DNA of 64,000 nucleotides from Solimonas soli DSM 21787 (GTDB taxonomy: Bacteria > Pseudomonadota > Gammaproteobacteria > Nevskiales > Nevskiaceae). The DNA lies in NCBI RefSeq assembly GCF_000474945.1, contig NZ_AXDW01000004.1:248001-312000 (forward strand). Direction: 5' to 3'. This document shows, piece after piece, positions 1 to 64,000 of this stretch (position 1 is its first letter; every line of letters begins with the position of its first letter). The position numbers and the translations under genes are program-made. Below the pieces are notes generated by a model, which did not search any database, was not told where the DNA came from, and saw only the letters and a program-made list of their open reading frames with translations.

Positions 1-11
1 GCTCCTGCCAG

Positions 12-1175
12 ATGTGCAGCGCCGCCGAGCTGGCGGCGCAGATGCCGCCGCCGAACAGCGAGTTCGTGCTCAGCCTGCTGCTCGCGCCGAATCTGCTCGA
101 CGGCCTCGCCGACGCGGTGCTCGCCGCGCGCGCCGCCGGTCAGCCGACCACGCTGATCATCGCCGTGACGCATGCGCAGCTGACCGCGCTCGGCCAGTGG
201 CTGCACCAGCGCGCCAATGCCGACCGTCTCGCCGGTCTGCGCCTGATCCTGGCGCCGAATGCCGAAAGCGCGATCCGCCAGCTGCCGATGCGTCTCTCGA
301 ACCCCGGCGACAGCAACCTGATCCGCATGCCGCTGTCGACCGAAGTCGAGAACTCGCCGATGCGCAATTTCTACGTGTTCAGCCCCGAGCTGCACGCGCT
401 GGTCAGGCGCATCCGCGCCTACGCCGAGAACGGTATCCACCGCACCTATCTGCTCGGCGGGCCGGGCTCGGGAAAGACCTCGCTGTCGTATCTCTATTAC
501 CTCGTGCGCAATCGTGGCCGCTTCGTGTCGGTGAACCTCGCCGCCGAGAACACCGGCGACAAGGCGGCGGTGAAATCGCTGCTCTGCGGTCACGTCTCCG
601 GCGCGTTTCCCGGCGCGGGCTCGCGCACCGGCGCCTTCTCGCACGCGCGCGACGGTGTCTGCTTCATCGACGAGTCACACGGCATCACCGGCCCGGTCAT
701 GGAAGTGCTGATGGAAGCCTTCGACGCCGGCCAGTACCTGCCGTTCGGCGCCAGCGCCAAGCAGCCGCTCGAATGCGCGATCGTCTTTGCCACCAACCGC
801 AGCTGGGAGACGCTGCAGAACTCGGTCAACATCGACGAGTTCACCCGCATCGGCGCGGCGACGCTGTCGGTGCCCGAGCTGTACAAGCGCGAGGAAGACA
901 TGATCGCCGTGGTCGCCACCACGCTCGCCAGGTTCGCCGAGAAGTGCACGACCTGGGCGCAGCCCAAGGGCCTGTCCGAGGACGCCTGGCAGCGCGTCCG
1001 CACCTGCCGCTGGCACGGCAACATCCGCGCGCTGGTGCGCGTGCTCGAATCCGCCTTCGTCGACTACGGCGTGCGCGGCGGCGACACGTTGATCCAGGGC
1101 GAAGAGATCGAGGCCGGCATCAAGCTCTGGGAACCGGCGACGCATCACAGCCACCAGATTTACGCGGTGGCCTGA
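12..1175 (+). CDS. Sigma-54-interaction-type AAA+ ATPase (probably 5'-truncated by the window edge)
   Basis: A 387-residue AAA+ protein of the bacterial enhancer-binding type. Walker A is GGPGSGKT at residues 149-156, the sigma-54 contact loop reads GAFPGA (197-202) where the family consensus is GAFTGA, and Walker B is CFIDE (217-221). The C-terminal WHGNIRALVRVLES stretch matches the WPGNVREL helix that closes these ATPase domains. No helix-turn-helix follows, so the protein may lack DNA binding or bind through a partner. The reading frame is open to base 3, so the true start may lie to the left and the N-terminal sensor domain cannot be judged. The family hydrolyses ATP to remodel sigma-54 RNA polymerase; that role is inferred here. 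A strong terminator follows. Confidence 0.75.
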   Translation: MCSAAELAAQMPPPNSEFVLSLLLAPNLLDGLADAVLAARAAGQPTTLIIAVTHAQLTALGQWLHQRANADRLAGLRLILAPNAESAIRQLPMRLSNPGDSNLIRMPLSTEVENSPMRNFYVFSPELHALVRRIRAYAENGIHRTYLLGGPGSGKTSLSYLYYLVRNRGRFVSVNLAAENTGDKAAVKSLLCGHVSGAFPGAGSRTGAFSHARDGVCFIDESHGITGPVMEVLMEAFDAGQYLPFGASAKQPLECAIVFATNRSWETLQNSVNIDEFTRIGAATLSVPELYKREEDMIAVVATTLARFAEKCTTWAQPKGLSEDAWQRVRTCRWHGNIRALVRVLESAFVDYGVRGGDTLIQGEEIEAGIKLWEPATHHSHQIYAVA

Positions 1176-1219
1176 GGCGGGCGGGCGGCCGCCGTTACCG
1201 GCCGCAGCGCGAATCACCG

Positions 1220-1249
1220 ATGCCGTCGGCACGCGTCGACGGCATTTTT
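1220..1249 (+). terminator. Rho-independent terminator after the AAA+ gene
   Basis: A 9-bp perfect stem, ATGCCGTCG paired with CGACGGCAT, with an 8-nt loop, runs directly into five T residues. It lies 45 bp after the stop codon of the AAA+ gene and just before the convergent peroxidase gene. Confidence 0.85.
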
Positions 1250-1265
1250 GCTTGCCATCGCACGC

Positions 1266-2504
1266 TCAAGGCGCGCGCGGCACCGGCCGGGCGTCGGCAT
1301 CCGTCAGCGTGCCGAGGAAGGCAGCGACGTCGGCGATCTCGGCGTCATTCCACACCGGCTTGCCGCCACGATGGTTGGTCATCGGCGCATTGCGTCGATC
1401 GACATTGCCTTGATACTCGACTGGCAGATCGTCGAACGGCTGCGGGCCATCGGGATGCGGGTACCACTTCTCCGGATTCGTATCACGCTGCACGTAGAAG
1501 CGCAGCGCGTCGGTCAGCGTGTGAAAGCGCCCGTTGTGGAAGAACGCGCCGCGGATCGCGACGTTGCGCAAGGTCGGCGTCCTGAACATGCCGCAATACG
1601 ATTTCTCGTCGCGCTTGTCGCGGCGCAGCGGGCCGCACAGACCCAGATCGTAGTAATGCGGATCGGCGTTGGCCGGGATCTCCGCGTTGCGCGGCACGCC
1701 CAGCGTCTGGAAATTGTAGTCGGTGAAGACCGGACGGGCACCGTTCGCACCCTTGTCGACCGGATGACAGGACGCGCAATTGCCGCGTTGCTCGTCGACG
1801 AACAGCGCATAGCCACGCGCCTCCTGCTCGCTGAAGCCGGCCTTGCCATCGAGCACGCGATCGAACTTGCTGTCGAACGGCTGGAAACTCGGATCGTCGA
1901 ACTGGAAGCGTTCCAGTGCCTGGCCCAACGCCGCGAGCGCATCATCGGGCCGCGACAGGATGTCGGTGCCGAACGCTTCGCGAAAGCGCGCCGCGTACCG
2001 GCTCCGCGCGAGCCTGGCGGCGACGGCCGCCGCATCGGCATTGGCCATCTCGTCGGCATTGAGCAGCGGAAATGCCGCCTGCGTCGCCGGCCGGTCGAAA
2101 CGGCCGTCCCAGGTGTAACCGCCGGACGGCATGTTGTCGCCGATCTCGACACGTTCCTTGAACGTGCCGGGCTGCGTGTGCGTCCAGATCGGCACGCGCC
2201 GCAGATAGCGCAGAGCCGGTACGGCACGGCCGCCGTAGCGCCCGAGATCGGGGCCGCCGGGCTGCACGGCGAGCGCATTCGGCGGACCGTAGGCGTGTGC
2301 CGGGTCATGGCAGCTCGCGCATGATTGCCGGCCCGATGCCGACAGCGACGGATCAAAGAAGGCCAGCCGGCCGAGTTCGGCCAGCATCGCCGGACTCGGC
2401 GGCGCTGCGGACGAAGCGGCGGCGGCCGGTTCCTGGCGTCCGCAGGCCGCCAGCCAAAGAACGAGCGCCGCACCGGCGGCGCTCGCGACAAAACGCGGGA
2501 TCAC
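1266..2504 (-). CDS. Di-haem cytochrome c peroxidase / MauG-family lipoprotein
   Basis: A 412-residue exported protein. Residues 1-20 form a hydrophobic signal ending in the lipobox LAAC with the lipidated cysteine at 21, followed by an Ala/Ser/Pro-rich linker. Two haem-binding CASCH motifs lie at C62-H66 and C243-H247, the spacing of the bacterial di-haem cytochrome c peroxidase/MauG superfamily. These periplasmic enzymes reduce hydrogen peroxide or oxidise protein side chains with electrons from c-type cytochromes. Which of the two this one does cannot be told from sequence. Its stop lies only 8 bp beyond the end of the next gene's start side, and the phosphoesterase gene just upstream (ending at 2512) is on the same strand, so the two are probably co-transcribed. 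Confidence 0.88.
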   Translation of the reverse strand: MIPRFVASAAGAALVLWLAACGRQEPAAAASSAAPPSPAMLAELGRLAFFDPSLSASGRQSCASCHDPAHAYGPPNALAVQPGGPDLGRYGGRAVPALRYLRRVPIWTHTQPGTFKERVEIGDNMPSGGYTWDGRFDRPATQAAFPLLNADEMANADAAAVAARLARSRYAARFREAFGTDILSRPDDALAALGQALERFQFDDPSFQPFDSKFDRVLDGKAGFSEQEARGYALFVDEQRGNCASCHPVDKGANGARPVFTDYNFQTLGVPRNAEIPANADPHYYDLGLCGPLRRDKRDEKSYCGMFRTPTLRNVAIRGAFFHNGRFHTLTDALRFYVQRDTNPEKWYPHPDGPQPFDDLPVEYQGNVDRRNAPMTNHRGGKPVWNDAEIADVAAFLGTLTDADARPVPRAP

Positions 2505-2511
2505 TGCGCGT

Positions 2512-3966
2512 TTACTTTTTCAGATTGGTAAACACGTCGTCGCCGAACGGCAGCAGCGCTTCGTCATCGGCGTAGCCGAGGTATTCGCCGGTTTCGAAGA
2601 TGTCCTCAAGACTCTTCAGCAGCGAGTAGTGGTTGTAGCCGGTGTAGCTGACCGTGCCAGGCTTGATCGCCTTCGACAGCAGCACCGCACCCGTGCGGTC
2701 GCCGCCGACGCCGACGTAGTGCATGCCGATCTGGATGACCTTGACCGACGGCGGCAGCTTGGAGGTGTCAATGCCGAGCGTGCTGGCGAAGGCCACCGGC
2801 AGCGTGGTCAGCACCTGGTCGTCGGGGCGCTTCACGTTCGGGCCGGCCTGCTGCTTGCAGCACGAGTCGCCCTGCAGATTGATCGTCAGGTTCATCTGCG
2901 AGTAGTCGGAATTGAAGGTCGTGGTCATCGGCGAACTGGACGCGTTCGATTCGTCGAAGTTGATGATGATCAGGCCGTCCTTCTGATAGGCCGGCGAGGC
3001 CATGATCAGCGGAATCCACTTCTGCAGGAACGCATCGATCGAGGCCAGGCCGCCCGGCGCGCCGTTCTTGCAGCCCTTGCCGGCGGCGCCGGTGCCGTCG
3101 CCGTCGTGGCCGTCGTCGCAGAGGTTCGGCGTGACGAACACGAAGTTCGGCGTGGTGTCGATCGACTTCAGGTCGGCTTCGAGTCCCTTGCCGGAAGCGT
3201 CGGGATAGGTGAGCGGCACGACGTGCGCGTCGCAGTAGTCGGTGTCGTCGATGATCGAGTGGAAATAGACGAACGGGTTGTGGCGCGTCGCGTACTGGTC
3301 TTCCTTGACGTCGCTGGACGCCGCCGCCGCCTGCGCGTTCTGCGTCAGATCCTTGGTCTTGCTGATGTCCTTGTGCGCCAGCAGATCGGTGCGGGTCGGG
3401 AAGCTGCAGGTCATCGTGCCGTCGCGATTCAGATCGTTGCCCATGTCGCCCATGTAGCCCTTCCAGCTGTAGCCCTGGGCGTCGAGCTGGTGCGCGAAGG
3501 TCTTGACGCGCGCCGGATAGACGCAGCCGCCGCCGGCGTGGCCATTGGCGTCGGTGCCGGCCTTGAGGACCTTGGCATTGGTTTCGTCGTTGCCGTCGTC
3601 GACGATGTCGGACCACAGGCCGAAGCAGTCGGTCTCGGTATCGACCGTCGACGGCTGGCCACTCATCATCGCGATGTAGTTGTCGAGGCTGACATGGCCG
3701 GTGCCGAAGTACTCCGTCAGCAGGGCGCCCTGCGTCGCCAGCTGCTTGAGGAAAGTATCCTGACCGCTGGCCGGCTTGTCGGTGCCGAACGACTCCTCGA
3801 AGTCTTTGTTCTCCAGCGTGATGACGAAGACATGCTTGATGTCCTGCTGCGTCCGGATCGCGTCGTCGTGGTTGTCGTCGCTGCAGGCGACGAGCGCGCC
3901 AAGACCGGCGCACAGGCCGAGGGCCACGGCGGTCGCGAGGGCCGCGCCTTTGATTTTTCTGGACAT
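2512..3966 (-). CDS. Phosphoesterase-family (acid phosphatase / phospholipase C-like) lipoprotein
   Basis: A 484-residue secreted protein. I chose the ATG giving MSRKIKGAAL because it begins a clean signal peptide with lipobox LVAC (C28); a 33-residue upstream extension is possible but is rich in Arg and Pro and unlike a leader. The N-terminal HVFVITLENKDFEESFG resembles the metal-site motif (V/I-x-x-E-N-x-S/D-F) of the phosphoesterase family that contains phospholipase C and AcpA-type acid phosphatases. Aspartate/histidine-rich blocks later in the chain (DDGHDGDG, NFDES) would supply further metal ligands. The substrate is unknown: phospholipid head groups or phosphomonoesters are both possible. 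It lies directly upstream of the di-haem peroxidase gene with a 7-bp gap. Confidence 0.82.
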   Translation of the reverse strand: MSRKIKGAALATAVALGLCAGLGALVACSDDNHDDAIRTQQDIKHVFVITLENKDFEESFGTDKPASGQDTFLKQLATQGALLTEYFGTGHVSLDNYIAMMSGQPSTVDTETDCFGLWSDIVDDGNDETNAKVLKAGTDANGHAGGGCVYPARVKTFAHQLDAQGYSWKGYMGDMGNDLNRDGTMTCSFPTRTDLLAHKDISKTKDLTQNAQAAAASSDVKEDQYATRHNPFVYFHSIIDDTDYCDAHVVPLTYPDASGKGLEADLKSIDTTPNFVFVTPNLCDDGHDGDGTGAAGKGCKNGAPGGLASIDAFLQKWIPLIMASPAYQKDGLIIINFDESNASSSPMTTTFNSDYSQMNLTINLQGDSCCKQQAGPNVKRPDDQVLTTLPVAFASTLGIDTSKLPPSVKVIQIGMHYVGVGGDRTGAVLLSKAIKPGTVSYTGYNHYSLLKSLEDIFETGEYLGYADDEALLPFGDDVFTNLKK

Positions 3967-4173
3967 ATTGCTTTCGGGCTGGAGAGGGGGATGCCGGCGA
4001 GCAGGGCCGTGCCGCACGCAAACTACGGCCTGACAATGACGTTTCGATGACCCGAGCGTCAGCAATACGCTGGCGCGCGGTCATCGATCGGCGTTTTCCG
4101 CTAGCATTCGCGCCCGGAAATTCTTCTTATCCGCGCAAGCGCCTTCGTATCCGCAAAGTTCCGAGCCCGTCTC

Positions 4174-5706
4174 ATGACCACGATTCGCCAGGAAGACTTC
4201 ATTCAGTCGATCGCCGACGCCTTCCAGTACATCAGCTACTACCATCCGCTCGACTACGTGAAGGCCCTCGGCGAAGCCTGGGAGCGCGAGGAGAATCCGG
4301 CGGCGAAGGACGCGATCGCGCAGATCCTGACCAACTCGCGGATGAGCGCCGAAGGCCATCGTCCGATCTGCCAGGACACCGGCATCGCCACGGTCTTCCT
4401 GAAAGTCGGCATGAACGTGCGCTGGGACGCGACGCTGTCGGTCACCGACATGATCAACGAGGGCGTGCGTCGCGCCTACAACCACCCGGACAACAAGCTG
4501 CGTGCCTCCGTGCTCGCCGATCCGGCCGGCAGGCGCACGAACACCAAGGACAACACGCCGGCGGTGATTCATTACGAGATCGTGCCGGGCGATCACGTCG
4601 AAGTGATCTGCGCCGCCAAGGGCGGCGGCTCGGAAGCGAAATCAAAGATGGCGATGCTCAACCCGAGCGACTCGATCGTCGACTGGGTGCTGAAGACGGT
4701 GCCGACCATGGGCGCTGGCTGGTGCCCGCCGGGCATCCTCGGCATCGGCATCGGCGGCACGCCGGAGAAGGCGATGCTGCTCGCCAAGGAATCGCTGATG
4801 GCGCCGGTCGACATCCACGAACTGAAGGCGCGCGGGCCGAAGAACAAGGCCGAAGAGCTGCGCCTCGAGCTGTACGAGAAGGTCAACAACCTCGGCATCG
4901 GCGCGCAGGGCCTCGGCGGCCTGACGACGGTGGTCGACGTCAAGGTGCTCGACTACCCGACGCACGCCGCCAACCTGCCGGTCGCCATGATCCCGAACTG
5001 CGCGGCGACTCGGCACGTGCACTTCGAGCTCGACGGCTCCGGTCCGGCCGTGCTCGAAACGCCGACGCTCGAGGACTGGCCGAAGGTCACCTGGCAGGCC
5101 GACACGCGCACCGCGACGCGCGTCGATCTCAACAAGCTGACAAAGGAAGAAGTCGCCAGCTGGAAGCCGGGCCAGATCCTGCTGCTGAACGGCAGGATGC
5201 TCACCGGCCGCGATGCCGCGCACAAGCGCATCCAGGACATGCTGGCGAAGGGCGAGAAGCTGCCGGTCGATTTCAGCAACCGCGTCATCTACTACGTCGG
5301 CCCGGTCGATCCGGTGCGCGATGAAGTGGTCGGCCCGGCCGGCCCGACGACGGCGACGCGCATGGACAAGTTCACCGAGATGATGCTCGCGCAGACCGGC
5401 CTGATCGCGATGATCGGCAAGTCCGAGCGCGGCCCGGTCGCCATCGAATCCATCAGAAAGCACAAGAGCGCCTACCTGATGGCGGTCGGCGGCGCCGCGT
5501 ATCTGGTCGCCAAGGCGATCAAGGCGGCCAAGGTGGTCGGCTTCGAGGATCTCGGCATGGAAGCGATCTACGAGTTCGATGTCACCGACATGCCGGTGAC
5601 GGTCGCCGTCGACGCGGGCGGCGAGTCGGTGCACGAGAGCGGACCGAAGCTCTGGCAATCGAGGATCGCCGCAAAGATCGGTAATATCCCGGTCGCCATC
5701 GCCTGA
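4174..5706 (+). CDS. fumA: Fumarate hydratase class I (iron-sulfur, single chain)
   Basis: A 510-residue cytosolic enzyme interconverting fumarate and malate in the TCA cycle. It is full length for the homodimeric class I family, with the alpha-type region in the N-terminal two thirds and the beta-type region in the C-terminal third. The three cluster cysteines appear in PICQDTG (C66), GWCPPG and NCAATRH, which would hold a labile [4Fe-4S] cluster. KGGGSE and GPTTATRMDKF are further family signatures. Class I fumarases are oxygen-sensitive, and no heat-stable class II gene is seen in this window. The ATG at 4174 follows a 207-bp divergent intergenic region shared with the phosphoesterase lipoprotein. 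dsbB starts 26 bp downstream, so the three genes fumA-dsbB-rraA may be read together. Confidence 0.96.
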   Translation: MTTIRQEDFIQSIADAFQYISYYHPLDYVKALGEAWEREENPAAKDAIAQILTNSRMSAEGHRPICQDTGIATVFLKVGMNVRWDATLSVTDMINEGVRRAYNHPDNKLRASVLADPAGRRTNTKDNTPAVIHYEIVPGDHVEVICAAKGGGSEAKSKMAMLNPSDSIVDWVLKTVPTMGAGWCPPGILGIGIGGTPEKAMLLAKESLMAPVDIHELKARGPKNKAEELRLELYEKVNNLGIGAQGLGGLTTVVDVKVLDYPTHAANLPVAMIPNCAATRHVHFELDGSGPAVLETPTLEDWPKVTWQADTRTATRVDLNKLTKEEVASWKPGQILLLNGRMLTGRDAAHKRIQDMLAKGEKLPVDFSNRVIYYVGPVDPVRDEVVGPAGPTTATRMDKFTEMMLAQTGLIAMIGKSERGPVAIESIRKHKSAYLMAVGGAAYLVAKAIKAAKVVGFEDLGMEAIYEFDVTDMPVTVAVDAGGESVHESGPKLWQSRIAAKIGNIPVAIA

Positions 5707-5732
5707 GCCGCGGCCCGAGGAACCCCATCGCC

Positions 5733-6242
5733 ATGCTGTCGAACTACCGCCCGCTCAATCTGCTGGGCTTCCTCGGCTGCGTGGCCGGCGAGCTGTTCGT
5801 GATCGTCTACCTGCAGCAGATGCGCGGCTACGAGCCGTGTCCGATGTGCATCTTCCAGCGCATCGCGCTGGCCGGCGTCGGCCTCGCCTTCCTGCTCGCC
5901 GCGATCCACGGCCCGAAGGGCAGGGGCCGCTGGGTGTACAGCGGTCTGACGGTGCTCGCTGCGGCGATCGGCGCGTTCATCGCCGGCCGCCACGTCTGGC
6001 TGCAGTCGCTGCCGCCCGATCAGGTGCCGGCCTGTGGCCCCACGCTGGACTATCTGCTGAGCTTCATGCCGGTCACCGAGGTCGTGATGACGATCCTCAA
6101 GGGCGACGGCAACTGCGCGAAGATCGACGCGCAATGGCTCGGCCTGACGCTGCCGGCCTGGAGCCTGATCGGCTTCATCGGCTTCGGCCTGTTGGCTTTG
6201 TTGATTCCCGCTGCTGCATCCAAGGAAAGGAGAGACGCATGA
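5733..6242 (+). CDS. dsbB: Disulfide bond formation protein B
   Basis: A 169-residue inner-membrane protein with four predicted hydrophobic helices, the usual length for DsbB. The first periplasmic loop carries the redox pair CPMC and the second carries the separated pair ACGP...GNCAK, both needed to reoxidise DsbA and pass electrons to quinone. The first helix begins right after NYRPLN, as in other family members. Its stop codon overlaps the start of rraA by four bases (ATGA), which indicates translational coupling. dsbA is not in the window. Confidence 0.95.
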   Translation: MLSNYRPLNLLGFLGCVAGELFVIVYLQQMRGYEPCPMCIFQRIALAGVGLAFLLAAIHGPKGRGRWVYSGLTVLAAAIGAFIAGRHVWLQSLPPDQVPACGPTLDYLLSFMPVTEVVMTILKGDGNCAKIDAQWLGLTLPAWSLIGFIGFGLLALLIPAAASKERRDA

Positions 6243-6727
6243 GTTTTGCCACGACCGACCTGTCGGACGCCCATCCCGAAGCCCAGGTCGCGGACCCGCT
6301 GTTCGGCGATTTCGGCGGCAAGTCGGAGTTCTATGGCCAGGTGGTCACGGTCAAGGTTTTCGAGGACAACAGCATGGTGCGCGCGCTGCTCGAGGAGCGC
6401 GGCAACGGCCAGGTGCTGGTCGTCGACGGCGGTGGTTCGGCGCGCTGCGCGCTGGTCGGCGGCAACCTCGGGCAGCTCGGCGTGGACAACGGCTGGGCCG
6501 GCATCGTCGTCAACGGCTTCGTCCGTGATTCGGCCGAGCTCGCCGAGCAGGAAATCGGCATCAAGGCGCTCGGCACGCATCCGCGCAAATCGGAAAAAGG
6601 CTTACATACCGGTCATCGCAACCGCACTGTCACATTCGCCGGCGTTACGTTTAAATCCGGGCAGTGGTTGTACGCCGATGCCGACGGCATCGTAGTTTCC
6701 GACAGCCCCATTCACGACAAGAAGTAA
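6239..6727 (+). CDS. rraA: RraA-family protein (regulator of RNase E activity A)
   Basis: A 162-residue protein, the length of E. coli RraA (161). It contains the family core VLVVDGGGSARCALVGGNL and GWAGIVVNGFVRDS. Members form trimeric rings that bind RNase E and inhibit RNA decay; related proteins are oxaloacetate decarboxylases/HMG aldolases, and sequence alone does not fully exclude this. The residues TxHPRKSEKG in the C-terminal part follow the regulator type. The start was set at the ATG overlapping the dsbB stop; an AAGGAAAGGAG Shine-Dalgarno lies just upstream inside dsbB, supporting it strongly. Confidence 0.92.
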   Translation: MSFATTDLSDAHPEAQVADPLFGDFGGKSEFYGQVVTVKVFEDNSMVRALLEERGNGQVLVVDGGGSARCALVGGNLGQLGVDNGWAGIVVNGFVRDSAELAEQEIGIKALGTHPRKSEKGLHTGHRNRTVTFAGVTFKSGQWLYADADGIVVSDSPIHDKK

Positions 6728-6827
6728 GGCAGGGCAAGGACGCCGGGCCAGTCGCCGCGTCCGCCGGCGGCCAGGCTTTTGCTTGTGCCGGACGGCAACG
6801 CCATTCGGCGAGAAGGAAAAAGCGGTC

Positions 6828-8015
6828 ATGGGGATCAAGGTTGTTGGGCGTATCGGCCAGCTGGTGTGGGTGGCCGCGCTGGTCGGCGCGCTGATGGCGG
6901 GTTGTGGCGGTGGCGGCGGGCATCACGACGATGGCGGCACGACCGGCGGCGAGACCACCGGAACCACCACGGGTGGTACGACGACGGGTGGCACGACCAC
7001 CGGCGGCGAAACCACCGGCGGAACCACGCTGAGCTGTGCCGACGCCTATACGCCGGAAAAGGTCGGCAGCGAACCGGACGGGTGCAAGCCGCAGGCCGGC
7101 ACGGTCTGCCCGGTCGCCGACAGCACCACCCTGATCCAGCACACGCCGATCGCCTGCGATGGCGTCAGTGCCAGCGAGTACACGGTGCAGACCAGTTCGT
7201 TCACCTCGACCTATTACGCGCTGACGACGAGCAACCGCCGGTACGACGCGATCTACGTCGGCCTGCATTACCTGTTCGCCGACAAGTCCGCGTTCATCAA
7301 CATCGTGCGCCTGCAGGAACTGGCCAAGGCGCGCAAGGTGCTGGTGCTGGCGCCGCAGGCGCCCTCGCTGACGCCGCTGGTCAGCAGCTCGCGCTGGCCG
7401 ACCGGCACCCTGCTCGATTCCTCGCAGGTCGAGCCGACCATCGAGTGGCTCACGGCGGTGGTCGAGGACGCCCGCGATCGCTACGGCGTCGACGATTCGG
7501 TGCCCGTCTACGTCGCCGGCCTGTCGAATGGCGCGGTGATGAGCTACCTGTTCGGGTGCAAGAACCCGGACGTGCGGGCGGTGCTCGCGGTATCGAGCGA
7601 CAGCAGCACGACCTCGCTCGACACCAGTTGCTCGGCGAGCCATCCGCTGGGCACGGTCATCGTGCACGGCACGAATGACCTGGTCACACCGTACGACGGC
7701 GTGCCGCTGCTGTTCACGATGTCGATTCCCGGCATCCACGCCTACTTCAATTCGCTCGACGGCTGCAACACGGCGGATGCGTCGGTCAGCGTGCCGCAGT
7801 ACTTCGATTCGCTCGGCGTGACGATCAGCTACACGCCGGCCGACCGCTGCGCGTATCGCAACTTCCTGGTGACCGTCGACGGCGGTGGCCACAACTGGCC
7901 GGGGCTCGACAAGAGCGTCAACCTCGGCACCATCCTGTTCGGCGCGCACACGGCGAACTTCGATGCGACGCTGCAAGGCTACGATCTGCTGAAACTCGCC
8001 GCCGGCGACGACTGA
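6828..8015 (+). CDS. Secreted alpha/beta-hydrolase lipoprotein, PHB-depolymerase/LpqC-like esterase
   Basis: A 395-residue exported esterase. Signal peptide with lipobox LMAGC (C26), then a Gly/Asp/His patch and a Thr-Gly linker (residues 38-65), then the catalytic domain. The triad is visible: S233 in GLSNG, D284 in HGTNDL and H355 in GGGHNWPG. This set is typical of extracellular poly(3-hydroxybutyrate) depolymerase-like and feruloyl-esterase-like enzymes (esterase PHB family, LpqC). The substrate is not determined, and there is no substrate-binding domain beyond the linker. ATG at 6828 was preferred over an in-frame start 45 bases earlier because AGAAGG lies 11 bases upstream and the signal peptide begins there. 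Confidence 0.82.
   Translation: MGIKVVGRIGQLVWVAALVGALMAGCGGGGGHHDDGGTTGGETTGTTTGGTTTGGTTTGGETTGGTTLSCADAYTPEKVGSEPDGCKPQAGTVCPVADSTTLIQHTPIACDGVSASEYTVQTSSFTSTYYALTTSNRRYDAIYVGLHYLFADKSAFINIVRLQELAKARKVLVLAPQAPSLTPLVSSSRWPTGTLLDSSQVEPTIEWLTAVVEDARDRYGVDDSVPVYVAGLSNGAVMSYLFGCKNPDVRAVLAVSSDSSTTSLDTSCSASHPLGTVIVHGTNDLVTPYDGVPLLFTMSIPGIHAYFNSLDGCNTADASVSVPQYFDSLGVTISYTPADRCAYRNFLVTVDGGGHNWPGLDKSVNLGTILFGAHTANFDATLQGYDLLKLAAGDD
6940..7030 (+). repeat. Short tandem repeat coding a Thr-Gly linker
   Basis: About 90 bases of imperfect ggcacgaccacc / ggcggcgaaacc units encode TTGG-type repeats in the linker between the lipid anchor and the esterase domain. Such repeats are prone to slippage and may vary in number between strains. 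Confidence 0.7.
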
Positions 8016-8081
8016 CGCCGCGCCGGGCTTGCCCGGAGCCCGCGAAACCGCCACCCTACGCCGCCTTTTTGGCGGACGGTC

Positions 8082-9443
8082 ATGGCGGCGCGCGATCTCA
8101 CCAGCGGTTCCATCCGCGCTCATCTGCTGAAGATGAGCGCGTTCATGTTGCTGACGATGCTCGTTCAGACGGCCTACTCGCTGATCGACATCTTCTGGGT
8201 CGGCCGGCTCGGCCGCGACGCGGTCGCCGCGGTTGCGCTCGGCAGCAATCTCATGGTCATGCTCATGGCGGTCGCGCAGACCCTGGCGGTCGGCACCGCG
8301 GCGCTGATCGCGCAGGCCGCCGGCCGCCGCGATCACGACGAGGCTCGCCAGCTGTTCACGCAGTCGCAGCTGTTGTCGTTGATCGTCGGTGTCGCCTTCG
8401 TGGCGGTCGCCGGCCTGCTGCACGGACGCTACGCTGACGGCCTGTCGGGCAACGCGCAGACGGCGCGCCTGGCGCGCGAATTCCTGGTGCCCTTCATCGT
8501 CGCGATGGGCCTGCAGATCCCCATGTTCGTCATTTCCGCCGCGCTGCGCGGGCTCGGCGACGTGCGCACTTCGTCGATCGCCCAGCTCGTCACCGTGATC
8601 CTCAACATCGTCCTGGCGCCGGTGCTGATCTTCGGCTGGGGCAGCGGACGGCCGCTCGGCGTCGCCGGCGCGGCACTGGCCACGCTGATTTCCGTGGGCG
8701 TCGGCATGCTCGGCCTGTTCGCCTACGTGCTGCGCAGCGGACGCTATCTGGCAAGCGGCCGCGCCGCGTGGCGGCCACAGTGGAACGCCTGGCTGCGCAT
8801 GACGCGCATCGGCCTGCCCTCGGGCGTCGAGTTCGCGCTGATGGCGTTCTACTTCGCCTTCATCATGGCCCTGCTGCAGCGCTTCGGCTCGGCGCCGCAG
8901 GCGGCCTTCGGCGTCGGCATGCGCGTGCTGCAGCTGGGCATGATGCCGGCGATGGCGGTGACCTTCGCGACGGCGGCGATCGTCGGCCAGAACTTCGGCG
9001 CGCGCCAGCCGCGGCGCGTGCGGCAGGCCTTCGATCAGGCGCTGCGCCTGAACCTGGTGTCGGTGGGCGTGTTCTGCCTGGCGTTCCATCTCGCGCCGGA
9101 ATGGCTGATCCGGCCGTTCTCGAACGATGCGGAGGTGATCGCCTACGGCGCCGAGTTCCTGCGCTGGATCTCCTGGAACCTGCTGGCGATCGGCGTCGTC
9201 TTCGCATGCGGCGGCGTGTTCTCCGGCTTCGGCAACACTTTGCCGTCGCTGCTCGGCTCGGCGACGCGCATCGGCTTCATCGTCGTCGCGGCCCTGGTCC
9301 TGGCGCGCGACGCGCGCTTCGTGCCGCACTGGCTGTGGGCACTGTCGGTCGCCGGCACTTTGCTGCAGCTTGCGTTCAACGTCGTGCTGCTGCGTCGCGA
9401 GCTGCGCCGCAAGCTCGGCGCGCCGGCGCCGCTCGCGGCCTGA
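8082..9443 (+). CDS. MATE-family multidrug/cation antiporter
   Basis: A 453-residue integral membrane protein with about twelve hydrophobic segments arranged as two homologous halves, the standard MATE length. The N-terminal half includes DIFWVGRLGRDAVAAVALG, the typical first-bundle motif, and the second half repeats it around AAFGVGMRVLQLG. MATE proteins expel cationic organic compounds with Na+ or H+ influx. It stands alone, 66 bp after the esterase gene and about 200 bp before the lipid-type cluster, so a role in exporting that cluster's product is possible but unsupported; the cluster has its own ABC exporter. Confidence 0.9.
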   Translation: MAARDLTSGSIRAHLLKMSAFMLLTMLVQTAYSLIDIFWVGRLGRDAVAAVALGSNLMVMLMAVAQTLAVGTAALIAQAAGRRDHDEARQLFTQSQLLSLIVGVAFVAVAGLLHGRYADGLSGNAQTARLAREFLVPFIVAMGLQIPMFVISAALRGLGDVRTSSIAQLVTVILNIVLAPVLIFGWGSGRPLGVAGAALATLISVGVGMLGLFAYVLRSGRYLASGRAAWRPQWNAWLRMTRIGLPSGVEFALMAFYFAFIMALLQRFGSAPQAAFGVGMRVLQLGMMPAMAVTFATAAIVGQNFGARQPRRVRQAFDQALRLNLVSVGVFCLAFHLAPEWLIRPFSNDAEVIAYGAEFLRWISWNLLAIGVVFACGGVFSGFGNTLPSLLGSATRIGFIVVAALVLARDARFVPHWLWALSVAGTLLQLAFNVVLLRRELRRKLGAPAPLAA

Positions 9444-9478
9444 ATGCGACACATGCCTGACGCGCGCCGGCCGGCGCG

Positions 9479-9508
9479 TTGCCGCCGCCGAAAGCGTTTG
9501 GCTATAGT
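9479..9508 (+). promoter_or_regulatory. Candidate sigma-70 promoter for the DarA/DarB-like operon
   Basis: TTGCCG (9479-9484), an 18-bp spacer and TATAGT (9503-9508) form a good sigma-70-type promoter. It leaves a leader of about 125 bases before the flavodoxin-fold gene at 9642. Confidence 0.5.
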
Positions 9509-9641
9509 CGCAATCCGGCCCGTGCTGCAGTTCGCCAGCGGGGGCTTGCGGGGCTGTCTGCGATTCGGGGCTCCGCTTACATTGGCGGCTACGGGACAGG
9601 GCGCGTGATCGCGCCCTTGTCGTTTGGGGCGGGATCAGGCA

Positions 9642-10586
9642 ATGAAGCGCGTCTTGGTGGTGTACTACTCGCAAACCGGCCAGCTGCAGCGGCTTGCCCG
9701 CGCGCTGTGCGCGCCGCTCGAGGCCGCCGGCGTCGCCGTCGACTGGTGCGAGCTGCGGCCGCTGCGGCCGTATCCGTTCCCGTGGCCGTTCCTGCGTTTC
9801 TTCGACCAGTTCCCGGAAGCCGTGCATCTCGATCCGCCGGCGCTCGAGCCGCTCGCGGTGCCGGCCGATGCGCGCCATGACCTCGTCATCCTCGCGTACA
9901 CCGTCTGGTTCCTGTCGCCGTCGCCGCCGGTCAATGCCTTCCTGCAGTCGGCGGCGGGACGGCAGCTGCTGCGCGACACGCCGGTCGTGACCCTGATCGG
10001 CTGCCGCAACATGTGGCTGCTGGCGCAGGAGATCGTCAAAGGCAAGCTCGCCGAGGCCGGCGCGCGGCTGTCCGACAACATCGTGCTGGCCGACAGCGGC
10101 GCGAGCCTCACGACCTTCATCACCACGCCGCGCTGGCTGCTGACCGGCCGGCGCGACGCCTTCTGGGGCCTGCCGGCCGCGGGGCTCGGCGACACGCAGA
10201 TCGCCGGCGCCGCACGCTTCGGCGTCGCCCTGGCCGCGGCGCTGCGCGACGGTCGTCTCGACGGCCGCGCGCCGGTGCTGCGCGGTCTCGGCGCGGCGCA
10301 GGCCGACATGCGCCTTCTGCCGAGCGAGAAGATCGGCCGGCGCAGCTTCCAGATCTGGGGCCGCCTGATCCGCGCGCTCGGCCCGCAGGGCAGCGCCGCC
10401 CGCAAGCCGGCGCTGCTCGTCTACGCCGCCTTCCTGGTGACGATGATTCTCACCGTCGTGCCGCTGACCATGCTGCTGCGCGCGGCGCTGCGACCGCTGG
10501 CCGCGCGGCGCCTGCGGGCGCAGAAGGACTACTTCGAGCAACCGTCGGGCTCCGGCACCGAACGGCTGGCGGCGAGGGGTCCATGA
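9642..10586 (+). CDS. DarA-like flavodoxin-fold protein ('dialkylresorcinol condensing enzyme' type)
   Basis: A 314-residue protein. The N-terminus VLVVYYSQTGQLQ is the flavodoxin phosphate-binding loop, so residues 1-170 probably bind FMN. Near residues 265-290 there is a hydrophobic helix (LVYAAFLVTMILTVVPL) followed by a basic tail, which suggests membrane attachment. Proteins of this build next to a ketosynthase III are annotated as DarA; in dialkylresorcinol pathways DarA is the aromatising partner of the condensing enzyme DarB (family knowledge recalled, not verified here). First gene of a four-gene coupled operon; its stop overlaps the next start (ATGA). ATG at 9642 was chosen because the flavodoxin strand starts at once. 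Confidence 0.75.
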   Translation: MKRVLVVYYSQTGQLQRLARALCAPLEAAGVAVDWCELRPLRPYPFPWPFLRFFDQFPEAVHLDPPALEPLAVPADARHDLVILAYTVWFLSPSPPVNAFLQSAAGRQLLRDTPVVTLIGCRNMWLLAQEIVKGKLAEAGARLSDNIVLADSGASLTTFITTPRWLLTGRRDAFWGLPAAGLGDTQIAGAARFGVALAAALRDGRLDGRAPVLRGLGAAQADMRLLPSEKIGRRSFQIWGRLIRALGPQGSAARKPALLVYAAFLVTMILTVVPLTMLLRAALRPLAARRLRAQKDYFEQPSGSGTERLAARGP

Positions 10587-11755
10587 CCGATCTTTCGCGG
10601 CGGCCGGCGCTGCCGGCCGTCTTCATCACCCGCATGGCGTCGGCGCTGCCGAACACGCCGGTCGCCAACGAGCGCATGGAGGCCGTGCTCGGCCAGATCG
10701 GCGACCGGCCGTCGCGCGCCCGCGCGCTGGTCCTGCGCAGCAACGGCATCAAGTCGCGGCACTACGCGCTGACCGAAAGCGGCGAGCTCACGCACAGCAA
10801 CGCGCAGCTGACCGCCGAGGCGGTGCGCGGCCTGACCGGCGACGATTTCTCGCTGGCCGACATCGACGTGCTCGCCTGCGGCACCAGCTCGCCGGACCAG
10901 CTGATGCCGAATCACGCGGTCATGGTGCACGGCGAGCTCGGCTCGACGCCCTGCGAGGTGGTTGCCACCGCGGGCATCTGCGTGTCGGGCGTCACGGCGA
11001 TGAAGTACGGCTATCTCTCGGTGCTCGCCGGACAGGCGCGCAACGCCGTCGTCACCGGCTCGGAACTGGCGTCGACCTTCATGCGCGCCGGCAACTTCGC
11101 GGCCGAGAACGAAGCGGCGGTCGCGGCGCTGGAGAAACGGCCGGCGATCGCCTTCGAGAAGGACTTCCTGCGCTGGATGCTGTCCGACGGCGCCGGCGCG
11201 CTGCTGCTGCAGGACCGGCCGAACGCGCGCGGCCTGTCGCTGAAGATCGAGTGGATCGACCAGTACTCCTACGCCAGCGAGCTGCCGCCGTGCATGTACG
11301 CCGGCGCCGAGAAGCGCGACGACGGCCGCCTGCAGGGCTGGCGCGAGTTCGGCTCGGCGAAGGAAATCGCCGAGCGTTCGGTGATGGCGGTCAAGCAGGA
11401 CGTGCGCCTGCTCGAGGACGGCATCCGGCACAGCTCGCGCAAGGCCTTCGACGCCATGCGCGCGCGGCGCCGGCTGACGCCCGACGACGTCGACTGGTAT
11501 CTGCCGCATTACTCCTCGGAGCACTTCCGTCCGGTGATGTGGGAGGTGATGCCGGACGACTGGAAGATTCCGCAGGAGCGCTGGTTCACCAATCTGCACT
11601 ACAAGGGCAACGTCGGTTCGGCATCGATGTACCTGATGCTGGAAGAACTGTTCGCCAGCGGCCGTCTCGATGCCGGCCAGAAGATCCTCTGCTACGTGCC
11701 GGAAAGCGGGCGTTTCTCGATCGCCTTCGTCTACCTGACGGTGGTCGCGGCGTGA
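10583..11755 (+). CDS. Beta-ketoacyl-ACP synthase III-type condensing enzyme (DarB-like)
   Basis: A 390-residue thiolase-fold enzyme with a complete KAS III triad: C133 in GICVSGVTAM, H309 in WYLPHYSSEHF and N343 in HYKGNVGSASMY. The chain is about 60 residues longer than housekeeping FabH, with extra sequence between residues 190 and 270, as seen in secondary-metabolism ketosynthases that join two acyl chains. With the DarA-like neighbour it most resembles DarB, which condenses a beta-ketoacyl and an enoyl/acyl thioester. The substrate is inferred. ATGA overlap with the preceding gene and GTGA overlap with the following one show tight coupling. Confidence 0.85.
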   Translation: MTDLSRRPALPAVFITRMASALPNTPVANERMEAVLGQIGDRPSRARALVLRSNGIKSRHYALTESGELTHSNAQLTAEAVRGLTGDDFSLADIDVLACGTSSPDQLMPNHAVMVHGELGSTPCEVVATAGICVSGVTAMKYGYLSVLAGQARNAVVTGSELASTFMRAGNFAAENEAAVAALEKRPAIAFEKDFLRWMLSDGAGALLLQDRPNARGLSLKIEWIDQYSYASELPPCMYAGAEKRDDGRLQGWREFGSAKEIAERSVMAVKQDVRLLEDGIRHSSRKAFDAMRARRRLTPDDVDWYLPHYSSEHFRPVMWEVMPDDWKIPQERWFTNLHYKGNVGSASMYLMLEELFASGRLDAGQKILCYVPESGRFSIAFVYLTVVAA

Positions 11756-12171
11756 GGGAGGACGAAGTCCCGCAGGACGAGGTGGCCTACTACGGCGGCG
11801 CCCGCAAGGCGCTGTACGCCGTCGACCGGCAAGGCCATTACGAGACCGTGGCCTCGAGCGGCTGGGCCGTCGAGGCCACCGTCACCGGCGATGCGATCGC
11901 CGAGTTCGAGCGCCGGGCCGCGGCGGCGCGCGTGCGCGTCGCGCGCGGCGAAAGCTCGCCACTGGAATTCCACATGTACGCGCGGCGCATGGACCTGCCG
12001 ACGCTGGCGCAGAGCACCGGTTTCTGGCGCTGCAGCGTGCGGCGCGACCTGCGGCCGGACGCCTTCGCGCGCCTGCGGCCCGCCCGCCTGCGGCGCTACG
12101 CCGACGCGCTCGGCATCGGCGTCGAGGTGCTGCAGACGCCGCCGCCGGAAGCGCCGCCGGGATCGCCGTGA
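11752..12171 (+). CDS. Small protein of unknown function in the lipid cluster
   Basis: A 139-residue protein starting at GTG inside the stop of the ketosynthase gene and ending in a GTGA overlap with the BtrH-like gene. It is acidic at the start (REDEVPQDEV), basic in the middle and Pro-rich at the end. A central segment around FHMYARRMDLPTLAQ and GFWRCSVRRDLRP could form a short helical domain, possibly helix-turn-helix-like, but I do not recognise the family. No signal peptide or membrane segment. Strict coupling on both sides argues that it is part of the same pathway, perhaps a chaperone or a regulator of the condensing enzymes. Confidence 0.7.
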   Translation: MREDEVPQDEVAYYGGARKALYAVDRQGHYETVASSGWAVEATVTGDAIAEFERRAAAARVRVARGESSPLEFHMYARRMDLPTLAQSTGFWRCSVRRDLRPDAFARLRPARLRRYADALGIGVEVLQTPPPEAPPGSP

Positions 12172-13178
12172 TCGTCGAAAACTTCCAGCATCGTCACGCC
12201 GGTCACTGCGAGACCGGCGTCACCAGCAGCCTGCTGCGCCACTACGGGCTCGACATCAGCGAGCCGATGGCGCTCGGCCTGTCGGCAGCGCTGACCTTCT
12301 TTCATTTTCCGTTCGTGAAAGTCGGCGGTTTTCCGATCACCGCCTACCGCATGCCGCCGGGCAGCGTCTACGGCGGCCTGCGCAAGGCCCTGCGCCTGGC
12401 GATGAAGAAGCGGCGCTTCGGCGATCCCGACGCGGCGATGGCGGCGCTCGACGCCGAACTCGCCGCCGGCCGCCCCGTCGGCCTGCAGACCTCGGTGTAC
12501 TGGCTGCCGTACTTCCCGCCGGAGATGCGCTTCCACTTCAACGCGCACAACCTCATCGTCTACGGCAAGGACGGCGACGACTACCTGATCAGTGATCCGG
12601 TCTTCGACGCGCCGCAGCGCTGTCCGTCCGCCGATCTGCGCAAGGCACGCTTCGCGCGCGGTACCTTCGCGCCGAGGGGTCTGCTCTACCAGCCGCAGGA
12701 CTTCGCGCGCGACTTCGACCTGCGCGCGGCGCTCAAGGCGGCGATCGGCAAGACCTGGAAGATGATGCTGCACACGCCGGTGCCCTATGTCGGCGTGCGC
12801 GCGATCGAGCGACTGGCGCGCGAGCTGGAGACGCTCGACCGCCGCAAGCCCGATGTGCGCTGGCAGCGCCTGTATGTCGGCAACATCATCCGCATGCAGG
12901 AAGAGATCGGCACCGGCGGCGGCGGCTTCCGCTTCATGTACGCCGCCTTCCTGCAGGAAGCCGGCGAGAAGCTGCGCGACGCGACGCTGCCCGAGGTCTC
13001 GCGGCAGATGACCGCCTGCGGCGACGCCTGGCGGCAGTTCGCGCTGCAGGGCGCGCTGTTCGCGCGCAAGAAGCCGGACGTCACGCCGGCCCTGCTCGGC
13101 GCGCGGCTGCGCGAGTGCGCGGCGCAGGAGCGCGCCGTCTACGAAGCCCTGAAACGCTGGACGAAGGCCGCCGCCTGA
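12168..13178 (+). CDS. BtrH-type acyltransferase (BtrH N-terminal domain protein)
   Basis: A 336-residue protein starting at GTG. The N-terminal half matches the BtrH family: HRHAGHCETGVTSSLL places a nucleophilic C14 in a papain-like site, with H127 in FNAHNLIVYG and D143 in YLISDPV completing a Cys-His-Asp triad. In butirosin biosynthesis BtrH moves an acyl chain from an acyl carrier protein onto an aminoglycoside amine. The C-terminal half (residues 170-336) is helical and is usually a separate domain in this family. Here it likely transfers the cluster's acyl chain from the ACP to an unknown acceptor. It ends 12 bp before the convergent ketosynthase-like gene. Confidence 0.8.
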   Translation: MIVENFQHRHAGHCETGVTSSLLRHYGLDISEPMALGLSAALTFFHFPFVKVGGFPITAYRMPPGSVYGGLRKALRLAMKKRRFGDPDAAMAALDAELAAGRPVGLQTSVYWLPYFPPEMRFHFNAHNLIVYGKDGDDYLISDPVFDAPQRCPSADLRKARFARGTFAPRGLLYQPQDFARDFDLRAALKAAIGKTWKMMLHTPVPYVGVRAIERLARELETLDRRKPDVRWQRLYVGNIIRMQEEIGTGGGGFRFMYAAFLQEAGEKLRDATLPEVSRQMTACGDAWRQFALQGALFARKKPDVTPALLGARLRECAAQERAVYEALKRWTKAAA

Positions 13179-13190
13179 GCGGCGCGCGGC

Positions 13191-14039
13191 TCAGCGCGGC
13201 TTGCGGGCCGCGAGCACGTGCCAGCTGCCATCGCCGTCGCGGCTCAGATGGAACCAGGGTCCTTGCGCCGGCGCCGCGAGATAGCCGTGCAGCGCCTCGG
13301 CGGCGGCGCCCTGGCCGGGCAGCGCCGCGCGCGGGGCGAGGCGCAGCTTGCGCGGCAGGTCGAGCGCGTCGGCATCGAGGTCCGGATGCAGGGCCAGCAG
13401 CGCGTCATCCGGCAGGGCCGACAGCGCGGCGTGGACCGCGGCCCGGTCCGCGTGGCGGCGCGGCGCTTCGACGATGACGCGCGGCCTCGCGCAATCGGCG
13501 TCGACGTAGAACCAGTGGCTCGATTCATGCAGCACCGCGTCGGCGGCGAGGCCGAGGCGCGCGCGCTGTTCGTGCAGCGGCCACACGCCTTCCTCGACGC
13601 CGCCGACCAGTGCGCGCCGGTGCCGCCGGTGCTGCGGCAGCAGCAGCTCGAAGGCGGCGGCCAGGCCATCGCCGCGCCGCGACACCGCCAGCTGCGGGCC
13701 GCCGACGCCGAGCTGCTGGGCGATGTAGAAGCCGGCCATGTTGCCGGAGATGTTCATGAACTCGAACGGCGTCGGCGGCCGTTGCTCGGCCAGCGTCGCG
13801 CGCAGCGCCTTCACGCAATCGGCGAGCATCGGCGTCTCGGCGGCGAGATACAGCGCGGCGTCGGCGGCGAGCGGCGCGCCGAGATCGTCGCGGCACTGCA
13901 CGGCGCCGAGCAGCGCCAGTTCGATGAAACGGTTGACGCGGCGCACGCTGACGCCGAGCCCCTGCAGGCGCGCGCGCAGGTCGTCCGGCGTGTCGGCGAG
14001 CCGGGCGACGTGGCGGCTGGCGGCGGCGATCTTCAGCAT
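13191..14039 (-). CDS. Ketosynthase-like protein lacking the nucleophile (chain-length-factor-like)
   Basis: A 282-residue protein, shorter than a full ketosynthase (about 400). It keeps the thiolase-type N-terminal pattern, with FEFMNISGNMAGFYIAQQL at residues 92-110 standing where active ketosynthases have the T-A-C-A/S nucleophile motif, so the cysteine is missing. No KAHGTGT or GHTLGACG histidine motifs are present. This fits a catalytically dead partner of the adjacent ketosynthase, like the chain length factor of type II systems. Its ATG shares one base with the ketosynthase stop (TGATG), as expected for a heterodimer made in equal amounts. Last gene of the minus-strand operon. Confidence 0.75.
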   Translation of the reverse strand: MLKIAAASRHVARLADTPDDLRARLQGLGVSVRRVNRFIELALLGAVQCRDDLGAPLAADAALYLAAETPMLADCVKALRATLAEQRPPTPFEFMNISGNMAGFYIAQQLGVGGPQLAVSRRGDGLAAAFELLLPQHRRHRRALVGGVEEGVWPLHEQRARLGLAADAVLHESSHWFYVDADCARPRVIVEAPRRHADRAAVHAALSALPDDALLALHPDLDADALDLPRKLRLAPRAALPGQGAAAEALHGYLAAPAQGPWFHLSRDGDGSWHVLAARKPR

Positions 14040-15169
14040 CACGCCAGCTCGCGCAGCAGCAGCGCGCAATTGTTGCCGCCGAAGCCGAAGTAGTTGAGCA
14101 GCGCGACACCGCCGCGCCACGGCGCCGCGGCGCGCAGCGGCGCGACGCCCAGCTCCGGGTCGGCATCGGCGAAGCCGGCGGTCGGCGGCACGCGGCCGCG
14201 TTCGAGGCAGGCCGTGAAGGCGACGGTCTCCAGCGCGCCGCAGGCGCCGAGCGTGTGGCCGAGCACCGGCTTGATCGAGGTGAGCGGCGGCATCGCGTCG
14301 CCGAACACGCGGCGCAGGCCGAGCGCCTCGGCCTGATCGTTGGCGCGCGTGCCGGTGCCGTGCGCCTTCACGGCGCTGACCTCGGCGGCGGCGACGCCGG
14401 CATCGTCGAGCGCGGCGTGGATGGTGTCGGCAATGCGTTCGGCCGAAGGATTGGTCGGGTGCGAGGCATCGCAGAGGCTGGCGCCGCCGAGCAGCTGCCA
14501 GCGCGCGCCGCCGCGGTCGGCGGACAGATGCAGGGCCGCGGCGCCTTCGCCGAGCACGATGCCGTCGCGGGCCACGTCGAAAGGCCGGCTGCGCTCGCGC
14601 GTCGCCAGCATCAGGCTGAAGAAGCCCTGCTGCGAGAGACGGTTTTCCTCCTCGATGCCGACCGCCAGCGCCGCGTCGACGAGGCCGTCGCGCAGCGCGA
14701 AGGCGGCGTAGAGCAGGGCATTGGCCGCGCTCGAACAGGCGGTGTTGAGCGTGTAGTACGGGCCGCGCGCGCCGAGCGCGGTCCGCAGCTCGCGTGCCGC
14801 ACGGCTCTGGTCCGGCGCGTGAATCGGGAACAGCGGTCCGCCGTGGGGCGCGTCGCCGTCGCTGCCGGCGGCCAGGGCGGCGACATAGGCGCGCTCGTGC
14901 AGGGTGATGCCGGCCGACGAGCTGCCGAAATAGAGGGCCAGCGCGTCGCGCCGGACCGCGTCGTCGAGCGCCTGCTCGGCGACGCGCGGCGTCGCCGTGC
15001 CGATGCCGCCGGCGCGAAAGTACGGCAGCACGACGTCGCCGCCGAGGCTGCGGAAGCACACCTCGGCGGGCGCCGGCAGGGCGGCGATGCAGGCGTCGGC
15101 GATCGTCGCGCGATCGTCGCCCGCCGCGCAGGCGGCGGCCATGCCGCGCAGATAGACGGGGCGCTTCAC
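14039..15169 (-). CDS. Beta-ketoacyl-ACP synthase II-type (FabF-like) ketosynthase
   Basis: A 376-residue condensing enzyme. The Cys-His-His triad is intact: C145 in NTACSSAANA, H270 in KAHGTGT and H305 in PVLGHTLGACG. The start is GTG (VKRPVYLRG), 10 bp after the ACP stop. It would elongate an acyl chain held on the adjacent ACP with malonyl units. It is somewhat shorter than housekeeping FabF (about 410) and lacks the usual N-terminal MKRRVVVTG signature, which marks it as a dedicated pathway enzyme. Followed by the nucleophile-less partner. Confidence 0.88.
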   Translation of the reverse strand: MKRPVYLRGMAAACAAGDDRATIADACIAALPAPAEVCFRSLGGDVVLPYFRAGGIGTATPRVAEQALDDAVRRDALALYFGSSSAGITLHERAYVAALAAGSDGDAPHGGPLFPIHAPDQSRAARELRTALGARGPYYTLNTACSSAANALLYAAFALRDGLVDAALAVGIEEENRLSQQGFFSLMLATRERSRPFDVARDGIVLGEGAAALHLSADRGGARWQLLGGASLCDASHPTNPSAERIADTIHAALDDAGVAAAEVSAVKAHGTGTRANDQAEALGLRRVFGDAMPPLTSIKPVLGHTLGACGALETVAFTACLERGRVPPTAGFADADPELGVAPLRAAAPWRGGVALLNYFGFGGNNCALLLRELA

Positions 15170-15179
15170 GGCGACCGCC

Positions 15180-15446
15180 TCACTGCGGCTGCACGAAGTC
15201 GGCGAGCGTGTTGAGGTCGGCGAGGATGCGTCGCATCTGCTTCGGGTCCTCGACGCGCAGGCCGAATTCCAGCTGCAGGGCCATCGAGATCTGCAGGCCG
15301 TCGACCGAGTCGAGCTCGAGCGCCGACTTCGGCCCGAACAGCGGCTGGTCGTCCGGCACGCCAGCGGCGTCGACCGGCTTGTCCGTCTCGCGAACGATCA
15401 ACTCCTTGAGCCGCAGCTTCAGCGCGGCGTCCTGCGAACCTTTCAT
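15180..15446 (-). CDS. Acyl carrier protein
   Basis: An 88-residue carrier protein. LELDSVDGLQIS places the phosphopantetheine serine at residue 47 in the D-S-V-D context, close to the DSLD/DSVE consensus. The N-terminal helix LKLRLKELIVRET and the acidic helix after the serine follow the ACP fold. It is a pathway-specific copy: a Gly/Pro-containing insertion (FGPKSALEL) precedes the serine, unlike housekeeping AcpP. It starts 4 bp after the ABC permease stop and is followed by the ketosynthase gene, so exporter, carrier and condensing enzymes are one transcript. Confidence 0.9.
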   Translation of the reverse strand: MKGSQDAALKLRLKELIVRETDKPVDAAGVPDDQPLFGPKSALELDSVDGLQISMALQLEFGLRVEDPKQMRRILADLNTLADFVQPQ

Positions 15447-15450
15447 GGCA

Positions 15451-16665
15451 TCAACCAGGGTGTGAATGCGAAGTATGGCGGTAAATCAGCGCCGCGAGCA
15501 GGAGCGCGACGGCGGCGAAGGCGAGCAGCGCGGCGCTCTGCGGCAGCACCTCGCGCACGCCGCCGCCGGCGACCAGCAATTGCGTATAGCCGTCGAGCGC
15601 CCAGGCCATCGGCGACAGCTGGGTCAGCGTCTGCATCGCCGGCGGCATGACCAGCTTCGGCACCATGATGCCGCCGAGCGCGGCGAACAGCAGGCTGATG
15701 GCGCCGCCGGCGATCGTCGCCTGCAAGCTGGTGCGCACGGCGACGGCGACGCACAGCGCCAGCGCGATCGCCGCCAGACTGGTGGCGCTGCCGATCAGCC
15801 ACAGGCCGGCGACGCTGTGGCCGGGATCGAGCCGGTCGCCGCCGAGCAGCGGTACCAGCCAGACGCCGACCGCGAGCATCACCAGCATCTGCAGCAGATT
15901 GACGGCGTAGTAGGGCAGCGCCTTCGACAGCAGCAGCGTCGCCGGCCGCACGCCGAGCACGCGCAGGCGCAGCAGGCTGCCCTGGCTGCGTTCGACGACG
16001 AAGCTGCCGGCAAGCGGAATGACAGCGAAGAACATGGCGAAGATCAGCCAGCCCGGCACGTTCTGCTGGACCGCGGTCGGCGCATGCACGGCGGCGCCGG
16101 CGGCCGTGCGGAACGCCTCGGCGACCGGCAGGTGGCGCGGGTCGCCGAGATAGCGCATCTGCGCGAGCTGCGCGTCCGACTCGCCGAGCACCTCGCGGAA
16201 CAGGTAGTCGTTCTGCACCCGCAGCAATGCGCCGCGCACCAGCAGCGCGATCACGCCGCGTGTCTGCGGCAGCGTGCTGGCGGCGTAGTCGATGCGCAGC
16301 AGCGTCGGCTCGGTCTCGCCGCCGAGATAGTCGGCAGCGAGCTCATGGCGTGTCGCCAGCCATTCCGAGAAGCCGGGCGGGATCGTCACGCGCGTCGTCG
16401 CCTGCGCAGCGATGCCGACGCCGGGCTCGCCGCGCAGCGCCTCGGCGAAGGCGCGCGCCAGCGCGCCGCCGTCCTCGTCGACCAGCTGCAGCTGCACCCT
16501 GGCGACCGCCGCCGGATCGAAGGCATCGCGCAGCGCCAGCGACATCAGCAGGATGAAGACGAGCGGCACCGCGAACAGCACGGCGAGACCGTGCGGATCG
16601 CGTGACAGCAGGCGCAGTTCCTTTGCGCACAGGGCGGGCAGGGCCCGCGAGGAAGGCGTGCTCAT
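15451..16665 (-). CDS. ABC-2 type transporter permease
   Basis: A 404-residue membrane protein with the ABC-2 pattern: one N-terminal helix (LAVLFAVPLVFILLMSLAL, residues 26-45), a periplasmic domain of about 170 residues, then five or six helices in the C-terminal half beginning near WLIFAMFFAVIPLAGSFVV. This build is shared by lipid, polyketide and drug exporters (YhhJ/DrrB-like). It starts with ATGA overlap on the ATPase gene stop and is followed 4 bp later by the ACP gene, which ties it to the export or flipping of the cluster product. Confidence 0.85.
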   Translation of the reverse strand: MSTPSSRALPALCAKELRLLSRDPHGLAVLFAVPLVFILLMSLALRDAFDPAAVARVQLQLVDEDGGALARAFAEALRGEPGVGIAAQATTRVTIPPGFSEWLATRHELAADYLGGETEPTLLRIDYAASTLPQTRGVIALLVRGALLRVQNDYLFREVLGESDAQLAQMRYLGDPRHLPVAEAFRTAAGAAVHAPTAVQQNVPGWLIFAMFFAVIPLAGSFVVERSQGSLLRLRVLGVRPATLLLSKALPYYAVNLLQMLVMLAVGVWLVPLLGGDRLDPGHSVAGLWLIGSATSLAAIALALCVAVAVRTSLQATIAGGAISLLFAALGGIMVPKLVMPPAMQTLTQLSPMAWALDGYTQLLVAGGGVREVLPQSAALLAFAAVALLLAALIYRHTSHSHPG

Positions 16666-17384
16666 GCGTCGCGCAGCGCCCGGTCGGTGAGCTGAAGGAA
16701 GGCGTCTTCGAGCCGCGCGTGCGTGCCGCGCAGCTCGGCGAGCGTGCCCCCGGCGACGACGCGGCCGCGGTCGAGCACCAGGGCGCGGTCGCAGATGCGT
16801 TCGATCTCCTCGAAGTAGTGCGTGCTGTACAGCACGGTCACGCCTTCGTCGCGCAGGGCGCGCACGCGCTCCAGCAGGAAGTTGCGCGACTGCGGATCGA
16901 CGCCGGCGGTCGGCTCGTCGAGCAGCAGCAGGCGCGGGCGGCCGAGCAGGGCGATCGCGAAATTCAGGCGCCGCCGGAGACCGCCGGACAGGGCCTGTGC
17001 CGGCTTGCGCAGCTGCGCGCCGAGATCGGCGACCTCGATCGCCTGCGCCAGCGACGCCGCGTCGGCGCCCGGCGTGAGCTGCATGAACAGGCGCAGGTTC
17101 TCGGCGACGCTCAATGCCGGATAGAAGGCCAGCTCCTGCGGTGCGAAGCCGAGCTGCGGACGCAGCGCGTCGGCCTGCGCCGGCAGTTCGCAGCCGGCGA
17201 CCGTCAGCGCGCCGCCGTCCGGCCGCAGCACGCCGGTCAGCAGAGACATCAGCGTGGTCTTGCCGGCGCCGTTCGGGCCGAGCAGGCCGAACACGCTGCC
17301 GGCGGCGACGTCGAAGTCGATGCCGTGCAGCGCCGCGGACGCGGCGCCGCGATAGCGTTTGAGCAGGCCTCGGGCGCGGATCAA
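16662..17384 (-). CDS. ABC transporter ATP-binding protein
   Basis: A 240-residue nucleotide-binding subunit. Walker A GPNGAGKTT (residues 36-44), signature LSGGLRRRL, Walker B LLLLDEPTAGVDP and the switch histidine in YSTHYFEEIE are all intact. It pairs with the ABC-2 permease downstream. The start is a TTG (LIRARGLLKRY); no ATG or GTG is available in frame before the domain begins and the Shine-Dalgarno is poor, so this start is less certain. It opens the minus-strand operon of the lipid cluster, transcribed toward the BtrH operon. The EF-hand gene starts divergently 88 bp away. Confidence 0.88.
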   Translation of the reverse strand: MIRARGLLKRYRGAASAALHGIDFDVAAGSVFGLLGPNGAGKTTLMSLLTGVLRPDGGALTVAGCELPAQADALRPQLGFAPQELAFYPALSVAENLRLFMQLTPGADAASLAQAIEVADLGAQLRKPAQALSGGLRRRLNFAIALLGRPRLLLLDEPTAGVDPQSRNFLLERVRALRDEGVTVLYSTHYFEEIERICDRALVLDRGRVVAGGTLAELRGTHARLEDAFLQLTDRALRDA

Positions 17385-17471
17385 GGTGAGCGGATTCGGC
17401 GGTTGGAATGGCGGAGCGGCCGGGCGCCGTGGACAATGGCGACGTCTTCTTCAGTTCCGCCGGTCACGGCC

Positions 17472-17828
17472 ATGCTCCGACGCTGGTCCCGCATTCTGCC
17501 AGTTCTCGCGCTCGCGCTGGCGTCGTCCGCCACGCGCGCGACCGCCGGCGAAAGCGCGACGGCAACGGCCCTCGACGCCCATCGCGCGCGCCTTGCGCAG
17601 AAGCGCGAGCAGCAGTTCCGCGCCGCCGACCGCAACGGCGACCGCGCCCTGTCACGCGAGGAGCTCGCGGCCAGCGATCTGCCGCGCGTCCTGCTGCGCC
17701 GCTTCGACGACATCGACACCGATCACGACGGCAGGCTGAGCCCGGAAGAATTGCAGGCGCTCGAGCAGCGGCAGATCGACGCGGCGATCCGACCGAATAC
17801 AGTGGCCGGAGAGACAGCCACCCCCTGA
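17472..17828 (+). CDS. Exported EF-hand calcium-binding protein
   Basis: A 118-residue protein with a signal peptide (MLRRWSRILPVLALALASS, cleavage near ATAG) and two canonical EF-hand loops, DRNGDRALSREE at about residues 57-68 and DTDHDGRLSPEE at about 85-96. Both loops keep Asp at positions 1, 3 and 5 and Glu at 12. It would sense or buffer calcium in the periplasm. An in-frame ATG 37 bases earlier would add 12 residues but weakens the leader. It sits between the divergent ABC ATPase and isocitrate lyase, and nothing ties it to either. Confidence 0.72.
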   Translation: MLRRWSRILPVLALALASSATRATAGESATATALDAHRARLAQKREQQFRAADRNGDRALSREELAASDLPRVLLRRFDDIDTDHDGRLSPEELQALEQRQIDAAIRPNTVAGETATP

Positions 17829-17863
17829 TGCGTGGGATGCTGCGTCGCAAAATAGCGCGCGCT

Positions 17864-17869
17864 TATAAT
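17864..17869 (+). promoter_or_regulatory. -10 element of the aceA promoter
   Basis: A perfect TATAAT hexamer lies 86 bases before the isocitrate lyase start. The matching -35 region (about 17841-17846, TGCGTC) is poor, which would suit an activator-dependent promoter. Confidence 0.5.
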
Positions 17870-17954
17870 TCCGCGCCCAAAAATCGGGCTGGATCCGCGG
17901 CGACGCAGCGCTCGCCGGCGGGTCGCGAAATTCACATCTCCAGGAGTGTTCCAG

Positions 17955-19268
17955 ATGACACTGTCACGCGACGAGCAGATCAAGGCCCTCGAGAAGGACT
18001 GGGCCACCAACCCCCGCTGGAAGAACGTCAAGCGCAACTACAGCGCCGCCGACGTGGTCCGTCTGCGCGGCTCGCTGAACGTCGAGTACACGCTCGCCAA
18101 GCGCGGTGCCGAGAAGCTCTGGAAGCTCGTCAACGGCGAAGCCAAGAAGGGCTACGTCAACGCCTTCGGCGCGATCACCGCCGGTCAGGCGATGCAGCAG
18201 GCCAAGGCTGGCCTCGAAGCGGTCTATCTGTCGGGCTGGCAGGTCGCCGCCGACGGCAACACCAGCGAAACCATGTACCCGGACCAGTCGCTGTACGCAT
18301 ACGATTCCGTGCCGACCATGGTTCGCCGCATCAACAACACCTTCAAGCGCGCCGATGAAATCCAGTGGTCGCGCGGCATCGAGCCGGGCTCCAAGGAATT
18401 CATCGACTACTTCCTGCCGATCGTGGCCGATGCCGAAGCCGGTTTCGGCGGCGTGCTGAACGCCTTCGAGCTGATGAAGAACATGATCGCCGCGGGCGCC
18501 GCGGGCGTGCACTTCGAGGACCAGCTCGCCGCCGTCAAGAAGTGCGGCCACATGGGCGGCAAGGTGCTCGTCCCGACGCAGGAAGCGATCGAGAAGCTGG
18601 TCGCCGCGCGCTTCGCCGCCGACGTCATGGGCGTGCCGACCATCGTGCTGGCCCGTACCGACGCCGAAGCCGCCAACCTGCTGACCTCGGATCACGATCC
18701 GAACGACAAGCCGTTCCTCACCGGCGAGCGCACGCAGGAAGGTTTCTACCGCGTCAAGAACGGCCTCGAGCAGGCGATCTCGCGTGGCGTCGCCTACGCG
18801 CCATATGCCGACCTGGTGTGGTGCGAGACGGGCGTGCCGGACATCGGCTTCGCTCGCGAGTTCGCGCAGGCCGTGCTCGCCAAGAACCCGGGCAAGCTGC
18901 TCAGCTACAACTGCTCGCCATCGTTCAACTGGAAGAAGAACCTCAATGATGCGCAGATCGCCAAGTTCCAGGACGATCTCTCGGCGCTGGGCTACAAGTA
19001 CCAGTTCATCACCCTGGCCGGCATCCACATCAACTGGTACAACACCTTCCAGTTCGCGCACGCCTACGCCCGTGGCGAAGGCATGAAGCACTACACCAAC
19101 ATGGTGCAGGAGCCGGAATTCGCGGCGCGCGAGAAGGGCTACACCTTCGTCTCGCACCAGCAGGAAGTCGGCGCCGGCTACTTCGACGACGTCACCACCG
19201 TGATCCAGGGCGGCTCGTCCAGCGTCAAGGCCCTCACCGGCTCGACGGAAGAGGAGCAGTTTCACTAA
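17955..19268 (+). CDS. aceA: Isocitrate lyase
   Basis: A 437-residue enzyme splitting isocitrate into succinate and glyoxylate, the entry step of the glyoxylate bypass used for growth on acetate or fatty acids. The catalytic loop [11 protein letters not shown] carries the active-site cysteine, and [20 protein letters not shown] and [10 protein letters not shown] are family motifs. The length fits the 430-440-residue bacterial class. ATG at 17955 is 8 bases after CAGGAG; an in-frame GTG at 17946 overlaps that Shine-Dalgarno and was rejected. Malate synthase is not in the window. A strong terminator follows, so the gene is monocistronic. Confidence 0.97.
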
Positions 19269-19343
19269 CGAAGCGAGCAGCGTGGAGGGCCCCGCGCGCA
19301 GCGCGGGATCCTAGCGTCGCGAGTCTTCGTGTTGAAACCCGGG

Positions 19344-19370
19344 AAGGGCCGCCTCGCGCGGCCCTTTTCT
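19344..19370 (+). terminator. Rho-independent terminator of aceA
   Basis: AAGGGCCGC pairs perfectly with GCGGCCCTT across a 5-nt loop and continues into a T-rich run. It lies about 75 bp after the aceA stop. Confidence 0.85.
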
Positions 19371-19440
19371 GTTTTGCGCGCCATGAAGCGGCAGCGCCGG
19401 GTGCTAGCATCGCGAGCCGCGCAATTCAGGACTGGAACGC

Positions 19441-20184
19441 ATGCGTCTTCTCAAGGGTCTGATCATCCTCACGGTGGTGGTCGCGGCGCTCGTCGTCGGC
19501 ATCGGCCTGCTGCTGCCGGACCGCGCGCACGTCGAGCGCTCGATCACGGTCCGCGCCAAGCCGGCGACGGTCTACGTCGCGCTCGACGGCTTCAAGCGCT
19601 TCACGCAATGGGCGCCGTGGACGCGGCTCGATCCGGACACGCAGTACCGCCATGACGGCCCGCCCTGGGGCGTCGGCGCGAAGATGACGTGGAGCAGCGA
19701 TCAGCCGAGCGTCGGTCACGGCAGCCAGGAGATCGTCGAGGCCGTGCCCTATGCGCGAATCCGCAGCCGCCTCGTCTTCAGCGGTTTCGACAGCGAGAAC
19801 TATTCGACGCTGACGATCCGCGCCGACGGCGAGGGCAGCGTGGTGAGCTGGGCCTACGACGCGACGTTCCACGGCAATCTGCTCGGCCGCTTCTTCGCGC
19901 TCAAGCTCGACGACTGGGTCGGCAAGGACTACGAGCAGGGTCTCGCGAACCTGCGCGCGATGGTCGAGCCGCTGGCCGATCTCGGCGACGACCCGCTGGC
20001 GCGCATCGAATTCGCGGAGCCGACCGCCGGCGGCGCGTATGCGCTGCGCATCCGCCCGGAGGAGGGCGCGCGCGCCGAGTCGGCGGCCGCCGCACTCGCG
20101 GCCTTCGCCACCGTCGCCGGGCTCGACAGGGACGGCGAGCCGATCCGCGCCACGCCGACGGGAGTCCTGCAGTTCGTGCACTGA
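19441..20184 (+). CDS. Membrane-anchored SRPBCC (START-like) domain protein
   Basis: A 247-residue protein with an N-terminal membrane helix (LIILTVVVAALVVGIGLLL, residues 7-25) followed by a polyketide-cyclase/SRPBCC domain. VERSITVRAKPATVYVALDGFKRFTQWAPW is split by the usual beta-strand and helix features, and the later GEGSVVSWAYDATF matches the family. These domains hold hydrophobic ligands in a deep pocket; the ligand here is unknown. The region after residue 180 is extra and may be a second small domain. Alone between aceA and the response regulator gene. Confidence 0.75.
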   Translation: MRLLKGLIILTVVVAALVVGIGLLLPDRAHVERSITVRAKPATVYVALDGFKRFTQWAPWTRLDPDTQYRHDGPPWGVGAKMTWSSDQPSVGHGSQEIVEAVPYARIRSRLVFSGFDSENYSTLTIRADGEGSVVSWAYDATFHGNLLGRFFALKLDDWVGKDYEQGLANLRAMVEPLADLGDDPLARIEFAEPTAGGAYALRIRPEEGARAESAAAALAAFATVAGLDRDGEPIRATPTGVLQFVH

Positions 20185-20305
20185 GGCGTCGGCATGGTAC
20201 TGGTTTGCCCGGACAAGCGCCTGGCATGCCTGGACAGGCGGTCTCGGAAAGTTTGCCGACGCAGGGGCGATACGCTCTATCATTGGGAATATCCGGGAGG
20301 GAGTG

Positions 20306-20962
20306 ATGATTCGAATCATGCTGGTGGACGACCACCGTCTGGTCCGTGCCGGCCTGCGCCGCGTGCTGCAGGAAACAGCCGACATGGAAGTGGTGGCCGA
20401 GGCGAGCAGCGGCGAGGAAGCGCTGGAGCTCGTGCGCAACCAGGCTCCCGACGTGGTGCTGATGGACATCAACATGCCCGGCATCGGCGGCCTCGAGGCG
20501 ACGCGCCGCATGATCCAGCGCAACGCGGCGATCAAGGTCATCGTCGTGTCGATGCACCTGGAGGAGCCGTATCCAAGCCGCATGCTCGCCGCCGGCGCGG
20601 CCGGCTACATCAGCAAGGACTCGGCGGCCGACGAGGTCGTCGCCGCGATCCGCCGCGTGCACAGCGGCGGCCATTACGTGGCGGCCGACGTCGCCGGCAA
20701 TCTCGCCGCCAGTCTGGTCAAGGGGCCGGGCGGCGCGTCGCCGTTCGACCAGCTCTCGCAGCGCGAGACGCAGGTCATGCTGATGGTGACCAAGGGCTAT
20801 TCGACGCAGGAAATCTCCGACCGCCTGCATCTATCGCCGAAAACGGTCAGCACCTATCGCTACCGCCTGTTCGAGAAGCTCAACGTCTCCAACGACGTCG
20901 AGCTGACGCGCATGGCCATGCGCTACGGCCTGCTCGAGGACAAGGCCGAACCGCCGGCCTGA
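20306..20962 (+). CDS. gacA: GacA/UvrY-type response regulator
   Basis: A 218-residue NarL-family regulator. The receiver has the acidic pair in LVDDH, phospho-acceptor Asp in VVLMDINMPG (about residue 54) and the switch Lys in GYISKDSA. The C-terminal LuxR-type helix-turn-helix is LSQRETQVMLMV...GYSTQEISDRLHLSPKTVSTYRYRL. Placement directly before uvrC and pgsA is diagnostic for GacA/UvrY, which with a BarA/GacS kinase drives the small RNAs that titrate CsrA/RsmA. ATG at 20306 follows GGGAGGGAG, an excellent ribosome site. Neither the kinase nor the Rsm RNAs are visible here. Confidence 0.94.
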   Translation: MIRIMLVDDHRLVRAGLRRVLQETADMEVVAEASSGEEALELVRNQAPDVVLMDINMPGIGGLEATRRMIQRNAAIKVIVVSMHLEEPYPSRMLAAGAAGYISKDSAADEVVAAIRRVHSGGHYVAADVAGNLAASLVKGPGGASPFDQLSQRETQVMLMVTKGYSTQEISDRLHLSPKTVSTYRYRLFEKLNVSNDVELTRMAMRYGLLEDKAEPPA

Positions 20963-20973
20963 AAAGCGCTTAA

Positions 20974-21040
20974 CCACAGATTGCACCGATTCCACCGAAG
21001 CAGGATGCGGAGCCGCACAAAAGATCGGTGAAATCTGTGT
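20974..21040. repeat. Imperfect inverted repeat between gacA and uvrC
   Basis: The left arm ccacagattgcaccgatt (20974-20991) is nearly the reverse complement of the right arm gatcggtgaaatctgtgt (21023-21040), and a further aatctgtg copy follows at 21041-21048. The AT-richness is unlike the flanks. The form resembles the dispersed 'aatctgtgtaatctgtg' type intergenic repeats of proteobacteria (from memory). Confidence 0.55.
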
Positions 21041-21071
21041 AATCTGTGCTGGTCTTTTGCTTAGGCCTGTG

Positions 21072-21094
21072 ACGGCGCCGCGTGGCGCCGTTTT
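21072..21094 (+). terminator. Terminator/attenuator hairpin directly before uvrC
   Basis: ACGGCGCC pairs with GGCGCCGT across a GCGT tetraloop and is followed by a short T run ending 5 bases before the uvrC ATG. It would end gacA transcripts and would also mask the uvrC ribosome site in any read-through RNA. Confidence 0.7.
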
Positions 21095-21099
21095 CATTG

Positions 21100-22908
21100 A
21101 TGTCCGAATCCTTCGACCACCGCAGCTTCCTGCAGCAGCTGACCACGCAGCCCGGCGTCTATCGCATGTTCGGCGCCGGCGACGAGCTGCTGTACGTCGG
21201 CAAGGCGCGCAATCTCAAGAAGCGCGTCGGTTCGTATTTCCTGCGCGCCAGCGGCAATCCGCGCATCGAATCGATGGTCTCGCAGATCCGCCGCGTCGAA
21301 GTGACGGTGACGCGCACCGAGGACGAGGCGCTGCTGCTCGAAGCCAACCTCATCAAGGAGTTCGGGCCGCGGTACAACGTCATGTACCGCGACGACAAGA
21401 GCTATCCCTACGTGCGCTTCTCGGCGCACCGCTATCCGCGCATCAGTTATTACCGCGGCGCCAAGCAGGCCGGCGAGCGCTACTTCGGGCCGTTCCCGTC
21501 GGCCGGCGCCGTGCGCGAGACGCTCAACACCCTGCAGAAGCTGTTCCAGCTGCGGCCCTGCCGCGACAGCTTCTTCGCGCACCGCGACCGGCCCTGCCTG
21601 CAGCACCAGATCAAGCGCTGCTCGGGGCCCTGCGTCGGCCTGGTCAGCGAGGAGGACTATGCCCGCGAGCTGCGCAACGCCGCGCGCCTGCTCGAAGGCA
21701 AGGCCGACGAACTCGCCGACGAACTCGGCGTGTCGATGCAGGCCGCCGCCGATCGCCTCGACTTCGAATTGGCGGCGCGCGTCCGCGACCAGATCGCCGC
21801 GCTCAAGCGCGTGCGCGAGAGCCGCGTGATCAGCGGCGGTGCCAACGATCTCGACCTCGTGGTCGTCGCGCCGCACGCCTCGACCAGCTGCGTGGTGGTG
21901 ATGAGCGTGCGCGACGGCGTCAACCTCGGCCATCGCAGCCATTTCCCGCGCCACGCCCCCCACACGCCGCCGGAGGAACTGCTGGAGAGCTTCATCAGCC
22001 AGCATTACCTCGAGCAGCCGGCGCCGGCGGAAATCCTCGTCAGCCACGCGGTCGACGAGCAGGAGCTGCTCGAGGAGGCGCTCGGCCAGCGTGCCGGCCG
22101 CAGGATCACGATCGGCCAGCCGCAGCGCGGCATCAAGCGCAGGCTGCTCGACATGGCGCTCAACACCGCGACCCAGGCGCTGTCGACGCGCCTGGTCGAG
22201 GCGGCGAGCATGGACGAGCGCCTGATCGAGCTGCAGCGCGCGCTCGATCTCGAGCAGCCGCCGCGGCGCCTCGAATGCTTCGACATCTCGCACACCATGG
22301 GCGAGAAGGCGGTCGCCTCCTGCGTGGTGTTCAACGAGGAAGGGCCGCTGAAGAGCGCCTACCGCAAGTTCAACATCGAGGGCGTCACGCCCGGCGACGA
22401 CTACGCGGCGATCAAGCAGGCCGTGTCGCGGCGCTTCGCGCGCGTCAAGAGCGCCGAGGTGCAGGCTCCCGACGTGCTGTTCATCGACGGCGGGCAGGGC
22501 CAGCTGAACGCCGCGCTCGAAGCGCTCGACGAGCTGGAAATTCACGACCAGCGCGTGGTCGCCATCGCCAAGGGGCCGACGCGCCGGCCGGGACTCGAGG
22601 AGCTGATCCTGCCGGAGCGCGAGTTGCCGCTGCAGCTGCCGCCCGATTCGTCGGCCCTGCACCTGATCCAGCGCATCCGCGACGAGGCGCACCGCTTCGC
22701 CATCACCGGCCATCGCGGGCGGCGCGACAAGGCGCGCCTCAGCTCCGGTCTGGAAGCGATCGAGGGGCTCGGGCCGGCGCGCCGCCGCGCGCTGCTCAAG
22801 GCCTTCGGCGGGCTCGCGCAGCTCAAGCGCGCCGCGGTCGACGACCTGGCGCGCGTCGAAGGCGTGTCGCGCACGCTCGCCGAGCGCGTCTACGCGCACT
22901 TCCATTGA
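21100..22908 (+). CDS. uvrC: Excinuclease ABC subunit C
   Basis: A 602-residue nucleotide excision repair nuclease that makes both cuts around UvrB-bound damage. Domains in order: GIY-YIG nuclease (GVYRMFGAGDELLYVGKARN, residues 19-38, split by a loop), a Cys-rich segment CLQHQIKRCSGPCVG, the UVR motif near residue 205 (AAADRLDFELAARVRDQI), the RNase-H-like C nuclease (LECFDISHTMGEKAVAS; LFIDGGQGQLNA) and two helix-hairpin-helix motifs at the C-terminus (EGLGPARRRALLKAFG; VEGVSRTLAERV). ATG at 21100 was preferred over one 18 bases earlier, which lies inside the terminator hairpin. pgsA follows after 44 bp. Confidence 0.97.
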   Translation: MSESFDHRSFLQQLTTQPGVYRMFGAGDELLYVGKARNLKKRVGSYFLRASGNPRIESMVSQIRRVEVTVTRTEDEALLLEANLIKEFGPRYNVMYRDDKSYPYVRFSAHRYPRISYYRGAKQAGERYFGPFPSAGAVRETLNTLQKLFQLRPCRDSFFAHRDRPCLQHQIKRCSGPCVGLVSEEDYARELRNAARLLEGKADELADELGVSMQAAADRLDFELAARVRDQIAALKRVRESRVISGGANDLDLVVVAPHASTSCVVVMSVRDGVNLGHRSHFPRHAPHTPPEELLESFISQHYLEQPAPAEILVSHAVDEQELLEEALGQRAGRRITIGQPQRGIKRRLLDMALNTATQALSTRLVEAASMDERLIELQRALDLEQPPRRLECFDISHTMGEKAVASCVVFNEEGPLKSAYRKFNIEGVTPGDDYAAIKQAVSRRFARVKSAEVQAPDVLFIDGGQGQLNAALEALDELEIHDQRVVAIAKGPTRRPGLEELILPERELPLQLPPDSSALHLIQRIRDEAHRFAITGHRGRRDKARLSSGLEAIEGLGPARRRALLKAFGGLAQLKRAAVDDLARVEGVSRTLAERVYAHFH

Positions 22909-22952
22909 TTCGGTACTATCGCGGCATCGCCACCCGCGAAGGAACGTAAACG

Positions 22953-23531
22953 GTGCGACTCAACCTGCCGCTGGTCCTCACGCTGCTGCGCGTCGCGGTG
23001 ATCCCCGTCGTCCTCGGCCTGTTCTACGTCTCGTGGCCGCACGCCCGGCAGATCGCCTGCGTGCTCTACGCCGCCGCCGCGATCACCGACTGGCTCGACG
23101 GCTACCTGGCGCGGCGCTGGAAGCAGACGACGCGGTTCGGCGCCTTCCTCGATCCGGTCGCCGACAAGCTGCTGGTCGCCGTGTGCCTGGTGATGCTGCT
23201 GCGCGACGCCTACGTGCAGAACGCGCCGGCCGACCTGCTCGGCGTGCTGGTCGCCATCATCATCGGTCGCGAGATCACCATCTCGGCGCTGCGCGAATGG
23301 ATGGCCGAGCTCGGCGCGCGCACCAGCGTGGCGGTGAGCTGGGTGGGCAAGTGGAAGACCGCGGTGCAGATGACGGCGATCGGCATGATGATCTGGCAGA
23401 TCCCGACCTTCGGCCTGCCCTGGTACGACCTCGGTTACTGGCTGCTTTTCGTCGCGGCGGCGCTCACCATCTGGAGCATGGTCATCTACCTGCGCGCCGC
23501 CTGGCCGATGATGCGCGAATCCGACGTCTGA
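22953..23531 (+). CDS. pgsA: CDP-diacylglycerol--glycerol-3-phosphate 3-phosphatidyltransferase
   Basis: A 192-residue inner-membrane enzyme making phosphatidylglycerol phosphate from CDP-diacylglycerol. The CDP-alcohol phosphotransferase motif is complete in DWLDGYLARRW...GAFLDPVADK (Asp-Gly-x2-Ala-Arg-x8-Gly-x3-Asp-x3-Asp). Four to six hydrophobic helices and the length are typical. The start is a GTG with GAAGGAA nine bases upstream. Third gene of the conserved gacA-uvrC-pgsA series and followed by three tRNA genes, as in pseudomonads. Confidence 0.96.
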   Translation: MRLNLPLVLTLLRVAVIPVVLGLFYVSWPHARQIACVLYAAAAITDWLDGYLARRWKQTTRFGAFLDPVADKLLVAVCLVMLLRDAYVQNAPADLLGVLVAIIIGREITISALREWMAELGARTSVAVSWVGKWKTAVQMTAIGMMIWQIPTFGLPWYDLGYWLLFVAAALTIWSMVIYLRAAWPMMRESDV

Positions 23532-23563
23532 GCCCTTGCTGAAAAAATGACCTAATGAATTGC

Positions 23564-23591
23564 TTGACTTAGCGTCACCTCCCAGTAAAAT
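23564..23591 (+). promoter_or_regulatory. Strong sigma-70 promoter for the tRNA cluster
   Basis: TTGACT (23564-23569) and TAAAAT (23586-23591) are separated by 16 bp and precede the tRNA-Gly gene by 13 bp. The surrounding DNA is AT-rich compared with the rest of the window. Confidence 0.8.
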
Positions 23592-23604
23592 GCGCGTCCT
23601 CGAT

Positions 23605-23680
23605 GCGGGAATAGCTCAGTTGGTAGAGCGCAACCTTGCCAAGGTTGAGGTCGCGAGTTCGAGCCTCGTTTCCCGCTCCA
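23605..23680 (+). tRNA. tRNA-Gly (anticodon GCC)
   Basis: A complete 76-nt cloverleaf. The acceptor stem GCGGGAA pairs with TTCCCGC, the anticodon loop sits in aaccttGCCaaggtt, the T arm is GAGTTCGAGCCTC-like, and CCA is encoded at the 3' end. It reads GGC/GGU codons. Confidence 0.97.
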
Positions 23681-23686
23681 GATCGC

Positions 23687-23718
23687 AAACCCCGGCGGTG
23701 TAGACCACGGGGTTTTTT
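23687..23718 (+). terminator. Rho-independent terminator after tRNA-Gly
   Basis: AACCCCG and CGGGGTT form a stem ending in six T residues, starting 7 bases after the CCA end. It should separate tRNA-Gly from the following tRNA genes at least in part. Confidence 0.8.
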
Positions 23719-23760
23719 AGTCTGAGCCGTCGCTGGCACGCGCGGCTGTTTCGACCACGG

Positions 23761-23834
23761 GGCTGGGTGGCAGAGTGGTCATGCAGCGGACTGCAAATCC
23801 GCGTACGCCGGTTCAATTCCGACCCCAGCCTCCA
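23761..23834 (+). tRNA. tRNA-Cys (anticodon GCA)
   Basis: A 74-nt tRNA. The acceptor stem is GGCTGGG/CCCAGCC, the anticodon arm is GCGGACTGCAAATCCGC with GCA at 34-36, the discriminator base is U (typical for tRNA-Cys) and CCA is encoded. A long perfect hairpin begins inside the CCA (see the next entry). Confidence 0.95.
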
Positions 23835-23856
23835 TTTTTCGCAAAGCGAAAAATGG
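23832..23856 (+). terminator. 11-bp perfect hairpin overlapping the tRNA-Cys CCA end
   Basis: CCATTTTTCGC pairs with GCGAAAAATGG over an AAA loop. The left arm starts with the CCA bases of tRNA-Cys. It looks like a terminator or processing signal, although no T run follows; the left arm itself holds five T residues, so it could also act on the opposite strand. Confidence 0.5.
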
Positions 23857-23957
23857 AGACTTCAGCCTCGCCTGGTTTTCCAGACCCCCGCGAAGCGCCG
23901 TGCGCTTCGTCGCCCCTGACCCGGGGGGGCTGGTAGAGTGTGCTGCGATTCCTCTGT

Positions 23958-24044
23958 GCCCGAGTGGCGAAACTGGTAGACGCAAGGGACTTAAAATCCC
24001 TCGACCTCGCGGTCGTGCCGGTTCGATCCCGGCCTCGGGCACCA
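23958..24044 (+). tRNA. tRNA-Leu (anticodon TAA)
   Basis: An 87-nt class II tRNA with a long variable arm (cgacctcgcggtcgt). The acceptor stem is GCCCGAG/CTCGGGC, the anticodon loop is CTTAAAA between AGGGA and TCCCT, and ACCA ends the gene. It reads UUA/UUG, rare codons in this GC-rich genome. Confidence 0.96.
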
Positions 24045-24094
24045 GCCTGGTCCGTGCTCTGCCCGCATCCCCGAACGTCGCGCACGGACATCGG

Positions 24095-24118
24095 CGCCGG
24101 CGATGTCGTTCGCCGGCG
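24095..24118 (+). terminator. Candidate hairpin downstream of tRNA-Leu
   Basis: CGCCGGCGA pairs with TCGCCGGCG across a 6-nt loop, 50 bases after tRNA-Leu. There is no clear T tract, so it may be a stabilising or factor-dependent end. The rest of the 180 bp up to the SWIB gene shows nothing else. Confidence 0.35.
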
Positions 24119-24226
24119 GACTGCGTATCCGGCTTTGAAAAGCCGGGGCAGGAGACGAGTCCCGCCCACGGGCGAGCGAGAGTGCGACACAAGCCCGCTG
24201 CCTGCGTCGCCACTCCGGACCAGCGT

Positions 24227-24631
24227 TCAGCCGCTGATGTGCTTGCTGACCAGTGCGGTCATCTCGAACATGTTGACGCTCGACTTGCCGCCGAAGACTT
24301 TCTTCAGCTTCTCGTCGGCATTGATCTGACGCTTGTTGGTCTTGTCCTGCAGGCCGTTCTTCTTGATGTAGGCCCAGAGGTTCTTGGTGATCTGGCCGCG
24401 CGGCTGAGCCTTCGCGCCGACGATCTCCGCGAGCACGGGGCTCGGCGTCATCGCCTTCATCAGTGCGGCGCTCGGCTTGCGCTTGGCCTTCACCTTCTTC
24501 GGTGCAGCCTTCTTCGCCACCTTCTTGGCGGGTGCTTTCTTGGCAGCGGCCTTCTTGGCCGGAGCCTTCGTGGCAGCGGCCTTCTTGGCCGGAGCCTTCT
24601 TCGACGCAGACTTCTTCTTCGCGGTCGCCAT
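24227..24631 (-). CDS. SWIB/MDM2-domain protein with histone-H1-like Lys/Ala N-terminus
   Basis: A 134-residue basic protein. Residues 1-52 are almost entirely Ala, Lys and Pro in repeats like AAKKAPAKK, matching bacterial histone-H1-like tails that bind DNA non-specifically. Residues 55-132 form a SWIB fold (SPVLAEIVGAKAQPRGQITKNLW.. and KTNKRQINADEKLKKVFG), a domain otherwise known from eukaryotic SWI/SNF complexes and chlamydial proteins. It is presumably nucleoid-associated. GAGGAGAG precedes the ATG by 8 bases. The repetitive tail may vary in length between strains. Confidence 0.88.
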   Translation of the reverse strand: MATAKKKSASKKAPAKKAAATKAPAKKAAAKKAPAKKVAKKAAPKKVKAKRKPSAALMKAMTPSPVLAEIVGAKAQPRGQITKNLWAYIKKNGLQDKTNKRQINADEKLKKVFGGKSSVNMFEMTALVSKHISG

Positions 24632-24654
24632 CCCAACACTCTCCTCAAAAACCC

Positions 24655-24672
24655 GATATGGGTGGCCATATC
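24655..24672 (-). promoter_or_regulatory. Inverted repeat upstream of the SWIB gene (possible operator)
   Basis: GATATG-GGTGGC-CATATC, 6-bp arms with a 6-bp spacer, lies 24-41 bases before the start codon, where a promoter -10 or operator is expected. The remainder of the 349-bp gap (24632-24980) shows no gene I can support. Confidence 0.4.
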
Positions 24673-24980
24673 CTAGGAGAAGTGCAACTGCAACGCTATT
24701 GGAATCGTCATGTCATCGGCGTCCGGCGTGCCTGGGGACGTTCGCATGATCGCGAACGCCTCCGCCATCGGCGCCCGCCGGACGCGCAGAGGACTTCGCC
24801 GGCGGCCATGGCGCCCCTGCGGGGGAACCGCGCGCCGCACGCGGCGGCGAGGACGCCGGCGCCCTGTACGCCGTCGTGGCAAGGCTGTCTCGAGGGCGCC
24901 GCGCCGAAGCGATGGGCCCGCGCTTCAGGCCGACAGCTTGCCCGACCGCGCCCGTGCGCGCGTCATACGGCGAGGGGCGC

Positions 24981-26141
24981 TTACGCTCGCGTGCGCGCCG
25001 TCCGCGAATCGGCGCCGAGCAGCTCGGCGAGCGATTCGAGGCCGGACACGCGCTCGCAGATGGCCATGATCGCCATCATCACCGGAATGCCGAGCAGCAG
25101 GCCGGGAATGCCCCACAGCCAGTTCCAGAACAGCAGGGTGATGAAGGTCGCCACGGCGTTGATGCGGCCGACGCGCTCGGTCAGCCACGGCACCATGCCG
25201 AGCCCGACCAGCCCGGCGACGGCGAGCGCGCTGCCGCCGACCACGGCGGCGAGCTGCGCGCTGTTGAATTGCAGGTAGGCGAACATCGCCGAGAGCAGGA
25301 CGACGAAAGTCGAGCCGATGTAAGGCACGAGATGCAGGATGCCGGCGGCGACGCCCCACAGCACGGCGTTGTCGAGGCCGACGATGGCGAAGATGAGCCC
25401 GGTCGCGACGCCGACGAGGGCGCTGGTGCCGAGCTGGATCAGCAGGTAGCGCTGAATCTGCTGATCGATCTCGTCGAGAATCTGCACCGTCAGTTTCTTC
25501 TCGCGCAGCGACGTGCCGCTGATGCGCACGAGCTTGCGCTTGAACGAATGGCCGGAGATGAGCAGGAAGTAGCTCAGCGCCAGCACGACCGTCGTCTCGC
25601 CCAGCGCCTTCAGGGTCGCGCCGGTCGCCGAGAGCACGTGCGAGCGCAGATTGGGCGGCGGCGGCGCGTTGGCGGCGGGCGCGGCGGGCAGGGCCGAGCC
25701 GGCGGCGCGCTCCAGCGCCTCGGCCGCCGCGGTGAGCTTGCGGATCGCGCTGGTGCGATCGAGCGCGGTGTTGTGCAGGAGGCGGCCGATCCGCTGCGTG
25801 GCCTGCGGGATCGTGTCGAGCAGTCCGGTGGCGCGGGTCTGCAGCATGGCCACGGTGAAGGCGATGAGCGCGACGAGAAAGGCGAGCGACAGCGCCGCAC
25901 CGATTGCCTCGGGGATGCGCAGGCGTCGTTTCATCGCGCTGACCAGCGGCATCAGCGCATAGCTCAGCGAAATGGACAGCGTGATCGGAATCAGCACCTC
26001 GGCCGCCAGCTTGAGTGCGGCGACGACGCCGAGCACGGCCAGCACCGCCAGCGACATGCTGCGCACGTCGACGGTCGCCATGGGGAGCGTCGACGCGACG
26101 TCGCCGTCGCCGGCGCTAGACGATGACCGGGCCGCGGGCAT
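24981..26141 (-). CDS. AI-2E-family transporter (PerM/TqsA-type membrane protein)
   Basis: A 386-residue protein with about eight membrane helices: three near residues 30-110, a soluble stretch of about 100 residues, then five more ending in LFWNWLWGIPGLLLGIPVMMAIM, a hallmark of the family. YIGSTFVVLLSAMFAYLQ and GIPGLLLGIP are conserved signatures. Members export AI-2 or act as Na+/H+ antiporters; which applies is unknown. ATG at 26141 was chosen because AGGAGGG lies 7 bases upstream; a longer frame would add 16 residues without a ribosome site. An Ala/Pro-rich insert (PAAPAANAPPPP) is unusual. Confidence 0.85.
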   Translation of the reverse strand: MPAARSSSSAGDGDVASTLPMATVDVRSMSLAVLAVLGVVAALKLAAEVLIPITLSISLSYALMPLVSAMKRRLRIPEAIGAALSLAFLVALIAFTVAMLQTRATGLLDTIPQATQRIGRLLHNTALDRTSAIRKLTAAAEALERAAGSALPAAPAANAPPPPNLRSHVLSATGATLKALGETTVVLALSYFLLISGHSFKRKLVRISGTSLREKKLTVQILDEIDQQIQRYLLIQLGTSALVGVATGLIFAIVGLDNAVLWGVAAGILHLVPYIGSTFVVLLSAMFAYLQFNSAQLAAVVGGSALAVAGLVGLGMVPWLTERVGRINAVATFITLLFWNWLWGIPGLLLGIPVMMAIMAICERVSGLESLAELLGADSRTARTRA

Positions 26142-26228
26142 GACGCACCCTCCTGCGCGTGGACGGGCGGCGGCCCGGGCGATCTCCACGTGGCGATTGC
26201 GGCGGGATTCGAGGCATTGCCGCTGCGC

Positions 26229-26588
26229 TCAATCCCACCGCGCCGCGCCGCGCGGCCGTGGCTCGGCGACGCTCCACTGCGTCCGCGCGCTCCACGCCCA
26301 GCACTGGCCGCAGTGCTCGCAACTGAACTCATGAATCGAATCGTCGCCCGAGCGCGCCTCCGCATTGCGCACGCCGAGCTTGCGCAGGGCCGGGTGCCGG
26401 AAGGCCGCGGTCGTGGTCCAGGCGAGATCGCAGCAATCGGCGCAGGCGTCGGCGGCGAGGCGGTGGTGGCGCGGCCGGGCGGCCTGCTCATCCTGCACCG
26501 CGGGCGGCGCCTCGACCGCCTCGCAGGCGGCCGCACGGCGGCGGCCGTGCGGCAGCGTCAGAATCTCTCGCATCTTCGCAATCACCAT
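26229..26588 (-). CDS. Small cysteine-pair protein of unknown function
   Basis: A frame of up to 119 residues with CADCCDLAW and, near the end, SCEHCGQCWAWSARTQW; the paired C-x2-C arrangement suggests a zinc ribbon. The start may be ATG at 26573 (MREILTLPHG) with GAAG upstream. The opposite strand also has an open frame over the same bases, so the coding call rests on the cysteine motifs alone. It lies between the AI-2E transporter gene and the phosphofructokinase gene, without clear operon links. Confidence 0.45.
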   Translation of the reverse strand: MVIAKMREILTLPHGRRRAAACEAVEAPPAVQDEQAARPRHHRLAADACADCCDLAWTTTAAFRHPALRKLGVRNAEARSGDDSIHEFSCEHCGQCWAWSARTQWSVAEPRPRGAARWD

Positions 26589-26738
26589 CGCAGGGCCGCC
26601 ACGTTCCGTGTGGCGGCGACACGTCCGGCATCACTGCCGCGCGCGACGACAATGCCCAGCGATCGCTGAAGCGGGTGTGAACCGCCGGGCCGGCGGCGCG
26701 GATCGGCAGGCGCGCGTGGCCCGCACGCCGGCGTCCGC

Positions 26739-26752
26739 CTGACGCGCATCAA
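26739..26752 (+). promoter_or_regulatory. FNR/Anr-like box upstream of pfk
   Basis: CTGAC-GCGC-ATCAA matches TTGAC-N4-GTCAA at 8 of 10 conserved bases and ends 78 bases before the phosphofructokinase start. It is the weakest of the twelve boxes. Confidence 0.5.
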
Positions 26753-26830
26753 GGTGCGCACGCCGCCGATCGGTGATGCTACGGTGCCGCCAGAGCGGCC
26801 TGCCTCTTGGCCGAAACAGGGAGCGATGCG

Positions 26831-27922
26831 ATGGCAAACGGCGCCGGCTTGCGGGTGGGTGTGTTGACCAGCGGCGGCGATTGCGCCGGTCTCGATGCCG
26901 CGCTGCTCACCGTCGCGCGCGGCGCCGGCGCACGCGGCTGGCGGCTGTTCGGCATCGAGGACGGCACGCTGGGCCTGCTCGCCCAACCGCCGCGGTGCGT
27001 CGAGCTCGACGGCGCGGCGCTGGATACGCAGATGCTGCGCCGCGGCGGCAGCTGCCTGGGCACGGTGAGCACGGGCGATCCCCTGCATTTCCCGCTCGCC
27101 GACGGCAGCTGGCGCGACCGCAGCGAGGAATTCATCGCCGGCGTGCGCGCGCTGCGGCTCGATGTCCTCATCGCCATCGGCGGCGACGGCTCGATGCGCA
27201 TCGTCTCGGCACTGTGCGAGCGCGCGGCGCTGCCCATGGTCGGCGTGCCGAAGACCATCGACAACGACGTGCGCGGCACCGAGACCACGATCGGCTTCGC
27301 CACCGCCGTGCAGTGCGTCAGCGACGCGCTGGACCGCCTGCAGTCGACGGCCGCCAGCCATCATCGCGTGCTCGTGCTCGAGGTCATGGGCCGCGAGGCC
27401 GGCCATCTCGCCCTGCATGGCGGCATCGCCGGCGGCGCGGATCTCATTGCCGTGCCGGAGCTGGGCCTCGATCTCCAATGCGTCGCCGCCGATCTGCGCC
27501 GCTGCCTTGCCAGTCCGCGCCGCTACGCACTGGTGGTGGTCGCCGAGGGCCTGGCGGCAACGGTGCGCGCCGCGCGCCGCGAAGGCGAGGGCACCGGCGC
27601 CTGGCTGGCGCGCATGATCGAAGGCGCCTGCGACTGCACGGCGCGCGCCACGGTGCTCGGGCATCTGCAGCGCGGCGGTGCGCCCTGCGCGCAGGATCGC
27701 CTGGTCGCCACGGCGCTGGCGGCACACGCCGTCAGGCTGGTGGAGGAGGGACGTTACGGCCGCATGGCCGCCTGGCAGGACGGCCGCCTGAGCGACGTGC
27801 CGATCTCGCTCGCCGCATCCGGCCCGCGCGCCCTGGCGTCCGACGATCCGCGCATCGATCAGGCGCACCGCCTCGGTATCTCGCTGGCCGTTCCGCGCGG
27901 CGCCGCATCGCCGGCGGCCTGA
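26831..27922 (+). CDS. pfkA: 6-phosphofructokinase
   Basis: A 363-residue kinase of the PfkA family. LTSGGDCAGLD binds the nucleotide, GGDG (117-120) and PKTIDND (140-146, catalytic D144) form the active site. Where ATP-specific enzymes have Gly-Gly at the two discriminating positions, this one has G120 and K141; the lysine is typical of PPi-dependent and 'mixed' group III enzymes, the glycine of ATP users. The phosphoryl donor therefore needs testing, with ATP more likely. ATG at 26831 is 7 bases after AGGGAG. It carries its own FNR-like box and converges on ppsA. Many relatives of this organism lack Pfk and use the Entner-Doudoroff route, so its place in a stress island is notable. Confidence 0.88.
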   Translation: MANGAGLRVGVLTSGGDCAGLDAALLTVARGAGARGWRLFGIEDGTLGLLAQPPRCVELDGAALDTQMLRRGGSCLGTVSTGDPLHFPLADGSWRDRSEEFIAGVRALRLDVLIAIGGDGSMRIVSALCERAALPMVGVPKTIDNDVRGTETTIGFATAVQCVSDALDRLQSTAASHHRVLVLEVMGREAGHLALHGGIAGGADLIAVPELGLDLQCVAADLRRCLASPRRYALVVVAEGLAATVRAARREGEGTGAWLARMIEGACDCTARATVLGHLQRGGAPCAQDRLVATALAAHAVRLVEEGRYGRMAAWQDGRLSDVPISLAASGPRALASDDPRIDQAHRLGISLAVPRGAASPAA

Positions 27923-27935
27923 GGCCGGCGCCGTC

Positions 27936-30377
27936 TCAGCCGCCGCCGCCGGCGGCGACGGCGAGACGGACGCCCGGCGCACCGCGCTCGCGCGGCGTCT
28001 GCACCTCGGTGGCGGCGATGTTGCACTTCACGGCGAGGAAGCTCGACGGGTTGATCGAGATCGAATCGATGCCGGCCTGCACGAGAAACTGCGCGAAAGT
28101 CGGATGCGCGCTCGGCGCCTCGCCGCAGAAGCCGACCGTGACGCCGGCGGCATGGGCGCGCGTGACCACGCTGCGGATGAGCTCGAGGACGGCGGGGTTG
28201 CTCTCGTCGAACAGCGGCGCCAATTCCGCCGAATCGCGGTCGATGCCGAGCGTCAGCTGCGTGAGATCGTTGCTGCCGATGGAAAAGCCGTCGAAGCGCC
28301 GCGCGAAGTCCTCGGCAAGGATGACGTTCGCCGGAATCTCGCACATCACGTAGATCTTCAGCCCGTCGACGCCGCGCTGCAGGCCGTACTTGGCCATTTC
28401 GGCGAGCACGCGGTCGGCCTCCTCGGGCGTCCGGCAGAACGGCACCATCACCATCACGTTGCGCAGGCCGATCGTGTCGCGCAGCCGTTTCAGCGCGCGG
28501 CATTCGAGCGCGAAGGCTTCGCGATAGCGCGGCGAGTAGTAGCGCGAGGCGCCGCGAAAGCCGATCATCGGATTCTCCTCGCGCGGCTCGAAGCTCGCGC
28601 CGCCGATGAGATTGGCGTACTCGTTGGTCTTGAAGTCGGACAGCCGCACGATGGCCGGCTGCGGATGGTAGACCGCGGCGAGCCGCGCGAGGCCGCTCGC
28701 CAGGCGTTCGACGAAATACTCCGCGCGGTCCGCGTAGCCCTGCGTCAGCGCGTCGATCTCGCGGCGCGCCGCCTCGTCGCCGACGCGCTCGGGATGCAGC
28801 AGCGCCATCGGGTGGATCTTGATCGCGTTGCTGATGACGAATTCCATGCGCGCGAGGCCGACGCCGTCGGCCGGCAGCCGCCACCAGCGAAAGGCTGCGG
28901 CCGGATCGGCGAGATTGAACATCACGTGCGTGCGGGTCGCCGGCAGGCGCTGCAGCGGCACTTCCTCGGCGACGATCTGCGCGCTGCCCTCGTAGACGTG
29001 GCCGATGTCGCCTTCGGCGCAGGACACCGTCACCCGCTGGTCGCCGCGCAGGCGTAGCGTCGCGTCGCCGGTGCCGATCACCGCCGGCACGCCCAGCTCG
29101 CGGCTGACGATGGCCGCGTGCGAGGTGCGCCCGCCGTGATTGGTGACGATGGCCGCCGCCTTGCGCATGATCGGCACCCAGTCCGGATCGGTGTTCTCGG
29201 CGACGAGAATCGCGCCGTCCGGAAATTTCTCGACGGCGTGCGGATCGCGCACGATGCAGATCGTGCCGTTCACCGCCGACTCGCCGACGGCGACGCCCTG
29301 CGCGAGCAGCGCACCCTTCTTCTCGACGCGATACGACTTCTGCGTGCGCCCGCTGTGCCGCGACTGCACCGTCTCGGGACGCGCCTGCACGATGTAGAGC
29401 GCGCTGCTGATGCCGTCCTTGGCCCATTCGATGTCCATCGGCCGGCCGTAGTGCCGCTCGATGGCGCAGGCCCAGCGCGCCAGCTGCAGGATCTCCGCTT
29501 CGTCGAGCGCGAAGCGGCTGCGCTCCTCGGCACTGGTCGGCTCGGTCCGCGTCGCGCCGCCGCTGCCTTCGGCCAGCACCATCTTGATCGCCTTGGCGCC
29601 GCGCCGGCGTTCGAGGATGGGCAGGCAGCCGGGCTCGTCGAGCAGCGGCTTGAACACCATGTATTCGTCCGGATCGACCTGGCCCTGCACGACCGGCTCG
29701 CCGAGCCCCCAGGCGGCGTTGATGCGCACCACGCGATCGAAGCCGGTCTCGGTGTCGAGGGTGAACATCACGCCGGAGCTGCCGACGTCGGCGCGCACCA
29801 TGCGCTGCACCCCGATCGACAGGGCGAGCTGCAGATCGTCGAAGCCGCCTTGCCGCCGGTAGGCGATCGCGCGGTCGGTGAACAGCGAGGCGTAACAGCG
29901 GCGGCAGGCGTCGAGCACGGCGTCGGCGCCGCGCACGTTGAGGAAGGTCTCCTGCTGCCCGGCGAAGCTCGCGTCGGGCAGATCCTCGGCGGTGGCGCTG
30001 GAGCGCACCGCCACGGCCGGCTCGCCGCCGCTCGCGTCGCCGAGCCGCTGGTAGGCGGAGCGGATCGCCGCTTCCAGCTCCGCCGGCCAGCGCGCGGCGA
30101 GGAAGGCGGCGCGTACGGTTTCGCCGGTCGCCGCCAGCGTCGCGGCGCCGGCCGTCCAGGCGTCGAGGCTGCGCCGGATCAGCGGCTCGAGCGCGTTGGC
30201 GCGCACGAACAGGCGATAGGCGTCGGCGGTCGTCGCGAAGCCGCCCGGCACGCGCACGCCTTGCGCGGCGAGCGTGCGCAGCAACTCGCCGAGCGCGGCA
30301 TTCTTGCCGCCGAAATGGCGGACGTCGGTCGCTTCTTCGAGCGCGACCGCGTAGACCGGCACGGGGGTGGTATTCAT
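27936..30377 (-). CDS. ppsA: Phosphoenolpyruvate synthase
   Basis: An 813-residue enzyme, length typical of PEP synthase, converting pyruvate, ATP and water to PEP, AMP and phosphate. N-terminal ATP-grasp-type domain (FGGKNAALGELL; AVRSSATAEDLPDASFAGQQ, split by the P-loop), phosphohistidine domain with H420 in NHGGRTSHAAIVSREL, and C-terminal TIM barrel with FSIGSNDLTQLTLGIDRDS and the catalytic cysteine in VGFCGEAPS. The downstream partner of glycogen synthase: its ATG is 16 bases after the glgA stop. This pairs a gluconeogenic entry step with glycogen building under one promoter that carries an FNR-like box. The C-terminus ends in a short Gly-rich tail. Confidence 0.93.
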   Translation of the reverse strand: MNTTPVPVYAVALEEATDVRHFGGKNAALGELLRTLAAQGVRVPGGFATTADAYRLFVRANALEPLIRRSLDAWTAGAATLAATGETVRAAFLAARWPAELEAAIRSAYQRLGDASGGEPAVAVRSSATAEDLPDASFAGQQETFLNVRGADAVLDACRRCYASLFTDRAIAYRRQGGFDDLQLALSIGVQRMVRADVGSSGVMFTLDTETGFDRVVRINAAWGLGEPVVQGQVDPDEYMVFKPLLDEPGCLPILERRRGAKAIKMVLAEGSGGATRTEPTSAEERSRFALDEAEILQLARWACAIERHYGRPMDIEWAKDGISSALYIVQARPETVQSRHSGRTQKSYRVEKKGALLAQGVAVGESAVNGTICIVRDPHAVEKFPDGAILVAENTDPDWVPIMRKAAAIVTNHGGRTSHAAIVSRELGVPAVIGTGDATLRLRGDQRVTVSCAEGDIGHVYEGSAQIVAEEVPLQRLPATRTHVMFNLADPAAAFRWWRLPADGVGLARMEFVISNAIKIHPMALLHPERVGDEAARREIDALTQGYADRAEYFVERLASGLARLAAVYHPQPAIVRLSDFKTNEYANLIGGASFEPREENPMIGFRGASRYYSPRYREAFALECRALKRLRDTIGLRNVMVMVPFCRTPEEADRVLAEMAKYGLQRGVDGLKIYVMCEIPANVILAEDFARRFDGFSIGSNDLTQLTLGIDRDSAELAPLFDESNPAVLELIRSVVTRAHAAGVTVGFCGEAPSAHPTFAQFLVQAGIDSISINPSSFLAVKCNIAATEVQTPRERGAPGVRLAVAAGGGG

Positions 30378-30392
30378 GACGTCTCCATGGGT

Positions 30393-31919
30393 TCAGGCCA
30401 CGCGCACCGGCGCGCGGGCCTCGCGGTACAGGGTCTGGTACTGCCGTGCGGAATTGCGCCAGCCGGAATCGCGGCGCATGGCGCGCTCCTGCAGCGCGTC
30501 CCAGGCGCCGCAGCGCGCCGCGTAGACGCCGAGCCCGCGATGCACGGCGGCGGCGAAATCGGCGCCGTGCGCCCGGTCGAACACGAAGCCGGTGCCCTGC
30601 GCGGCGCTGGCGCCGTGATGATCGACGACGCTGTCGGCGAGCCCGCCGACGCGGCTGACGACGGGGATCGCGCCGTAGCGCATCGCATAGAGCTGCACGA
30701 GGCCGCAGGGTTCGAAGCGCGAACCGTGCAGCAGCAGATCGGCACCGGCGTGCAGGCGATGGGCCTGCGCCTCGCGGTAGCCGATGCAGACGGCGAGACG
30801 CCGCGGATGTTCGGCGGCCAGCGCGCGGAAGCCGCGTTCGAGCTCGGCGTCGCCGCGCCCGAGCAGAGCGAACTGCAGACGCGGATGGCGTTCGAGCAGC
30901 GCCGGCAGCTCGTGCAGCAGGGTGTCGGCCATCTTCTGCGTCGTCAGCCGGCTGGCGAAGGCGGCGAGCGGCGCGTCGGCGTCCTGGCGCAGGCCCAGCT
31001 CCGCCTGCAGCTGGCGCTTGCAGGCGCGCTTGCCCTCGCGGTCCGCCGCCGAGTACGGCGCCGCCAGATGCGGATCGACGGCCGGATTCCAGACGCGTTC
31101 GTCGATGCCGTTCATGATGCCGACCAGCGCCGCGCCGCGTGCCGCGTAGAGGCCGTGCAGTCCGGCGCCGAACGCCGGCGTCTGGATTTCGCGCGCGTAG
31201 GTCGGGCTCACCGTGGTCAGGCGATCGGCGTAGCGGGCGCCGGCCTTGAGCAGCGAGCAGCGTCCGTAGAATTCCGCGCCGTCGCAGCCGAGCGCGGCCT
31301 CCGGCACGCCGAGTTCGCGCGCGGTCGGCAAGGCGATGCAGCCGTGAAAGGCGGCGTTGTGAATGGTGAAGATGGTCGCCGGACGGGGTTCCGGCGCGAA
31401 GTGCAGGAGCAGCGGCACGAGGCCGGTATGCCAGTCGTGTGCGTGCACGACCTGCGGACGCCATTGCTCGGCGTTGTCGCCCATCGCCAGGCGCACCGCG
31501 GCATGCGACAGCGCCGCGAAGCGCTGGGCGTTGTCGGACCATTCCGTGCCGCCGGCATCCGCGTAGAGGGAGCCGTCGCGCGCGTACAGCGCCGGGCAGT
31601 CGAGCAGCCAGACCGGGATTGCCGTGCCCGGCAGGCGGCCGCGCAGCAGGCGCGCATCGACGCCGGGCAGCAGTCCGGGAAGCGCGATGTCCGTCTGCGC
31701 GTCGGCGAGCTGGGCGAGCGCGCCCGGGTAGGCCGGCATGAGCAGGCGCACGTCTTCGCCGGCTTCGTGCAGCGCCTGCGGCAGCGCGCCGCAGACGTCG
31801 GCGAGACCGCCGGTCTTGGCCAGCGGCTGGATCTCGGCCGCGACGAACAACAGGCGGATCGGCTCGCGCTCCGGGAGTGCACGGCTGTGACGGGCGGCGG
31901 CGAGGCTGCTGACGGACAT
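30393..31919 (-). CDS. glgA: Glycogen synthase (ADP-glucose type)
   Basis: A 508-residue GT5-family glucosyltransferase extending alpha-1,4-glucan from ADP-glucose. The N-terminal KTGGLADVCGALPQAL contains the substrate-binding K-T-G-G-L motif, and the C-terminal GSRFEPCGLVQLYAMRYG is the donor-site motif. Start set at the ATG giving MSVSSLAAARHS; an upstream frame would run across the regulatory box. First gene of a glgA-ppsA operon. An FNR-like box sits 53 bases before the start, the right place for class II activation. glgB, glgC and glgP are not in the window. Confidence 0.93.
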   Translation of the reverse strand: MSVSSLAAARHSRALPEREPIRLLFVAAEIQPLAKTGGLADVCGALPQALHEAGEDVRLLMPAYPGALAQLADAQTDIALPGLLPGVDARLLRGRLPGTAIPVWLLDCPALYARDGSLYADAGGTEWSDNAQRFAALSHAAVRLAMGDNAEQWRPQVVHAHDWHTGLVPLLLHFAPEPRPATIFTIHNAAFHGCIALPTARELGVPEAALGCDGAEFYGRCSLLKAGARYADRLTTVSPTYAREIQTPAFGAGLHGLYAARGAALVGIMNGIDERVWNPAVDPHLAAPYSAADREGKRACKRQLQAELGLRQDADAPLAAFASRLTTQKMADTLLHELPALLERHPRLQFALLGRGDAELERGFRALAAEHPRRLAVCIGYREAQAHRLHAGADLLLHGSRFEPCGLVQLYAMRYGAIPVVSRVGGLADSVVDHHGASAAQGTGFVFDRAHGADFAAAVHRGLGVYAARCGAWDALQERAMRRDSGWRNSARQYQTLYREARAPVRVA

Positions 31920-31971
31920 GAACGGTGTTCCGGTGATGGTCGATCCTAGGACGCGGTCCGCGCGATCGGCC

Positions 31972-31985
31972 TTGACGCAGGTCAT
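31972..31985 (-). promoter_or_regulatory. FNR/Anr-like box upstream of glgA-ppsA
   Basis: TTGAC-GCAG-GTCAT, 9 of 10 positions of the shared palindrome. It ends 52 bases before the glgA start. The same 14 bases occur at 35919. Confidence 0.7.
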
Positions 31986-32048
31986 GGCCGCCGGCGCGCG
32001 GCGCGGCCGTCGAGGGGTATCGGCGCGGCCTGTGCCGCGCCGCCGGCG

Positions 32049-32630
32049 CTATTCGAGCGCGACGAGCCGGTCCTCCATCCAGTGGATGTCGGCGGCGCGC
32101 CGCGACGAAGGCGCGGCCGCCGCCGCCGCATGTCCGAGCACGATCGGCAGCAGCGGCCGGTGCGTGCGCGCGATGCCGAGCAGGGCCTTGCTTTCGGGCA
32201 GATCGAACCAGGGGACGGCGAGGCCGATGCAGCAGCTGCCGAGGCCTTCGGCGCAGGCGGCGAGCATCAGGTTCTGCGCCGCCATGCCGCAGGCTTCGCG
32301 GGCCCAGGGCTCGTCCGAGGTCGCGCTGATCACGACCAGCGCCGGCGCGCCGTAGAAGATGTCGCACTGCTCGTCGAGCAGGCTCGGCATCAGGCGCGGC
32401 AGCGGCGAATCCGGCGGCAGGTGGCGCAAGAGGTGATCGCGCGTCTCGTGCGCGATGTGTTTGAGCAGCGGCCGGTCGATGGTGGCGCTGAAGGCCCAGG
32501 GCTGCGCGTTGTGGGCGCTCGGTGCGCGCACGGCGGCGGCGACGAGGCGTGCGATGCATTCGCGATCGAGCGCCTCGCCGGTGTAGGCACGTACGGCGCG
32601 CCGCTGCTGGATCGCCTGCAGGATGTCCAT
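32049..32630 (-). CDS. Nitroreductase-family flavoprotein
   Basis: A 193-residue FMN-dependent oxidoreductase. The N-terminal RRAVRAYTGEALDRECIARL and RAPSAHNAQPWAF motifs bind the FMN phosphate, and GLGSCCIGLAVPW is the usual second flavin segment. Family members reduce nitroaromatics, quinones or enones with NAD(P)H; the physiological substrate is unknown. ATG at 32630 has AGGAGCG just upstream. It follows the P-type ATPase gene by 31 bases and is probably the last gene of the zinc-ribbon/TraR/ATPase operon. Nitroreductases are often members of oxygen-limitation regulons. Confidence 0.88.
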   Translation of the reverse strand: MDILQAIQQRRAVRAYTGEALDRECIARLVAAAVRAPSAHNAQPWAFSATIDRPLLKHIAHETRDHLLRHLPPDSPLPRLMPSLLDEQCDIFYGAPALVVISATSDEPWAREACGMAAQNLMLAACAEGLGSCCIGLAVPWFDLPESKALLGIARTHRPLLPIVLGHAAAAAAPSSRRAADIHWMEDRLVALE

Positions 32631-32661
32631 GTTCGCTCCTCGTGTCGGCGTCGATGCGGGT

Positions 32662-35301
32662 TCAGGACTGGACGGCGTGCCGCGCGTCGGCGAGCGCAGG
32701 CATCGCCGCCGCGCCCGGCGCGCCGAGGCCGTGGTGCGCATACAGCGGCCGCTTCACCAGTTCGGAAACCAGCGCGTAGAGGACGGAGATGGCGAGCACC
32801 GTGGCGAGCAGCGGCCAGGGCAGCGGGACCAGGCCGAACCAGCGGCCCGGCACGGCGTAGGGCAGCAGCAGCGCGATCGCGGCGACCGCCAGCGCGCTGC
32901 CGAGTACCGCGCGCGACGGCCGGCCGCGCCAGAACGGCCGGTAGCTGCGCACCACGAAGATCACCAGCAACTCGGTCAGCAGCGACTCGACGAACCAGGC
33001 GCTGCGGAAGCGTTCCGGGGTCTCGCTGAAATGCAGCAGCACGGCGAAGGTCAGCATGTCGAAGGCGGTGCTGACCAGGCCGAGCACGACCATCACGCGG
33101 CGCACCAGGGCGATGTTCCAGCGGTGCGGCGTGTCCTCCCAGGCGCGGTCGACGCGGTCGCGGGCGATGCTCATCGAGGGAATGTCGGACAGCAGATTGT
33201 TGAGCAGGATCTGCTTGGCGAGCAGCGGCAGGAACGGCAGGTACAGGCTCGCCAGCGCCATGCTCACCATGTTGCCGAAGTTGGCGCTGGTGGTGACGAA
33301 CACGTACTTGAGTGTGTTGGCGAAGGTGTGGCGCCCTTCCTCGATGCCCTCGCAGACCGCGTCGAGGCCGTGTTCGAGCATCACGAAGTCGGCGGCCTCC
33401 TTGGCGACGTCGGTCGCCGAATCGACCGAGATGCCGGCGTCGGCGGCGTAGAGCGCGGGTGCGTCGTTGATGCCGTCGCCGAGGAAGCCGACGGTGTGGC
33501 CGCGCTTCTGCAGGGCGCGGATGATGCGTTCCTTCTGGTTGGGATCGACCTCGGCGAACAGCGTCGTCGCGGGCGCGCGCTGCCACAGCGCCTCGTCGGT
33601 CATCGCCGCCAGCTCGGCGCCGGTGACGAGCGCGTCGCCACCGATGCCGACTTCGCGCGCGACGTGCGCGGCGACGTGGCGGTTGTCGCCGCTGATGATC
33701 TTGGTCCGCACGCCGAGCGCGCGCAGGCGCGCCAGCGTCGCCACCACGGCGGGATCGGGCGGATCGAAGAACAGCAGGAAGCCGCACAGCGTCAGCGCCG
33801 CTTCGTCGTCGTGGCCGTAGTGCTCGCGCAGCGGCAGCGCGCGGCGCGCCAGCGCCAGCACGCGGTAGCCCTGCGCGCTCCAGTCGGTGAAGCGCGCATC
33901 GAGCGCGGCGCGCGCCGCGGCATCGAGCGCCACGCCATCGCCGCCCGCCGCCGCATACTGCGTGCAGACCTCGAGGACCTCGGCGACCGCGCCTTTGACG
34001 ACGAGCAGCGCCTGGGCGCCGTCGCGCACCACGACGCCGAGGCGCTTGCGCACGAAGTCGTAGGGAATCTCGTCGAGCTTGAGCTGGGCGTCGACCGTCT
34101 GGCCGGCCTGGCGCGCGCTGTTCACCAGCGCCTCGTCAATCGGATTGCGCAGGCCGGTCTGCAGCGCGGCATTGAGGTGCGCGAGCCGCAGCACCTCGGG
34201 ATCCGCGCGGCCCTGCGTGTCGAGGGCGCCGTCGAGTTCGATCACGCCGCGCGTCAGCGTGCCGGTCTTGTCGACGCACAGCACGTCCATGGCGCCGAGA
34301 TTCTCGATCGCGTTGGGATGGCGCACGATGACGCCGCGCCTGGCCATGCGCTGCGCGCCGCGCGACAGCGTGATGGCGACGATGGCCGGCAGCAGCTCCG
34401 GCGAGATGCCGACCGCGAGCGCCACCGCGAACAGCAGGGTCTCGGTGCCATGCCGGTGCATCAGCAGGTTGGCGGCGATCACCGCGACCAGCACCACGAC
34501 CATGATCTGCAGCAGGAGCCGCCCGAGCTGGCGCAGGCCGCGCTCGAAACTGGTCTCCGGCGGCCGCAGCGTGAGCCGCTGCGCGATCTCGCCGATCGCC
34601 GTGTGCTCGCCGCTGGCCACGATCAGCACGCGCGCCGTGCCGCTGCGCACCGAGGTGCCGCGAAACACGCAGTTGAGCCGCTGCGCGAGCGTCGCCGTCG
34701 CCGCGCAGGGGCCGGGCCGCTTCTCGACCGGAAAGGTCTCGCCGGTGAGCAGGGCCTGGCTGACGAAGAAGTCGCGGGCCTCGAGCACGATGCCGTCGCC
34801 GGGCACGAGACTGCCGGCCGACAGCAGCACGACGTCGCCGGCGACCACGGCGTCAGCGGCCATTTCGCGGGCGACGCCGTCGCGCAGTACCGTGGCGCGC
34901 GCCGCGACGCGTGCGCGCAGGCGTTCGACGGCGCGCGAGGCGCGCAGTTCGTCGGCGGCGCTCAGCGCGCTGCTGAGCACGACGATGGCGAGCACGATCG
35001 CGGCGTTGAGCCAGTCGCGGCCGAGCAGCGCCGAGGCGGCGCCGAGCACGAGGATCAGTTGCAGCGGACTGCGGAATTGCGCGACGAGCGCGCCGGCGTA
35101 GCCCGGTGCGTGGCGGGCCTGCCGCGACGGGTCCGCCCGGCGGCGCGTCGCCGCCTCGCCGCCGAGGCCCTCGGGCGTGCTGTCGAGCAGGGTGAACAGG
35201 CGCGCCGCCGGCAGCGACCACCAGGCGGCCGGCACGCCCTTGTCCGCCGCCGGGCGTGCACCAGGACGCGCGGCGTTTCTGTTCAGCCGCAGGAACGACA
35301 T
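32662..35301 (-). CDS. Magnesium-type (P3B/MgtA-like) P-type ATPase
   Basis: An 879-residue ion pump, full length for the MgtA/MgtB class. Ten predicted helices; the actuator domain has LLTGETFPVEK, the phosphorylation site is D344 in CVDKTGTLT, and the hinge is GFLGDGINDAPAL. The membrane motif NNLLSDIPSMSIARDRVD is characteristic of magnesium-translocating ATPases. It would import Mg2+ when the gradient is weak. The start (MSFLRLNRN) lies inside the end of the TraR gene, overlapping by 19 bases, so the two are coupled. A second, different P-type ATPase is at the right end of the window. Confidence 0.9.
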   Translation of the reverse strand: MSFLRLNRNAARPGARPAADKGVPAAWWSLPAARLFTLLDSTPEGLGGEAATRRRADPSRQARHAPGYAGALVAQFRSPLQLILVLGAASALLGRDWLNAAIVLAIVVLSSALSAADELRASRAVERLRARVAARATVLRDGVAREMAADAVVAGDVVLLSAGSLVPGDGIVLEARDFFVSQALLTGETFPVEKRPGPCAATATLAQRLNCVFRGTSVRSGTARVLIVASGEHTAIGEIAQRLTLRPPETSFERGLRQLGRLLLQIMVVVLVAVIAANLLMHRHGTETLLFAVALAVGISPELLPAIVAITLSRGAQRMARRGVIVRHPNAIENLGAMDVLCVDKTGTLTRGVIELDGALDTQGRADPEVLRLAHLNAALQTGLRNPIDEALVNSARQAGQTVDAQLKLDEIPYDFVRKRLGVVVRDGAQALLVVKGAVAEVLEVCTQYAAAGGDGVALDAAARAALDARFTDWSAQGYRVLALARRALPLREHYGHDDEAALTLCGFLLFFDPPDPAVVATLARLRALGVRTKIISGDNRHVAAHVAREVGIGGDALVTGAELAAMTDEALWQRAPATTLFAEVDPNQKERIIRALQKRGHTVGFLGDGINDAPALYAADAGISVDSATDVAKEAADFVMLEHGLDAVCEGIEEGRHTFANTLKYVFVTTSANFGNMVSMALASLYLPFLPLLAKQILLNNLLSDIPSMSIARDRVDRAWEDTPHRWNIALVRRVMVVLGLVSTAFDMLTFAVLLHFSETPERFRSAWFVESLLTELLVIFVVRSYRPFWRGRPSRAVLGSALAVAAIALLLPYAVPGRWFGLVPLPWPLLATVLAISVLYALVSELVKRPLYAHHGLGAPGAAAMPALADARHAVQS

Positions 35302-35588
35302 CGCGTCGACTGCGGCGCTTCCTGCAGACGCTCCGCTTCGATGGGGCGCCCGCAGATCTCGCACTCGTCGCCGACGCCGCAGTTGAGCCGGGCGAGCGCG
35401 TGGTAGATCGACTGCAGCCGCGCCCGCAGCTCGCCGGCGTCCTCATGCACCAGACGGCCCAGCAGGCCGTCGCAGGCCGGCGTCACGCACGGCGCCTCGC
35501 CGCTCGTGCAGGCGAGGCTGCGGTTGAGCGTCGAGGCGAGCTGCTCGAGGCGCAGGTGGCGAGGATTGAATTCGGCGGGCATGGACAT
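35283..35588 (-). CDS. TraR/DksA-type zinc-finger protein
   Basis: A 101-residue protein. The C-terminal CEICGRPIEAERLQEAPQSTRCRSC, broken by a helix turn, is the C4 zinc finger of the DksA/TraR family. The N-terminal 65 residues form a likely coiled helix but lack the full DksA length (about 150), so it resembles short TraR-like proteins that enter the RNA polymerase secondary channel. In DksA the coiled-coil tip is D-x-x-D-A; here the helix region (VHEDAGELRARL) carries an E-D-A that might serve similarly. Middle gene between the zinc-ribbon protein and the Mg-type ATPase, overlapping the latter. Confidence 0.82.
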   Translation of the reverse strand: MSMPAEFNPRHLRLEQLASTLNRSLACTSGEAPCVTPACDGLLGRLVHEDAGELRARLQSIYHALARLNCGVGDECEICGRPIEAERLQEAPQSTRCRSCG

Positions 35589-35625
35589 GGCTACCTCCGC
35601 GACGGCGCGCGAGCGATGCGTCGAC

Positions 35626-35835
35626 TCACGGTTCGTCGTCGCCGTCTTCGATCAGTTCCCAGCGCACATGCCGACCATGGTCGACCCGTTCGCACTGCAG
35701 GATGAGGTCGGCGCCGCAGTACGGACAGTGCGCTGCCGCACCATCGACAGCGTGCGCCGCTTCGATCGGCACTTCTTCGGCGCATTCCGGGCACGGCAGC
35801 CGGCTCGGTGGCGCACTTTCGATGGGATCCTGCAT
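35626..35835 (-). CDS. Small zinc-ribbon protein
   Basis: A 69-residue protein with two zinc knuckles, CPEC (residues 15-18) and CPYC (37-40), 19 residues apart, and an acidic tail (ELIEDGDDEP). No membrane segment. AAGGAAGG lies 7 bases before the ATG. Its role is unknown; small ribbons of this kind are often nucleic-acid or protein adaptors. First gene after the divergent FNR-like box at 35919, leading the operon TraR-ATPase-nitroreductase. Confidence 0.75.
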   Translation of the reverse strand: MQDPIESAPPSRLPCPECAEEVPIEAAHAVDGAAAHCPYCGADLILQCERVDHGRHVRWELIEDGDDEP

Positions 35836-35918
35836 ACGAGCCTTCCTTGCCTTTGGTGAGCGCGCCGCACGTGCGCATGCCGACCCATGCAGGATGCTGG
35901 GCGACCGCGCATCACGCC

Positions 35919-35932
35919 TTGACGCAGGTCAT
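35919..35932. promoter_or_regulatory. FNR/Anr-like box in the divergent zinc-ribbon/HlyD promoter
   Basis: TTGAC-GCAG-GTCAT, identical to the glgA box. It lies almost midway between two divergent genes, 83 bases from the zinc-ribbon start and 81 from the HlyD start, so one dimer could serve both directions. Confidence 0.7.
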
Positions 35933-36013
35933 GGCGAGGCGTCGCCCCGGATCGCCATGCTTGACGGCGTGCGGCGCTCTTCGTGCGTCCGGTATCGAAC
36001 CCAGGCAACGAGC

Positions 36014-37174
36014 ATGGATCAGACAATCGTGGCGCTGCGCGCCGTGGCGGATTCCACCGACGGCGCATCGGCGGCGAGCCAGACCCCGGACCGGCGCGGC
36101 CGCCTGCGCGAGCTGCTGCGGACGCGCTGGTGCCCGCTGCTCGCCGCCTGCGTCGCGATCCTGATCATCGCCGTCGTGCTGGTGCCGCGCGCCTTCGCGC
36201 CGGCGCAGGCCGATGGCGTGGTCGGCAGCAACGGCCGTCTCGAAGCGCAGCCGGTCGATGTCACCGCCAAGAACGGCGGCCGCATCGCCGAACTGCTGGT
36301 CGACGAAGGCGATGCGGTGGCCGCCGGCCAGATCCTGGCGCGCATGGATGTGCGCGCCGAACGTGCGCAGCAGCGCGAGGCCGAGGCGCAGGGCCGGCAG
36401 GCGCTGCGCGCGCGCGAGTCGATGGAGGCCGCGGTCGCGCAGCGGCACAGCGCCGCGGCGAGCAGCGAAGCGCTGCTCGCGCAACGGCGCAGCGAACTCG
36501 ATCTCGCCGAGCGCAACGCGCGCCGCTCGACGGCGCTCGCGGCATCCGGCGCGGTGTCGGTGCAGCGCGCCGAGGAAGACCGGTCGCGCCTCGATACGGC
36601 ACGGGCGGCGCTCGACGCGGCGCAGGCGCAGCGCGCCGAGGCGCAGGCCGGCGTGCGCGCGGCCGAGGCGCAGCGGCTCGAAGCCGATGCCGCAGTCGAG
36701 GCGGCGGCGGCGCAGGTCGAACGCCTGCAGGTGCAGATCGACGACGGCACGCTGCGCGCGCCGCGCGCCGGCCGCATCCAGTATCGCGTCGCGCAGGCCG
36801 GCGAAGTGGTCGCCGCCGGCGGCAAGGTGCTGAGCCTGGTCGACACCAGCGACCTGTACATGAACATCTTCCTGCAGCAGCGCGACGCCGACCGCCTCGC
36901 CGTCGGCGACGAGGGGCGCATCGTGCTCGATGTCGCGCCCGACGCACCGATCGCCGCGCACATCGCCTTCATTTCCGACGTCGCGCAATTCACGCCGAAG
37001 TCGGTGGAAACCGCCGATGAGCGCGCCAAGCTGATGTTCCGCGTCAAGGTTCGCGTCGACGCCGCGGCGCTGGCGCGCGGCGCCGATCGTCTGCGCAGCG
37101 GCGCGCCGGGCATCGCCTACGTGCGCGTGACGCAGCGCGAATGGCCGGCGCAGCTGCAGACCGGCGCGCGGTGA
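36014..37174 (+). CDS. HlyD-family periplasmic adaptor (YhiI-like)
   Basis: A 386-residue membrane-fusion protein. A single N-terminal helix ([16 protein letters not shown], about residues 42-57) anchors it; the biotinyl-lipoyl halves are [22 protein letters not shown] and [18 protein letters not shown], enclosing a coiled-coil hairpin of about 140 residues rich in Ala, Gln, Arg and Glu. It would bridge the inner-membrane ABC protein to the outer membrane. First gene of a coupled three-gene operon with the layout yhiI-rbbA-yhhJ; its stop overlaps the next start (GTGA). Confidence 0.88.
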
Positions 37175-39873
37175 ACGCCTTGCCGCCGGCGGCGAGGCTG
37201 TCGGGCGTCACGCAGCGCTATGGCACGGTGCAGGCGCTCGATCGCGTCGACCTCGAACTGCGCGGCGGCGAACTGCTCGGCCTGATCGGCCCCGACGGCG
37301 TCGGCAAGTCGACGCTGCTCGGTCTGGTCGCCGGCGCCACGCGCCTGCAGCAGGGCCGGCTCGACGTGCTTGGCGGCGATCTGAGGTCGGCGCGCCATCG
37401 CCGCCGCGTGTGCCCGCGCATCGCCTACATGCCGCAGGGCCTCGGCCGCAATCTCTACGCGACCCTGTCGGTGTTCGAGAATCTCGACTTCTTCGGCCGC
37501 CTGTTCGGCCACGATCGCGCGACGCGTGAAGCGCGCAGCGCCGCGCTGTTGCAGGCGACGGGGCTCGCCGCGTTCGCCGACCGGCCGGTCGGCCAGCTGT
37601 CCGGCGGCATGAAGCAGAAGCTCGGTCTGTGCTGCGCGCTGATCCACGATCCGGACCTGCTGATCCTCGACGAGCCGACCACCGGCGTCGATCCGCTCTC
37701 GCGGCGCCAGTTCTGGGAACTGCTCGCCGGCATCCGCGCGCAGCGGCCGGCGATGAGCGTATTGGTGGCGACCGCGTACATGAACGAGGCGGAACGCTTC
37801 GACCGCCTGGTCGCGCTCGACGCCGGCCGCGTGCTGGCGAGCGGCACGCCCGCCGAACTCAGGTCGCGCTGCGGCGTCGATACGCTGGAGGCCGCCTTCG
37901 TCGCGCTACTGCCGGCCGCGCGGCGCCGCGAGAACCGCCGCATCGAGACAGGCGCGCCGATCGACGGCGCCGCGGAGATCGCCATCGAGGCGCGCGGGCT
38001 GAGCCGGCGCTTCGGCGATTTCACGGCGGTCGACGGCATCGATCTGCAGGTGCGGCGCGGCGAGATCTTCGGCTTCATCGGCTCCAACGGCTGCGGCAAG
38101 ACCACGACCATGAAGATGCTGACCGGACTGCTGCCGGCCTCGTCGGGCAGCGCGCGCCTGTTCGGCCGGCCGGTGACGGCCGGCGATCTCGCGGCGCGTC
38201 GGCGCGTCGGTTACATGTCGCAGGGCTTCTCGCTGTACGGCGAACTCAGCGTGCGCCAGAACCTGGCACTGCACGCGCGCCTGTTCCACGTGCCGGCCGA
38301 GGAAATCCCGGCGCGCGTCGCGGCGATGGCGCAGCGCTTCGATCTCGCCGACGTGCTCGACGCGCTGCCGGTCGCGCTGCCGCTCGGCCTGCGCCAGCGG
38401 CTGTCGCTCGCCGTGGCCCTGATCCACCGGCCGGATATCCTCATCCTCGACGAACCCACCTCCGGCGTCGATCCGCTGGCCCGCGATCTGTTCTGGGCCG
38501 CCATGTTCGAGGTCTCGCGCCGCGACGGGGTGACCATCTTCGTGTCGACGCACTACATGAACGAGGCCGAGCGCTGCGATCGCGTCGCGCTCATGCATGC
38601 CGGCCGCGTGCTGGCCAGCGGCGCGCCCGCCGCGCTGGCGCGCGCCAGCGGCGCAGCGAGCCTGGAGGAAGCGTTCATCGCCCGTCTCGGCGCCGTGGTA
38701 CCGGAGATCGCGCAAGGCACGCTGCCGGTCGCCGCACGCACGCGCCGACCGCGCACGGTGGGCCTGCTGCGCCTGCTCAGCTACGCGCGGCGCGAGGCGC
38801 TGGAGCTGAGCCGCGATCCGGTACGCTCGCTGATGGCGCTCGGCGGCAGCGCGCTGCTGATGATCGTCATGGGTTTCGGCCTCAGCATGGACGTCGACGA
38901 CCTGCCGTACGCGGTCCTGGATCGCGACCAGAGCGTGGCGAGCCGCGACTATCTCGCCGGCTTCGCGGGCTCGCCGTACTTCAGGCAGCAGCCGCCGCTG
39001 CAGGATCACGCCGAGCTCGACGCGCGCATGGCGCGCGGCGAGCTCGGCGTGGCGCTGGAGATTCCCGAGGGCTACGGCCGCGACCTCGAAGCCGGCCGCC
39101 GGCCCGCGATCGCGGCCTGGGTCGACGGCGCGATGCCGCAGCGCGCCGAGACCATCGAGGCCTATGTCGAGGGCCTGCACGCGCAGTACTGGAGCGCGCT
39201 CGCCGCCGAACGCGGCCTGCGCGCGGCCGCGTCGCGCGTCGAGCCGCGCTTTCGCTACAACCCGCAGCTGCGCAGCCTCAATGCGATGGTGCCGGCGGTG
39301 ATCCCGCTGCTGCTGACCTTCATCCCGGCGATGCTGACCGCGCTCGGCGTGGTGCGCGAGAAGGAGCTGGGTTCGATCGCCAACTTCTACGTCACGCCGG
39401 TCAGCCGGCTCGAGTTCGTGCTCGGCAAGCAGCTGCCGTACGTGGCGCTCGGCATGCTCAACTTCCTGTTGCTGACGGCGATGGCCGTGACGCTGTTCGC
39501 GGTGCCGCTGAAGGGCAGCCTGCTCGCGCTCGGCGTCGGCGCGCTGCTCTACGTCATCGCCACCACCGGTCTCGGCCTGCTGATGTCGACGTTCATGCGC
39601 AGCCAGGTGGCGGCGATCTTCAGCGTTTCGGTGGCGACGATGCTGCCGGCGATCCAGTTCGGCGGCCTGATCAATCCGGTGTCTTCGCTGGAGGGCGCGG
39701 CCGCGCTGATCGGCCGCGTCTATCCGACCAGCCATTTCCTCACCATCAGCCGCGGCGTGTTCGCCAAGTCGCTGCAGCTCGGCGATCTGTGGTCCTCGCT
39801 GTGGCCGCTGCTGCTGACCGGTCCGGCGCTGATCGCGCTGTGCACGCTGCTGCTGCGCAAGCAGGGAAGCTGA
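37171..39873 (+). CDS. rbbA: ABC transporter with two ATPase domains fused to a permease (RbbA-type)
   Basis: A 900-residue fusion starting at GTG. ATPase 1 (about 10-235) has [18 protein letters not shown] and [13 protein letters not shown]. ATPase 2 (about 265-490) has GSNGCGKTT and [12 protein letters not shown], but its signature is degenerate (LPLGLRQRL instead of LSGGxxQR). The C-terminal third is an ABC-2 permease with six helices, the last five after residue 700. E. coli RbbA/YhiH has this build and is reported to associate with ribosomes; flanking HlyD and YhhJ homologues suggest export instead. Here the operon lies under an FNR-like box, suggesting use when oxygen is low. The substrate is unknown. 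Confidence 0.85.
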
Positions 39874-39879
39874 GGCGAC

Positions 39880-41013
39880 ATGGGCATCCGTCCGCGCGGC
39901 TCGCTGGCCAACGTCCTGCATCTCGGCGTCAAGGAGTTCCGCAGTCTCGCGCGCGATCGCGTGATGCTGGTGCTGATCGTCTGGACCTTCACCGCGGCGA
40001 TCATCCTGCCGGCGCGCGGACAGCCGGAAACCCTGAGCCGGGCGCCGCTCGCGGTCGTCGACGAAGACCGCTCGGAACTGTCGGCGCGCATCGTCGCGGC
40101 CTTCTATCCGCCGCATTTCACGCCGCCCGGCGTCGTCGACGTGGTTGCCGCCGATCGCGGCCTCGACGACGGCCGCTACACCTTCGCGCTCGACATCCCG
40201 CCCGGCTTCGAACGCGACGTGCGCGCCGGCCGCGCCGCGGCGATCCAGCTCAACGTCGATGCGACCAAGCAGTCGCAGGCCTTCGTCGGCGCGGGCTACG
40301 TGCAGCGCATCGTCGCCGACGAGCTCGCCGCGTTCGAGCGCGCCGGCGGCGCGGCGCCGGCCGAGCTCGTCAGCCGCATCCGCTTCAACCCGACACTCGA
40401 TCACGGCCGTTTCGTGGCGGTGATGGAGATCGTCAACAACATCACCATGCTCGCCATCGTCCTGACCGGCGCCGCGCTGATCCGCGAGCGTGAGCACGGC
40501 ACCATCGAGCATCTGCTGGTCATGCCGCTGCGGCCGAGCGAGATCATGCTGGCCAAGGTGTGGTCGATGGGGCTGGTCGTGCTGCTCGCCGCCGCCTTCT
40601 CGCTGCAGTTCACCGTCAAGGGCCTGATGGCGATTCCGCTCGCCGGCTCGCTCGGCCTGTTCCTCGCCGGCACCGCGCTGCACCTGTTCGCGGCGACGGC
40701 GATCGGCGTGTTCCTCGGCACCGTCGCGCGTTCCATGCCGCAGTTCGGCCTGCTGCTGATGCTGGTCCTGCTGCCGCTCGAAATGCTGTCCGGCGGCACC
40801 ACGCCGCGCGAGAGCATGCCGCTCGCCGTGCGCACGCTCATGGAGCTGGCGCCGACCACGCATTTCGTCATGCTGGCGCAGGCGATCCTCTATCGCGGCG
40901 CCGGCCTGGCGACGGTGTGGCCGCAATTCCTCGCCGTGGCGGCGATCGGCTCGGCCTTCTTCGCTGCCGCGCTGCTGCGCTTCCGCCGCGCGCTGGGCGA
41001 GTGGCAGCGCTGA
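39880..41013 (+). CDS. yhhJ: ABC-2 type permease (YhhJ-like)
   Basis: A 377-residue membrane protein: one N-terminal helix (VMLVLIVWTFTAAIILPA), a periplasmic domain of about 150 residues and five helices from residue 185 on. LEMLSGGTTPRESMP is a conserved family segment. It starts 7 bases after the rbbA stop and would complete a heterodimer with the permease half of RbbA. No outer-membrane TolC-type gene is adjacent. The FNR-like box of the next gene begins 14 bases after its stop. Confidence 0.86.
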   Translation: MGIRPRGSLANVLHLGVKEFRSLARDRVMLVLIVWTFTAAIILPARGQPETLSRAPLAVVDEDRSELSARIVAAFYPPHFTPPGVVDVVAADRGLDDGRYTFALDIPPGFERDVRAGRAAAIQLNVDATKQSQAFVGAGYVQRIVADELAAFERAGGAAPAELVSRIRFNPTLDHGRFVAVMEIVNNITMLAIVLTGAALIREREHGTIEHLLVMPLRPSEIMLAKVWSMGLVVLLAAAFSLQFTVKGLMAIPLAGSLGLFLAGTALHLFAATAIGVFLGTVARSMPQFGLLLMLVLLPLEMLSGGTTPRESMPLAVRTLMELAPTTHFVMLAQAILYRGAGLATVWPQFLAVAAIGSAFFAAALLRFRRALGEWQR

Positions 41014-41026
41014 GCGGGCGGGCGCT

Positions 41027-41040
41027 TTGATCGGCGTCAA
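41027..41040 (+). promoter_or_regulatory. FNR/Anr-like box upstream of the groEL paralogue
   Basis: TTGAT-CGGC-GTCAA, a 10-of-10 match allowing C/T at position 5. It ends 57 bases before the GroEL start. No CIRCE operator (the HrcA site of heat-shock groE operons) is present. Confidence 0.75.
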
Positions 41041-41058
41041 TGCCGGCCGCGGCCGGCA
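41041..41058. promoter_or_regulatory. 18-bp perfect GC palindrome next to the groEL box
   Basis: TGCCGGCCG-CGGCCGGCA follows the FNR-like box without a gap, at the place where the -10 region or start of transcription would be. It may be a second operator or a 5'-UTR hairpin. Confidence 0.45.
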
Positions 41059-41097
41059 CGGCGAAGCTGGCGCGACGCCTTCGCACGAGCCGCTGCC

Positions 41098-42711
41098 ATG
41101 AGCCACACCACGCTGATGTTCCGCAACGATGCCCGCGAGAAGCTGCTGCGCGGCGCCGCCCAGCTCGCCGATGCGGTGCGCGTCACGCTCGGCCCGAAAT
41201 CCAAATCGGTGCTGATCCACAAGGCCTGGGGCGCGCCGGTGGTCTGCAACGACGGCGTGACGATCGCCAAGGCGATCAAGCTCAAGGATCTCGAGGAGCA
41301 GCTCGCGGTGCAGACGCTGCGCCAGGCCGCCGAAAAGACCAACGAGGCGGTCGGCGACGGCACCAGCACGTCGACGCTGCTCGCACATGCGATCTTCGCC
41401 GACGGCGTGCGCAACGTCGTCGCCGGCGCCAGCGCCATCGACCTCAAGCGCGGTCTCGACCGCGCGCTGCTGCTGGCCACCGCTTCGCTGCGCCGGCAGT
41501 CGCGCCCGGTATCGACGCGGCGCGAGAAGGCGCAGGTCGCGGCGATCTCCGCGCACAACGACACGGCGATCGGCGAGCTGGTCGCCGAGGCCATGGAAAA
41601 GGTCGGCGGCGACGGCGTCATCACCGTCGAGGAATCGAAAACCACGGAGACCGCGCTCGAAGTCGTCGAGGGCATGCAGTTCGACCGCGGCTACGTGTCG
41701 CCGTACTTCGTCACCAACCCGGACAAGATGCAGGTCGAGCTGGAGGACGCCTACGTGCTGCTCACCGACCGCAAGCTCGCCGCGCTCAAGGATATGGTGC
41801 CGCTGCTCGAAGCGGTGGCCAAGAACGGCCGCCCGCTGATGATCGTCGCCGACGACATCGAGGGCGAGGCGCTCGCCACGCTGATCGTCAACAGCCTGCG
41901 CGGCGTACTGCGCTGCGCCGCCGCCAAGGCGCCCGGCTTCGGCGACCGCCGCAAGGAGATGCTGCAGGACATCGCCGCGCTGACCGGCGCCGAGCTGATT
42001 TCGGAGGAGCTCGGCCTGCGCCTGGAGGACGCCGGCATCGAGCGCCTGGGCCGCGCCAAGCGCGTGCTGGTGGATCGCGAGCACACCACCATCGTCGGCG
42101 GCGCCGGCGACCGCAAGACGATCGAGGCGCGCGTGCAGCGCGTGCGCCGCGAGATCGACGCGGCGACCAGCGACTACGACCGCGACAAGCTGCGCGAACG
42201 ACTCGCCAAGCTGGCCGGCGGCGTCGCCGTGATCCGCGTCGGCGCGCCGTCCGAAGCGGAGATGAAGGCCAAGAAGGACGCGCTCGACGACGCCATTTCG
42301 GCGACCAAGGCGGCGGTCGCCGAAGGCATCGTGCCCGGCGGCGGCCTCGCGCAGCTGCGCGCCTCGGCAGCGATCCTGCCCGACGAGGAGAAAGCCGTCG
42401 GCGACGAACGCACCGGCATGCAGATCCTGCGCCGCGCGCTCGAAGCGCCGGCGCGCGCGATCGCCGACAACTCGGCGGTCGACGACGGCGTGGTGGTGGC
42501 GCGCATGCTGGAGAGCCAGGGCAACCTCGGCTTCGATGCCGCCGAAAAGCGCTACGTCGACATGTTCGAGGCCGGCATCGTCGATCCGACCAAGGTCTCG
42601 CGCATCGCGCTGGAGAACGCGGTGTCGGTCGCCGGCGTGCTGCTGCTGACCGAGGCGACGCTGACCGAGAGCGTCGATCCGGAGGATCAGAAAGCGCTCG
42701 CGCCGGAGTGA
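41098..42711 (+). CDS. groEL: Divergent GroEL (Hsp60) paralogue without GroES
   Basis: A 537-residue chaperonin. ATP-site residues are kept: LGPK at 32-35, [10 protein letters not shown] (D of the DGV loop), GDGTSTST in place of GDGTTTAT, and the catalytic Asp in LDDAISATK. The apical domain is complete. Differences from housekeeping Gro[19 protein letters not shown] replaces the usual GRNVVLDKSFGAPTIT, and the C-terminus ends EDQKALAPE without the Gly-Gly-Met tail that lines the folding chamber. No groES is adjacent. Placement under an FNR-like box suggests a stress-specific copy that may use the main GroES or work with altered substrates. Confidence 0.92.
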
Positions 42712-42756
42712 ACCGGCGCGCACGCGGCCAGGGGCCCTGATCTCCGGATCAAGGCA

Positions 42757-43227
42757 CTAGAGCCGTTCCGGCAGCAGGCGGCGGATGTCGGCGAGCTGGC
42801 GCCGCACCATGTCCTTGCCGATCTGGCTGGCGACCAGACGCTGCGTCGGCCGGTCGAGATGGCGGCGCAGCAGGCCGAGGAAGTTCGGTTGCGCGACGAG
42901 ATGGATGCGCAGGTAGCGCTGTCCGAGCCGCTCGCTGCGCAGCTCGGCGCAGACGCGGCGCGCGAATTCGTCGGCCAGATGGCGGCGCGTCGCGTCGCGC
43001 TCGTCGGTGGCGTGGCCGCCGGCATGCGACGGCGTCGCCAGATTGCCGGACTGGTCGGCGTCGAGTTCGTGTTCGCGCAGGCGGAAGGCCGGATTCTGCA
43101 GCGCGGTATGCTCGACCAGCGCGGCGCGCGGCGTCGCCGCGGTGAGGAAGCGTGCGCCGCCATGGTCGGCGACCACCACGCAGATCGGGCGGCTCACGGT
43201 GCGACGACGAATCGGAAGGCTGCTCAT
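42757..43227 (-). CDS. Host-attachment-protein-like (baeRF-type) small protein
   Basis: A 156-residue protein starting ICVVVADHGGARFLTA and containing FARRVCAELRSERLG and LHLVAQPNFLGLLRRHL, the pattern of proteins annotated 'host attachment protein' from Rhizobium, a family related to archaeal/eukaryotic release factor-like folds. The true function is unknown; it is common in stress islands. Its ATG overlaps the stop of the phosphoribosyltransferase gene (ATGA), so the two are one unit. It converges with groEL across a 45-bp gap. Confidence 0.75.
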   Translation of the reverse strand: MSSLPIRRRTVSRPICVVVADHGGARFLTAATPRAALVEHTALQNPAFRLREHELDADQSGNLATPSHAGGHATDERDATRRHLADEFARRVCAELRSERLGQRYLRIHLVAQPNFLGLLRRHLDRPTQRLVASQIGKDMVRRQLADIRRLLPERL

Positions 43228-43928
43228 GGATGGGCGATGCTCGCTGAGTGTTGATCCGCGGCCTGCGCGGCCGCGGCGGGAAAATGCGGACCGACGACGG
43301 CGCGCGTGCGCGCCAGCTGTTTCAGCACTTCATCGTCGTCGAGCTGATGGAAGTCTTCGTAGTAGGCGCCGACCGTGCCCGCGAACTGCGCCGGCAGCTG
43401 CGCGACCACGACGGCGTCCACGGCCTTCTCGAGTTCGAGCATGGCTTCGCGCGGCGCGACCGGCACGGCGACGATGATCCGGCTCGGTCCGTCGCGACGC
43501 AGTTCGGCGATCGCCGCCTGCATGCTGAGGCCGGTGGCGATGCCGTCGTCGACGATGACGGCGCACAGGCCGTGCGCGAAGACGCGCGCATGGTCGTCGT
43601 TGTAGAGCCGACGGCGGCGCTGCGCCTCGGCATGCTCGGCGGCGATGCGTTGCTCGAGCCAGGCCGGATCCAGATGTGCGCGCTCGTTCTCGTCGAAGAC
43701 CGCGCGGCCGCTTTCGGCGACGGCGGCCACGGCACGCTCCGGCTGTGCCGGATGACCGATCTTGCGGACGATGACGAGTTCGAGCGGCAACTCCAGTTCG
43801 AGCGCCAGTTCGCTGGCCACCGGCACGCCGCCGCGCGGCAGCGCGTAGATCACCGCGGGCTGCTGCAGCAGCGGCTGCAGACGATGCGCCAGCAGCTTGC
43901 CGGCCTCGCGGCGGTTATGGAAGCGCAT
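43224..43928 (-). CDS. Phosphoribosyltransferase-family protein
   Basis: A 234-residue protein. The PRPP loop is VIVDDGIATGLSM (the family D-D-G-I-A-T-G), and the N-terminal YALPRGGVPVASELA is the typical first strand. RKIGHPAQPERAVAAVAE is the flexible segment of this subgroup, which differs from purine salvage enzymes and often travels with dienelactone-hydrolase or universal stress genes. The substrate is unknown. ATG at 43928 begins the conserved fold (MRFHNRREAG); an upstream in-frame start at 44057 would add a basic, low-complexity leader. The 389-bp divergent region upstream holds the FNR-like box at 44152 and nothing else I recognise. Confidence 0.85.
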   Translation of the reverse strand: MRFHNRREAGKLLAHRLQPLLQQPAVIYALPRGGVPVASELALELELPLELVIVRKIGHPAQPERAVAAVAESGRAVFDENERAHLDPAWLEQRIAAEHAEAQRRRRLYNDDHARVFAHGLCAVIVDDGIATGLSMQAAIAELRRDGPSRIIVAVPVAPREAMLELEKAVDAVVVAQLPAQFAGTVGAYYEDFHQLDDDEVLKQLARTRAVVGPHFPAAAAQAADQHSASIAHP

Positions 43929-44151
43929 GGCTGCCGGACTCGGCGTCGGGCGCCTGTGGCCTGCGCTTCTTCCACTCGATGTGCGGCGCCGCTTCAAGGC
44001 CGCTCGCGCCGCGCGCGCGACGCGCGATACGCGCGAAGGGCGGACGGTCATGTGCATCGTGGCGCCGGCGTGGCAGGTGCAGCGTGGCTTTCATGCGAAT
44101 CCCCGGCTCGGGTATTGCCCGTCACGCTAAGCCGCCGGACGGCGCGCGGCC

Positions 44152-44165
44152 TTGACGCAGATCAA
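44152..44165. promoter_or_regulatory. FNR/Anr-like box in the divergent PRT/BON region
   Basis: TTGAC-GCAG-ATCAA, 10 of 10 positions with A or G at the sixth half-site position. It is 152 bases from the BON start and 223 from the phosphoribosyltransferase start (94 from the alternative start), so leaders are longer here than at other boxes. Confidence 0.65.
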
Positions 44166-44317
44166 CGCGGCGGAGCGCGGCACTGCCGAAGCTCGCCGGG
44201 ATTGCATCGCGCGCGGGATTCCCCCATCCGGTCGCAGCCGACGCTTCATGCCCGCGCGCCGTCGTCTGCCTTCGCCGACGTATCCGCGTTGCGCCCATGC
44301 TTCTGGAGATCACGATC

Positions 44318-44971
44318 ATGAGAACCGACATGCAGATCAGGAAGGACGTCCTCGACGAGCTGGAATGGGATCCGGCGATCGACGCCGCCGGCGTCGGCGT
44401 TGAAGTGCGCAACGGTGTGGTGACCCTGAGCGGTCATCTGCGCAGCTATCCGGAGAAGCTCGCCGCCGAGCGCGCCGCGCAGCGCGTATCGGGCGTCAAG
44501 GCCGTGGCCGTCGAAGCCGATGTCCGCATCAGCGACGGCAAGGCGCGCAGCGACAGCGATCTGGCCCTGGCGGCCAGCGATGCGCTGCGCTGGAATGCGC
44601 TGGTGCCGGAGGACAGCGTCAAGGTGCTGGTCGAGGACGGCCGCCTCACGCTGAGCGGCCAGGTGCCGTGGGCCTACCAGCGCTCGGCGGCCGAGTCCGC
44701 GGTGCGCGATCTGCTCGGCGTGGTGTCGGTCAACAATCAGGTCACCGTCAGGCCGAAGGCCTCGGCCGGCAACGTCAAGGGCAAGATCGAGGCCGCGCTG
44801 CATCGCGCGGCGCGGCTCGATGCGCAGGCCATCACCATTTCCGTGGACAGTGGCCGTGTGACGCTCGACGGCACCGTGCATTCACTCGCCGAACGTCGCC
44901 TCGTCGAGGAAGCGGCGTGGTCCGCGACCGGCGTCTCGGCGGTCGTCGATCGCCTGCAGATCGTCGACTAG
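44318..44971 (+). CDS. Triple BON-domain protein
   Basis: A 217-residue protein made of three BON repeats: about residues 7-72 (GVEVRNGVVTLSGHL), 80-146 (VLVEDGRLTLSGQVPWAYQ) and 152-216 (ISVDSGRVTLDGTVHS). BON domains bind phospholipid or membranes in OsmY-type proteins. No signal peptide is seen, so this copy acts in the cytoplasm or on the inner membrane face. ATG at 44318 was chosen with GGAG 9 bases upstream. chaB follows 19 bases after the stop and is probably in the same transcript. Confidence 0.88.
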   Translation: MRTDMQIRKDVLDELEWDPAIDAAGVGVEVRNGVVTLSGHLRSYPEKLAAERAAQRVSGVKAVAVEADVRISDGKARSDSDLALAASDALRWNALVPEDSVKVLVEDGRLTLSGQVPWAYQRSAAESAVRDLLGVVSVNNQVTVRPKASAGNVKGKIEAALHRAARLDAQAITISVDSGRVTLDGTVHSLAERRLVEEAAWSATGVSAVVDRLQIVD

Positions 44972-44990
44972 CGACACGCGGCGGCTCGTC

Positions 44991-45209
44991 ATGCCGTACG
45001 CCAGCAATGACGAGCTGCCGCCGGCCTTGCGCGCGCGTCTGCCGGCACATGCACAGGACATTTTTCGTGAGACGTTCAACAACGCCTGGCAGCACTACGC
45101 GCACGATCGGCGCCGCGAGGAGATCGCGTTCCGCGTTGCCTGGGCCGCCGTCGGCAAGCAGTACGTGAAGACGCCGCGCGGCTGGCAGCCGCGCCAAGCG
45201 ACCGCGTGA
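44991..45209 (+). CDS. chaB: ChaB-family protein
   Basis: A 72-residue protein closely following E. coli ChaB: MPY start, DELPPALRARLPAHAQDIFRETFNNAWQ broken as in the family, then VAWAAVGKQYVK. ChaB was named a regulator of the ChaA cation antiporter; its real activity is unclear. Second gene after the BON gene, under the same FNR-like box. No chaA is nearby. Confidence 0.88.
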   Translation: MPYASNDELPPALRARLPAHAQDIFRETFNNAWQHYAHDRRREEIAFRVAWAAVGKQYVKTPRGWQPRQATA

Positions 45210-45307
45210 GAGGACCTCGCGGCAACATTCCGGTTCAACGCCGGCCCGCCGCTGATCGGCTCTCGAACTACCGACCGTCGCCTCGTCCCGGGTTTTTCGC
45301 GACATGT

Positions 45308-45321
45308 GTGCGAATTCGCAC
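45308..45321. promoter_or_regulatory. Perfect 14-bp palindrome upstream of the REC-kinase gene
   Basis: GTGCGAATTCGCAC lies in the 315-bp non-coding gap 45210-45524. Its arms differ from the FNR-like box, so another regulator may bind here. A second repeat, TGAATA-TCGGG-TATTCA, is at 45382-45398. Nothing else was recognised in the gap. Confidence 0.45.
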
Positions 45322-45381
45322 TGTAGGCCGTGCTCGCATCGTGCAAGGTGCGGCCTATCTCACTGGCTGATGAAAGCCTCA

Positions 45382-45398
45382 TGAATATCGGGTATTCA
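45382..45398. promoter_or_regulatory. Inverted repeat TGAATA-N5-TATTCA
   Basis: 6-bp arms with a 5-bp spacer, 127 bases before the REC-kinase start. It is AT-rich against a GC-rich background, which fits an operator or a promoter region. Confidence 0.35.
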
Positions 45399-45524
45399 CG
45401 AGTAGCGCGCTGTCGTCGCCGCGTTTGCGCGGGTGGCGAAAGCCGGTGACGTGGGGCAGGCGGAGCGTATGAGTCGACAGTCCGTTCCGCCGACCGATGC
45501 ATCGAACCGTGATGGAGCGGACGA

Positions 45525-46682
45525 ATGCGCCGAATTGTCCGCGGCCTCGTCCCAGCGAAGTCACGCGAGGGCGCTCCCTGCGCCTACGTGGTCGACGACG
45601 ATGAAGCGGCGCGCGGCAGCCTGGAATTCCTGCTGTCGGCACTCGGCTGGAACGTTCGCGGCTTCTCGACCGCGGACGATTGCCTCGCCGCCATCCGCCA
45701 GCAGCGACCCGCCTGCGTGATCACCGACCTGCGCATGCCAGGCTTCGACGGCGCGCGGCTGACGGCCGTGCTCCATGTCAGCGATCCCGACATTCCCGTC
45801 ATCGCCGTCACCGCCTTCGACTTCGAGTCGAACGCGGTGCGCGATGTGCGGGCGGCGGGTGCGGTCCTCCTGCAGAAACCGGTGAACCTCGACGCCCTCG
45901 AAGCGGCCTTGCGCGGCATCGGTGCCGCGCCGGCCGCCGCGCCGCGCGCCGCCGTTACCGCCGCCGCCGCGACCCAGGCCGTACGCACCGAGCGCGACGA
46001 GCTGCTGCAGCTCGCCTATCTCGCGGCGCACGATCTGCAGATGCCGATCAACTCCGTCATCGAGCTCGTGCATCTGCTGCGCCTGCAGTTGGCCGGCGTG
46101 CTTACCGGCGACGCCAGCCGCTCGCTGAACCTCGTCGAGGAATGCAGCGGTCACATGCAGCTGATGATCCGCCAGCTGCTGACGCTCGCCCGCACCGATG
46201 GACGGGTGGATCGCGGGCAGGATGTGAATGTCGATGAAATCGCCCGCAGCGGCATGCTGGTACTCGGTGTCACCGCCGCGGACGCGCCGGGCCGCTTCAT
46301 CATCGACGGCAAACTGCCGACGGTGCGCGGCAATCCGCTCGAGATCACCCAGCTTCTGCAGAACCTGATCGGCAACGCCATGAAGTTTCACGAGCCGGGC
46401 GCCGTGCCGGAAGTGAGGCTGTCGGCGCAGCCGGACCCGGACGGCTGGCACTTCATCGTCGCCGACGACGGCATCGGCATTCCGCAAGAGCAGCTGGCGA
46501 ACGTGTTCGAGCCGTTCATGCGCCTGCATGCCGTGGCGCGCTTCCCCGGGACGGGCCTCGGCCTCGCGCTGTGCCAGCGCGTCATCGAGCGCGGCGGCGG
46601 ACGGATCTGGGCGGAATCGGAGCCGGGGCAGGGCAGCCGTTTCCATTTCGTTCTGCCGGCCGCGGAGCGATCCGCGCCATGA
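45525..46682 (+). CDS. Receiver-histidine kinase fusion
   Basis: A 385-residue soluble signalling protein. N-terminal receiver (about 19-130) with YVVDDDEAARGS, phospho-acceptor Asp in VITDLRMPGFDG and Lys in LLQKPVN; an Ala-rich linker; HisKA with the phospho-His in LAAHDLQMPINSV; and an HATPase domain with NLIGNAMKFHEPG, VADDGIGIP and GTGLGLALCQRV. The order REC-then-kinase and the lack of membrane helices suggest it takes a phosphate-based or cytosolic cue. ATG at 45525 has GGAG 8 bases upstream. Its stop overlaps the start of the following diguanylate cyclase gene (ATGA), so the two form one pathway. Confidence 0.9.
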   Translation: MRRIVRGLVPAKSREGAPCAYVVDDDEAARGSLEFLLSALGWNVRGFSTADDCLAAIRQQRPACVITDLRMPGFDGARLTAVLHVSDPDIPVIAVTAFDFESNAVRDVRAAGAVLLQKPVNLDALEAALRGIGAAPAAAPRAAVTAAAATQAVRTERDELLQLAYLAAHDLQMPINSVIELVHLLRLQLAGVLTGDASRSLNLVEECSGHMQLMIRQLLTLARTDGRVDRGQDVNVDEIARSGMLVLGVTAADAPGRFIIDGKLPTVRGNPLEITQLLQNLIGNAMKFHEPGAVPEVRLSAQPDPDGWHFIVADDGIGIPQEQLANVFEPFMRLHAVARFPGTGLGLALCQRVIERGGGRIWAESEPGQGSRFHFVLPAAERSAP

Positions 46683-47569
46683 ACGACACCTATCCGCGAC
46701 TGCTCATTGCCGATGATCAGGCCGCCGAGCGCCACGTGCTCCAGCAGATATTCGCCGCCGATTACGTAGTGGCGCTTGCCAGCAGCGGCGAGGAAGCGCT
46801 CGCGCTCAGCGCCGCCGACACGCCGAATCTGATCCTCCTCGATGTCGAGATGCCCGGCATCGGCGGCCTCGAAACCTGCAGACGGCTCAGGGCGCGCCCC
46901 GCCACGGCGTCGGTGCCGGTCATCTTCGTCACCAGTCACGATGAGCCCGAGTACGAGGCCGCGGGCCTGCTGGCCGGCGCGACCGACTTCATCGGCAAGC
47001 CGGTGCATCCCGACGTGGTGCGCATGCGGGTAAGGACGCAGCTGCAGCTCAGGCTGCACTCGGAGCGGCTCGAATCGCTGGCCTTCCAGGACAGCCTGAC
47101 CGGCGTCTTCAATCGCCGCTATTTCGACCTGCATCTCGAACACGAATGGCAGATCGCGCGGCGCAACAGCACGCCGCTGAGCCTCGTGTTCATCGACGTC
47201 GACCGCTTCAAGTCCTACAACGATCGCTTCGGCCACACGCGCGGCGACCAGTGCCTGCGCGAAATCGCGTCGCTGCTGTCGTCGGCGCTACGCCGTCCGC
47301 AGGATTTCGTGGCGCGCTACGGCGGGGAGGAATTCGCCTGCCTCCTGCCGTCCACCGACGCGCCGGCCGCGGCGCGCACCGCCGAGTATCTGCGGCAGCG
47401 CATCGAAGCCGCTGAAATCGGCGGGCGGCACGACCTGCGCGTGACCATCAGCGCCGGCGTCGCGAGCCAGATTCCCGACCACGGGCTCGAGGCCCGCATC
47501 CTCGTCGAACGCGCCGACCGCCATCTGTACCTGGCCAAGAAAAACGGCCGTAACCGCGTCAGCGCCTGA
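46679..47569 (+). CDS. REC-GGDEF response regulator (diguanylate cyclase)
   Basis: A 296-residue protein: receiver (about 8-125; LIADDQ, Asp in LILLDVEMPG, Lys in FIGKPVHP) joined to a GGDEF domain (about 135-296). The active site GGEEF is intact and the inhibitory c-di-GMP site RPQD lies five residues before it. It should make c-di-GMP when phosphorylated, as in PleD/WspR-like proteins. Coupled by ATGA to the REC-kinase before it. It is clearly paralogous to the REC-GGDEF protein at 59020. Confidence 0.93.
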   Translation: MNDTYPRLLIADDQAAERHVLQQIFAADYVVALASSGEEALALSAADTPNLILLDVEMPGIGGLETCRRLRARPATASVPVIFVTSHDEPEYEAAGLLAGATDFIGKPVHPDVVRMRVRTQLQLRLHSERLESLAFQDSLTGVFNRRYFDLHLEHEWQIARRNSTPLSLVFIDVDRFKSYNDRFGHTRGDQCLREIASLLSSALRRPQDFVARYGGEEFACLLPSTDAPAAARTAEYLRQRIEAAEIGGRHDLRVTISAGVASQIPDHGLEARILVERADRHLYLAKKNGRNRVSA

Positions 47570-47675
47570 GGCCGGCATCGCGCACGCTTGGCCGTCGCGC
47601 GACGCATGCGCTTCATTGCCCGCGGCGGCGCCGCTTGAGCACAATGTGCGGCCCCTCCCAGGCGAAGCGCAGGCG

Positions 47676-48152
47676 ATGCCCCGCAAGCAGAGCGCCGGTC
47701 TGCTGGTCTACCGACACCGCGACAGCGGGCCCGAGGTGTTCCTCGTGCATCCGGGCGGACCGCTGTGGGCGCGCCGCGACGACGGCGCCTGGTCGATTCC
47801 GAAAGGCGAGTTCGGCGATGGCGAAGACGCCTTGCTCGCGGCGCGGCGCGAATTCGTCGAGGAGACCGGGCAGACGGTCGACGGCGTGTTCCGCGCGCTG
47901 GCGCCGGTGCGTCAGCCGGGCGGCAAGCGGGTACATGCCTGGGCCGTCGAAGGCGAGGTCGACGCGCAGCGCATCGTCAGCAACCGCTTCACCCTGGAAT
48001 GGCCGCCGCGCTCCGGACAGCGTCGCGAATTCCCGGAAGTCGATCGCGCGCAGTGGTTCACGCTTGACGCCGCGCGCGTCAAGCTGCTGAAGGGCCAGCG
48101 GCCGCTGCTCGGGGAGCTGGAGGGCTGGCTGCACGATGCGCGGCGCTCCTGA
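47676..48152 (+). CDS. NUDIX hydrolase
   Basis: A 158-residue hydrolase. The Nudix box is complete: GEFGDGEDALLAARREFVEETGQ, broken here only by reading, follows G-x5-E-x7-R-E-x2-E-E-x-G. The N-terminal KQSAGLLVYRHRDSGPEVFLVHPGG and WSIPKGE resemble the subgroup of DNA-ligase-associated or YfcD-like Nudix proteins; the substrate is unknown. ATG at 47676 begins the conserved MPRKQSAG, and a longer frame would add 20 residues without a ribosome site. Converges with the Usp gene. Confidence 0.88.
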   Translation: MPRKQSAGLLVYRHRDSGPEVFLVHPGGPLWARRDDGAWSIPKGEFGDGEDALLAARREFVEETGQTVDGVFRALAPVRQPGGKRVHAWAVEGEVDAQRIVSNRFTLEWPPRSGQRREFPEVDRAQWFTLDAARVKLLKGQRPLLGELEGWLHDARRS

Positions 48153-48167
48153 TACGGCGGGCGCCGC

Positions 48168-49067
48168 TCATGCCGCGTGCTGCTGCGCCTGGTCGGCGGG
48201 CGAGCGGACGATCAGCACGTCGTTGTTGACGCCGGCGGTGATGGCGATCGCCGTGCTGCCGAGCAAGCGGTCGAGCACGCCGCTGTCGCCGCGCGCGCCG
48301 ACCACGACCAGATCGTGCGGACGTTCGCGCAGGTAGGCGCCGAGCACGTCGGTGGGCGCGCCGTACTCGACCAGGCTGCGCAGGCGGCCGCGCACCTTCG
48401 GCGCCAGATCGGCGGCGGCGATGAAGCGCTGCAGCTCGCTCACGGCCAGGGTCTGCGCGGCGCCGGCATTGGCCTCCGGCTTGCCGAAGTGCTCGAACGG
48501 CACGCGATAGCCGTGCAGCACGGCGACATCGCCCATCGGGAACAGGCGTGTGGCGCACTCCAGGGCACGGCGCGCGCAGGGTGAGAAATCGCTGGCGACG
48601 ATCGACGCGCCGTAGGCGCCGTGCGCGCGCTGCTTCACCATCAGCACCGGCCGGTCGGCGTGCTGCACGAGCTTCTCGATGGTGCCGCCGAGCTTGTGAC
48701 TGCCGAGCAGCGATTCACGGTTGAGTCCGACGACGATGAGTTCGCAGTCGAATTCGCGCGCGCGTTGCAGCACGGCCTTGTACGGTTCGCCGTGATCGAC
48801 CACGACCTGCAGATCGACGCGGCGATCGCCGAGGTCGGCGCGCAGCTGATGCTCGACGGTCTGCGCCACGGTCGCGCCGCGTCGCCATGACGGTGCCGTG
48901 TGCGCGGCGTCGGCCTGCGGCGCCACGTAGAGGGCGAACAGCGTGGCGTTCCACTGCTGCGCCAGCTGCACGGCACGCTCGAAGGCGCGATCGCTGCGGC
49001 AACCGAGTTCGGTCGCCAGCAGGATGCGCCGCGCGACATCGACGACGTTCTTCTTGCGGGTGGACAT
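48168..49067 (-). CDS. Tandem universal stress protein (UspA family)
   Basis: A 299-residue protein with two Usp domains: residues 12-150 (RRILLATELGCRSDRA; LIVVGLNRESLLGSHKLGGTIEKLV) and 155-295 (GASIVASDFSPCARRA; LVVVGARGDSGVLDRLLGSTA). The second has the ATP-binding G-x2-G-x9-G-S/T pattern nearly complete (GARGDSG...GSTA); the first is looser. GAAGGAG precedes the ATG by 6 bases. Usp proteins of this tandem kind are typical members of Anr/FNR and DosR-like regulons, matching the perfect FNR-like box 57 bases upstream. Confidence 0.92.
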   Translation of the reverse strand: MSTRKKNVVDVARRILLATELGCRSDRAFERAVQLAQQWNATLFALYVAPQADAAHTAPSWRRGATVAQTVEHQLRADLGDRRVDLQVVVDHGEPYKAVLQRAREFDCELIVVGLNRESLLGSHKLGGTIEKLVQHADRPVLMVKQRAHGAYGASIVASDFSPCARRALECATRLFPMGDVAVLHGYRVPFEHFGKPEANAGAAQTLAVSELQRFIAAADLAPKVRGRLRSLVEYGAPTDVLGAYLRERPHDLVVVGARGDSGVLDRLLGSTAIAITAGVNNDVLIVRSPADQAQQHAA

Positions 49068-49123
49068 GGGTTTCTCCTTCGCGGGTTTCCATGCCAGTCT
49101 CGGCATGCCATGCACCGCCTTCA

Positions 49124-49137
49124 TTGACGCGCGTCAA
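49124..49137 (-). promoter_or_regulatory. FNR/Anr-like box upstream of the Usp gene
   Basis: TTGAC-GCGC-GTCAA, a fully symmetrical copy. It ends 56 bases before the Usp start. Confidence 0.8.
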
Positions 49138-49235
49138 AGCGCACGCCGGCCGAGGCCCGCGGCGGTCGCGACGACGCGGCCATCGGTGCGGTGGCCGACG
49201 CTTGGCACGCGCCTGTGGCCGCTCGGCGGCGCGCC

Positions 49236-49249
49236 TTGACCGGCGTCAA
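49236..49249 (+). promoter_or_regulatory. FNR/Anr-like box upstream of the 49308 gene
   Basis: TTGAC-CGGC-GTCAA, fully matching. It ends 58 bases before the start codon and lies 98 bp from the divergent Usp box, giving each divergent gene its own site. Confidence 0.8.
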
Positions 49250-49307
49250 GGTCGCGCATGCGCCGCCTGCGTACCGTGAGGACGGAACATCAGGACACGG
49301 TGCCGTC

Positions 49308-49760
49308 ATGCATCCACAGCAGAGGCCGAGCGTCGGCCAGTGGTATCGGGACGTCGGCGACGGACAAGTCTTTCAGGTGGTCGCGGTCGACGCACACGAC
49401 GCGAGCATCGAACTGCAGTATTTCGACGGCACGCTCGGCGAACGCCGCCTGACGGAATGGTATGCGCTCGATGTCGAGGCGACCGAGCCGCCGCAGGACT
49501 GGACCGGGCCGTTCGATGGCGTGGCGCGCGAAGACGTCGCCGACGACGCGCAGGTGCCGGCGGCGGACTGGGACGAACCCTATGCGACGGCGCGCGACGC
49601 CGGCATCGACGAGGACGCGGCGTTCGAGCCGAGCGACGGCGACGTCGCGCTGCTCGATGCGGCGCTGCTGGAATACGACGCGCCGGCCGAAAGCCCGATC
49701 GTGCGCGCGCCGCCGGCAAGGGCATCGCGCGCGACCGTGGCGCGGTCGCACGACGACTGA
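49308..49760 (+). CDS. Acidic protein of unknown function (DUF6763-like)
   Basis: A 150-residue, strongly acidic protein. The N-terminal 65 residues are compact (PSVGQWYRDVGDGQVFQVV; IELQYFDGTLGERRLTEWY) and resemble a small proteobacterial family I recall as DUF6763, with W-Y and Q-Y-F-D-G-T signatures. The rest is a disordered Asp/Glu/Ala tail ending in a basic patch. No export signal. It has its own FNR-like box. The GH8 gene follows after 122 bp, which might be a separate transcript. Confidence 0.75.
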   Translation: MHPQQRPSVGQWYRDVGDGQVFQVVAVDAHDASIELQYFDGTLGERRLTEWYALDVEATEPPQDWTGPFDGVAREDVADDAQVPAADWDEPYATARDAGIDEDAAFEPSDGDVALLDAALLEYDAPAESPIVRAPPARASRATVARSHDD

Positions 49761-49882
49761 GGCCGGCGCGGGCGCATCCGTCGCCACGGCCGGCATCGCT
49801 TCGGCGAGCCGCTCGCCAGCGGCGCGGCCGATGCGGATCACGGCGCGCCACGCCGGCGCAGGAGTGTGGAGGAGGACGTCGC

Positions 49883-51052
49883 ATGTTCGAGATGCCAGCA
49901 CTGCACGCCGCGCCGCGCCGGCCCGGCGTCGCCGTCTTTGCGCTGGCCTGGCTCGGCGCGCTGCTCTGCGCGACGTCGGCCTGCCATGCGCAGCCGCCGT
50001 GGCCGGACTGGCAGGCCTTCGCCGATCGCTTCGTGCAGGCCGACGGCCGCGTCGTCGATCTGACCTTCGAGCGGAAAAGCACGTCGGAAGGACAGTCGTA
50101 TGGCTTGTTCTTCGCGCTGGTCGGCAACGATCGCGCGCGCTTCGACGCGATCCTCGACTGGACCTCGCAGAACCTCGCCGGCGGCGAACTCGGCGCCCGG
50201 CTGCCCGGCTGGTGCTGGGGCCGCCTCGACGACGGCCGCTGGGGACTGAAGGACAGCAACGCCGCCGCCGATGCCGATCTGTGGATCGCCTACGACCTGC
50301 TGGAAGCCGCGCGGCTGTGGAAGGCGCCCGCGTATGCGGTCACCGCGCGTGCGCTGCTGGCGCGCATCGCGGCGCAGGAAGTCGTCGAGACCGGCGAGGC
50401 CGGTCCGCTGCTGCTGCCGGCGCCGGTCGGCTTCGCGCTCGGCGACGGGCGCTGGCGCATCGATCCCTCGTATCTGCCGAACCCGCTGTTCCGCTATCTG
50501 GCGACGGTCGAGCCGGACGGTCCCTGGCGCCGCGTGTGGGAGGCCTACGTGCGGCTGTGGCCGCAGATCTACGCATCGGGCATCGCCCCCGATCTCGTGC
50601 TCGTCGATCGCCAGGGCCGCGTCAGCGCCGATGCGCAGCGCCCGACGGCGAGCTACGACGCCATCCGCGTCTACCTCTGGGCGGCCATGGCCGGCGAGGA
50701 CGGCGCCGAGCTGGTGCGCCGCCTTAAGCCTTTCGCCGAGCTGATCCGCGCCGCCGGCGCGCCGCCGGAGGAGGTCGAGACGGCGAGCGGACGCGCCGTG
50801 CCCAAGGCCTGGTCGCCGATCGGCTTCATGGGCGCCTCGCTGCCGTTTCTCGATGCGCTCGGCGAGCGCGAACTGCTCGCGCGCGTGCGCGCGCGCCTGC
50901 AGCTCGAACGCGGCAAGGCGCGCCTCGGCCGCTCGAGCAACTACTACGACGAGGCGCTGGTGCTGTTCGGACTCGGCTGGCTGGAAGGCCGCTACCGCTT
51001 CGATGCCGAGGGCCGGCTGCAGCCGGCGTGGGCGGCGCCGGCGACGCCCTGA
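49883..51052 (+). CDS. bcsZ: Glycoside hydrolase family 8 endoglucanase (BcsZ-like)
   Basis: A 389-residue secreted enzyme. The signal peptide (VAVFALAWLGALLCATSACHA) ends near residue 36. GH8 motifs: catalytic acid E69 in STSEGQSYGLFFALVGND and Asp residues in DSNAAADADLWIAYDLLEA; later ASYDAIRVYLWAAM and SSNYYDEALVLFG complete the barrel. BcsZ cleaves beta-1,4-glucan in the periplasm and is normally part of a cellulose synthase (bcs) operon, but no bcsA, B or C is here, so this is an orphan copy. GGAGGAGG gives a strong ribosome site for ATG 49883. Confidence 0.9.
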   Translation: MFEMPALHAAPRRPGVAVFALAWLGALLCATSACHAQPPWPDWQAFADRFVQADGRVVDLTFERKSTSEGQSYGLFFALVGNDRARFDAILDWTSQNLAGGELGARLPGWCWGRLDDGRWGLKDSNAAADADLWIAYDLLEAARLWKAPAYAVTARALLARIAAQEVVETGEAGPLLLPAPVGFALGDGRWRIDPSYLPNPLFRYLATVEPDGPWRRVWEAYVRLWPQIYASGIAPDLVLVDRQGRVSADAQRPTASYDAIRVYLWAAMAGEDGAELVRRLKPFAELIRAAGAPPEEVETASGRAVPKAWSPIGFMGASLPFLDALGERELLARVRARLQLERGKARLGRSSNYYDEALVLFGLGWLEGRYRFDAEGRLQPAWAAPATP

Positions 51053-51082
51053 GCCGCGCGCCCGCCACCGAGCCGCGCGGCC

Positions 51083-51096
51083 TTGATTTCGGTCAG
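51083..51096 (+). promoter_or_regulatory. FNR/Anr-like box upstream of the CBS-BON gene
   Basis: TTGAT-TTCG-GTCAG, 9 of 10 positions. It ends 53 bases before the start codon. Confidence 0.65.
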
Positions 51097-51149
51097 GGCG
51101 CCGGCGCCTGCCGTGCGACATCCTGCGGCCATCGACGGGAGACAGCCTC

Positions 51150-51872
51150 ATGAAAGTTGCAGAAGTGATGAACCACCGCCTGGTCAGCGTGCCGCCGCAG
51201 ACACCGATGCTCGACGCGCTGCGCCTGATGCTCGACGAGAAGCTCAGCGGCCTGCCGGTGATCGACGCGAGCGGTGCGCTGGTCGGCATCGTCAGCGAAG
51301 GCGACTTCATGCACCGCGCCGAACTCGACACCGAACGCCGGCATCCGCGCTGGCTGCGCCTGCTGCTGGGCCCGGGCCGGCTCGCCGCGGAATACGTCGG
51401 CGAGCACGCGCGACGCGTCGAGGAGGTCATGACGCGCGAGGTCTACAGCATCGCCGAGGATGGCGAACTCGCCGACGCCGTGGCGCTCATGGAACGGCAT
51501 CGCATCAAACGTCTGCCGGTGACCAAGGACGGCCGCGTGACCGGCATGCTGAGCCGCGCCGATCTGCTGCGCGCGCTGTTGTCGGCCGGCAGCGCGCCGG
51601 CGAAGACGGTGGACGACGACGCGGTGGCGCTGCGCCAGCGCATCGTCGAACGCATCGCACGGCAATCCTGGGGGCCGAGCGCGACGGTGAGCGTCAATGT
51701 CCGCGACGGCACGGTCGACCTGCATGGCGTGCTCTACGACGACCGCGTGCGTGATGCCTTGTGCGTGATGGTCGAGAACGAGCCCGGCGTGCAACGGGTG
51801 CGCGATCACCTGACGACCATCGAGCCGAACACCGGCACCGTGGTGCGCATGCCGCCGGGGCTGGCGGCTTAG
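51150..51872 (+). CDS. CBS-pair plus BON-domain protein
   Basis: A 240-residue cytosolic protein: CBS 1 (about 7-60, VMNHRLVSVPPQTPMLDALRLM split by a turn), a linker with basic RRHPRWLRLLLGPGR, CBS 2 (about 90-145, VMTREVYSIAEDGELADAV) and a C-terminal BON domain (about 165-228). CBS pairs bind adenine nucleotides and so could report energy charge; the linker sequence recurs in CBS-BON stress proteins. One FNR-like box upstream. The TAG stop lies inside the left arm of a long inverted repeat. Confidence 0.9.
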   Translation: MKVAEVMNHRLVSVPPQTPMLDALRLMLDEKLSGLPVIDASGALVGIVSEGDFMHRAELDTERRHPRWLRLLLGPGRLAAEYVGEHARRVEEVMTREVYSIAEDGELADAVALMERHRIKRLPVTKDGRVTGMLSRADLLRALLSAGSAPAKTVDDDAVALRQRIVERIARQSWGPSATVSVNVRDGTVDLHGVLYDDRVRDALCVMVENEPGVQRVRDHLTTIEPNTGTVVRMPPGLAA

Positions 51873-52020
51873 GGCCTGTTGACCTCGCGGGCCTCGTCGT
51901 GACGCCGCCGCGCGGCGGCGCCCGTCGCTCGCGTGCGTCGAACACGCGGCGCGCCTCGCTTCTTGCGCAGCGCCAAAAGGGTCTCGGCGACGGCGATGGC
52001 CAGCGCATCGACAGGCCCTG
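51871..52020. repeat. About 150-bp element bounded by inverted repeats (MITE-like candidate)
   Basis: AGGGCCTGTTGA (51871-51882) and TCGACAGGCCCT (52009-52020) are inverted copies differing at one base. The inside has no gene and is GC-rich. It sits between the CBS-BON stop and the SDR regulatory box, where an insertion would do no harm. Confidence 0.4.
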
Positions 52021-52033
52021 GACGGCGCCCGTA

Positions 52034-52047
52034 TTGAGCGAGATCAA
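52034..52047 (+). promoter_or_regulatory. FNR/Anr-like box upstream of the SDR gene
   Basis: TTGAG-CGAG-ATCAA, 9 of 10 positions. It ends 56 bases before the start codon. Confidence 0.65.
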
Positions 52048-52103
52048 GGCGGCGCCGCGCGCGCGCCGCTAGGGTCGGTACTCAAACCCAAGGGATGCCT
52101 GCC

Positions 52104-52871
52104 ATGTCACGTCTTCAGCAGAAGGTCGTCATCGTCACCGGTGCGGCGGTCGGCCTCGGCCGGGCGATGGTGATTCGCATGGCGCAGGAAGGCGCCGCGG
52201 TCGCCGCCTTCGATGTCAACGACGGCGAAGGGCAGGCGCTCGCCGCCGAGCAGCGCGAACGCGGCCTCGACGTGCACTACTGGCACTGCGACGTGTCGCG
52301 CGAGGCGGAAGTGGCGCAGGCGATCGGCGACGTGGTGACGAAGTTCGGGCGGCTCGACGCGATCGTCAACAACGCCGGCGTCGCCGGCGTCAGCAAGCCG
52401 ACCCACGAGATCAGCGAGGCCGAGTGGGACTTCGTGCAGGCGATCAACGTCAAGGGCGTGTTCTTCGGCACCAAGCACGCGGTGCCGCAGCTGCGCAAGG
52501 CCGGCGGCGGCAGCATCATCAACCTGTCGTCGATCTACGGTCTGGTCGGCGCGCCCGACGTGCCGCCGTACCACGCCTCCAAGGGCGCGGTGCGCCTGAT
52601 GACCAAGACCGACGCGCTGCTCTACGCGCGCGATCGCATTCGCGTCAACAGCATCCATCCGGGCTTCATCTGGACGCCGATGGTCGCCGGCTACCTGCGC
52701 GACGGCGGCGCGCCGGAGGCCGGCCACGCCGCGCTCGCCGCGCTGCATCCGCTCGGCCACATCGGCGAAGCCGACGACGTCGCCTGGGGCGCCGTCTACC
52801 TGGTGTCGGACGAGGCGAAGTTCGTGACCGGCGCCGAGCTGGTCATCGACGGTGGCTACACGGCGCGCTGA
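52104..52871 (+). CDS. Short-chain dehydrogenase/reductase
   Basis: A 255-residue classical SDR. The cofactor motif is TGAAVGLG (residues 13-20), then CDVS, NNAGVAG, and the catalytic Ser-Tyr-Lys in LSSIYG and YHASKGA. IHPGFIWTPM and the C-terminal VTGAELVIDGGYTAR are typical of glucose-1-dehydrogenase/cyclohexanol-dehydrogenase-like members. Acidic D39 in AAFDVND after strand 2 favours NAD+. Substrate unknown. ATG at 52104 follows AAGGG by 9 bases; an earlier in-frame ATG overlaps it. The membrane protein gene follows after 8 bases. Confidence 0.88.
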   Translation: MSRLQQKVVIVTGAAVGLGRAMVIRMAQEGAAVAAFDVNDGEGQALAAEQRERGLDVHYWHCDVSREAEVAQAIGDVVTKFGRLDAIVNNAGVAGVSKPTHEISEAEWDFVQAINVKGVFFGTKHAVPQLRKAGGGSIINLSSIYGLVGAPDVPPYHASKGAVRLMTKTDALLYARDRIRVNSIHPGFIWTPMVAGYLRDGGAPEAGHAALAALHPLGHIGEADDVAWGAVYLVSDEAKFVTGAELVIDGGYTAR

Positions 52872-52879
52872 AGGCGCGC

Positions 52880-53377
52880 ATGCATCACGTCCTGCAACTG
52901 CTGTATCTCATGCTGCCGGTGTACGCCGCCAACATGGCGCCGCCGTTCTCGCGCTGGTGGCCGTGGCCGAATCCGCCGATCAGCCGGCGCTGGCTCGGCG
53001 AGCACAAGACCGTCGTCGGCTTCGCGTTCGGGCTCGTCGCCGCGCCGCTCGTGGCGGCGCTGCAGGCGCTCGTCGACGGGCCGGGCAGCCTGACGCCCGG
53101 CGCGCCCTGGTTCGCGATCGGCATGGCGAGCGGCTGGGGCGCGATGCTCGGCGACTCCGCCAAGAGCTTCGTCAAGCGCCGCCTCGGCATCGCGCCGGGC
53201 GCGCGCTGGATTCCGGCCGACCAGCTCGATTTCGTGATCGGCGGCCTGCTCATGCTGTCACCGTGGCTGACCCTGTCCTGGGGCGACGTCGCGACGCTTC
53301 TCGCGCTGAGCTTCATCGGTGATCTGGCGGTGAACCAGCTCGCGTTCCGCCTCGGCATCCGCCGCAGTCCGTGGTGA
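52880..53377 (+). CDS. CDP-archaeol-synthase-like (CarS/DUF46) membrane protein
   Basis: A 165-residue protein with four or five helices. PVYAANMAPPFSRW, FGLVAAPLVAALQ and GDSAKSFVKRRLGIAPG.. with WIPADQLDFVIGGL match the family of CDP-archaeol synthases, CTP:phosphatidate-like cytidylyltransferases first known from archaea; GDSAKSFVKRR holds the conserved catalytic D-x2-K pattern. Bacterial copies are mostly uncharacterised and may activate an alcohol phosphate of unknown kind. Co-transcribed with the SDR (8-bp gap). Confidence 0.78.
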   Translation: MHHVLQLLYLMLPVYAANMAPPFSRWWPWPNPPISRRWLGEHKTVVGFAFGLVAAPLVAALQALVDGPGSLTPGAPWFAIGMASGWGAMLGDSAKSFVKRRLGIAPGARWIPADQLDFVIGGLLMLSPWLTLSWGDVATLLALSFIGDLAVNQLAFRLGIRRSPW

Positions 53378-53389
53378 GCGGCGCCATTC

Positions 53390-53403
53390 TTGACCTGCGT
53401 CAA
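53390..53403 (+). promoter_or_regulatory. FNR/Anr-like box upstream of the 53474 gene
   Basis: TTGAC-CTGC-GTCAA, fully matching. It starts 13 bases after the CarS-like stop and ends 70 bases before the next start codon. Confidence 0.78.
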
Positions 53404-53473
53404 TGCCCGCGCGGCGCGCCGGGAACATCGTGCAACAGGCCGTCGTGGCCGCCATGAACGAGAGGAACATCCC

Positions 53474-53770
53474 ATGCAGAAGACCCAGGGCAGCAAGAAC
53501 GACGCACAGGAACTGCGCGCGGCCTGGCAGCGCATGCGCACCAGCTGGCGTCACACCGAGAAATCGCTGCACGAACTGATCGATGCCAACCGCGAACTGG
53601 CCAACTGTCTGGGCAAGACCGGCGCCGCGCGCGCGAAGACCGCGTTCGATCGCTTCGACCGCCTCGTCCGCCAGCTCGACGGCAATCGCCTCAAGGCGCA
53701 CCAGCACGTCGAGAAGCTCGCCGCGACCGCCGGCCTGAAGAAGACGGCGCCGCGCAAGCGGGCGGCATAG
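53474..53770 (+). CDS. Small helical basic protein of unknown function
   Basis: A 98-residue, all-helical, basic protein (LRAAWQRMRTSWRHTEKSLHEL; AFDRFDRLVRQLDGNRL, each part of a long helix) ending in a Lys/Arg/Pro/Ala tail KKTAPRKRAA. It could bind nucleic acid or coat granules like a short phasin, but no family is recognised. Start chosen at the ATG after AGAGGAACATCCC. Own FNR-like box; the flavodoxin gene follows after 12 bases. Confidence 0.7.
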   Translation: MQKTQGSKNDAQELRAAWQRMRTSWRHTEKSLHELIDANRELANCLGKTGAARAKTAFDRFDRLVRQLDGNRLKAHQHVEKLAATAGLKKTAPRKRAA

Positions 53771-53782
53771 GACGCGCGGCGC

Positions 53783-54355
53783 ATGAAGGACGCGCTGATC
53801 GTCTATTACTCGCGCAGCGGCAACACGCGCCGCCTGGCGCAGCAGCTCGCCGCGCGGCTCGACGCCGATCTCGAGGAAATCCGCGAGCGGCGCGGCCGCG
53901 GCGGCGCGCTCGGCTTCCTGCGCAGTCTTTACGACGCGCTGCGCGAGCGCGAGCCGCCGATCGAGCCGCCGAATCTCGATGCCAGCGGCTACAAGGTGGT
54001 GATCGTCGGCTCGCCGGTGTGGACCGGTCACGTCGCGGCACCGGTGCGTCGCTACCTCACGCAGTACGCCGGCGCGCTGCGACGGCTCGCCTTCTTCTGC
54101 ACGTATCGCGACGCCGGCGGTCCCGAGGCGCTCGCCGAGATGGCAGCCCTGCGCGAGCCGCTGGCGGAAACCATCGAATACGACGATTTCCCGAGCCTGG
54201 CGCTCACCGAGGCGCAGCTGCGCGAGGGGGCGGAGGAAAAGGTGGCGCGCTTCGTCGCGGCGGTGCGCCGCCGCACCGCCGTGCGCGGCGCGCCGCCGCG
54301 GCGCGGCCCGCGCACGAAGGCGGTCGGGCGCGGCCGCAAGGTCGTGCCGCACTGA
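53783..54355 (+). CDS. Flavodoxin-family protein (copy 1)
   Basis: A 190-residue protein with the FMN phosphate loop VYYSRSGNTRRLA (residues 7-19), VVIVGSPVWTGHVAAPVRRYL and FCTYRDAGG, as in flavodoxin/WrbA-like oxidoreductases. The last 30 residues are a basic Arg/Pro/Gly tail not found in the second copy. It likely carries electrons at low potential. Downstream of the small basic protein within the same FNR-box unit. The paralogue is at 61702. Confidence 0.85.
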   Translation: MKDALIVYYSRSGNTRRLAQQLAARLDADLEEIRERRGRGGALGFLRSLYDALREREPPIEPPNLDASGYKVVIVGSPVWTGHVAAPVRRYLTQYAGALRRLAFFCTYRDAGGPEALAEMAALREPLAETIEYDDFPSLALTEAQLREGAEEKVARFVAAVRRRTAVRGAPPRRGPRTKAVGRGRKVVPH

Positions 54356-54560
54356 CGGCATCGCGCGCCGCCAGCGACCGGCGATCGACCGCGCGCGGCC
54401 GATCGTCGCGCTATGTGCGCCAGCGTACGGAAGCGCGCGCCGGGCGGCCCGCAGATTGGCCGCACCGATCCGCCGCGAGCGGTCACCGAGGAGAACCTGC
54501 ATGACCCGCGATCGACGTTCCGCGGCCGCTGCCGGCCGCGCCGGCGGGCGGGGCTGACGC

Positions 54561-57500
54561 GTGCGGCATGGGCGAGGCGCCTGGCACGCAGTGGCGATAC
54601 GGCGCCGCTGCCTGCGCGCGGTGCTGCTGGCGGCGCTCTGCGCGTTGCCCGGCGCCGGCGCCATTGCCGGCCCGCCGCCCATCACGGACGGATCGCGGCC
54701 CGCCGGCCATGTGAGCGTGCGCGAGGGGGCCATCGTCGCCGCGCTCGCGCTGCTGATCGGCGGACTCGCCGGCCTGGGCTGGCAGCGCCGCGCCGACCTT
54801 CTCGCGCATCGCGCGCAGCTGGCGGCGATCGTCGAGAACTCGAACGATGCCATCATCGGCAAGGATCTCGACGGCGTCATCACCAGCTGGAACCACGCCG
54901 CCGAACGCATCTTCGGCTATGCCGCCAGGGAGGCGCTCGGCCGCACGCTGAGCGACCTGCTGGTTCCCGCCGAGCGCAAGGCGGAAGAACGCCGCATTCT
55001 CGAGACCGTCGTGCGCGGCGCGACGGTCGACCCTTTCGAAACCGTGCGCCGCCATCGCGACGGCCACATGGTCGGCGTGTCGGTCACCGTGTCGCCGGTA
55101 CGCGATGCCTCGGGCGCGATCGTCGGCGCGGCGAAGATCGCCCGCGACATCAGCGCCACCAAACAGGCGCAACGCGAGCTGCAGCGCGCGCAGGCGCGCC
55201 TGCTGCAGACCACGCACACCCTCGGCATCGGCCTCTGGGAATGGGATCCGCGCAGCGGCGCCCTGCGCTGGGACGACAAGATGTTCGAGCTGTACGGCCG
55301 CCGGCGCGAGGACGGCGCGCCGAGCTGCGAGTGCTGGCGGGCCAGCGTTCATGCCGACGACCTGAAGCGCTGCGAGCACGACGTCGCGGAAGCGCTGGCC
55401 GGACGGGCGCCGTTCGACACCAGCTTCCGCATTCACACGCCGGCCGGCGAACTGCGGCATTTTCTTGCCAAGGGCATCGTCGAGCGCGACGAGGACGGCA
55501 CCGCCTGCCGGATGTTCGGCACGAACTTCGACATCACCCAGCTCAAGGAACAGGAGACGCAGCTGCGCGCGGCGCTGCAACGCATCGGCAACGGCGAGGC
55601 GCGCTGGCGCGAGCTGGCCAATTCGATGCCGCATCTGGTGTGGACCTGCAGCGGCGAGGGGCCGTGCGACTTTCTCAGCGAGCAGTGGGTGCGCTACACG
55701 GGAATTGCGGAACGCGCGCAGCTCGGCTTTGGCTGGATGGAACAGGTGCACCCGGACGACCGCCCCGAACTGCTGCGGCGCTGGAACGCCGCGGTGGCGG
55801 CGCGCGACGTCTTCCACGTCGAGTTCCGCATCCGCCGGCACGACGGCGCGTACCGCTGGTTCGACACGCGCGCGGTGCCGCAGATCGACGCCGCGAGCGG
55901 CGCGGTGCTGCGCTGGTTCGGCAGCAACACCGATATCGAGGACCACAAGCAGGCCGAAGACGCGGTGCGCCGGCTCAATGCCACGCTCGAACGGCAGGTG
56001 GCCGAGCGCACGGCGCGCCTGCAGGCGGCTATGGCGCTGCAAAGCGCGATTCTCAACAACGCCGCCTTCGCGATCGTCGCGACGGACACGGACGGCACGA
56101 TCAGCGGCTTCAATCCGGCGGCCGAGCGCATGTTCGGCTACCGCGCCGAGGACGTCGTCGGCCGGGCGACGCCGGCGGTCCTGCACGAGCCGCAGGAAGT
56201 CGTCGCGCGCGCACAGGAGTTGAGCGCCGAGCTCGGCCGCGCCGTTGCGCCCGGCTTCGAGGTTTTCGCGGCGCGGGCGCGCGGCGGCGAGACCGATACC
56301 AGGGAGTGGACCTACATCCGCAAGGACGGCTCGCGCTTCCCGGGCTGGCTGTCGGTGAGCGCACTGCTCGACGAGCAGGGCCGGCCGATGGGCTTCATGG
56401 GCATGGTCGTCGATCTCACCGAGCGGCGTGCCCAGGAGCAGCGCATCCGCGACAACGAACGCTTCCTGCGCGCGCTGACCGACAACATCCCCGGCATGGT
56501 CGGCTACTGGGATCGCGAGCTGCGCTGCCGCTACGCCAACCGCGAGTACCTGACCTGGTTCGGCAAGAGCGCCGAACAGATGCACGACATCACCCTGCCG
56601 CAGCTTCTCGGCGCCGAACTGTTCGCGCGCAACGAGCGTTACGTGCGCGCGGCGCTGCGCGGCGAAACGCAGCGCTTCGAGCGCACGCTGACGCGCAGCG
56701 ACGGCAGCGAGGGTTACACCTGGGCGCACTACATCCCGGACATCGATGAAGGCGAGGTGCGCGGTTTCTACGTCGTCGTCTCGGACGTCACCGAACTGAA
56801 GAGGGCGCAGCTGGCGCTCGAATCGCTGAACGCGTCGCTGGCGCAGCGCACGCGCGAGGCCGAGGCGGCGACGCTGGCCAAGAGCCAGTTCCTCGCCAAC
56901 ATGAGCCACGAAATCCGCACGCCGATGAACGCCGTGCTCGGCGCCCTGCAGCTCCTGCATCGCACGGTGCTGTCGCCGGTGCAGCTGGACTATGCGCTGA
57001 AGGCCGAATCGGCGGCCCGGGCGCTGCTCGCCATCATCAACGACGTGCTCGATTTCTCGAAGATCGAAGCCGGCAAGCTGACACTCGAGCGCCAGCCGTT
57101 CCGGCTCGACACCCTGCTGCGCGAGCTCGGTGCGATCCTGTCGAGCACGCTCGGCGCGCGTGAGCTGGAGCTGCTGTTCGACGTGGACCCCGAGGCGCCG
57201 CTCGATCTGGTCGGCGATTCCCTGCGCCTGCAGCAGGTGCTGCTGAATCTCGCCAGCAATGCGATCAAGTTCACCGAGCGCGGCGAGGTGGTGATCGCTG
57301 TGCGCCTGCGCAGCCATGACGCCGGCAGCGGCGTGCTCGAGTTCGCCGTCAGCGACACCGGCATCGGCATCAGCGCCGAACAGCTGCAGCGCATCTTCAA
57401 CGGCTTCGAACAGGCCGAGGCCTCGACCACGCGGCGCTACGGCGGCACCGGGCTCGGTCTGGCGATCAGCCAGCGCCTGGTCGCGCTGATGGGCGGCGAG

Positions 57501-58874
57501 CTGCAGGTCACGAGCGAGCCGGGGCACGGCAGCCGCTTCAGCTTCGCGCTGACGGTGCCGCTGGCGCCGCGCGGCGCGCGGCCGCGGCTCGCGCCGCCGA
57601 CGCTGCGCGATTTGCGCGTGCTGATCGTCGACGACAATGCGAGCGTGCGCACGGTGCTGAAACGCGTCGCCGCCTCCTTCGGCTGGCAGGCGGTGACCGC
57701 CGCCGATGGCGGCGCGGCGCTGGCGTGCTGGCAGGCCGGCGACGACCGGCCCGACGTGGTGCTGGTCGACTGGCGGCTGCCCGACATGGACGGCTGGACG
57801 CTCATCGAGCGCATCCGCGCGCGCGCGCCGGCGCAGCGGCCGCCGGTCTTCATCATGACCGCCACGCACGGCCGCGAGGCGCTGGAAGGTGCGCCCGAGC
57901 GCGACGACTCGCTGCTCGACGGCTTCCTGATCAAGCCGCTGACACCCTCGGCGATCGTCGATGCGGTCGGCGCGGCGATCGCCGGCCAGGGCCGCCATCG
58001 CGCGCGCGCCGCGGCGCCGCATCGCCGGCAGCGCCTGCGCGGATTGCGGCTGCTGCTGGTCGAGGACAACCTCACCAACCAGCAGATCGCGCACGATCTG
58101 CTGGTCGACGAGGGCGCGCACGTCGACGTGGCCGGCAGCGGCCGCGCCGGCATCGAGGCCGTCCGCCACGCGCAGCCGCCGTACGACGCCGTGCTGATGG
58201 ACATCCAGATGCCGGACATGGACGGCTACGCGGCGACCGCGCAGATCCGGCAGCTGGCCGGCGCGCCGCCGCCGATCATCGCGATGACGGCGAACGCCCT
58301 GCCGCAGGATCGCGCCGCCTGTCTCGCCGCCGGCATGGTCGATCACATCGGCAAGCCTTTCGACATCGAACACCTGGTCGCGGTCCTGCTGCGCCACGCG
58401 CGGGGCCTGCGCGTCCCGCCGCCGCACGCCGCCGCGGACGCGCGGCCGGCGATCTGGCGCAGGCGCTGGCGCGGCTCGGCGGCAATCGCCGGCTGTTCGT
58501 GCGCGAGGCGAACGCGTTCGTGCACACCTACGCCGACATCGCCGAACGCCTGCGCGCGCAGCTCGCCGAAGGCGACACGCGCGCCGCGGCAGCCTTGCTG
58601 CACATGCTCAAGGGCGTGGCGGCCACTCTCGGCGCGACGGCGCTCGCGCAGGCGGCCGCCGAGCTGCAGCGCGACATCGAGGCCGGCCGCCACGCCGAGC
58701 GGCTCGATGCGCGCCTGCGGCGTTTCGCCGCGACGCTGCAGGCGGCGCGCGCGCAGCTCGCCGAGCAGGCGACGCGGCTCGCCGCCGACGGATCGCCGCA
58801 GGGCGACGCGGCGACGGTCGACGTCAGGGCGGGGCTCGATGACCTCGCGGCCCTGCTCGCCGAGCGCAACATGA
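54561..58874 (+). CDS. Multi-PAS hybrid histidine kinase (C-terminus frameshifted)
   Basis: Open for 1437 codons from a GTG (an in-frame GTG at 54591 starts a better signal peptide). Order: leader, periplasmic stub, membrane helix (about 60-78), five PAS domains (about 85-745; e.g. NSNDAIIGKDLDG, NAAFAIVATDTDG, DNIPGMVGYWDRE), HisKA with H783 in NMSHEIRTPMNAV, HATPase, receiver 1 (Asp about 1070) and receiver 2 (Asp about 1214). After about residue 1294 (58440) the frame turns into Arg/Ser/Pro-rich nonsense, while an HPt domain continues in another frame (next entry). So the true product was probably about 1480 residues and ended at 59023. BarA/TorS-like layout with an unusually large sensor array. 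Confidence 0.85.
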   Translation: MRHGRGAWHAVAIRRRCLRAVLLAALCALPGAGAIAGPPPITDGSRPAGHVSVREGAIVAALALLIGGLAGLGWQRRADLLAHRAQLAAIVENSNDAIIGKDLDGVITSWNHAAERIFGYAAREALGRTLSDLLVPAERKAEERRILETVVRGATVDPFETVRRHRDGHMVGVSVTVSPVRDASGAIVGAAKIARDISATKQAQRELQRAQARLLQTTHTLGIGLWEWDPRSGALRWDDKMFELYGRRREDGAPSCECWRASVHADDLKRCEHDVAEALAGRAPFDTSFRIHTPAGELRHFLAKGIVERDEDGTACRMFGTNFDITQLKEQETQLRAALQRIGNGEARWRELANSMPHLVWTCSGEGPCDFLSEQWVRYTGIAERAQLGFGWMEQVHPDDRPELLRRWNAAVAARDVFHVEFRIRRHDGAYRWFDTRAVPQIDAASGAVLRWFGSNTDIEDHKQAEDAVRRLNATLERQVAERTARLQAAMALQSAILNNAAFAIVATDTDGTISGFNPAAERMFGYRAEDVVGRATPAVLHEPQEVVARAQELSAELGRAVAPGFEVFAARARGGETDTREWTYIRKDGSRFPGWLSVSALLDEQGRPMGFMGMVVDLTERRAQEQRIRDNERFLRALTDNIPGMVGYWDRELRCRYANREYLTWFGKSAEQMHDITLPQLLGAELFARNERYVRAALRGETQRFERTLTRSDGSEGYTWAHYIPDIDEGEVRGFYVVVSDVTELKRAQLALESLNASLAQRTREAEAATLAKSQFLANMSHEIRTPMNAVLGALQLLHRTVLSPVQLDYALKAESAARALLAIINDVLDFSKIEAGKLTLERQPFRLDTLLRELGAILSSTLGARELELLFDVDPEAPLDLVGDSLRLQQVLLNLASNAIKFTERGEVVIAVRLRSHDAGSGVLEFAVSDTGIGISAEQLQRIFNGFEQAEASTTRRYGGTGLGLAISQRLVALMGGELQVTSEPGHGSRFSFALTVPLAPRGARPRLAPPTLRDLRVLIVDDNASVRTVLKRVAASFGWQAVTAADGGAALACWQAGDDRPDVVLVDWRLPDMDGWTLIERIRARAPAQRPPVFIMTATHGREALEGAPERDDSLLDGFLIKPLTPSAIVDAVGAAIAGQGRHRARAAAPHRRQRLRGLRLLLVEDNLTNQQIAHDLLVDEGAHVDVAGSGRAGIEAVRHAQPPYDAVLMDIQMPDMDGYAATAQIRQLAGAPPPIIAMTANALPQDRAACLAAGMVDHIGKPFDIEHLVAVLLRHARGLRVPPPHAAADARPAIWRRRWRGSAAIAGCSCARRTRSCTPTPTSPNACARSSPKATRAPRQPCCTCSRAWRPLSARRRSRRRPPSCSATSRPAATPSGSMRACGVSPRRCRRRARSSPSRRRGSPPTDRRRATRRRSTSGRGSMTSRPCSPSAT

Positions 58875-59023
58875 AGGCCGTGGCGCTGCACGACAGCCTG
58901 CGCGAGGCCCTGCAGCGCCTCGATGCCGGGCGCGCGTCGGCGCTGGCGCGCGCCATGGACGGTCTCGACTTCGCGGCGGCGGGCGAGCTCTGCGAAGCCC
59001 TGGCCGGCTGCGCGCAGGCATGA
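58440..59023 (+). pseudogene. HPt domain of the hybrid kinase, displaced by a frameshift
   Basis: Frame -1 relative to the kinase. The conserved phospho-His is in LLHMLKGVAATLGA (codon at 58601), in an HPt four-helix pattern beginning GDLAQALARLGGNRRLF. It ends in a TGA that overlaps the start of the next gene by four bases, the same ATGA coupling as at 46679. One missing base near 58440-58450 would restore a single frame. A true mutation or a sequencing error is equally possible. Confidence 0.75.
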
Positions 59024-59928
59024 CGCGCGAAAGGCCCTGCCTGCTGGTCGTCGACGATCAGCCGACGAACATCCGCGTGCTCTACGAAATATTCGGCGCC
59101 GACCACGAGGTGCTGATGGCGACCGGCGGCGCGCAGGCCGTCGAGCTCTGCCGTCGCGCGGCGCCGGACCTGGTCCTGCTCGATGTGGCGATGCCGGACC
59201 TCGACGGTTACGAAGTCTGCCGGCGTCTGAAGGCCGATCCGCTGACGCGCGAGATTCCGGTGATCTTCGTCACCGGCTCGGACACCGCCGAGGACGAAAC
59301 GCGCGGACTCGAAGCCGGCGCCGTGGACTTCATCAGCAAGCCGGTCAATCCGGCCGTGGTGCGCGCCCGCGTGCGGACGCATCTAACCCTGAAGTCGCAG
59401 GCCGATCAGCTGCGCAATCTGGCGTTCGTCGATGGTCTGACCGGTCTCGCCAACCGGCGCCGCTTCGAGGCAGCCCTGGCCAGCGAATACCGCATCTGCG
59501 CGCGCGCCGGCGAAACGCTGGCGCTGGTGATGCTCGACGTCGATTGCTTCAAGCAGTTCAACGACTGCTACGGCCATCAGGCCGGCGACGACTGCCTGCG
59601 GCGCGTCGCGCAGGCCTTGCTGGCGCGGATGCGCCGGCCGCGCGACCTGGTGGCCCGCTACGGCGGCGAGGAGTTCGTCTGCCTGATTCCGGCGATCGAG
59701 GCGGACGCGGTGCCGGACTTTGCCGAGGAACTGCGCGCCGCCGTCGCCGCCGAGCGCATCCCGCATCTCGCCTCGACCTGCGCGGCGGTCGTGACGGTCA
59801 GCGCCGGCCACGCCACCGACAGGCCGGCGACGGGCAGCGGCCCGCAGGACTTGCTCAAGCGCGCGGACCAGGCCCTGTACGCGGCCAAGCGCGCCGGCCG
59901 CGATCGCGTGGTCGCCGCGCCGGCCTAG
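59020..59928 (+). CDS. REC-GGDEF response regulator (diguanylate cyclase, copy 2)
   Basis: A 302-residue protein: receiver (VVDDQPTNIRVL; Asp in LVLLDVAMPD; Lys in FISKPVNP) and GGDEF domain with intact GGEEF active site, plus the RPRD inhibitory site five residues before it. Strongly similar to the protein at 46679, including ADHEVLMATGGAQA-type receiver strands. Overlaps the old end of the hybrid kinase by 4 bases, so the kinase most likely phosphorylates this receiver through its HPt domain. Confidence 0.93.
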   Translation: MTRERPCLLVVDDQPTNIRVLYEIFGADHEVLMATGGAQAVELCRRAAPDLVLLDVAMPDLDGYEVCRRLKADPLTREIPVIFVTGSDTAEDETRGLEAGAVDFISKPVNPAVVRARVRTHLTLKSQADQLRNLAFVDGLTGLANRRRFEAALASEYRICARAGETLALVMLDVDCFKQFNDCYGHQAGDDCLRRVAQALLARMRRPRDLVARYGGEEFVCLIPAIEADAVPDFAEELRAAVAAERIPHLASTCAAVVTVSAGHATDRPATGSGPQDLLKRADQALYAAKRAGRDRVVAAPA

Positions 59929-60016
59929 GCGCGCGCGCGGGCCTGGCGCCCGCCGCCGGCGCCGAAGGCGCGCCCGGCATCGGCCGGCGGACGGTGCGGC
60001 GGATCGCGGCGCGAAT

Positions 60017-61474
60017 TCATTCCGCCGCCGCCCGCGCGGCGGCTCCGGCGTGCGCGCGTCGTGTGACGGCACGGCGCCGGCGCGGGCCCGCGGCACCGGC
60101 GCCGGCATGGCTGACCAGCTCCTGCAGCTCGGCCGCGAAGGCGTCGAGCAGCAGGCGCGGCGAACGCATCACGGCGATGTCGCTGGAGATGCCGATGCTG
60201 GTATGGCCGGCGTAGCTGAGCAGGCTGATGCCGATGCCGATGCCGCCGCTCTGCGGCGGCCAGAAGACGATGTTGCGGATGTGCGCGCCGGCGAAGCGCA
60301 GCGCGTGCTCCGGGCCGGGCAGGTTGGAAACGACGGCGCTGGCCTGGCGGCCGATGCGGCCGACCAGCGCGCGCTCGACGCGGCCCGGCAGTTCGCCGGC
60401 GATGGCCAGGCCGACGAACACGGCGTGCGCCTGCCGCGAATCCTTGAGCCGCCGCATGCGGTCGGCGACGGCTTCGAGCCGTTCGTGCGCATCGGCGAGC
60501 CCGATCGGCAGATCGACGAGGCCGAGGCCGAAGCGATTGCTCAGCGAGGCGTCGGACGATTTGCGCAGATTGATCGGCACGGCGATGCGCAGCTCCTGAT
60601 CGGGCTTCGGCGTCACGCCGTCGTGGCGCTGCATGTAGTGCGAGAAGGCGCCGCTCAGCGCGGCGAGCATGATGTCGTTGTGCTTGCAGCCATAGGCGTG
60701 CGCGGCGTCCTTGATGGCGGCCACGCTCGGCAGGTCGTGACTCCAGGCGACCGCGCGGCGGCCCGACAGGCTGCTGCCGAAGGCCGTCGGCTGCTGCCGG
60801 CTGCTGCCGAGCAGGGCGACCAGCGCGGCGGTGTCGCGTCCGAGTTGCAGCGACTGCCGGACCAGTCCGAGCGGCTCCTCGCTGCCGCGCGCGATGAATT
60901 TCCCGAGGCGGCTCAGCGACGCGTCGAGCGCTTCCAGGCGCCCGATCCAGCGGGCGAGCGGGCCGCGCCGCGGCAGCTCGGCGGGCACGCCCGGCAGCGC
61001 GGCGCCGTCGTGCAGGCCGAGCAGCAGCTGCATCAGGCCGATGCCGCCGCCCATCGCATGGTGCGCGCGGAACAGCGCCGTGACGCGGCGCGGCGTGGTG
61101 CTCAGCAGGCTGACGTGCCACAGCGGCCGCGTGCGGTCGAGATGACGGCGCATTTCGGCGGCGACCGCGTCGGCCAGCGCATGTTCCTCGACCTTGCGCA
61201 CGCTGATGTGGTCGAGCGGGTCGACGCGCAGCGCCCGCTGCCAGGCCGAGGGCTTGCGCGCGTGGTCCGGGCATTGCGCGAAGCGCGGGTGGCGCAGCAG
61301 GCGCTCGAACATCTCGCGGCGCAGGGCATCGACATCGTCGACGCCGTCGAGCTCGAGGATGGCGCAGATCACCATCGGCGAGCGGTCGGTATCCATTTCC
61401 AGCCAGGCGCGGTCGACGGACGGAATCGGTTCGTTGTCGGCGACGCGCGGCGCGGCGGCGGTTTCGGTGTTCAT
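60017..61474 (-). CDS. Wax ester synthase/diacylglycerol acyltransferase (WS/DGAT)-like protein
   Basis: A 485-residue acyltransferase. N-terminal DRAWLEMDTDRSPM, RPLWHVSLL and the active-site region RAHHAMGGGIG, then AVPINLRKSSD and the C-terminal VVSNLPGPEHAL are all family marks. The catalytic motif H-H-x3-D-G reads H138-H139-A-M-G-G-G: both histidines are kept but the Asp is Gly143. Members join fatty alcohols or diacylglycerol to acyl-CoA to store wax esters or triacylglycerol. The tail after residue 455 is Arg/Ala-rich. GGAGACCC precedes the ATG. An FNR-like box lies 74 bases upstream. Confidence 0.86.
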   Translation of the reverse strand: MNTETAAAPRVADNEPIPSVDRAWLEMDTDRSPMVICAILELDGVDDVDALRREMFERLLRHPRFAQCPDHARKPSAWQRALRVDPLDHISVRKVEEHALADAVAAEMRRHLDRTRPLWHVSLLSTTPRRVTALFRAHHAMGGGIGLMQLLLGLHDGAALPGVPAELPRRGPLARWIGRLEALDASLSRLGKFIARGSEEPLGLVRQSLQLGRDTAALVALLGSSRQQPTAFGSSLSGRRAVAWSHDLPSVAAIKDAAHAYGCKHNDIMLAALSGAFSHYMQRHDGVTPKPDQELRIAVPINLRKSSDASLSNRFGLGLVDLPIGLADAHERLEAVADRMRRLKDSRQAHAVFVGLAIAGELPGRVERALVGRIGRQASAVVSNLPGPEHALRFAGAHIRNIVFWPPQSGGIGIGISLLSYAGHTSIGISSDIAVMRSPRLLLDAFAAELQELVSHAGAGAAGPRRRRAVTRRAHAGAAARAAAE

Positions 61475-61547
61475 GGGTCTCCGGTGCGCGCGGTGGGTCT
61501 GTGGCGCGGCATTGATGCAAGCCTGCGCAGCCGCCGCCGCCCGTGCA

Positions 61548-61561
61548 TTGACGATGATCAA
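61548..61561 (-). promoter_or_regulatory. FNR/Anr-like box upstream of WS/DGAT
   Basis: Read on the plus strand, TTGAC-GATG-ATCAA, 10 of 10 allowing A/G variants. It ends 73 bases before the WS/DGAT start. Confidence 0.75.
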
Positions 61562-61619
61562 GGCCGGCCGCGCGCCGCGCGCGCGGCGGCCGAGGCGCGG
61601 CCCTTGCCGCGGCGCCGGA

Positions 61620-61633
61620 TTGACGGCGATCAA
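61620..61633 (+). promoter_or_regulatory. FNR/Anr-like box upstream of flavodoxin copy 2
   Basis: TTGAC-GGCG-ATCAA. It ends 68 bases before the GTG start and lies 58 bp from the divergent WS/DGAT box. Confidence 0.75.
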
Positions 61634-61701
61634 TGCGTGCCGCGCCGGTCGGCGGCAGGCTCGGCCACAGTCCGCCGGACCGGCGATCGACGGCAGCGCA
61701 T

Positions 61702-62205
61702 GTGAAACAGAATCTGGTCGTCTACTACTCGCACAGCGGTTGCTCGCGGCAGGTGGCCGAGCGCCTCGCCGCCGGGCTCGACGCCGATCTCGAGGAGATC
61801 GTGGAACTGCATCGCCGCCGCGGTCCGCTCGGCATGGCGCGCTGCGTCATCGACGCCTGGCTCGGCCGCGAGCCGGGCATCGTTTCGCCGATGCACTCGC
61901 CGCATGCCTACGAGCGCGTGATCGTCGGCGGCCCGGTATGGGCCAACCATATCGCCAGCCCGGTGCGCAGCTACCTGTCGGAGACGATGGAGGAGCTGCC
62001 GCGCGTCGCCTTCTTCTGCTGCTGCGGACGCGACGGCGCCCACGCGCTCGGCGACATGGCGAGCCTCAGCGACTGCACGCCGGAGGCGACGCTGATGATG
62101 CTCGACCGCGAGATCCAGGCCGGCGATTTCGCCAAGCTCGATGACTTCGTGGCACGCCTGCGCAAGACCGGCGCGACGGCCGCTTCAGTGGAGCGCGCAG
62201 CGTAG
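61702..62205 (+). CDS. Flavodoxin-family protein (copy 2)
   Basis: A 167-residue protein with VVYYSHSGCSRQVAERL as FMN loop and VIVGGPVWANHIASPVRSYL, closely similar to the protein at 53783 but without its basic tail. The start is GTG at 61702; an overlapping ATG two bases earlier runs straight into a stop. Its 3' end overlaps the convergent P-type ATPase gene by 21 bases. Own FNR-like box. Two inducible flavodoxins fit a need for low-potential electron carriers at low oxygen. Confidence 0.85.
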   Translation: MKQNLVVYYSHSGCSRQVAERLAAGLDADLEEIVELHRRRGPLGMARCVIDAWLGREPGIVSPMHSPHAYERVIVGGPVWANHIASPVRSYLSETMEELPRVAFFCCCGRDGAHALGDMASLSDCTPEATLMMLDREIQAGDFAKLDDFVARLRKTGATAASVERAA

Positions 62206-64000
62206 GCGCGGCGCGCGCGGCGCGATGCCGCGCTTCGCCAGGTCGAGCAACAGGAGCAGGGTGAGGCTGGCGGCGAGAACCGTCGCCAGCGCCGCCGGCG
62301 GCAGCGTGCCGAGGCCGAGCAGCCGGCGCAGCGGCGCGATCAGCTGGCTCAGCGTCAGCATCAGCAGGGCGAGCGCGAGCACCCACCACAGCGTGCGATT
62401 GCGCGGCCGACCCATGCCGCGCAGGCCGGCGGCGAACGAGCGGTTGACGAAGATCAGCACGACATTGCCGAGCAGCAGGCCGGTGAAGGCGAGCGTGCGC
62501 TGCGCCTGCGCGTCGGCGCCGAGCCCGGCGGCGTGCAGGTAGAGCGCGCTCACCATGGCCAGCGAGGCGAAGCCCTGCAGCGCCGCCCAGGCCAGCATGC
62601 GGTTGGGCAGCAGCGCTTCGCCCGCCGCGCGCGGCGGGCGGCGCATGAGGTCCGGCTCCGCGGCTTCCGCTTCGAAGGCGATCGAGCACACCGGATCGAT
62701 CAGCAGTTCGAGCAGGACGATGTGCACCGGCGTCAGGATCAGCGGCCAGCCGAGCAGCAGCGGCAGCAGCGACAGTCCGGCCACCGGGATGTGCACGGCG
62801 ACGATATAGACGAGCGCCTTGCGCAGGTTGTCGTTGATGCGCCGGCCCTGGCGCAGCGCCGCGACCAGCGAGCTGAAGTCGTCGTCGAGCAGCACCAGCG
62901 CGGCCGCTTCGCGCGCCACGTCGCTGCCGCGGCCGCCCATGGCGACGCCGATGTGCGCGGCCCGCAGCGACGGCGCGTCGTTGACGCCGTCGCCGGTCAT
63001 CGCCACGACTTCGCCGTCGCGCTTCAGCGCCTCGACGATGCGCAGCTTCAGCTGCGGCGGGATGCGCGCGCACACGGCGGCGCCGCGCAGGCGCATGCGC
63101 ATGGCGTCGTCGTCGAGGGCCGCGAGCTCGGTGCCGAGCAGCGGCGCGGCGTCGGTCGCCAGCCCTGCCTGGCGGGCGATGGCACTCGCGGTCAGGGGAT
63201 GATCGCCGGTGACCATCACCACGCGCACGCCGGCGGCGCGGCATTCGGCGATCGACGCGACGACGCCGGGACGCAGCGGATCGGCGAAGCCGATGAGGCC
63301 GCGGTAGCGCAGCGGCGCGGCGTCGAGCGTGGCCGGCGGCGCGCGATCGGCCGGCCAGTCGCCGTCGGCGAGTGCCAGCACGCGGATGCCGCGCGCGGCC
63401 AGGTCGGCGACGCCGGCGCGCAGCGCGGCGAGCGCCGTCGCGTCGAGACCGCACAGCGCGGCGATGGTTTCCGGCGCGCCTTTCGCGGCGAAGCGCAGCG
63501 CCTGACGCCCGGCGTCGCGCCACAGCAGCGCGTAGGCCGGCAGGTCGGCGCGAAAGCCGTATTCACGGGCGATGCGCGTGACGTCCGGTGGCATCAGGCC
63601 GGCGCCGCGCGCCGCGTCGAGCAGCGCGCGATCCATCGGATCGACCGCCTCCGGCTTGCTGGCGTGCTGCGCGAGCGTCAGCATCGCCAGCCGTTCGGGC
63701 GACGCCGCATCGTCGATGCCGCCGGCCGCGCGACCGGGCGCGGCGAGGGCGACGAGCCGCATGCGGTTGCAGGTCAGCGTGCCGGTCTTGTCGGTGCACA
63801 GCACGGTGGTCGCGCCGAGCGCTTCGATCGCGCTTGCCCGTCGCGTCAGCACCTTGAGCTGCGCGAGACGCCGCGCGCCCAGTGTCTGGAACACACTGAG
63901 CACCAGCGGAAACTCCTCCGGCAGCATCGCCATGGCCAGCGCGATGCCGGCCAGCAGACCGGCCAGCCAGCCGTCGCGCCACAGGCCATGAATGAGCACA
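62185..64000 (-). CDS. Cation-transporting P-type ATPase (N-terminal part beyond the window)
   Basis: The C-terminal 600 or so residues of a P-type ATPase whose start lies to the right of the window. Visible: membrane motif AMLPEEFPLVLSVF, phosphorylation site CTDKTGTLTCN, the nucleotide domain, hinge MTGDGVNDAPSLRAAH and six C-terminal helices with LLELLIDPVCSIAFEAEAAE. PEEFP in helix 4 and the DPVCSIAFE segment occur in a subgroup of uncharacterised cation pumps related to Ca2+/Mg2+ types. The ion is not predictable here. It differs clearly from the MgtA-like pump at 32662. Overlaps the end of the flavodoxin gene by 21 bases. Confidence 0.88.
   Translation of the reverse strand, partial: VLIHGLWRDGWLAGLLAGIALAMAMLPEEFPLVLSVFQTLGARRLAQLKVLTRRASAIEALGATTVLCTDKTGTLTCNRMRLVALAAPGRAAGGIDDAASPERLAMLTLAQHASKPEAVDPMDRALLDAARGAGLMPPDVTRIAREYGFRADLPAYALLWRDAGRQALRFAAKGAPETIAALCGLDATALAALRAGVADLAARGIRVLALADGDWPADRAPPATLDAAPLRYRGLIGFADPLRPGVVASIAECRAAGVRVVMVTGDHPLTASAIARQAGLATDAAPLLGTELAALDDDAMRMRLRGAAVCARIPPQLKLRIVEALKRDGEVVAMTGDGVNDAPSLRAAHIGVAMGGRGSDVAREAAALVLLDDDFSSLVAALRQGRRINDNLRKALVYIVAVHIPVAGLSLLPLLLGWPLILTPVHIVLLELLIDPVCSIAFEAEAAEPDLMRRPPRAAGEALLPNRMLAWAALQGFASLAMVSALYLHAAGLGADAQAQRTLAFTGLLLGNVVLIFVNRSFAAGLRGMGRPRNRTLWWVLALALLMLTLSQLIAPLRRLLGLGTLPPAALATVLAASLTLLLLLDLAKRGIAPRAPRLRCALH

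Follow-up and report, generated by a model that had tools for sequence, protein, structure and literature searches.

A putative FNR-driven low-oxygen survival island in Solimonas soli with lxa-like gene content

Described low-oxygen regulons and how the island compares

The lxa (low-oxygen-activated) locus of Burkholderia cenocepacia, reportedly discovered by Sass et al. in 2013, and the DosR regulon of Mycobacterium tuberculosis, which is run by a LuxR-type response regulator and has a different motif, provide the main comparisons for the island described here. As given in PMC6127331, the lxa locus is a cluster of 50 low-oxygen-induced genes, with rows for six universal stress proteins (Usps), Hsp20, a BON protein, a nitro/flavin reductase, an acetoacetyl-CoA reductase, a Zn-ADH, a metallo-beta-lactamase protein and a phosphofructokinase. 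Passages of PMC6127331 and PMC4505428 connect it with FNR-type regulators and an FNR-box-like motif, and the locus is also treated in PMC3759415, PMC9104464 and PMC9733578. For DosR, PMC6127331 names Usps, alpha-crystallin and phosphofructokinase; in sections of PMC6588701 and PMC2908626, hemN, oprG and cytochrome genes are core targets of the Anr, FnrL and FixK regulons.

The island lies on contig C3 of Solimonas soli DSM 21787, within and just beyond the window (the whole 64,000-nucleotide stretch that was analyzed). Judged by its predicted genes and promoters, it resembles an FNR-driven low-oxygen regulon, lxa-like in content, and not a novel type of system. As in lxa, there are six Usps, Hsp20, BON, nitroreductase, SDR, ADH and beta-CASP proteins and a phosphofructokinase, a likeness that rests on gene-family rows of PMC6127331 rather than on B. 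cenocepacia lxa DNA. Unlike lxa, the set belongs to another lineage and is split over at least three places of the draft assembly (clusters on C3, C16 and C2), with FNR outside the island, on C2 with FixLJ and cbb3 genes, instead of in one contiguous locus; because of this we class it as lxa-like only, not as an lxa locus. Glycogen synthase, WS/DGAT, a GroEL-type chaperonin, a hibernation factor, an HlyD-ABC operon and a linked PKS-NRPS gene were not among the lxa rows compared from that source.

The preliminary description of this DNA had likened its content to DosR. The idea and content of a dormancy programme are indeed similar, but the regulator here would be FNR/FixLJ, and the closest known system is lxa. 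With Anr of Pseudomonas and FnrL/FixK of alphaproteobacteria the locus shares the box family and the position of FixLJ beside an FNR/FixK-type gene; it differs from those regulons in that half of the exact boxes of the genome (9/18) crowd together within 26 kb of the island, among genes for stress and storage. No paper on this lineage with this combination was among the literature matches listed, which leaves its absence from the literature unproven.

Boxes, promoter geometry and genes

A scan of the window recovered all 12 palindromes reported earlier, each at its given position, and every one is intergenic by our own gene calls. In the lines below, mismatches are against TTGAY-N4-RTCAA (7/12 exact, 5/12 with one mismatch), composite means box plus the -10 element described further on, and centres are in bases from gene starts predicted by a simple gene finder that we wrote ourselves, not a standard one, and that missed CRP1 (see below).

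26739-26752, +: FNR box before phosphofructokinase; one mismatch; centre 85.5; -10 A/T in register
31972-31985, -: FNR box before glycogen synthase and the PEP synthase-type gene; one mismatch; centre 59.5; A/T not in register
35919-35932, +: FNR box before an HlyD-ABC-ABC2 transport operon (36014-41013, +); one mismatch; centre 88.5; -10 out of register towards the operon
41027-41040, +: FNR box before the Cpn60/GroEL-type chaperonin; exact; centre 64.5; composite exact
44152-44165, unstranded: FNR box before a three-BON-domain protein (44330-44971, +); exact; centre 171.5; composite exact on both strands
49124-49137, -: FNR box before a Usp gene (48168-49067, -); exact; centre 63.5; composite exact
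49236-49249, +: FNR box before a DUF6763 gene (49308-49760, +), which is followed by an unboxed GH8 gene (49883-51052, +); exact; centre 65.5; composite exact
51083-51096, +: FNR box before the CBS-BON protein; one mismatch; centre 78.5; -10 in register
52034-52047, +: FNR box before the SDR gene and a CarS-like gene (52880-53377, +); one mismatch; centre 63.5; -10 in register
53390-53403, +: FNR box before a 98-aa gene (53474-53770, +), with a flavodoxin-like gene second (53783-54355, +); exact; centre 77.5; composite exact
61548-61561, -: FNR box before the WS/DGAT acyltransferase; exact; centre 80.5; composite exact
61620-61633, +: FNR box before a flavodoxin-like gene (61702-62205, +); exact; centre 75.5; composite exact

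The sites share one motif, but "near-identical", as they had been called, is a little strong because only 3/12 match TTGAC-N4-GTCAA exactly, 6/12 having one mismatch and 3/12 two. Across 25 sites of the genome, TTGAC is the commonest half-site (30/50, with TTGAT 19/50 and TTGAG 1/50), in line with an inner base described as mostly C/G. This appearance is partly base composition, since T at the inner base is still favoured over its background in C3 intergenic DNA (C 0.33, T 0.17). The C/G inner base marks no new binding specificity; a FnrL site of Rhodobacter sphaeroides bound in ChIP, quoted in PMC2908626, reads TTGACgcggATCAA.

Allowing up to two mismatches, the window holds 23 matches, including the 12 reported sites, against a mean of 8.7 and a maximum of 15 in 100 shuffles. 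Contig C3 (387,160 bases) has 31 places within one mismatch of TTGAY-N4-RTCAA, 16 intergenic and 15 coding; some 40 kb (C3:274739-315139) contain 14 of the 16 intergenic ones, i.e., the 12 reported and two just beyond the window end (binomial p 1.8e-12), and 2/15 of the coding ones (window positions 28051 and 62444). In the first 26 kb of the window, where none had been found upstream of genes, three near-matches occur, each inside a gene. Counting a unit as boxed when a box with at most one mismatch stands 25-180 bases before its first gene, 0/13 predicted transcription units were boxed in the first 26.5 kb versus 15/24 in C3:274501-318000, where 9/24 lacked a box; window positions 45588-48152 and 54621-59928 are among the unboxed parts. 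The whole genome has 18 exact boxes versus 2 for the reversed control, so the equal frequency inside genes or genome-wide that had been named in advance as a refutation of the regulon does not occur. The predicted regulon is wider than the 35 kb proposed earlier: it continues beyond the end of the window, and further boxed clusters on other contigs include cbb3 oxidase, hemN, ompW, Hsp20, ADH and Usp genes.

In 11/12 cases the box ends 52-81 bases before the predicted start (52-83 for most had been given), with its centre at 59.5-88.5; box 44152 is the exception. New in this analysis is a fixed -10 element (A...T) at a constant offset from the box centre: A at +30.5 and T at +34.5 in 53 of 70 pairs from seven genomes, the next best offset accounting for 5 pairs. 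The pair is in register in 18/21 pairs of the S. soli genome and 9/11 in the window, where 2/11 lack it, and it is weaker in some relatives (G006 8/13, G007 10/14, G014 1/5). Reading A and T as -11 and -7 would put the box centres at -41.5 from the start of transcription, as had been suggested; this is where class II activators bind. The plain -10 consensus TAnnnT was rejected as the signal, reaching at most 5/95 at any offset; the signal is the A...T pair. The composite occurs 14 times exactly in the S. soli genome versus 0, and 33 times versus 3 with at most one mismatch, 16/33 lying inside the island. In Paraburkholderia (L166, L174), boxes occur without the exact N23 spacing, and by eye TA...T seems to sit one base closer.

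The following genes were annotated in the island.

26831-27922, +: phosphofructokinase (PF00365, E 2.5e-82; frame 26807-27922)
27936-30377, -: PEP synthase-type enzyme (PPDK_N, PEP-utilizers, PEP-utilizers_C)
30393-31919, -: glycogen synthase (Glyco_transf_5, E 6.7e-70)
41098-42711, +: Cpn60 chaperonin (PF00118, E 1.7e-66)
48168-49067, -: universal stress protein with two Usp domains (PF00582, two stretches; frame 48168-49124)
51168-51872, +: CBS-BON protein (PF00571; PF04972 just under the cut-off, 26.5 vs 27 bits; frame 51150-51872)
52104-52871, +: short-chain dehydrogenase, SDR (PF13561, E 8e-63; frame 52095-52871)
60017-61474, -: wax-ester synthase/DGAT (WS_DGAT_C and WS_DGAT_cat)
62185-64000 and past the window end (C3:310185-312737), -: P-type cation ATPase (gene call)

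The ATPase gene and a Usp gene stand behind the box at C3:313832. Six boxed Usp genes are spread over three clusters of the genome; no box precedes the nitroreductase unit. In four relatives boxes again stand upstream of the best matches even though the genes are rearranged, and for the G006 stretch the best match was boxed for 17/20 boxed genes versus 6/33 unboxed genes. In both G006 and G007 the best matches of the Usp gene 48168-49067, the SDR gene, the gene behind box 53390 and the flavodoxin-like gene 61702-62205 are boxed; those of the WS/DGAT gene have no box of their own.

The likely regulator and its rivals

The likely binder of the boxes would be a true FNR encoded on another contig (C2:440643-441392). 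Its product carries CxxCx5C (plus a distal Cys) and an ETVSR recognition helix, the E..SR residues being ascribed to FNR-type regulators in part of PMC4505428, and its best PDB matches are FNR regulators. The FNR and FixLJ genes occupy C2:440643-443514 beside cbb3-oxidase genes, and boxes precede ccoN-, hemN- and ompW-type genes in this cluster. A FixLJ oxygen sensor is predicted from a PAS domain whose best match is FixL 1d06 (E 3e-34), with H and R kept in the alignment, and from an adjoining FixJ-type gene with best matches in five relatives. The conserved His and Arg have functional roles in the heme-binding PAS domain of FixL.

Two further CRP/FNR-family genes sit where the box-bearing stretch ends.

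C3:316310-317296: CRP1, CRP/FNR-family, helix RRESVTL
C3:317229-317969: CRP2, CRP/FNR-family, helix QRTGISL

Were this tandem to bind the palindromes, the island would be self-contained, and CRP1 has an exact box of its own at 59.5 in G006 and G007, two genomes in which CRP1 and FNR share a single stretch, some 36 kb apart. The comparison of recognition helices that had been proposed sets both proteins apart, as neither has the E..SR of FNR. To compare genomes we counted composites because plain box counts are not specific: G009 has 28 exact boxes scattered over its genome, with one composite match and only weak CRP-like FNR matches (5.5e-6, 5.5e-4). Among 25 genomes (its own and those of its genus and family), the median was 14 composites with an FNR match (n = 17) versus 1 without (n = 8; p 9e-5), and p was 0.50 for the local CRP; the genomes are related, so these are not independent tests, and the FNR-positive class is match-based, with cysteines and helix checked in part and the G011 match counted although it lacks CxxCx5C. 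Within the genus alone CRP1 tracks composites about as well (p 0.022) as FNR does (p 0.018), and the two cannot be told apart. Composites are high with an FNR match but no CRP1 match (G001 11, G004 15, G014 16, G023 21) and number 0-2 in genomes with CRP1-like genes but no FNR match at 1e-20 (G012, G013, G021, G024). At order level, composites are also present in genomes with no FNR match at 1e-20 (G025 13, G027 7, G031 5, G036 9, G037 5), each of which has a weaker one; in a second look covering 9/19 genomes without a match at that threshold, CxxCx5C and ETVSR were seen in the weaker matches of G027, G031 and G037 only. Helices and family-level co-occurrence thus make CRP1/CRP2 unlikely binders.

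Slightly less probable still is a different O2- or NO-responsive CRP/FNR protein (Dnr/NnrR type) as owner or co-owner of the boxes. As reported in PMC2908626, very similar sites are recognized by FNR, FixK and DNR proteins, but when the genome was searched with one HTH model (PF13545), only 4 of the 7 matches were credible members of the family, namely FNR, CRP1, CRP2 and a Crp-like protein whose helix reads CSREMAGR. The other 3, judged by eye, resemble other regulator families. That the palindromes serve simply as sigma-70 -35 elements, whose TTGACA-like hexamer TTGAC resembles, and not as activator sites is very hard to credit: a 17-base spacer from the left TTGAC would not reach the -10 at +30.5/+34.5, the TCAA of the right half-site occupies the -35 place, and the sites are symmetric and clustered.

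The C2-encoded FNR is therefore preferred. Enriched intergenic boxes, the predicted -41.5 position and a regulator with CxxCx5C and E..SR together fit an FNR/Anr-type regulon, and the evidence from sequence supports the earlier proposal that a single CRP/FNR-family regulator, working from sites at -41.5 (class II), switches on an oxygen-limitation programme.

A proposed survival programme

FixLJ-type control of fixK has been reported for B. dolosa and rhizobia. We think it highly probable that the stretch is a low-oxygen survival island in which about 15 transcription units would be activated by FNR at class II promoters; FNR binding, low-oxygen induction and the physiological role are what we infer here. 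Falling oxygen would be sensed by a heme-PAS FixL kinase with FixJ, which, by analogy with the fixK systems, may raise FNR. A [4Fe-4S]-type FNR would switch on the ~15 units (12 boxes in the window, 2 beyond), binding TTGA(C/T)-N4-(A/G)TCAA centred at -41.5 and activating RNA polymerase at a -10 with A-11 and T-7. The products (Usps, chaperonin, BON/CBS proteins, PEP synthase, glycogen synthase, phosphofructokinase, WS/DGAT, ribosome hibernation factor, flavodoxins and transporters) would let the cell survive hypoxia under energy limitation. On other contigs, the same boxes are found in front of a second stress cluster and of the cbb3 oxidase, hemN and ompW genes.

This would be an unusually clean case of a survival island most of which can be read off its promoters (box, fixed -10, direction), with an lxa-like gene set tied to FNR/FixLJ by comparative evidence; the functions of the several B. 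cenocepacia FNR regulators were called poorly defined in a 2015 paper (PMC4505428). The ribosome hibernation factor, WS/DGAT, a beta-CASP RNase-thymidine phosphorylase fusion and the PKS-NRPS may belong to hypoxic dormancy outside mycobacteria. More speculatively, and with considerable doubt on our part, FNR might induce CRP1/CRP2, which lie next to a boxed Usp gene, and these might act on the conserved 20-base element that precedes the 2571-aa PKS-aminotransferase-NRPS gene. The island would then hold a second-tier switch of its own, and the dormancy programme would include a natural product timed to hypoxia, a low-oxygen-specific PKS-NRPS metabolite.

FNR-type boxes on contig C3 and across the genome

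The clustering of FNR-type boxes is real and lies far beyond chance. All 12 palindromes reported in the preliminary description were found in place (12/12). Against the strict pattern TTGAC-N4-GTCAA, 3/12 had no mismatch, 6/12 had one and 3/12 had two; once the inner base was relaxed (TTGAY-N4-RTCAA, hereafter the box), 7/12 were exact and 5/12 had one mismatch. A C at this position stays inside what is known for such sites: R. sphaeroides FnrL binds TTGACgcggATCAA in ChIP (PMC2908626). At ≤2 mismatches the window held 23 matches, versus a mean of 8.7 in 100 shuffles (maximum 15).

Contig C3 was scanned whole (387,160 bases, with the window at C3:248001-312000) using gene calls from a simple script. 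At ≤1 mismatch it contained 31 places, 16 intergenic and 15 coding, and C3:274739-315139 held 14 of the 16 intergenic matches, namely the 12 reported boxes and two extra ones just beyond the window end (C3:313832 and 315126). Counting a box 25 to 180 bases before the first gene, in coding DNA or not, 15/24 predicted transcription units were boxed in C3:274501-318000 (the island), 4/126 on C3 left of the window and 0/24 right of it. Over the window's first 26.5 kb, 0/13 units were boxed, which bears out the earlier claim of no boxes upstream of genes in its first 26 kb. Box centers lay 59.5 to 88.5 bases from the predicted start for 11/12 boxes, with box 44152 an outlier at 171.5 bases.

A whole-genome scan recovered 18 exact boxes in 4.19 Mb versus 2 for the reversed pattern. 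Nine of the 18 were in C3:289027-315139, three in C16:3194-6867, two in C2:452904-454394 and one in C13 (all contigs of the same genome), and three fell within predicted genes (C2:30288, C6:45028 and C26:4070). With ≤1 mismatch allowed the counts were 233 versus 101, so that single-mismatch boxes are noisy by themselves.

Promoter geometry

We aligned 95 site-gene pairs, with the box center 50 to 100 bases before the start, from this genome and six relatives, and two AT spikes emerged downstream of the box. Among the 70 pairs 52 to 82 bases from the start, 53 had an A at +30.5 with a T at +34.5, versus 5 at the next best offset and a mean of 1.3 across all offsets but this one; pairs were picked by start distance, not by the -10, and the relatives are dependent samples (G006 and G007 are close). 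By genome, the A/T pair was in register in 18/21 (own), 3/3 (G001), 8/13 (G006), 10/14 (G007), 9/9 (G008), 4/5 (G010) and 1/5 (G014), and in 9/11 window pairs 50 to 100 bases from the start. If these bases represent A-11 and T-7 in the -10 element of a sigma-70 promoter, the box center would lie at -41.5. A G at +8.5 was present in 89% of the 70 pairs (TCAA[G/T]GC).

The composite of box, 23 bases, A, 3 bases and T occurred 14 times exactly in the genome versus 0 in the control, and 33 versus 3 times at ≤1 mismatch. These 33 were distributed over the island (16, including some whose strand points away from the near gene), C2:439-455 kb (5), C16 (4), C13 (1) and elsewhere (7). By eye, the -10 of two Paraburkholderia loci (L166 and L174) seemed one base nearer the box than in this genus. 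Box pairs 28 to 29 bases apart were also seen between divergent genes (L026:11812-11854, L103:13128-13169 and L108:9413-9454), where each gene had one box 58 to 66 and the other 87 to 95 bases from its start.

Gene content, recurrence and known systems

Predicted units of the island with and without a box
Boxed: phosphofructokinase
Boxed: PEP synthase type and glycogen synthase
Boxed: HlyD-ABC
Boxed: Cpn60
Boxed: BON
Boxed: Usp
Boxed: DUF6763
Boxed: CBS-BON
Boxed: SDR and CarS-like
Boxed: 98-aa gene and flavodoxin type
Boxed: WS/DGAT
Boxed: flavodoxin type
Boxed: P-type ATPase and Usp
Boxed: L030:5914-6258 (C3:313914-314258), ribosome hibernation factor (S30AE), own exact box with -10 in register
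Boxed: another Usp
Unboxed: nitroreductase and P-type ATPase
Unboxed: Host_attach/PRTase
Unboxed: two response-regulator/kinase-GGDEF groups
Unboxed: Nudix and others
Unboxed: window 49883-51052 (+), GH8 family glycosidase

C16 added Hsp20, an ion channel, BON, a lipoprotein, L,D-transpeptidase, Zn-ADH, a PRPP synthetase type, a beta-CASP RNase-thymidine phosphorylase fusion and two Usps. The C2 boxes preceded genes of ccoN, hemN and ompW type, one that resembles DksA by eye, and a Usp; the last of these brings the boxed Usp genes to six. Such a set would suit a program for energy-limited survival through storage, proteostasis, ribosome parking, envelope repair and high-affinity respiration, and the earlier interpretation of one CRP/FNR-family regulon for oxygen limitation or dormancy was right in outline. 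A Host_attach/baeRF family 12 protein (window 42757-43179, minus strand) adjoined the chaperonin gene.

G006 and G007 carried these genes, along with FNR, FixLJ and cbb3 genes, in a different order within one stretch of ~94-95 kb, of which a ~39-kb gap held the PKS-NRPS gene and single-mismatch boxes only. Within the fetched stretches of relatives, the G006 match carried a box for 17/20 boxed own genes with a best BLASTP match (14/17 distinct G006 genes) and for 6/33 unboxed ones; several Usp genes shared a best match, so that not all are one-to-one orthologues. The boxed own genes with an unboxed G006 match were phosphofructokinase, WS/DGAT and the hibernation factor. Corresponding values, boxed versus unboxed, were 18/21 versus 7/35 in G007, 12/12 versus 2/22 in G008 and 7/9 versus 1/15 in G010, with too few genes in G001 (2/2 versus 1/6) and G014 (5/5 versus 2/3). 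Genes at C3:270953 and 272227, left of the island, had 94% matches where the G007 stretch ends, and the island thus probably keeps its chromosomal place, with the FNR-FixLJ-cco part located elsewhere.

This set comes closest to lxa of B. cenocepacia, a locus of 50 genes induced by low oxygen. As described in PMC6127331 and PMC4505428, it includes six Usps, Hsp20, BON, nitro/flavin reductase, acetoacetyl-CoA reductase, Zn-ADH, a metallo-beta-lactamase protein and phosphofructokinase; FNR proteins are encoded within lxa (BCAM0287) and elsewhere (BCAM0049 and BCAM1483), and an FNR-box-like motif accompanies many induced genes (PMC6127331, PMC4505428). In this genome, however, the parts are non-contiguous and low-oxygen induction is a prediction; we therefore term the set lxa-like and place it among the FNR-type regulons.

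The fusion gene (L026:8866-11760), a beta-CASP metallo-hydrolase joined to a thymidine/pyrimidine phosphorylase-type domain, adjoined a PRPP synthetase-type gene; both the fusion and this pairing recurred in many of the named loci listed. A survey anchored on it kept 80 of 555 confirmed loci. Among the loci listed, Paraburkholderia L166 and L174 each carried 6 boxes alongside Hsp20 and FNR-like genes, joined in L166 by Cpn60 and CBS-BON; Pseudomonas L156 and L167 had 4 and 7 boxes, Lysobacter L142 had 5, and many had none (e.g., L123, L139 and L155).

Candidate regulators and the neighboring PKS-NRPS gene

One HTH model (PF13545) gave 7 matches in this genome, 4 of them credible as CRP/FNR proteins. 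The FNR candidate (C2:440643-441392) has an N-terminal C-x2-C-x5-C plus a distal Cys, with LATETVSRMF as its recognition helix. Its top matches of known structure were FNR regulators (5cvr/5e44 and kin, E 3e-29 to 6e-29). FixJ- and FixL-type genes adjoin it, and the stretch also carries ccoI-, ccoG-, ccoP- and ccoN-type genes, hemN and ompW. The FixL PAS aligned best with FixL 1d06 (E 3e-34) and retains the H and R at the heme positions. Two further genes at the island end, CRP1 (C3:316310-317296) and CRP2 (C3:317229-317969), have Crp-type HTHs; side by side, the recognition helices read ETVSR in the FNR candidate and RRESVTL and QRTGISL in CRP1 and CRP2. According to PMC4505428, E. coli FNR contacts bases mainly through E209, S212 and R213.

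We searched this genome and 40 relatives for FNR (E≤1e-20), CRP1 and the composite (0 mismatches). Within the genus, genomes with an FNR match had 14 (G000), 11 (G001), 25 (G003), 15 (G004), 22 (G006), 25 (G007), 14 (G008) and 19 (G010) composites, versus 0 (G002), 1 (G005) and 1 (G009) without. Across own, genus and family genomes (25 in all), the median was 14 (range 3-25) in the 17 with a match and 1 (range 0-3) in the 8 without (Mann-Whitney, FNR p 9e-5, CRP1 p 0.50). Over all 41 genomes the values were p 5e-6 and p 0.079; in the genus only, p 0.018 and p 0.022 leave the two inseparable. In G003 and G004 the matching protein is of ETVCR type with CxxCx5C, and a cysteine check of part of the FNR-positive genomes found G011 without this motif. 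Exceptions at the order level, with composites and no match at 1e-20, were G025 (13), G027 (7), G031 (5), G036 (9) and G037 (5). A weaker search, covering 9 of the 19 unmatched genomes (these five plus G002, G005, G009 and G020), found weaker FNR matches in all five, with CxxCx5C and ETVSR in G027, G031 and G037, and in G020 (3 composites; ETLSR helix without the Cys motif). Plain box counts mislead as a marker, G009 having 28 scattered boxes.

The more novel part is a PKS-aminotransferase-NRPS gene beside the two CRP genes. This 2,571-aa hybrid (L023:6162-13877; C3:318162-325877) comes after CRP1/CRP2, just beyond the window, and comprises KS, AT, PP-binding, class-III aminotransferase, C, A and PP-binding domains (Pfam gave two PP-binding stretches and placed the last, the first being positioned by inference). 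Its best matches (71%), in G006 and G007, also lie beside CRP genes. In three genomes a 20-base element, GGTGTGGNNTCGAACAGACG, absent from the window, is conserved in the interval from CRP2 to the PKS-NRPS gene:

L023:6027-6046, element
L103:8011-8030, minus strand, element
L108:4293-4312, minus strand, element

It occurred in 11/200 fetched loci, all overlapping copies of one place, and is a candidate CRP1/CRP2 operator.
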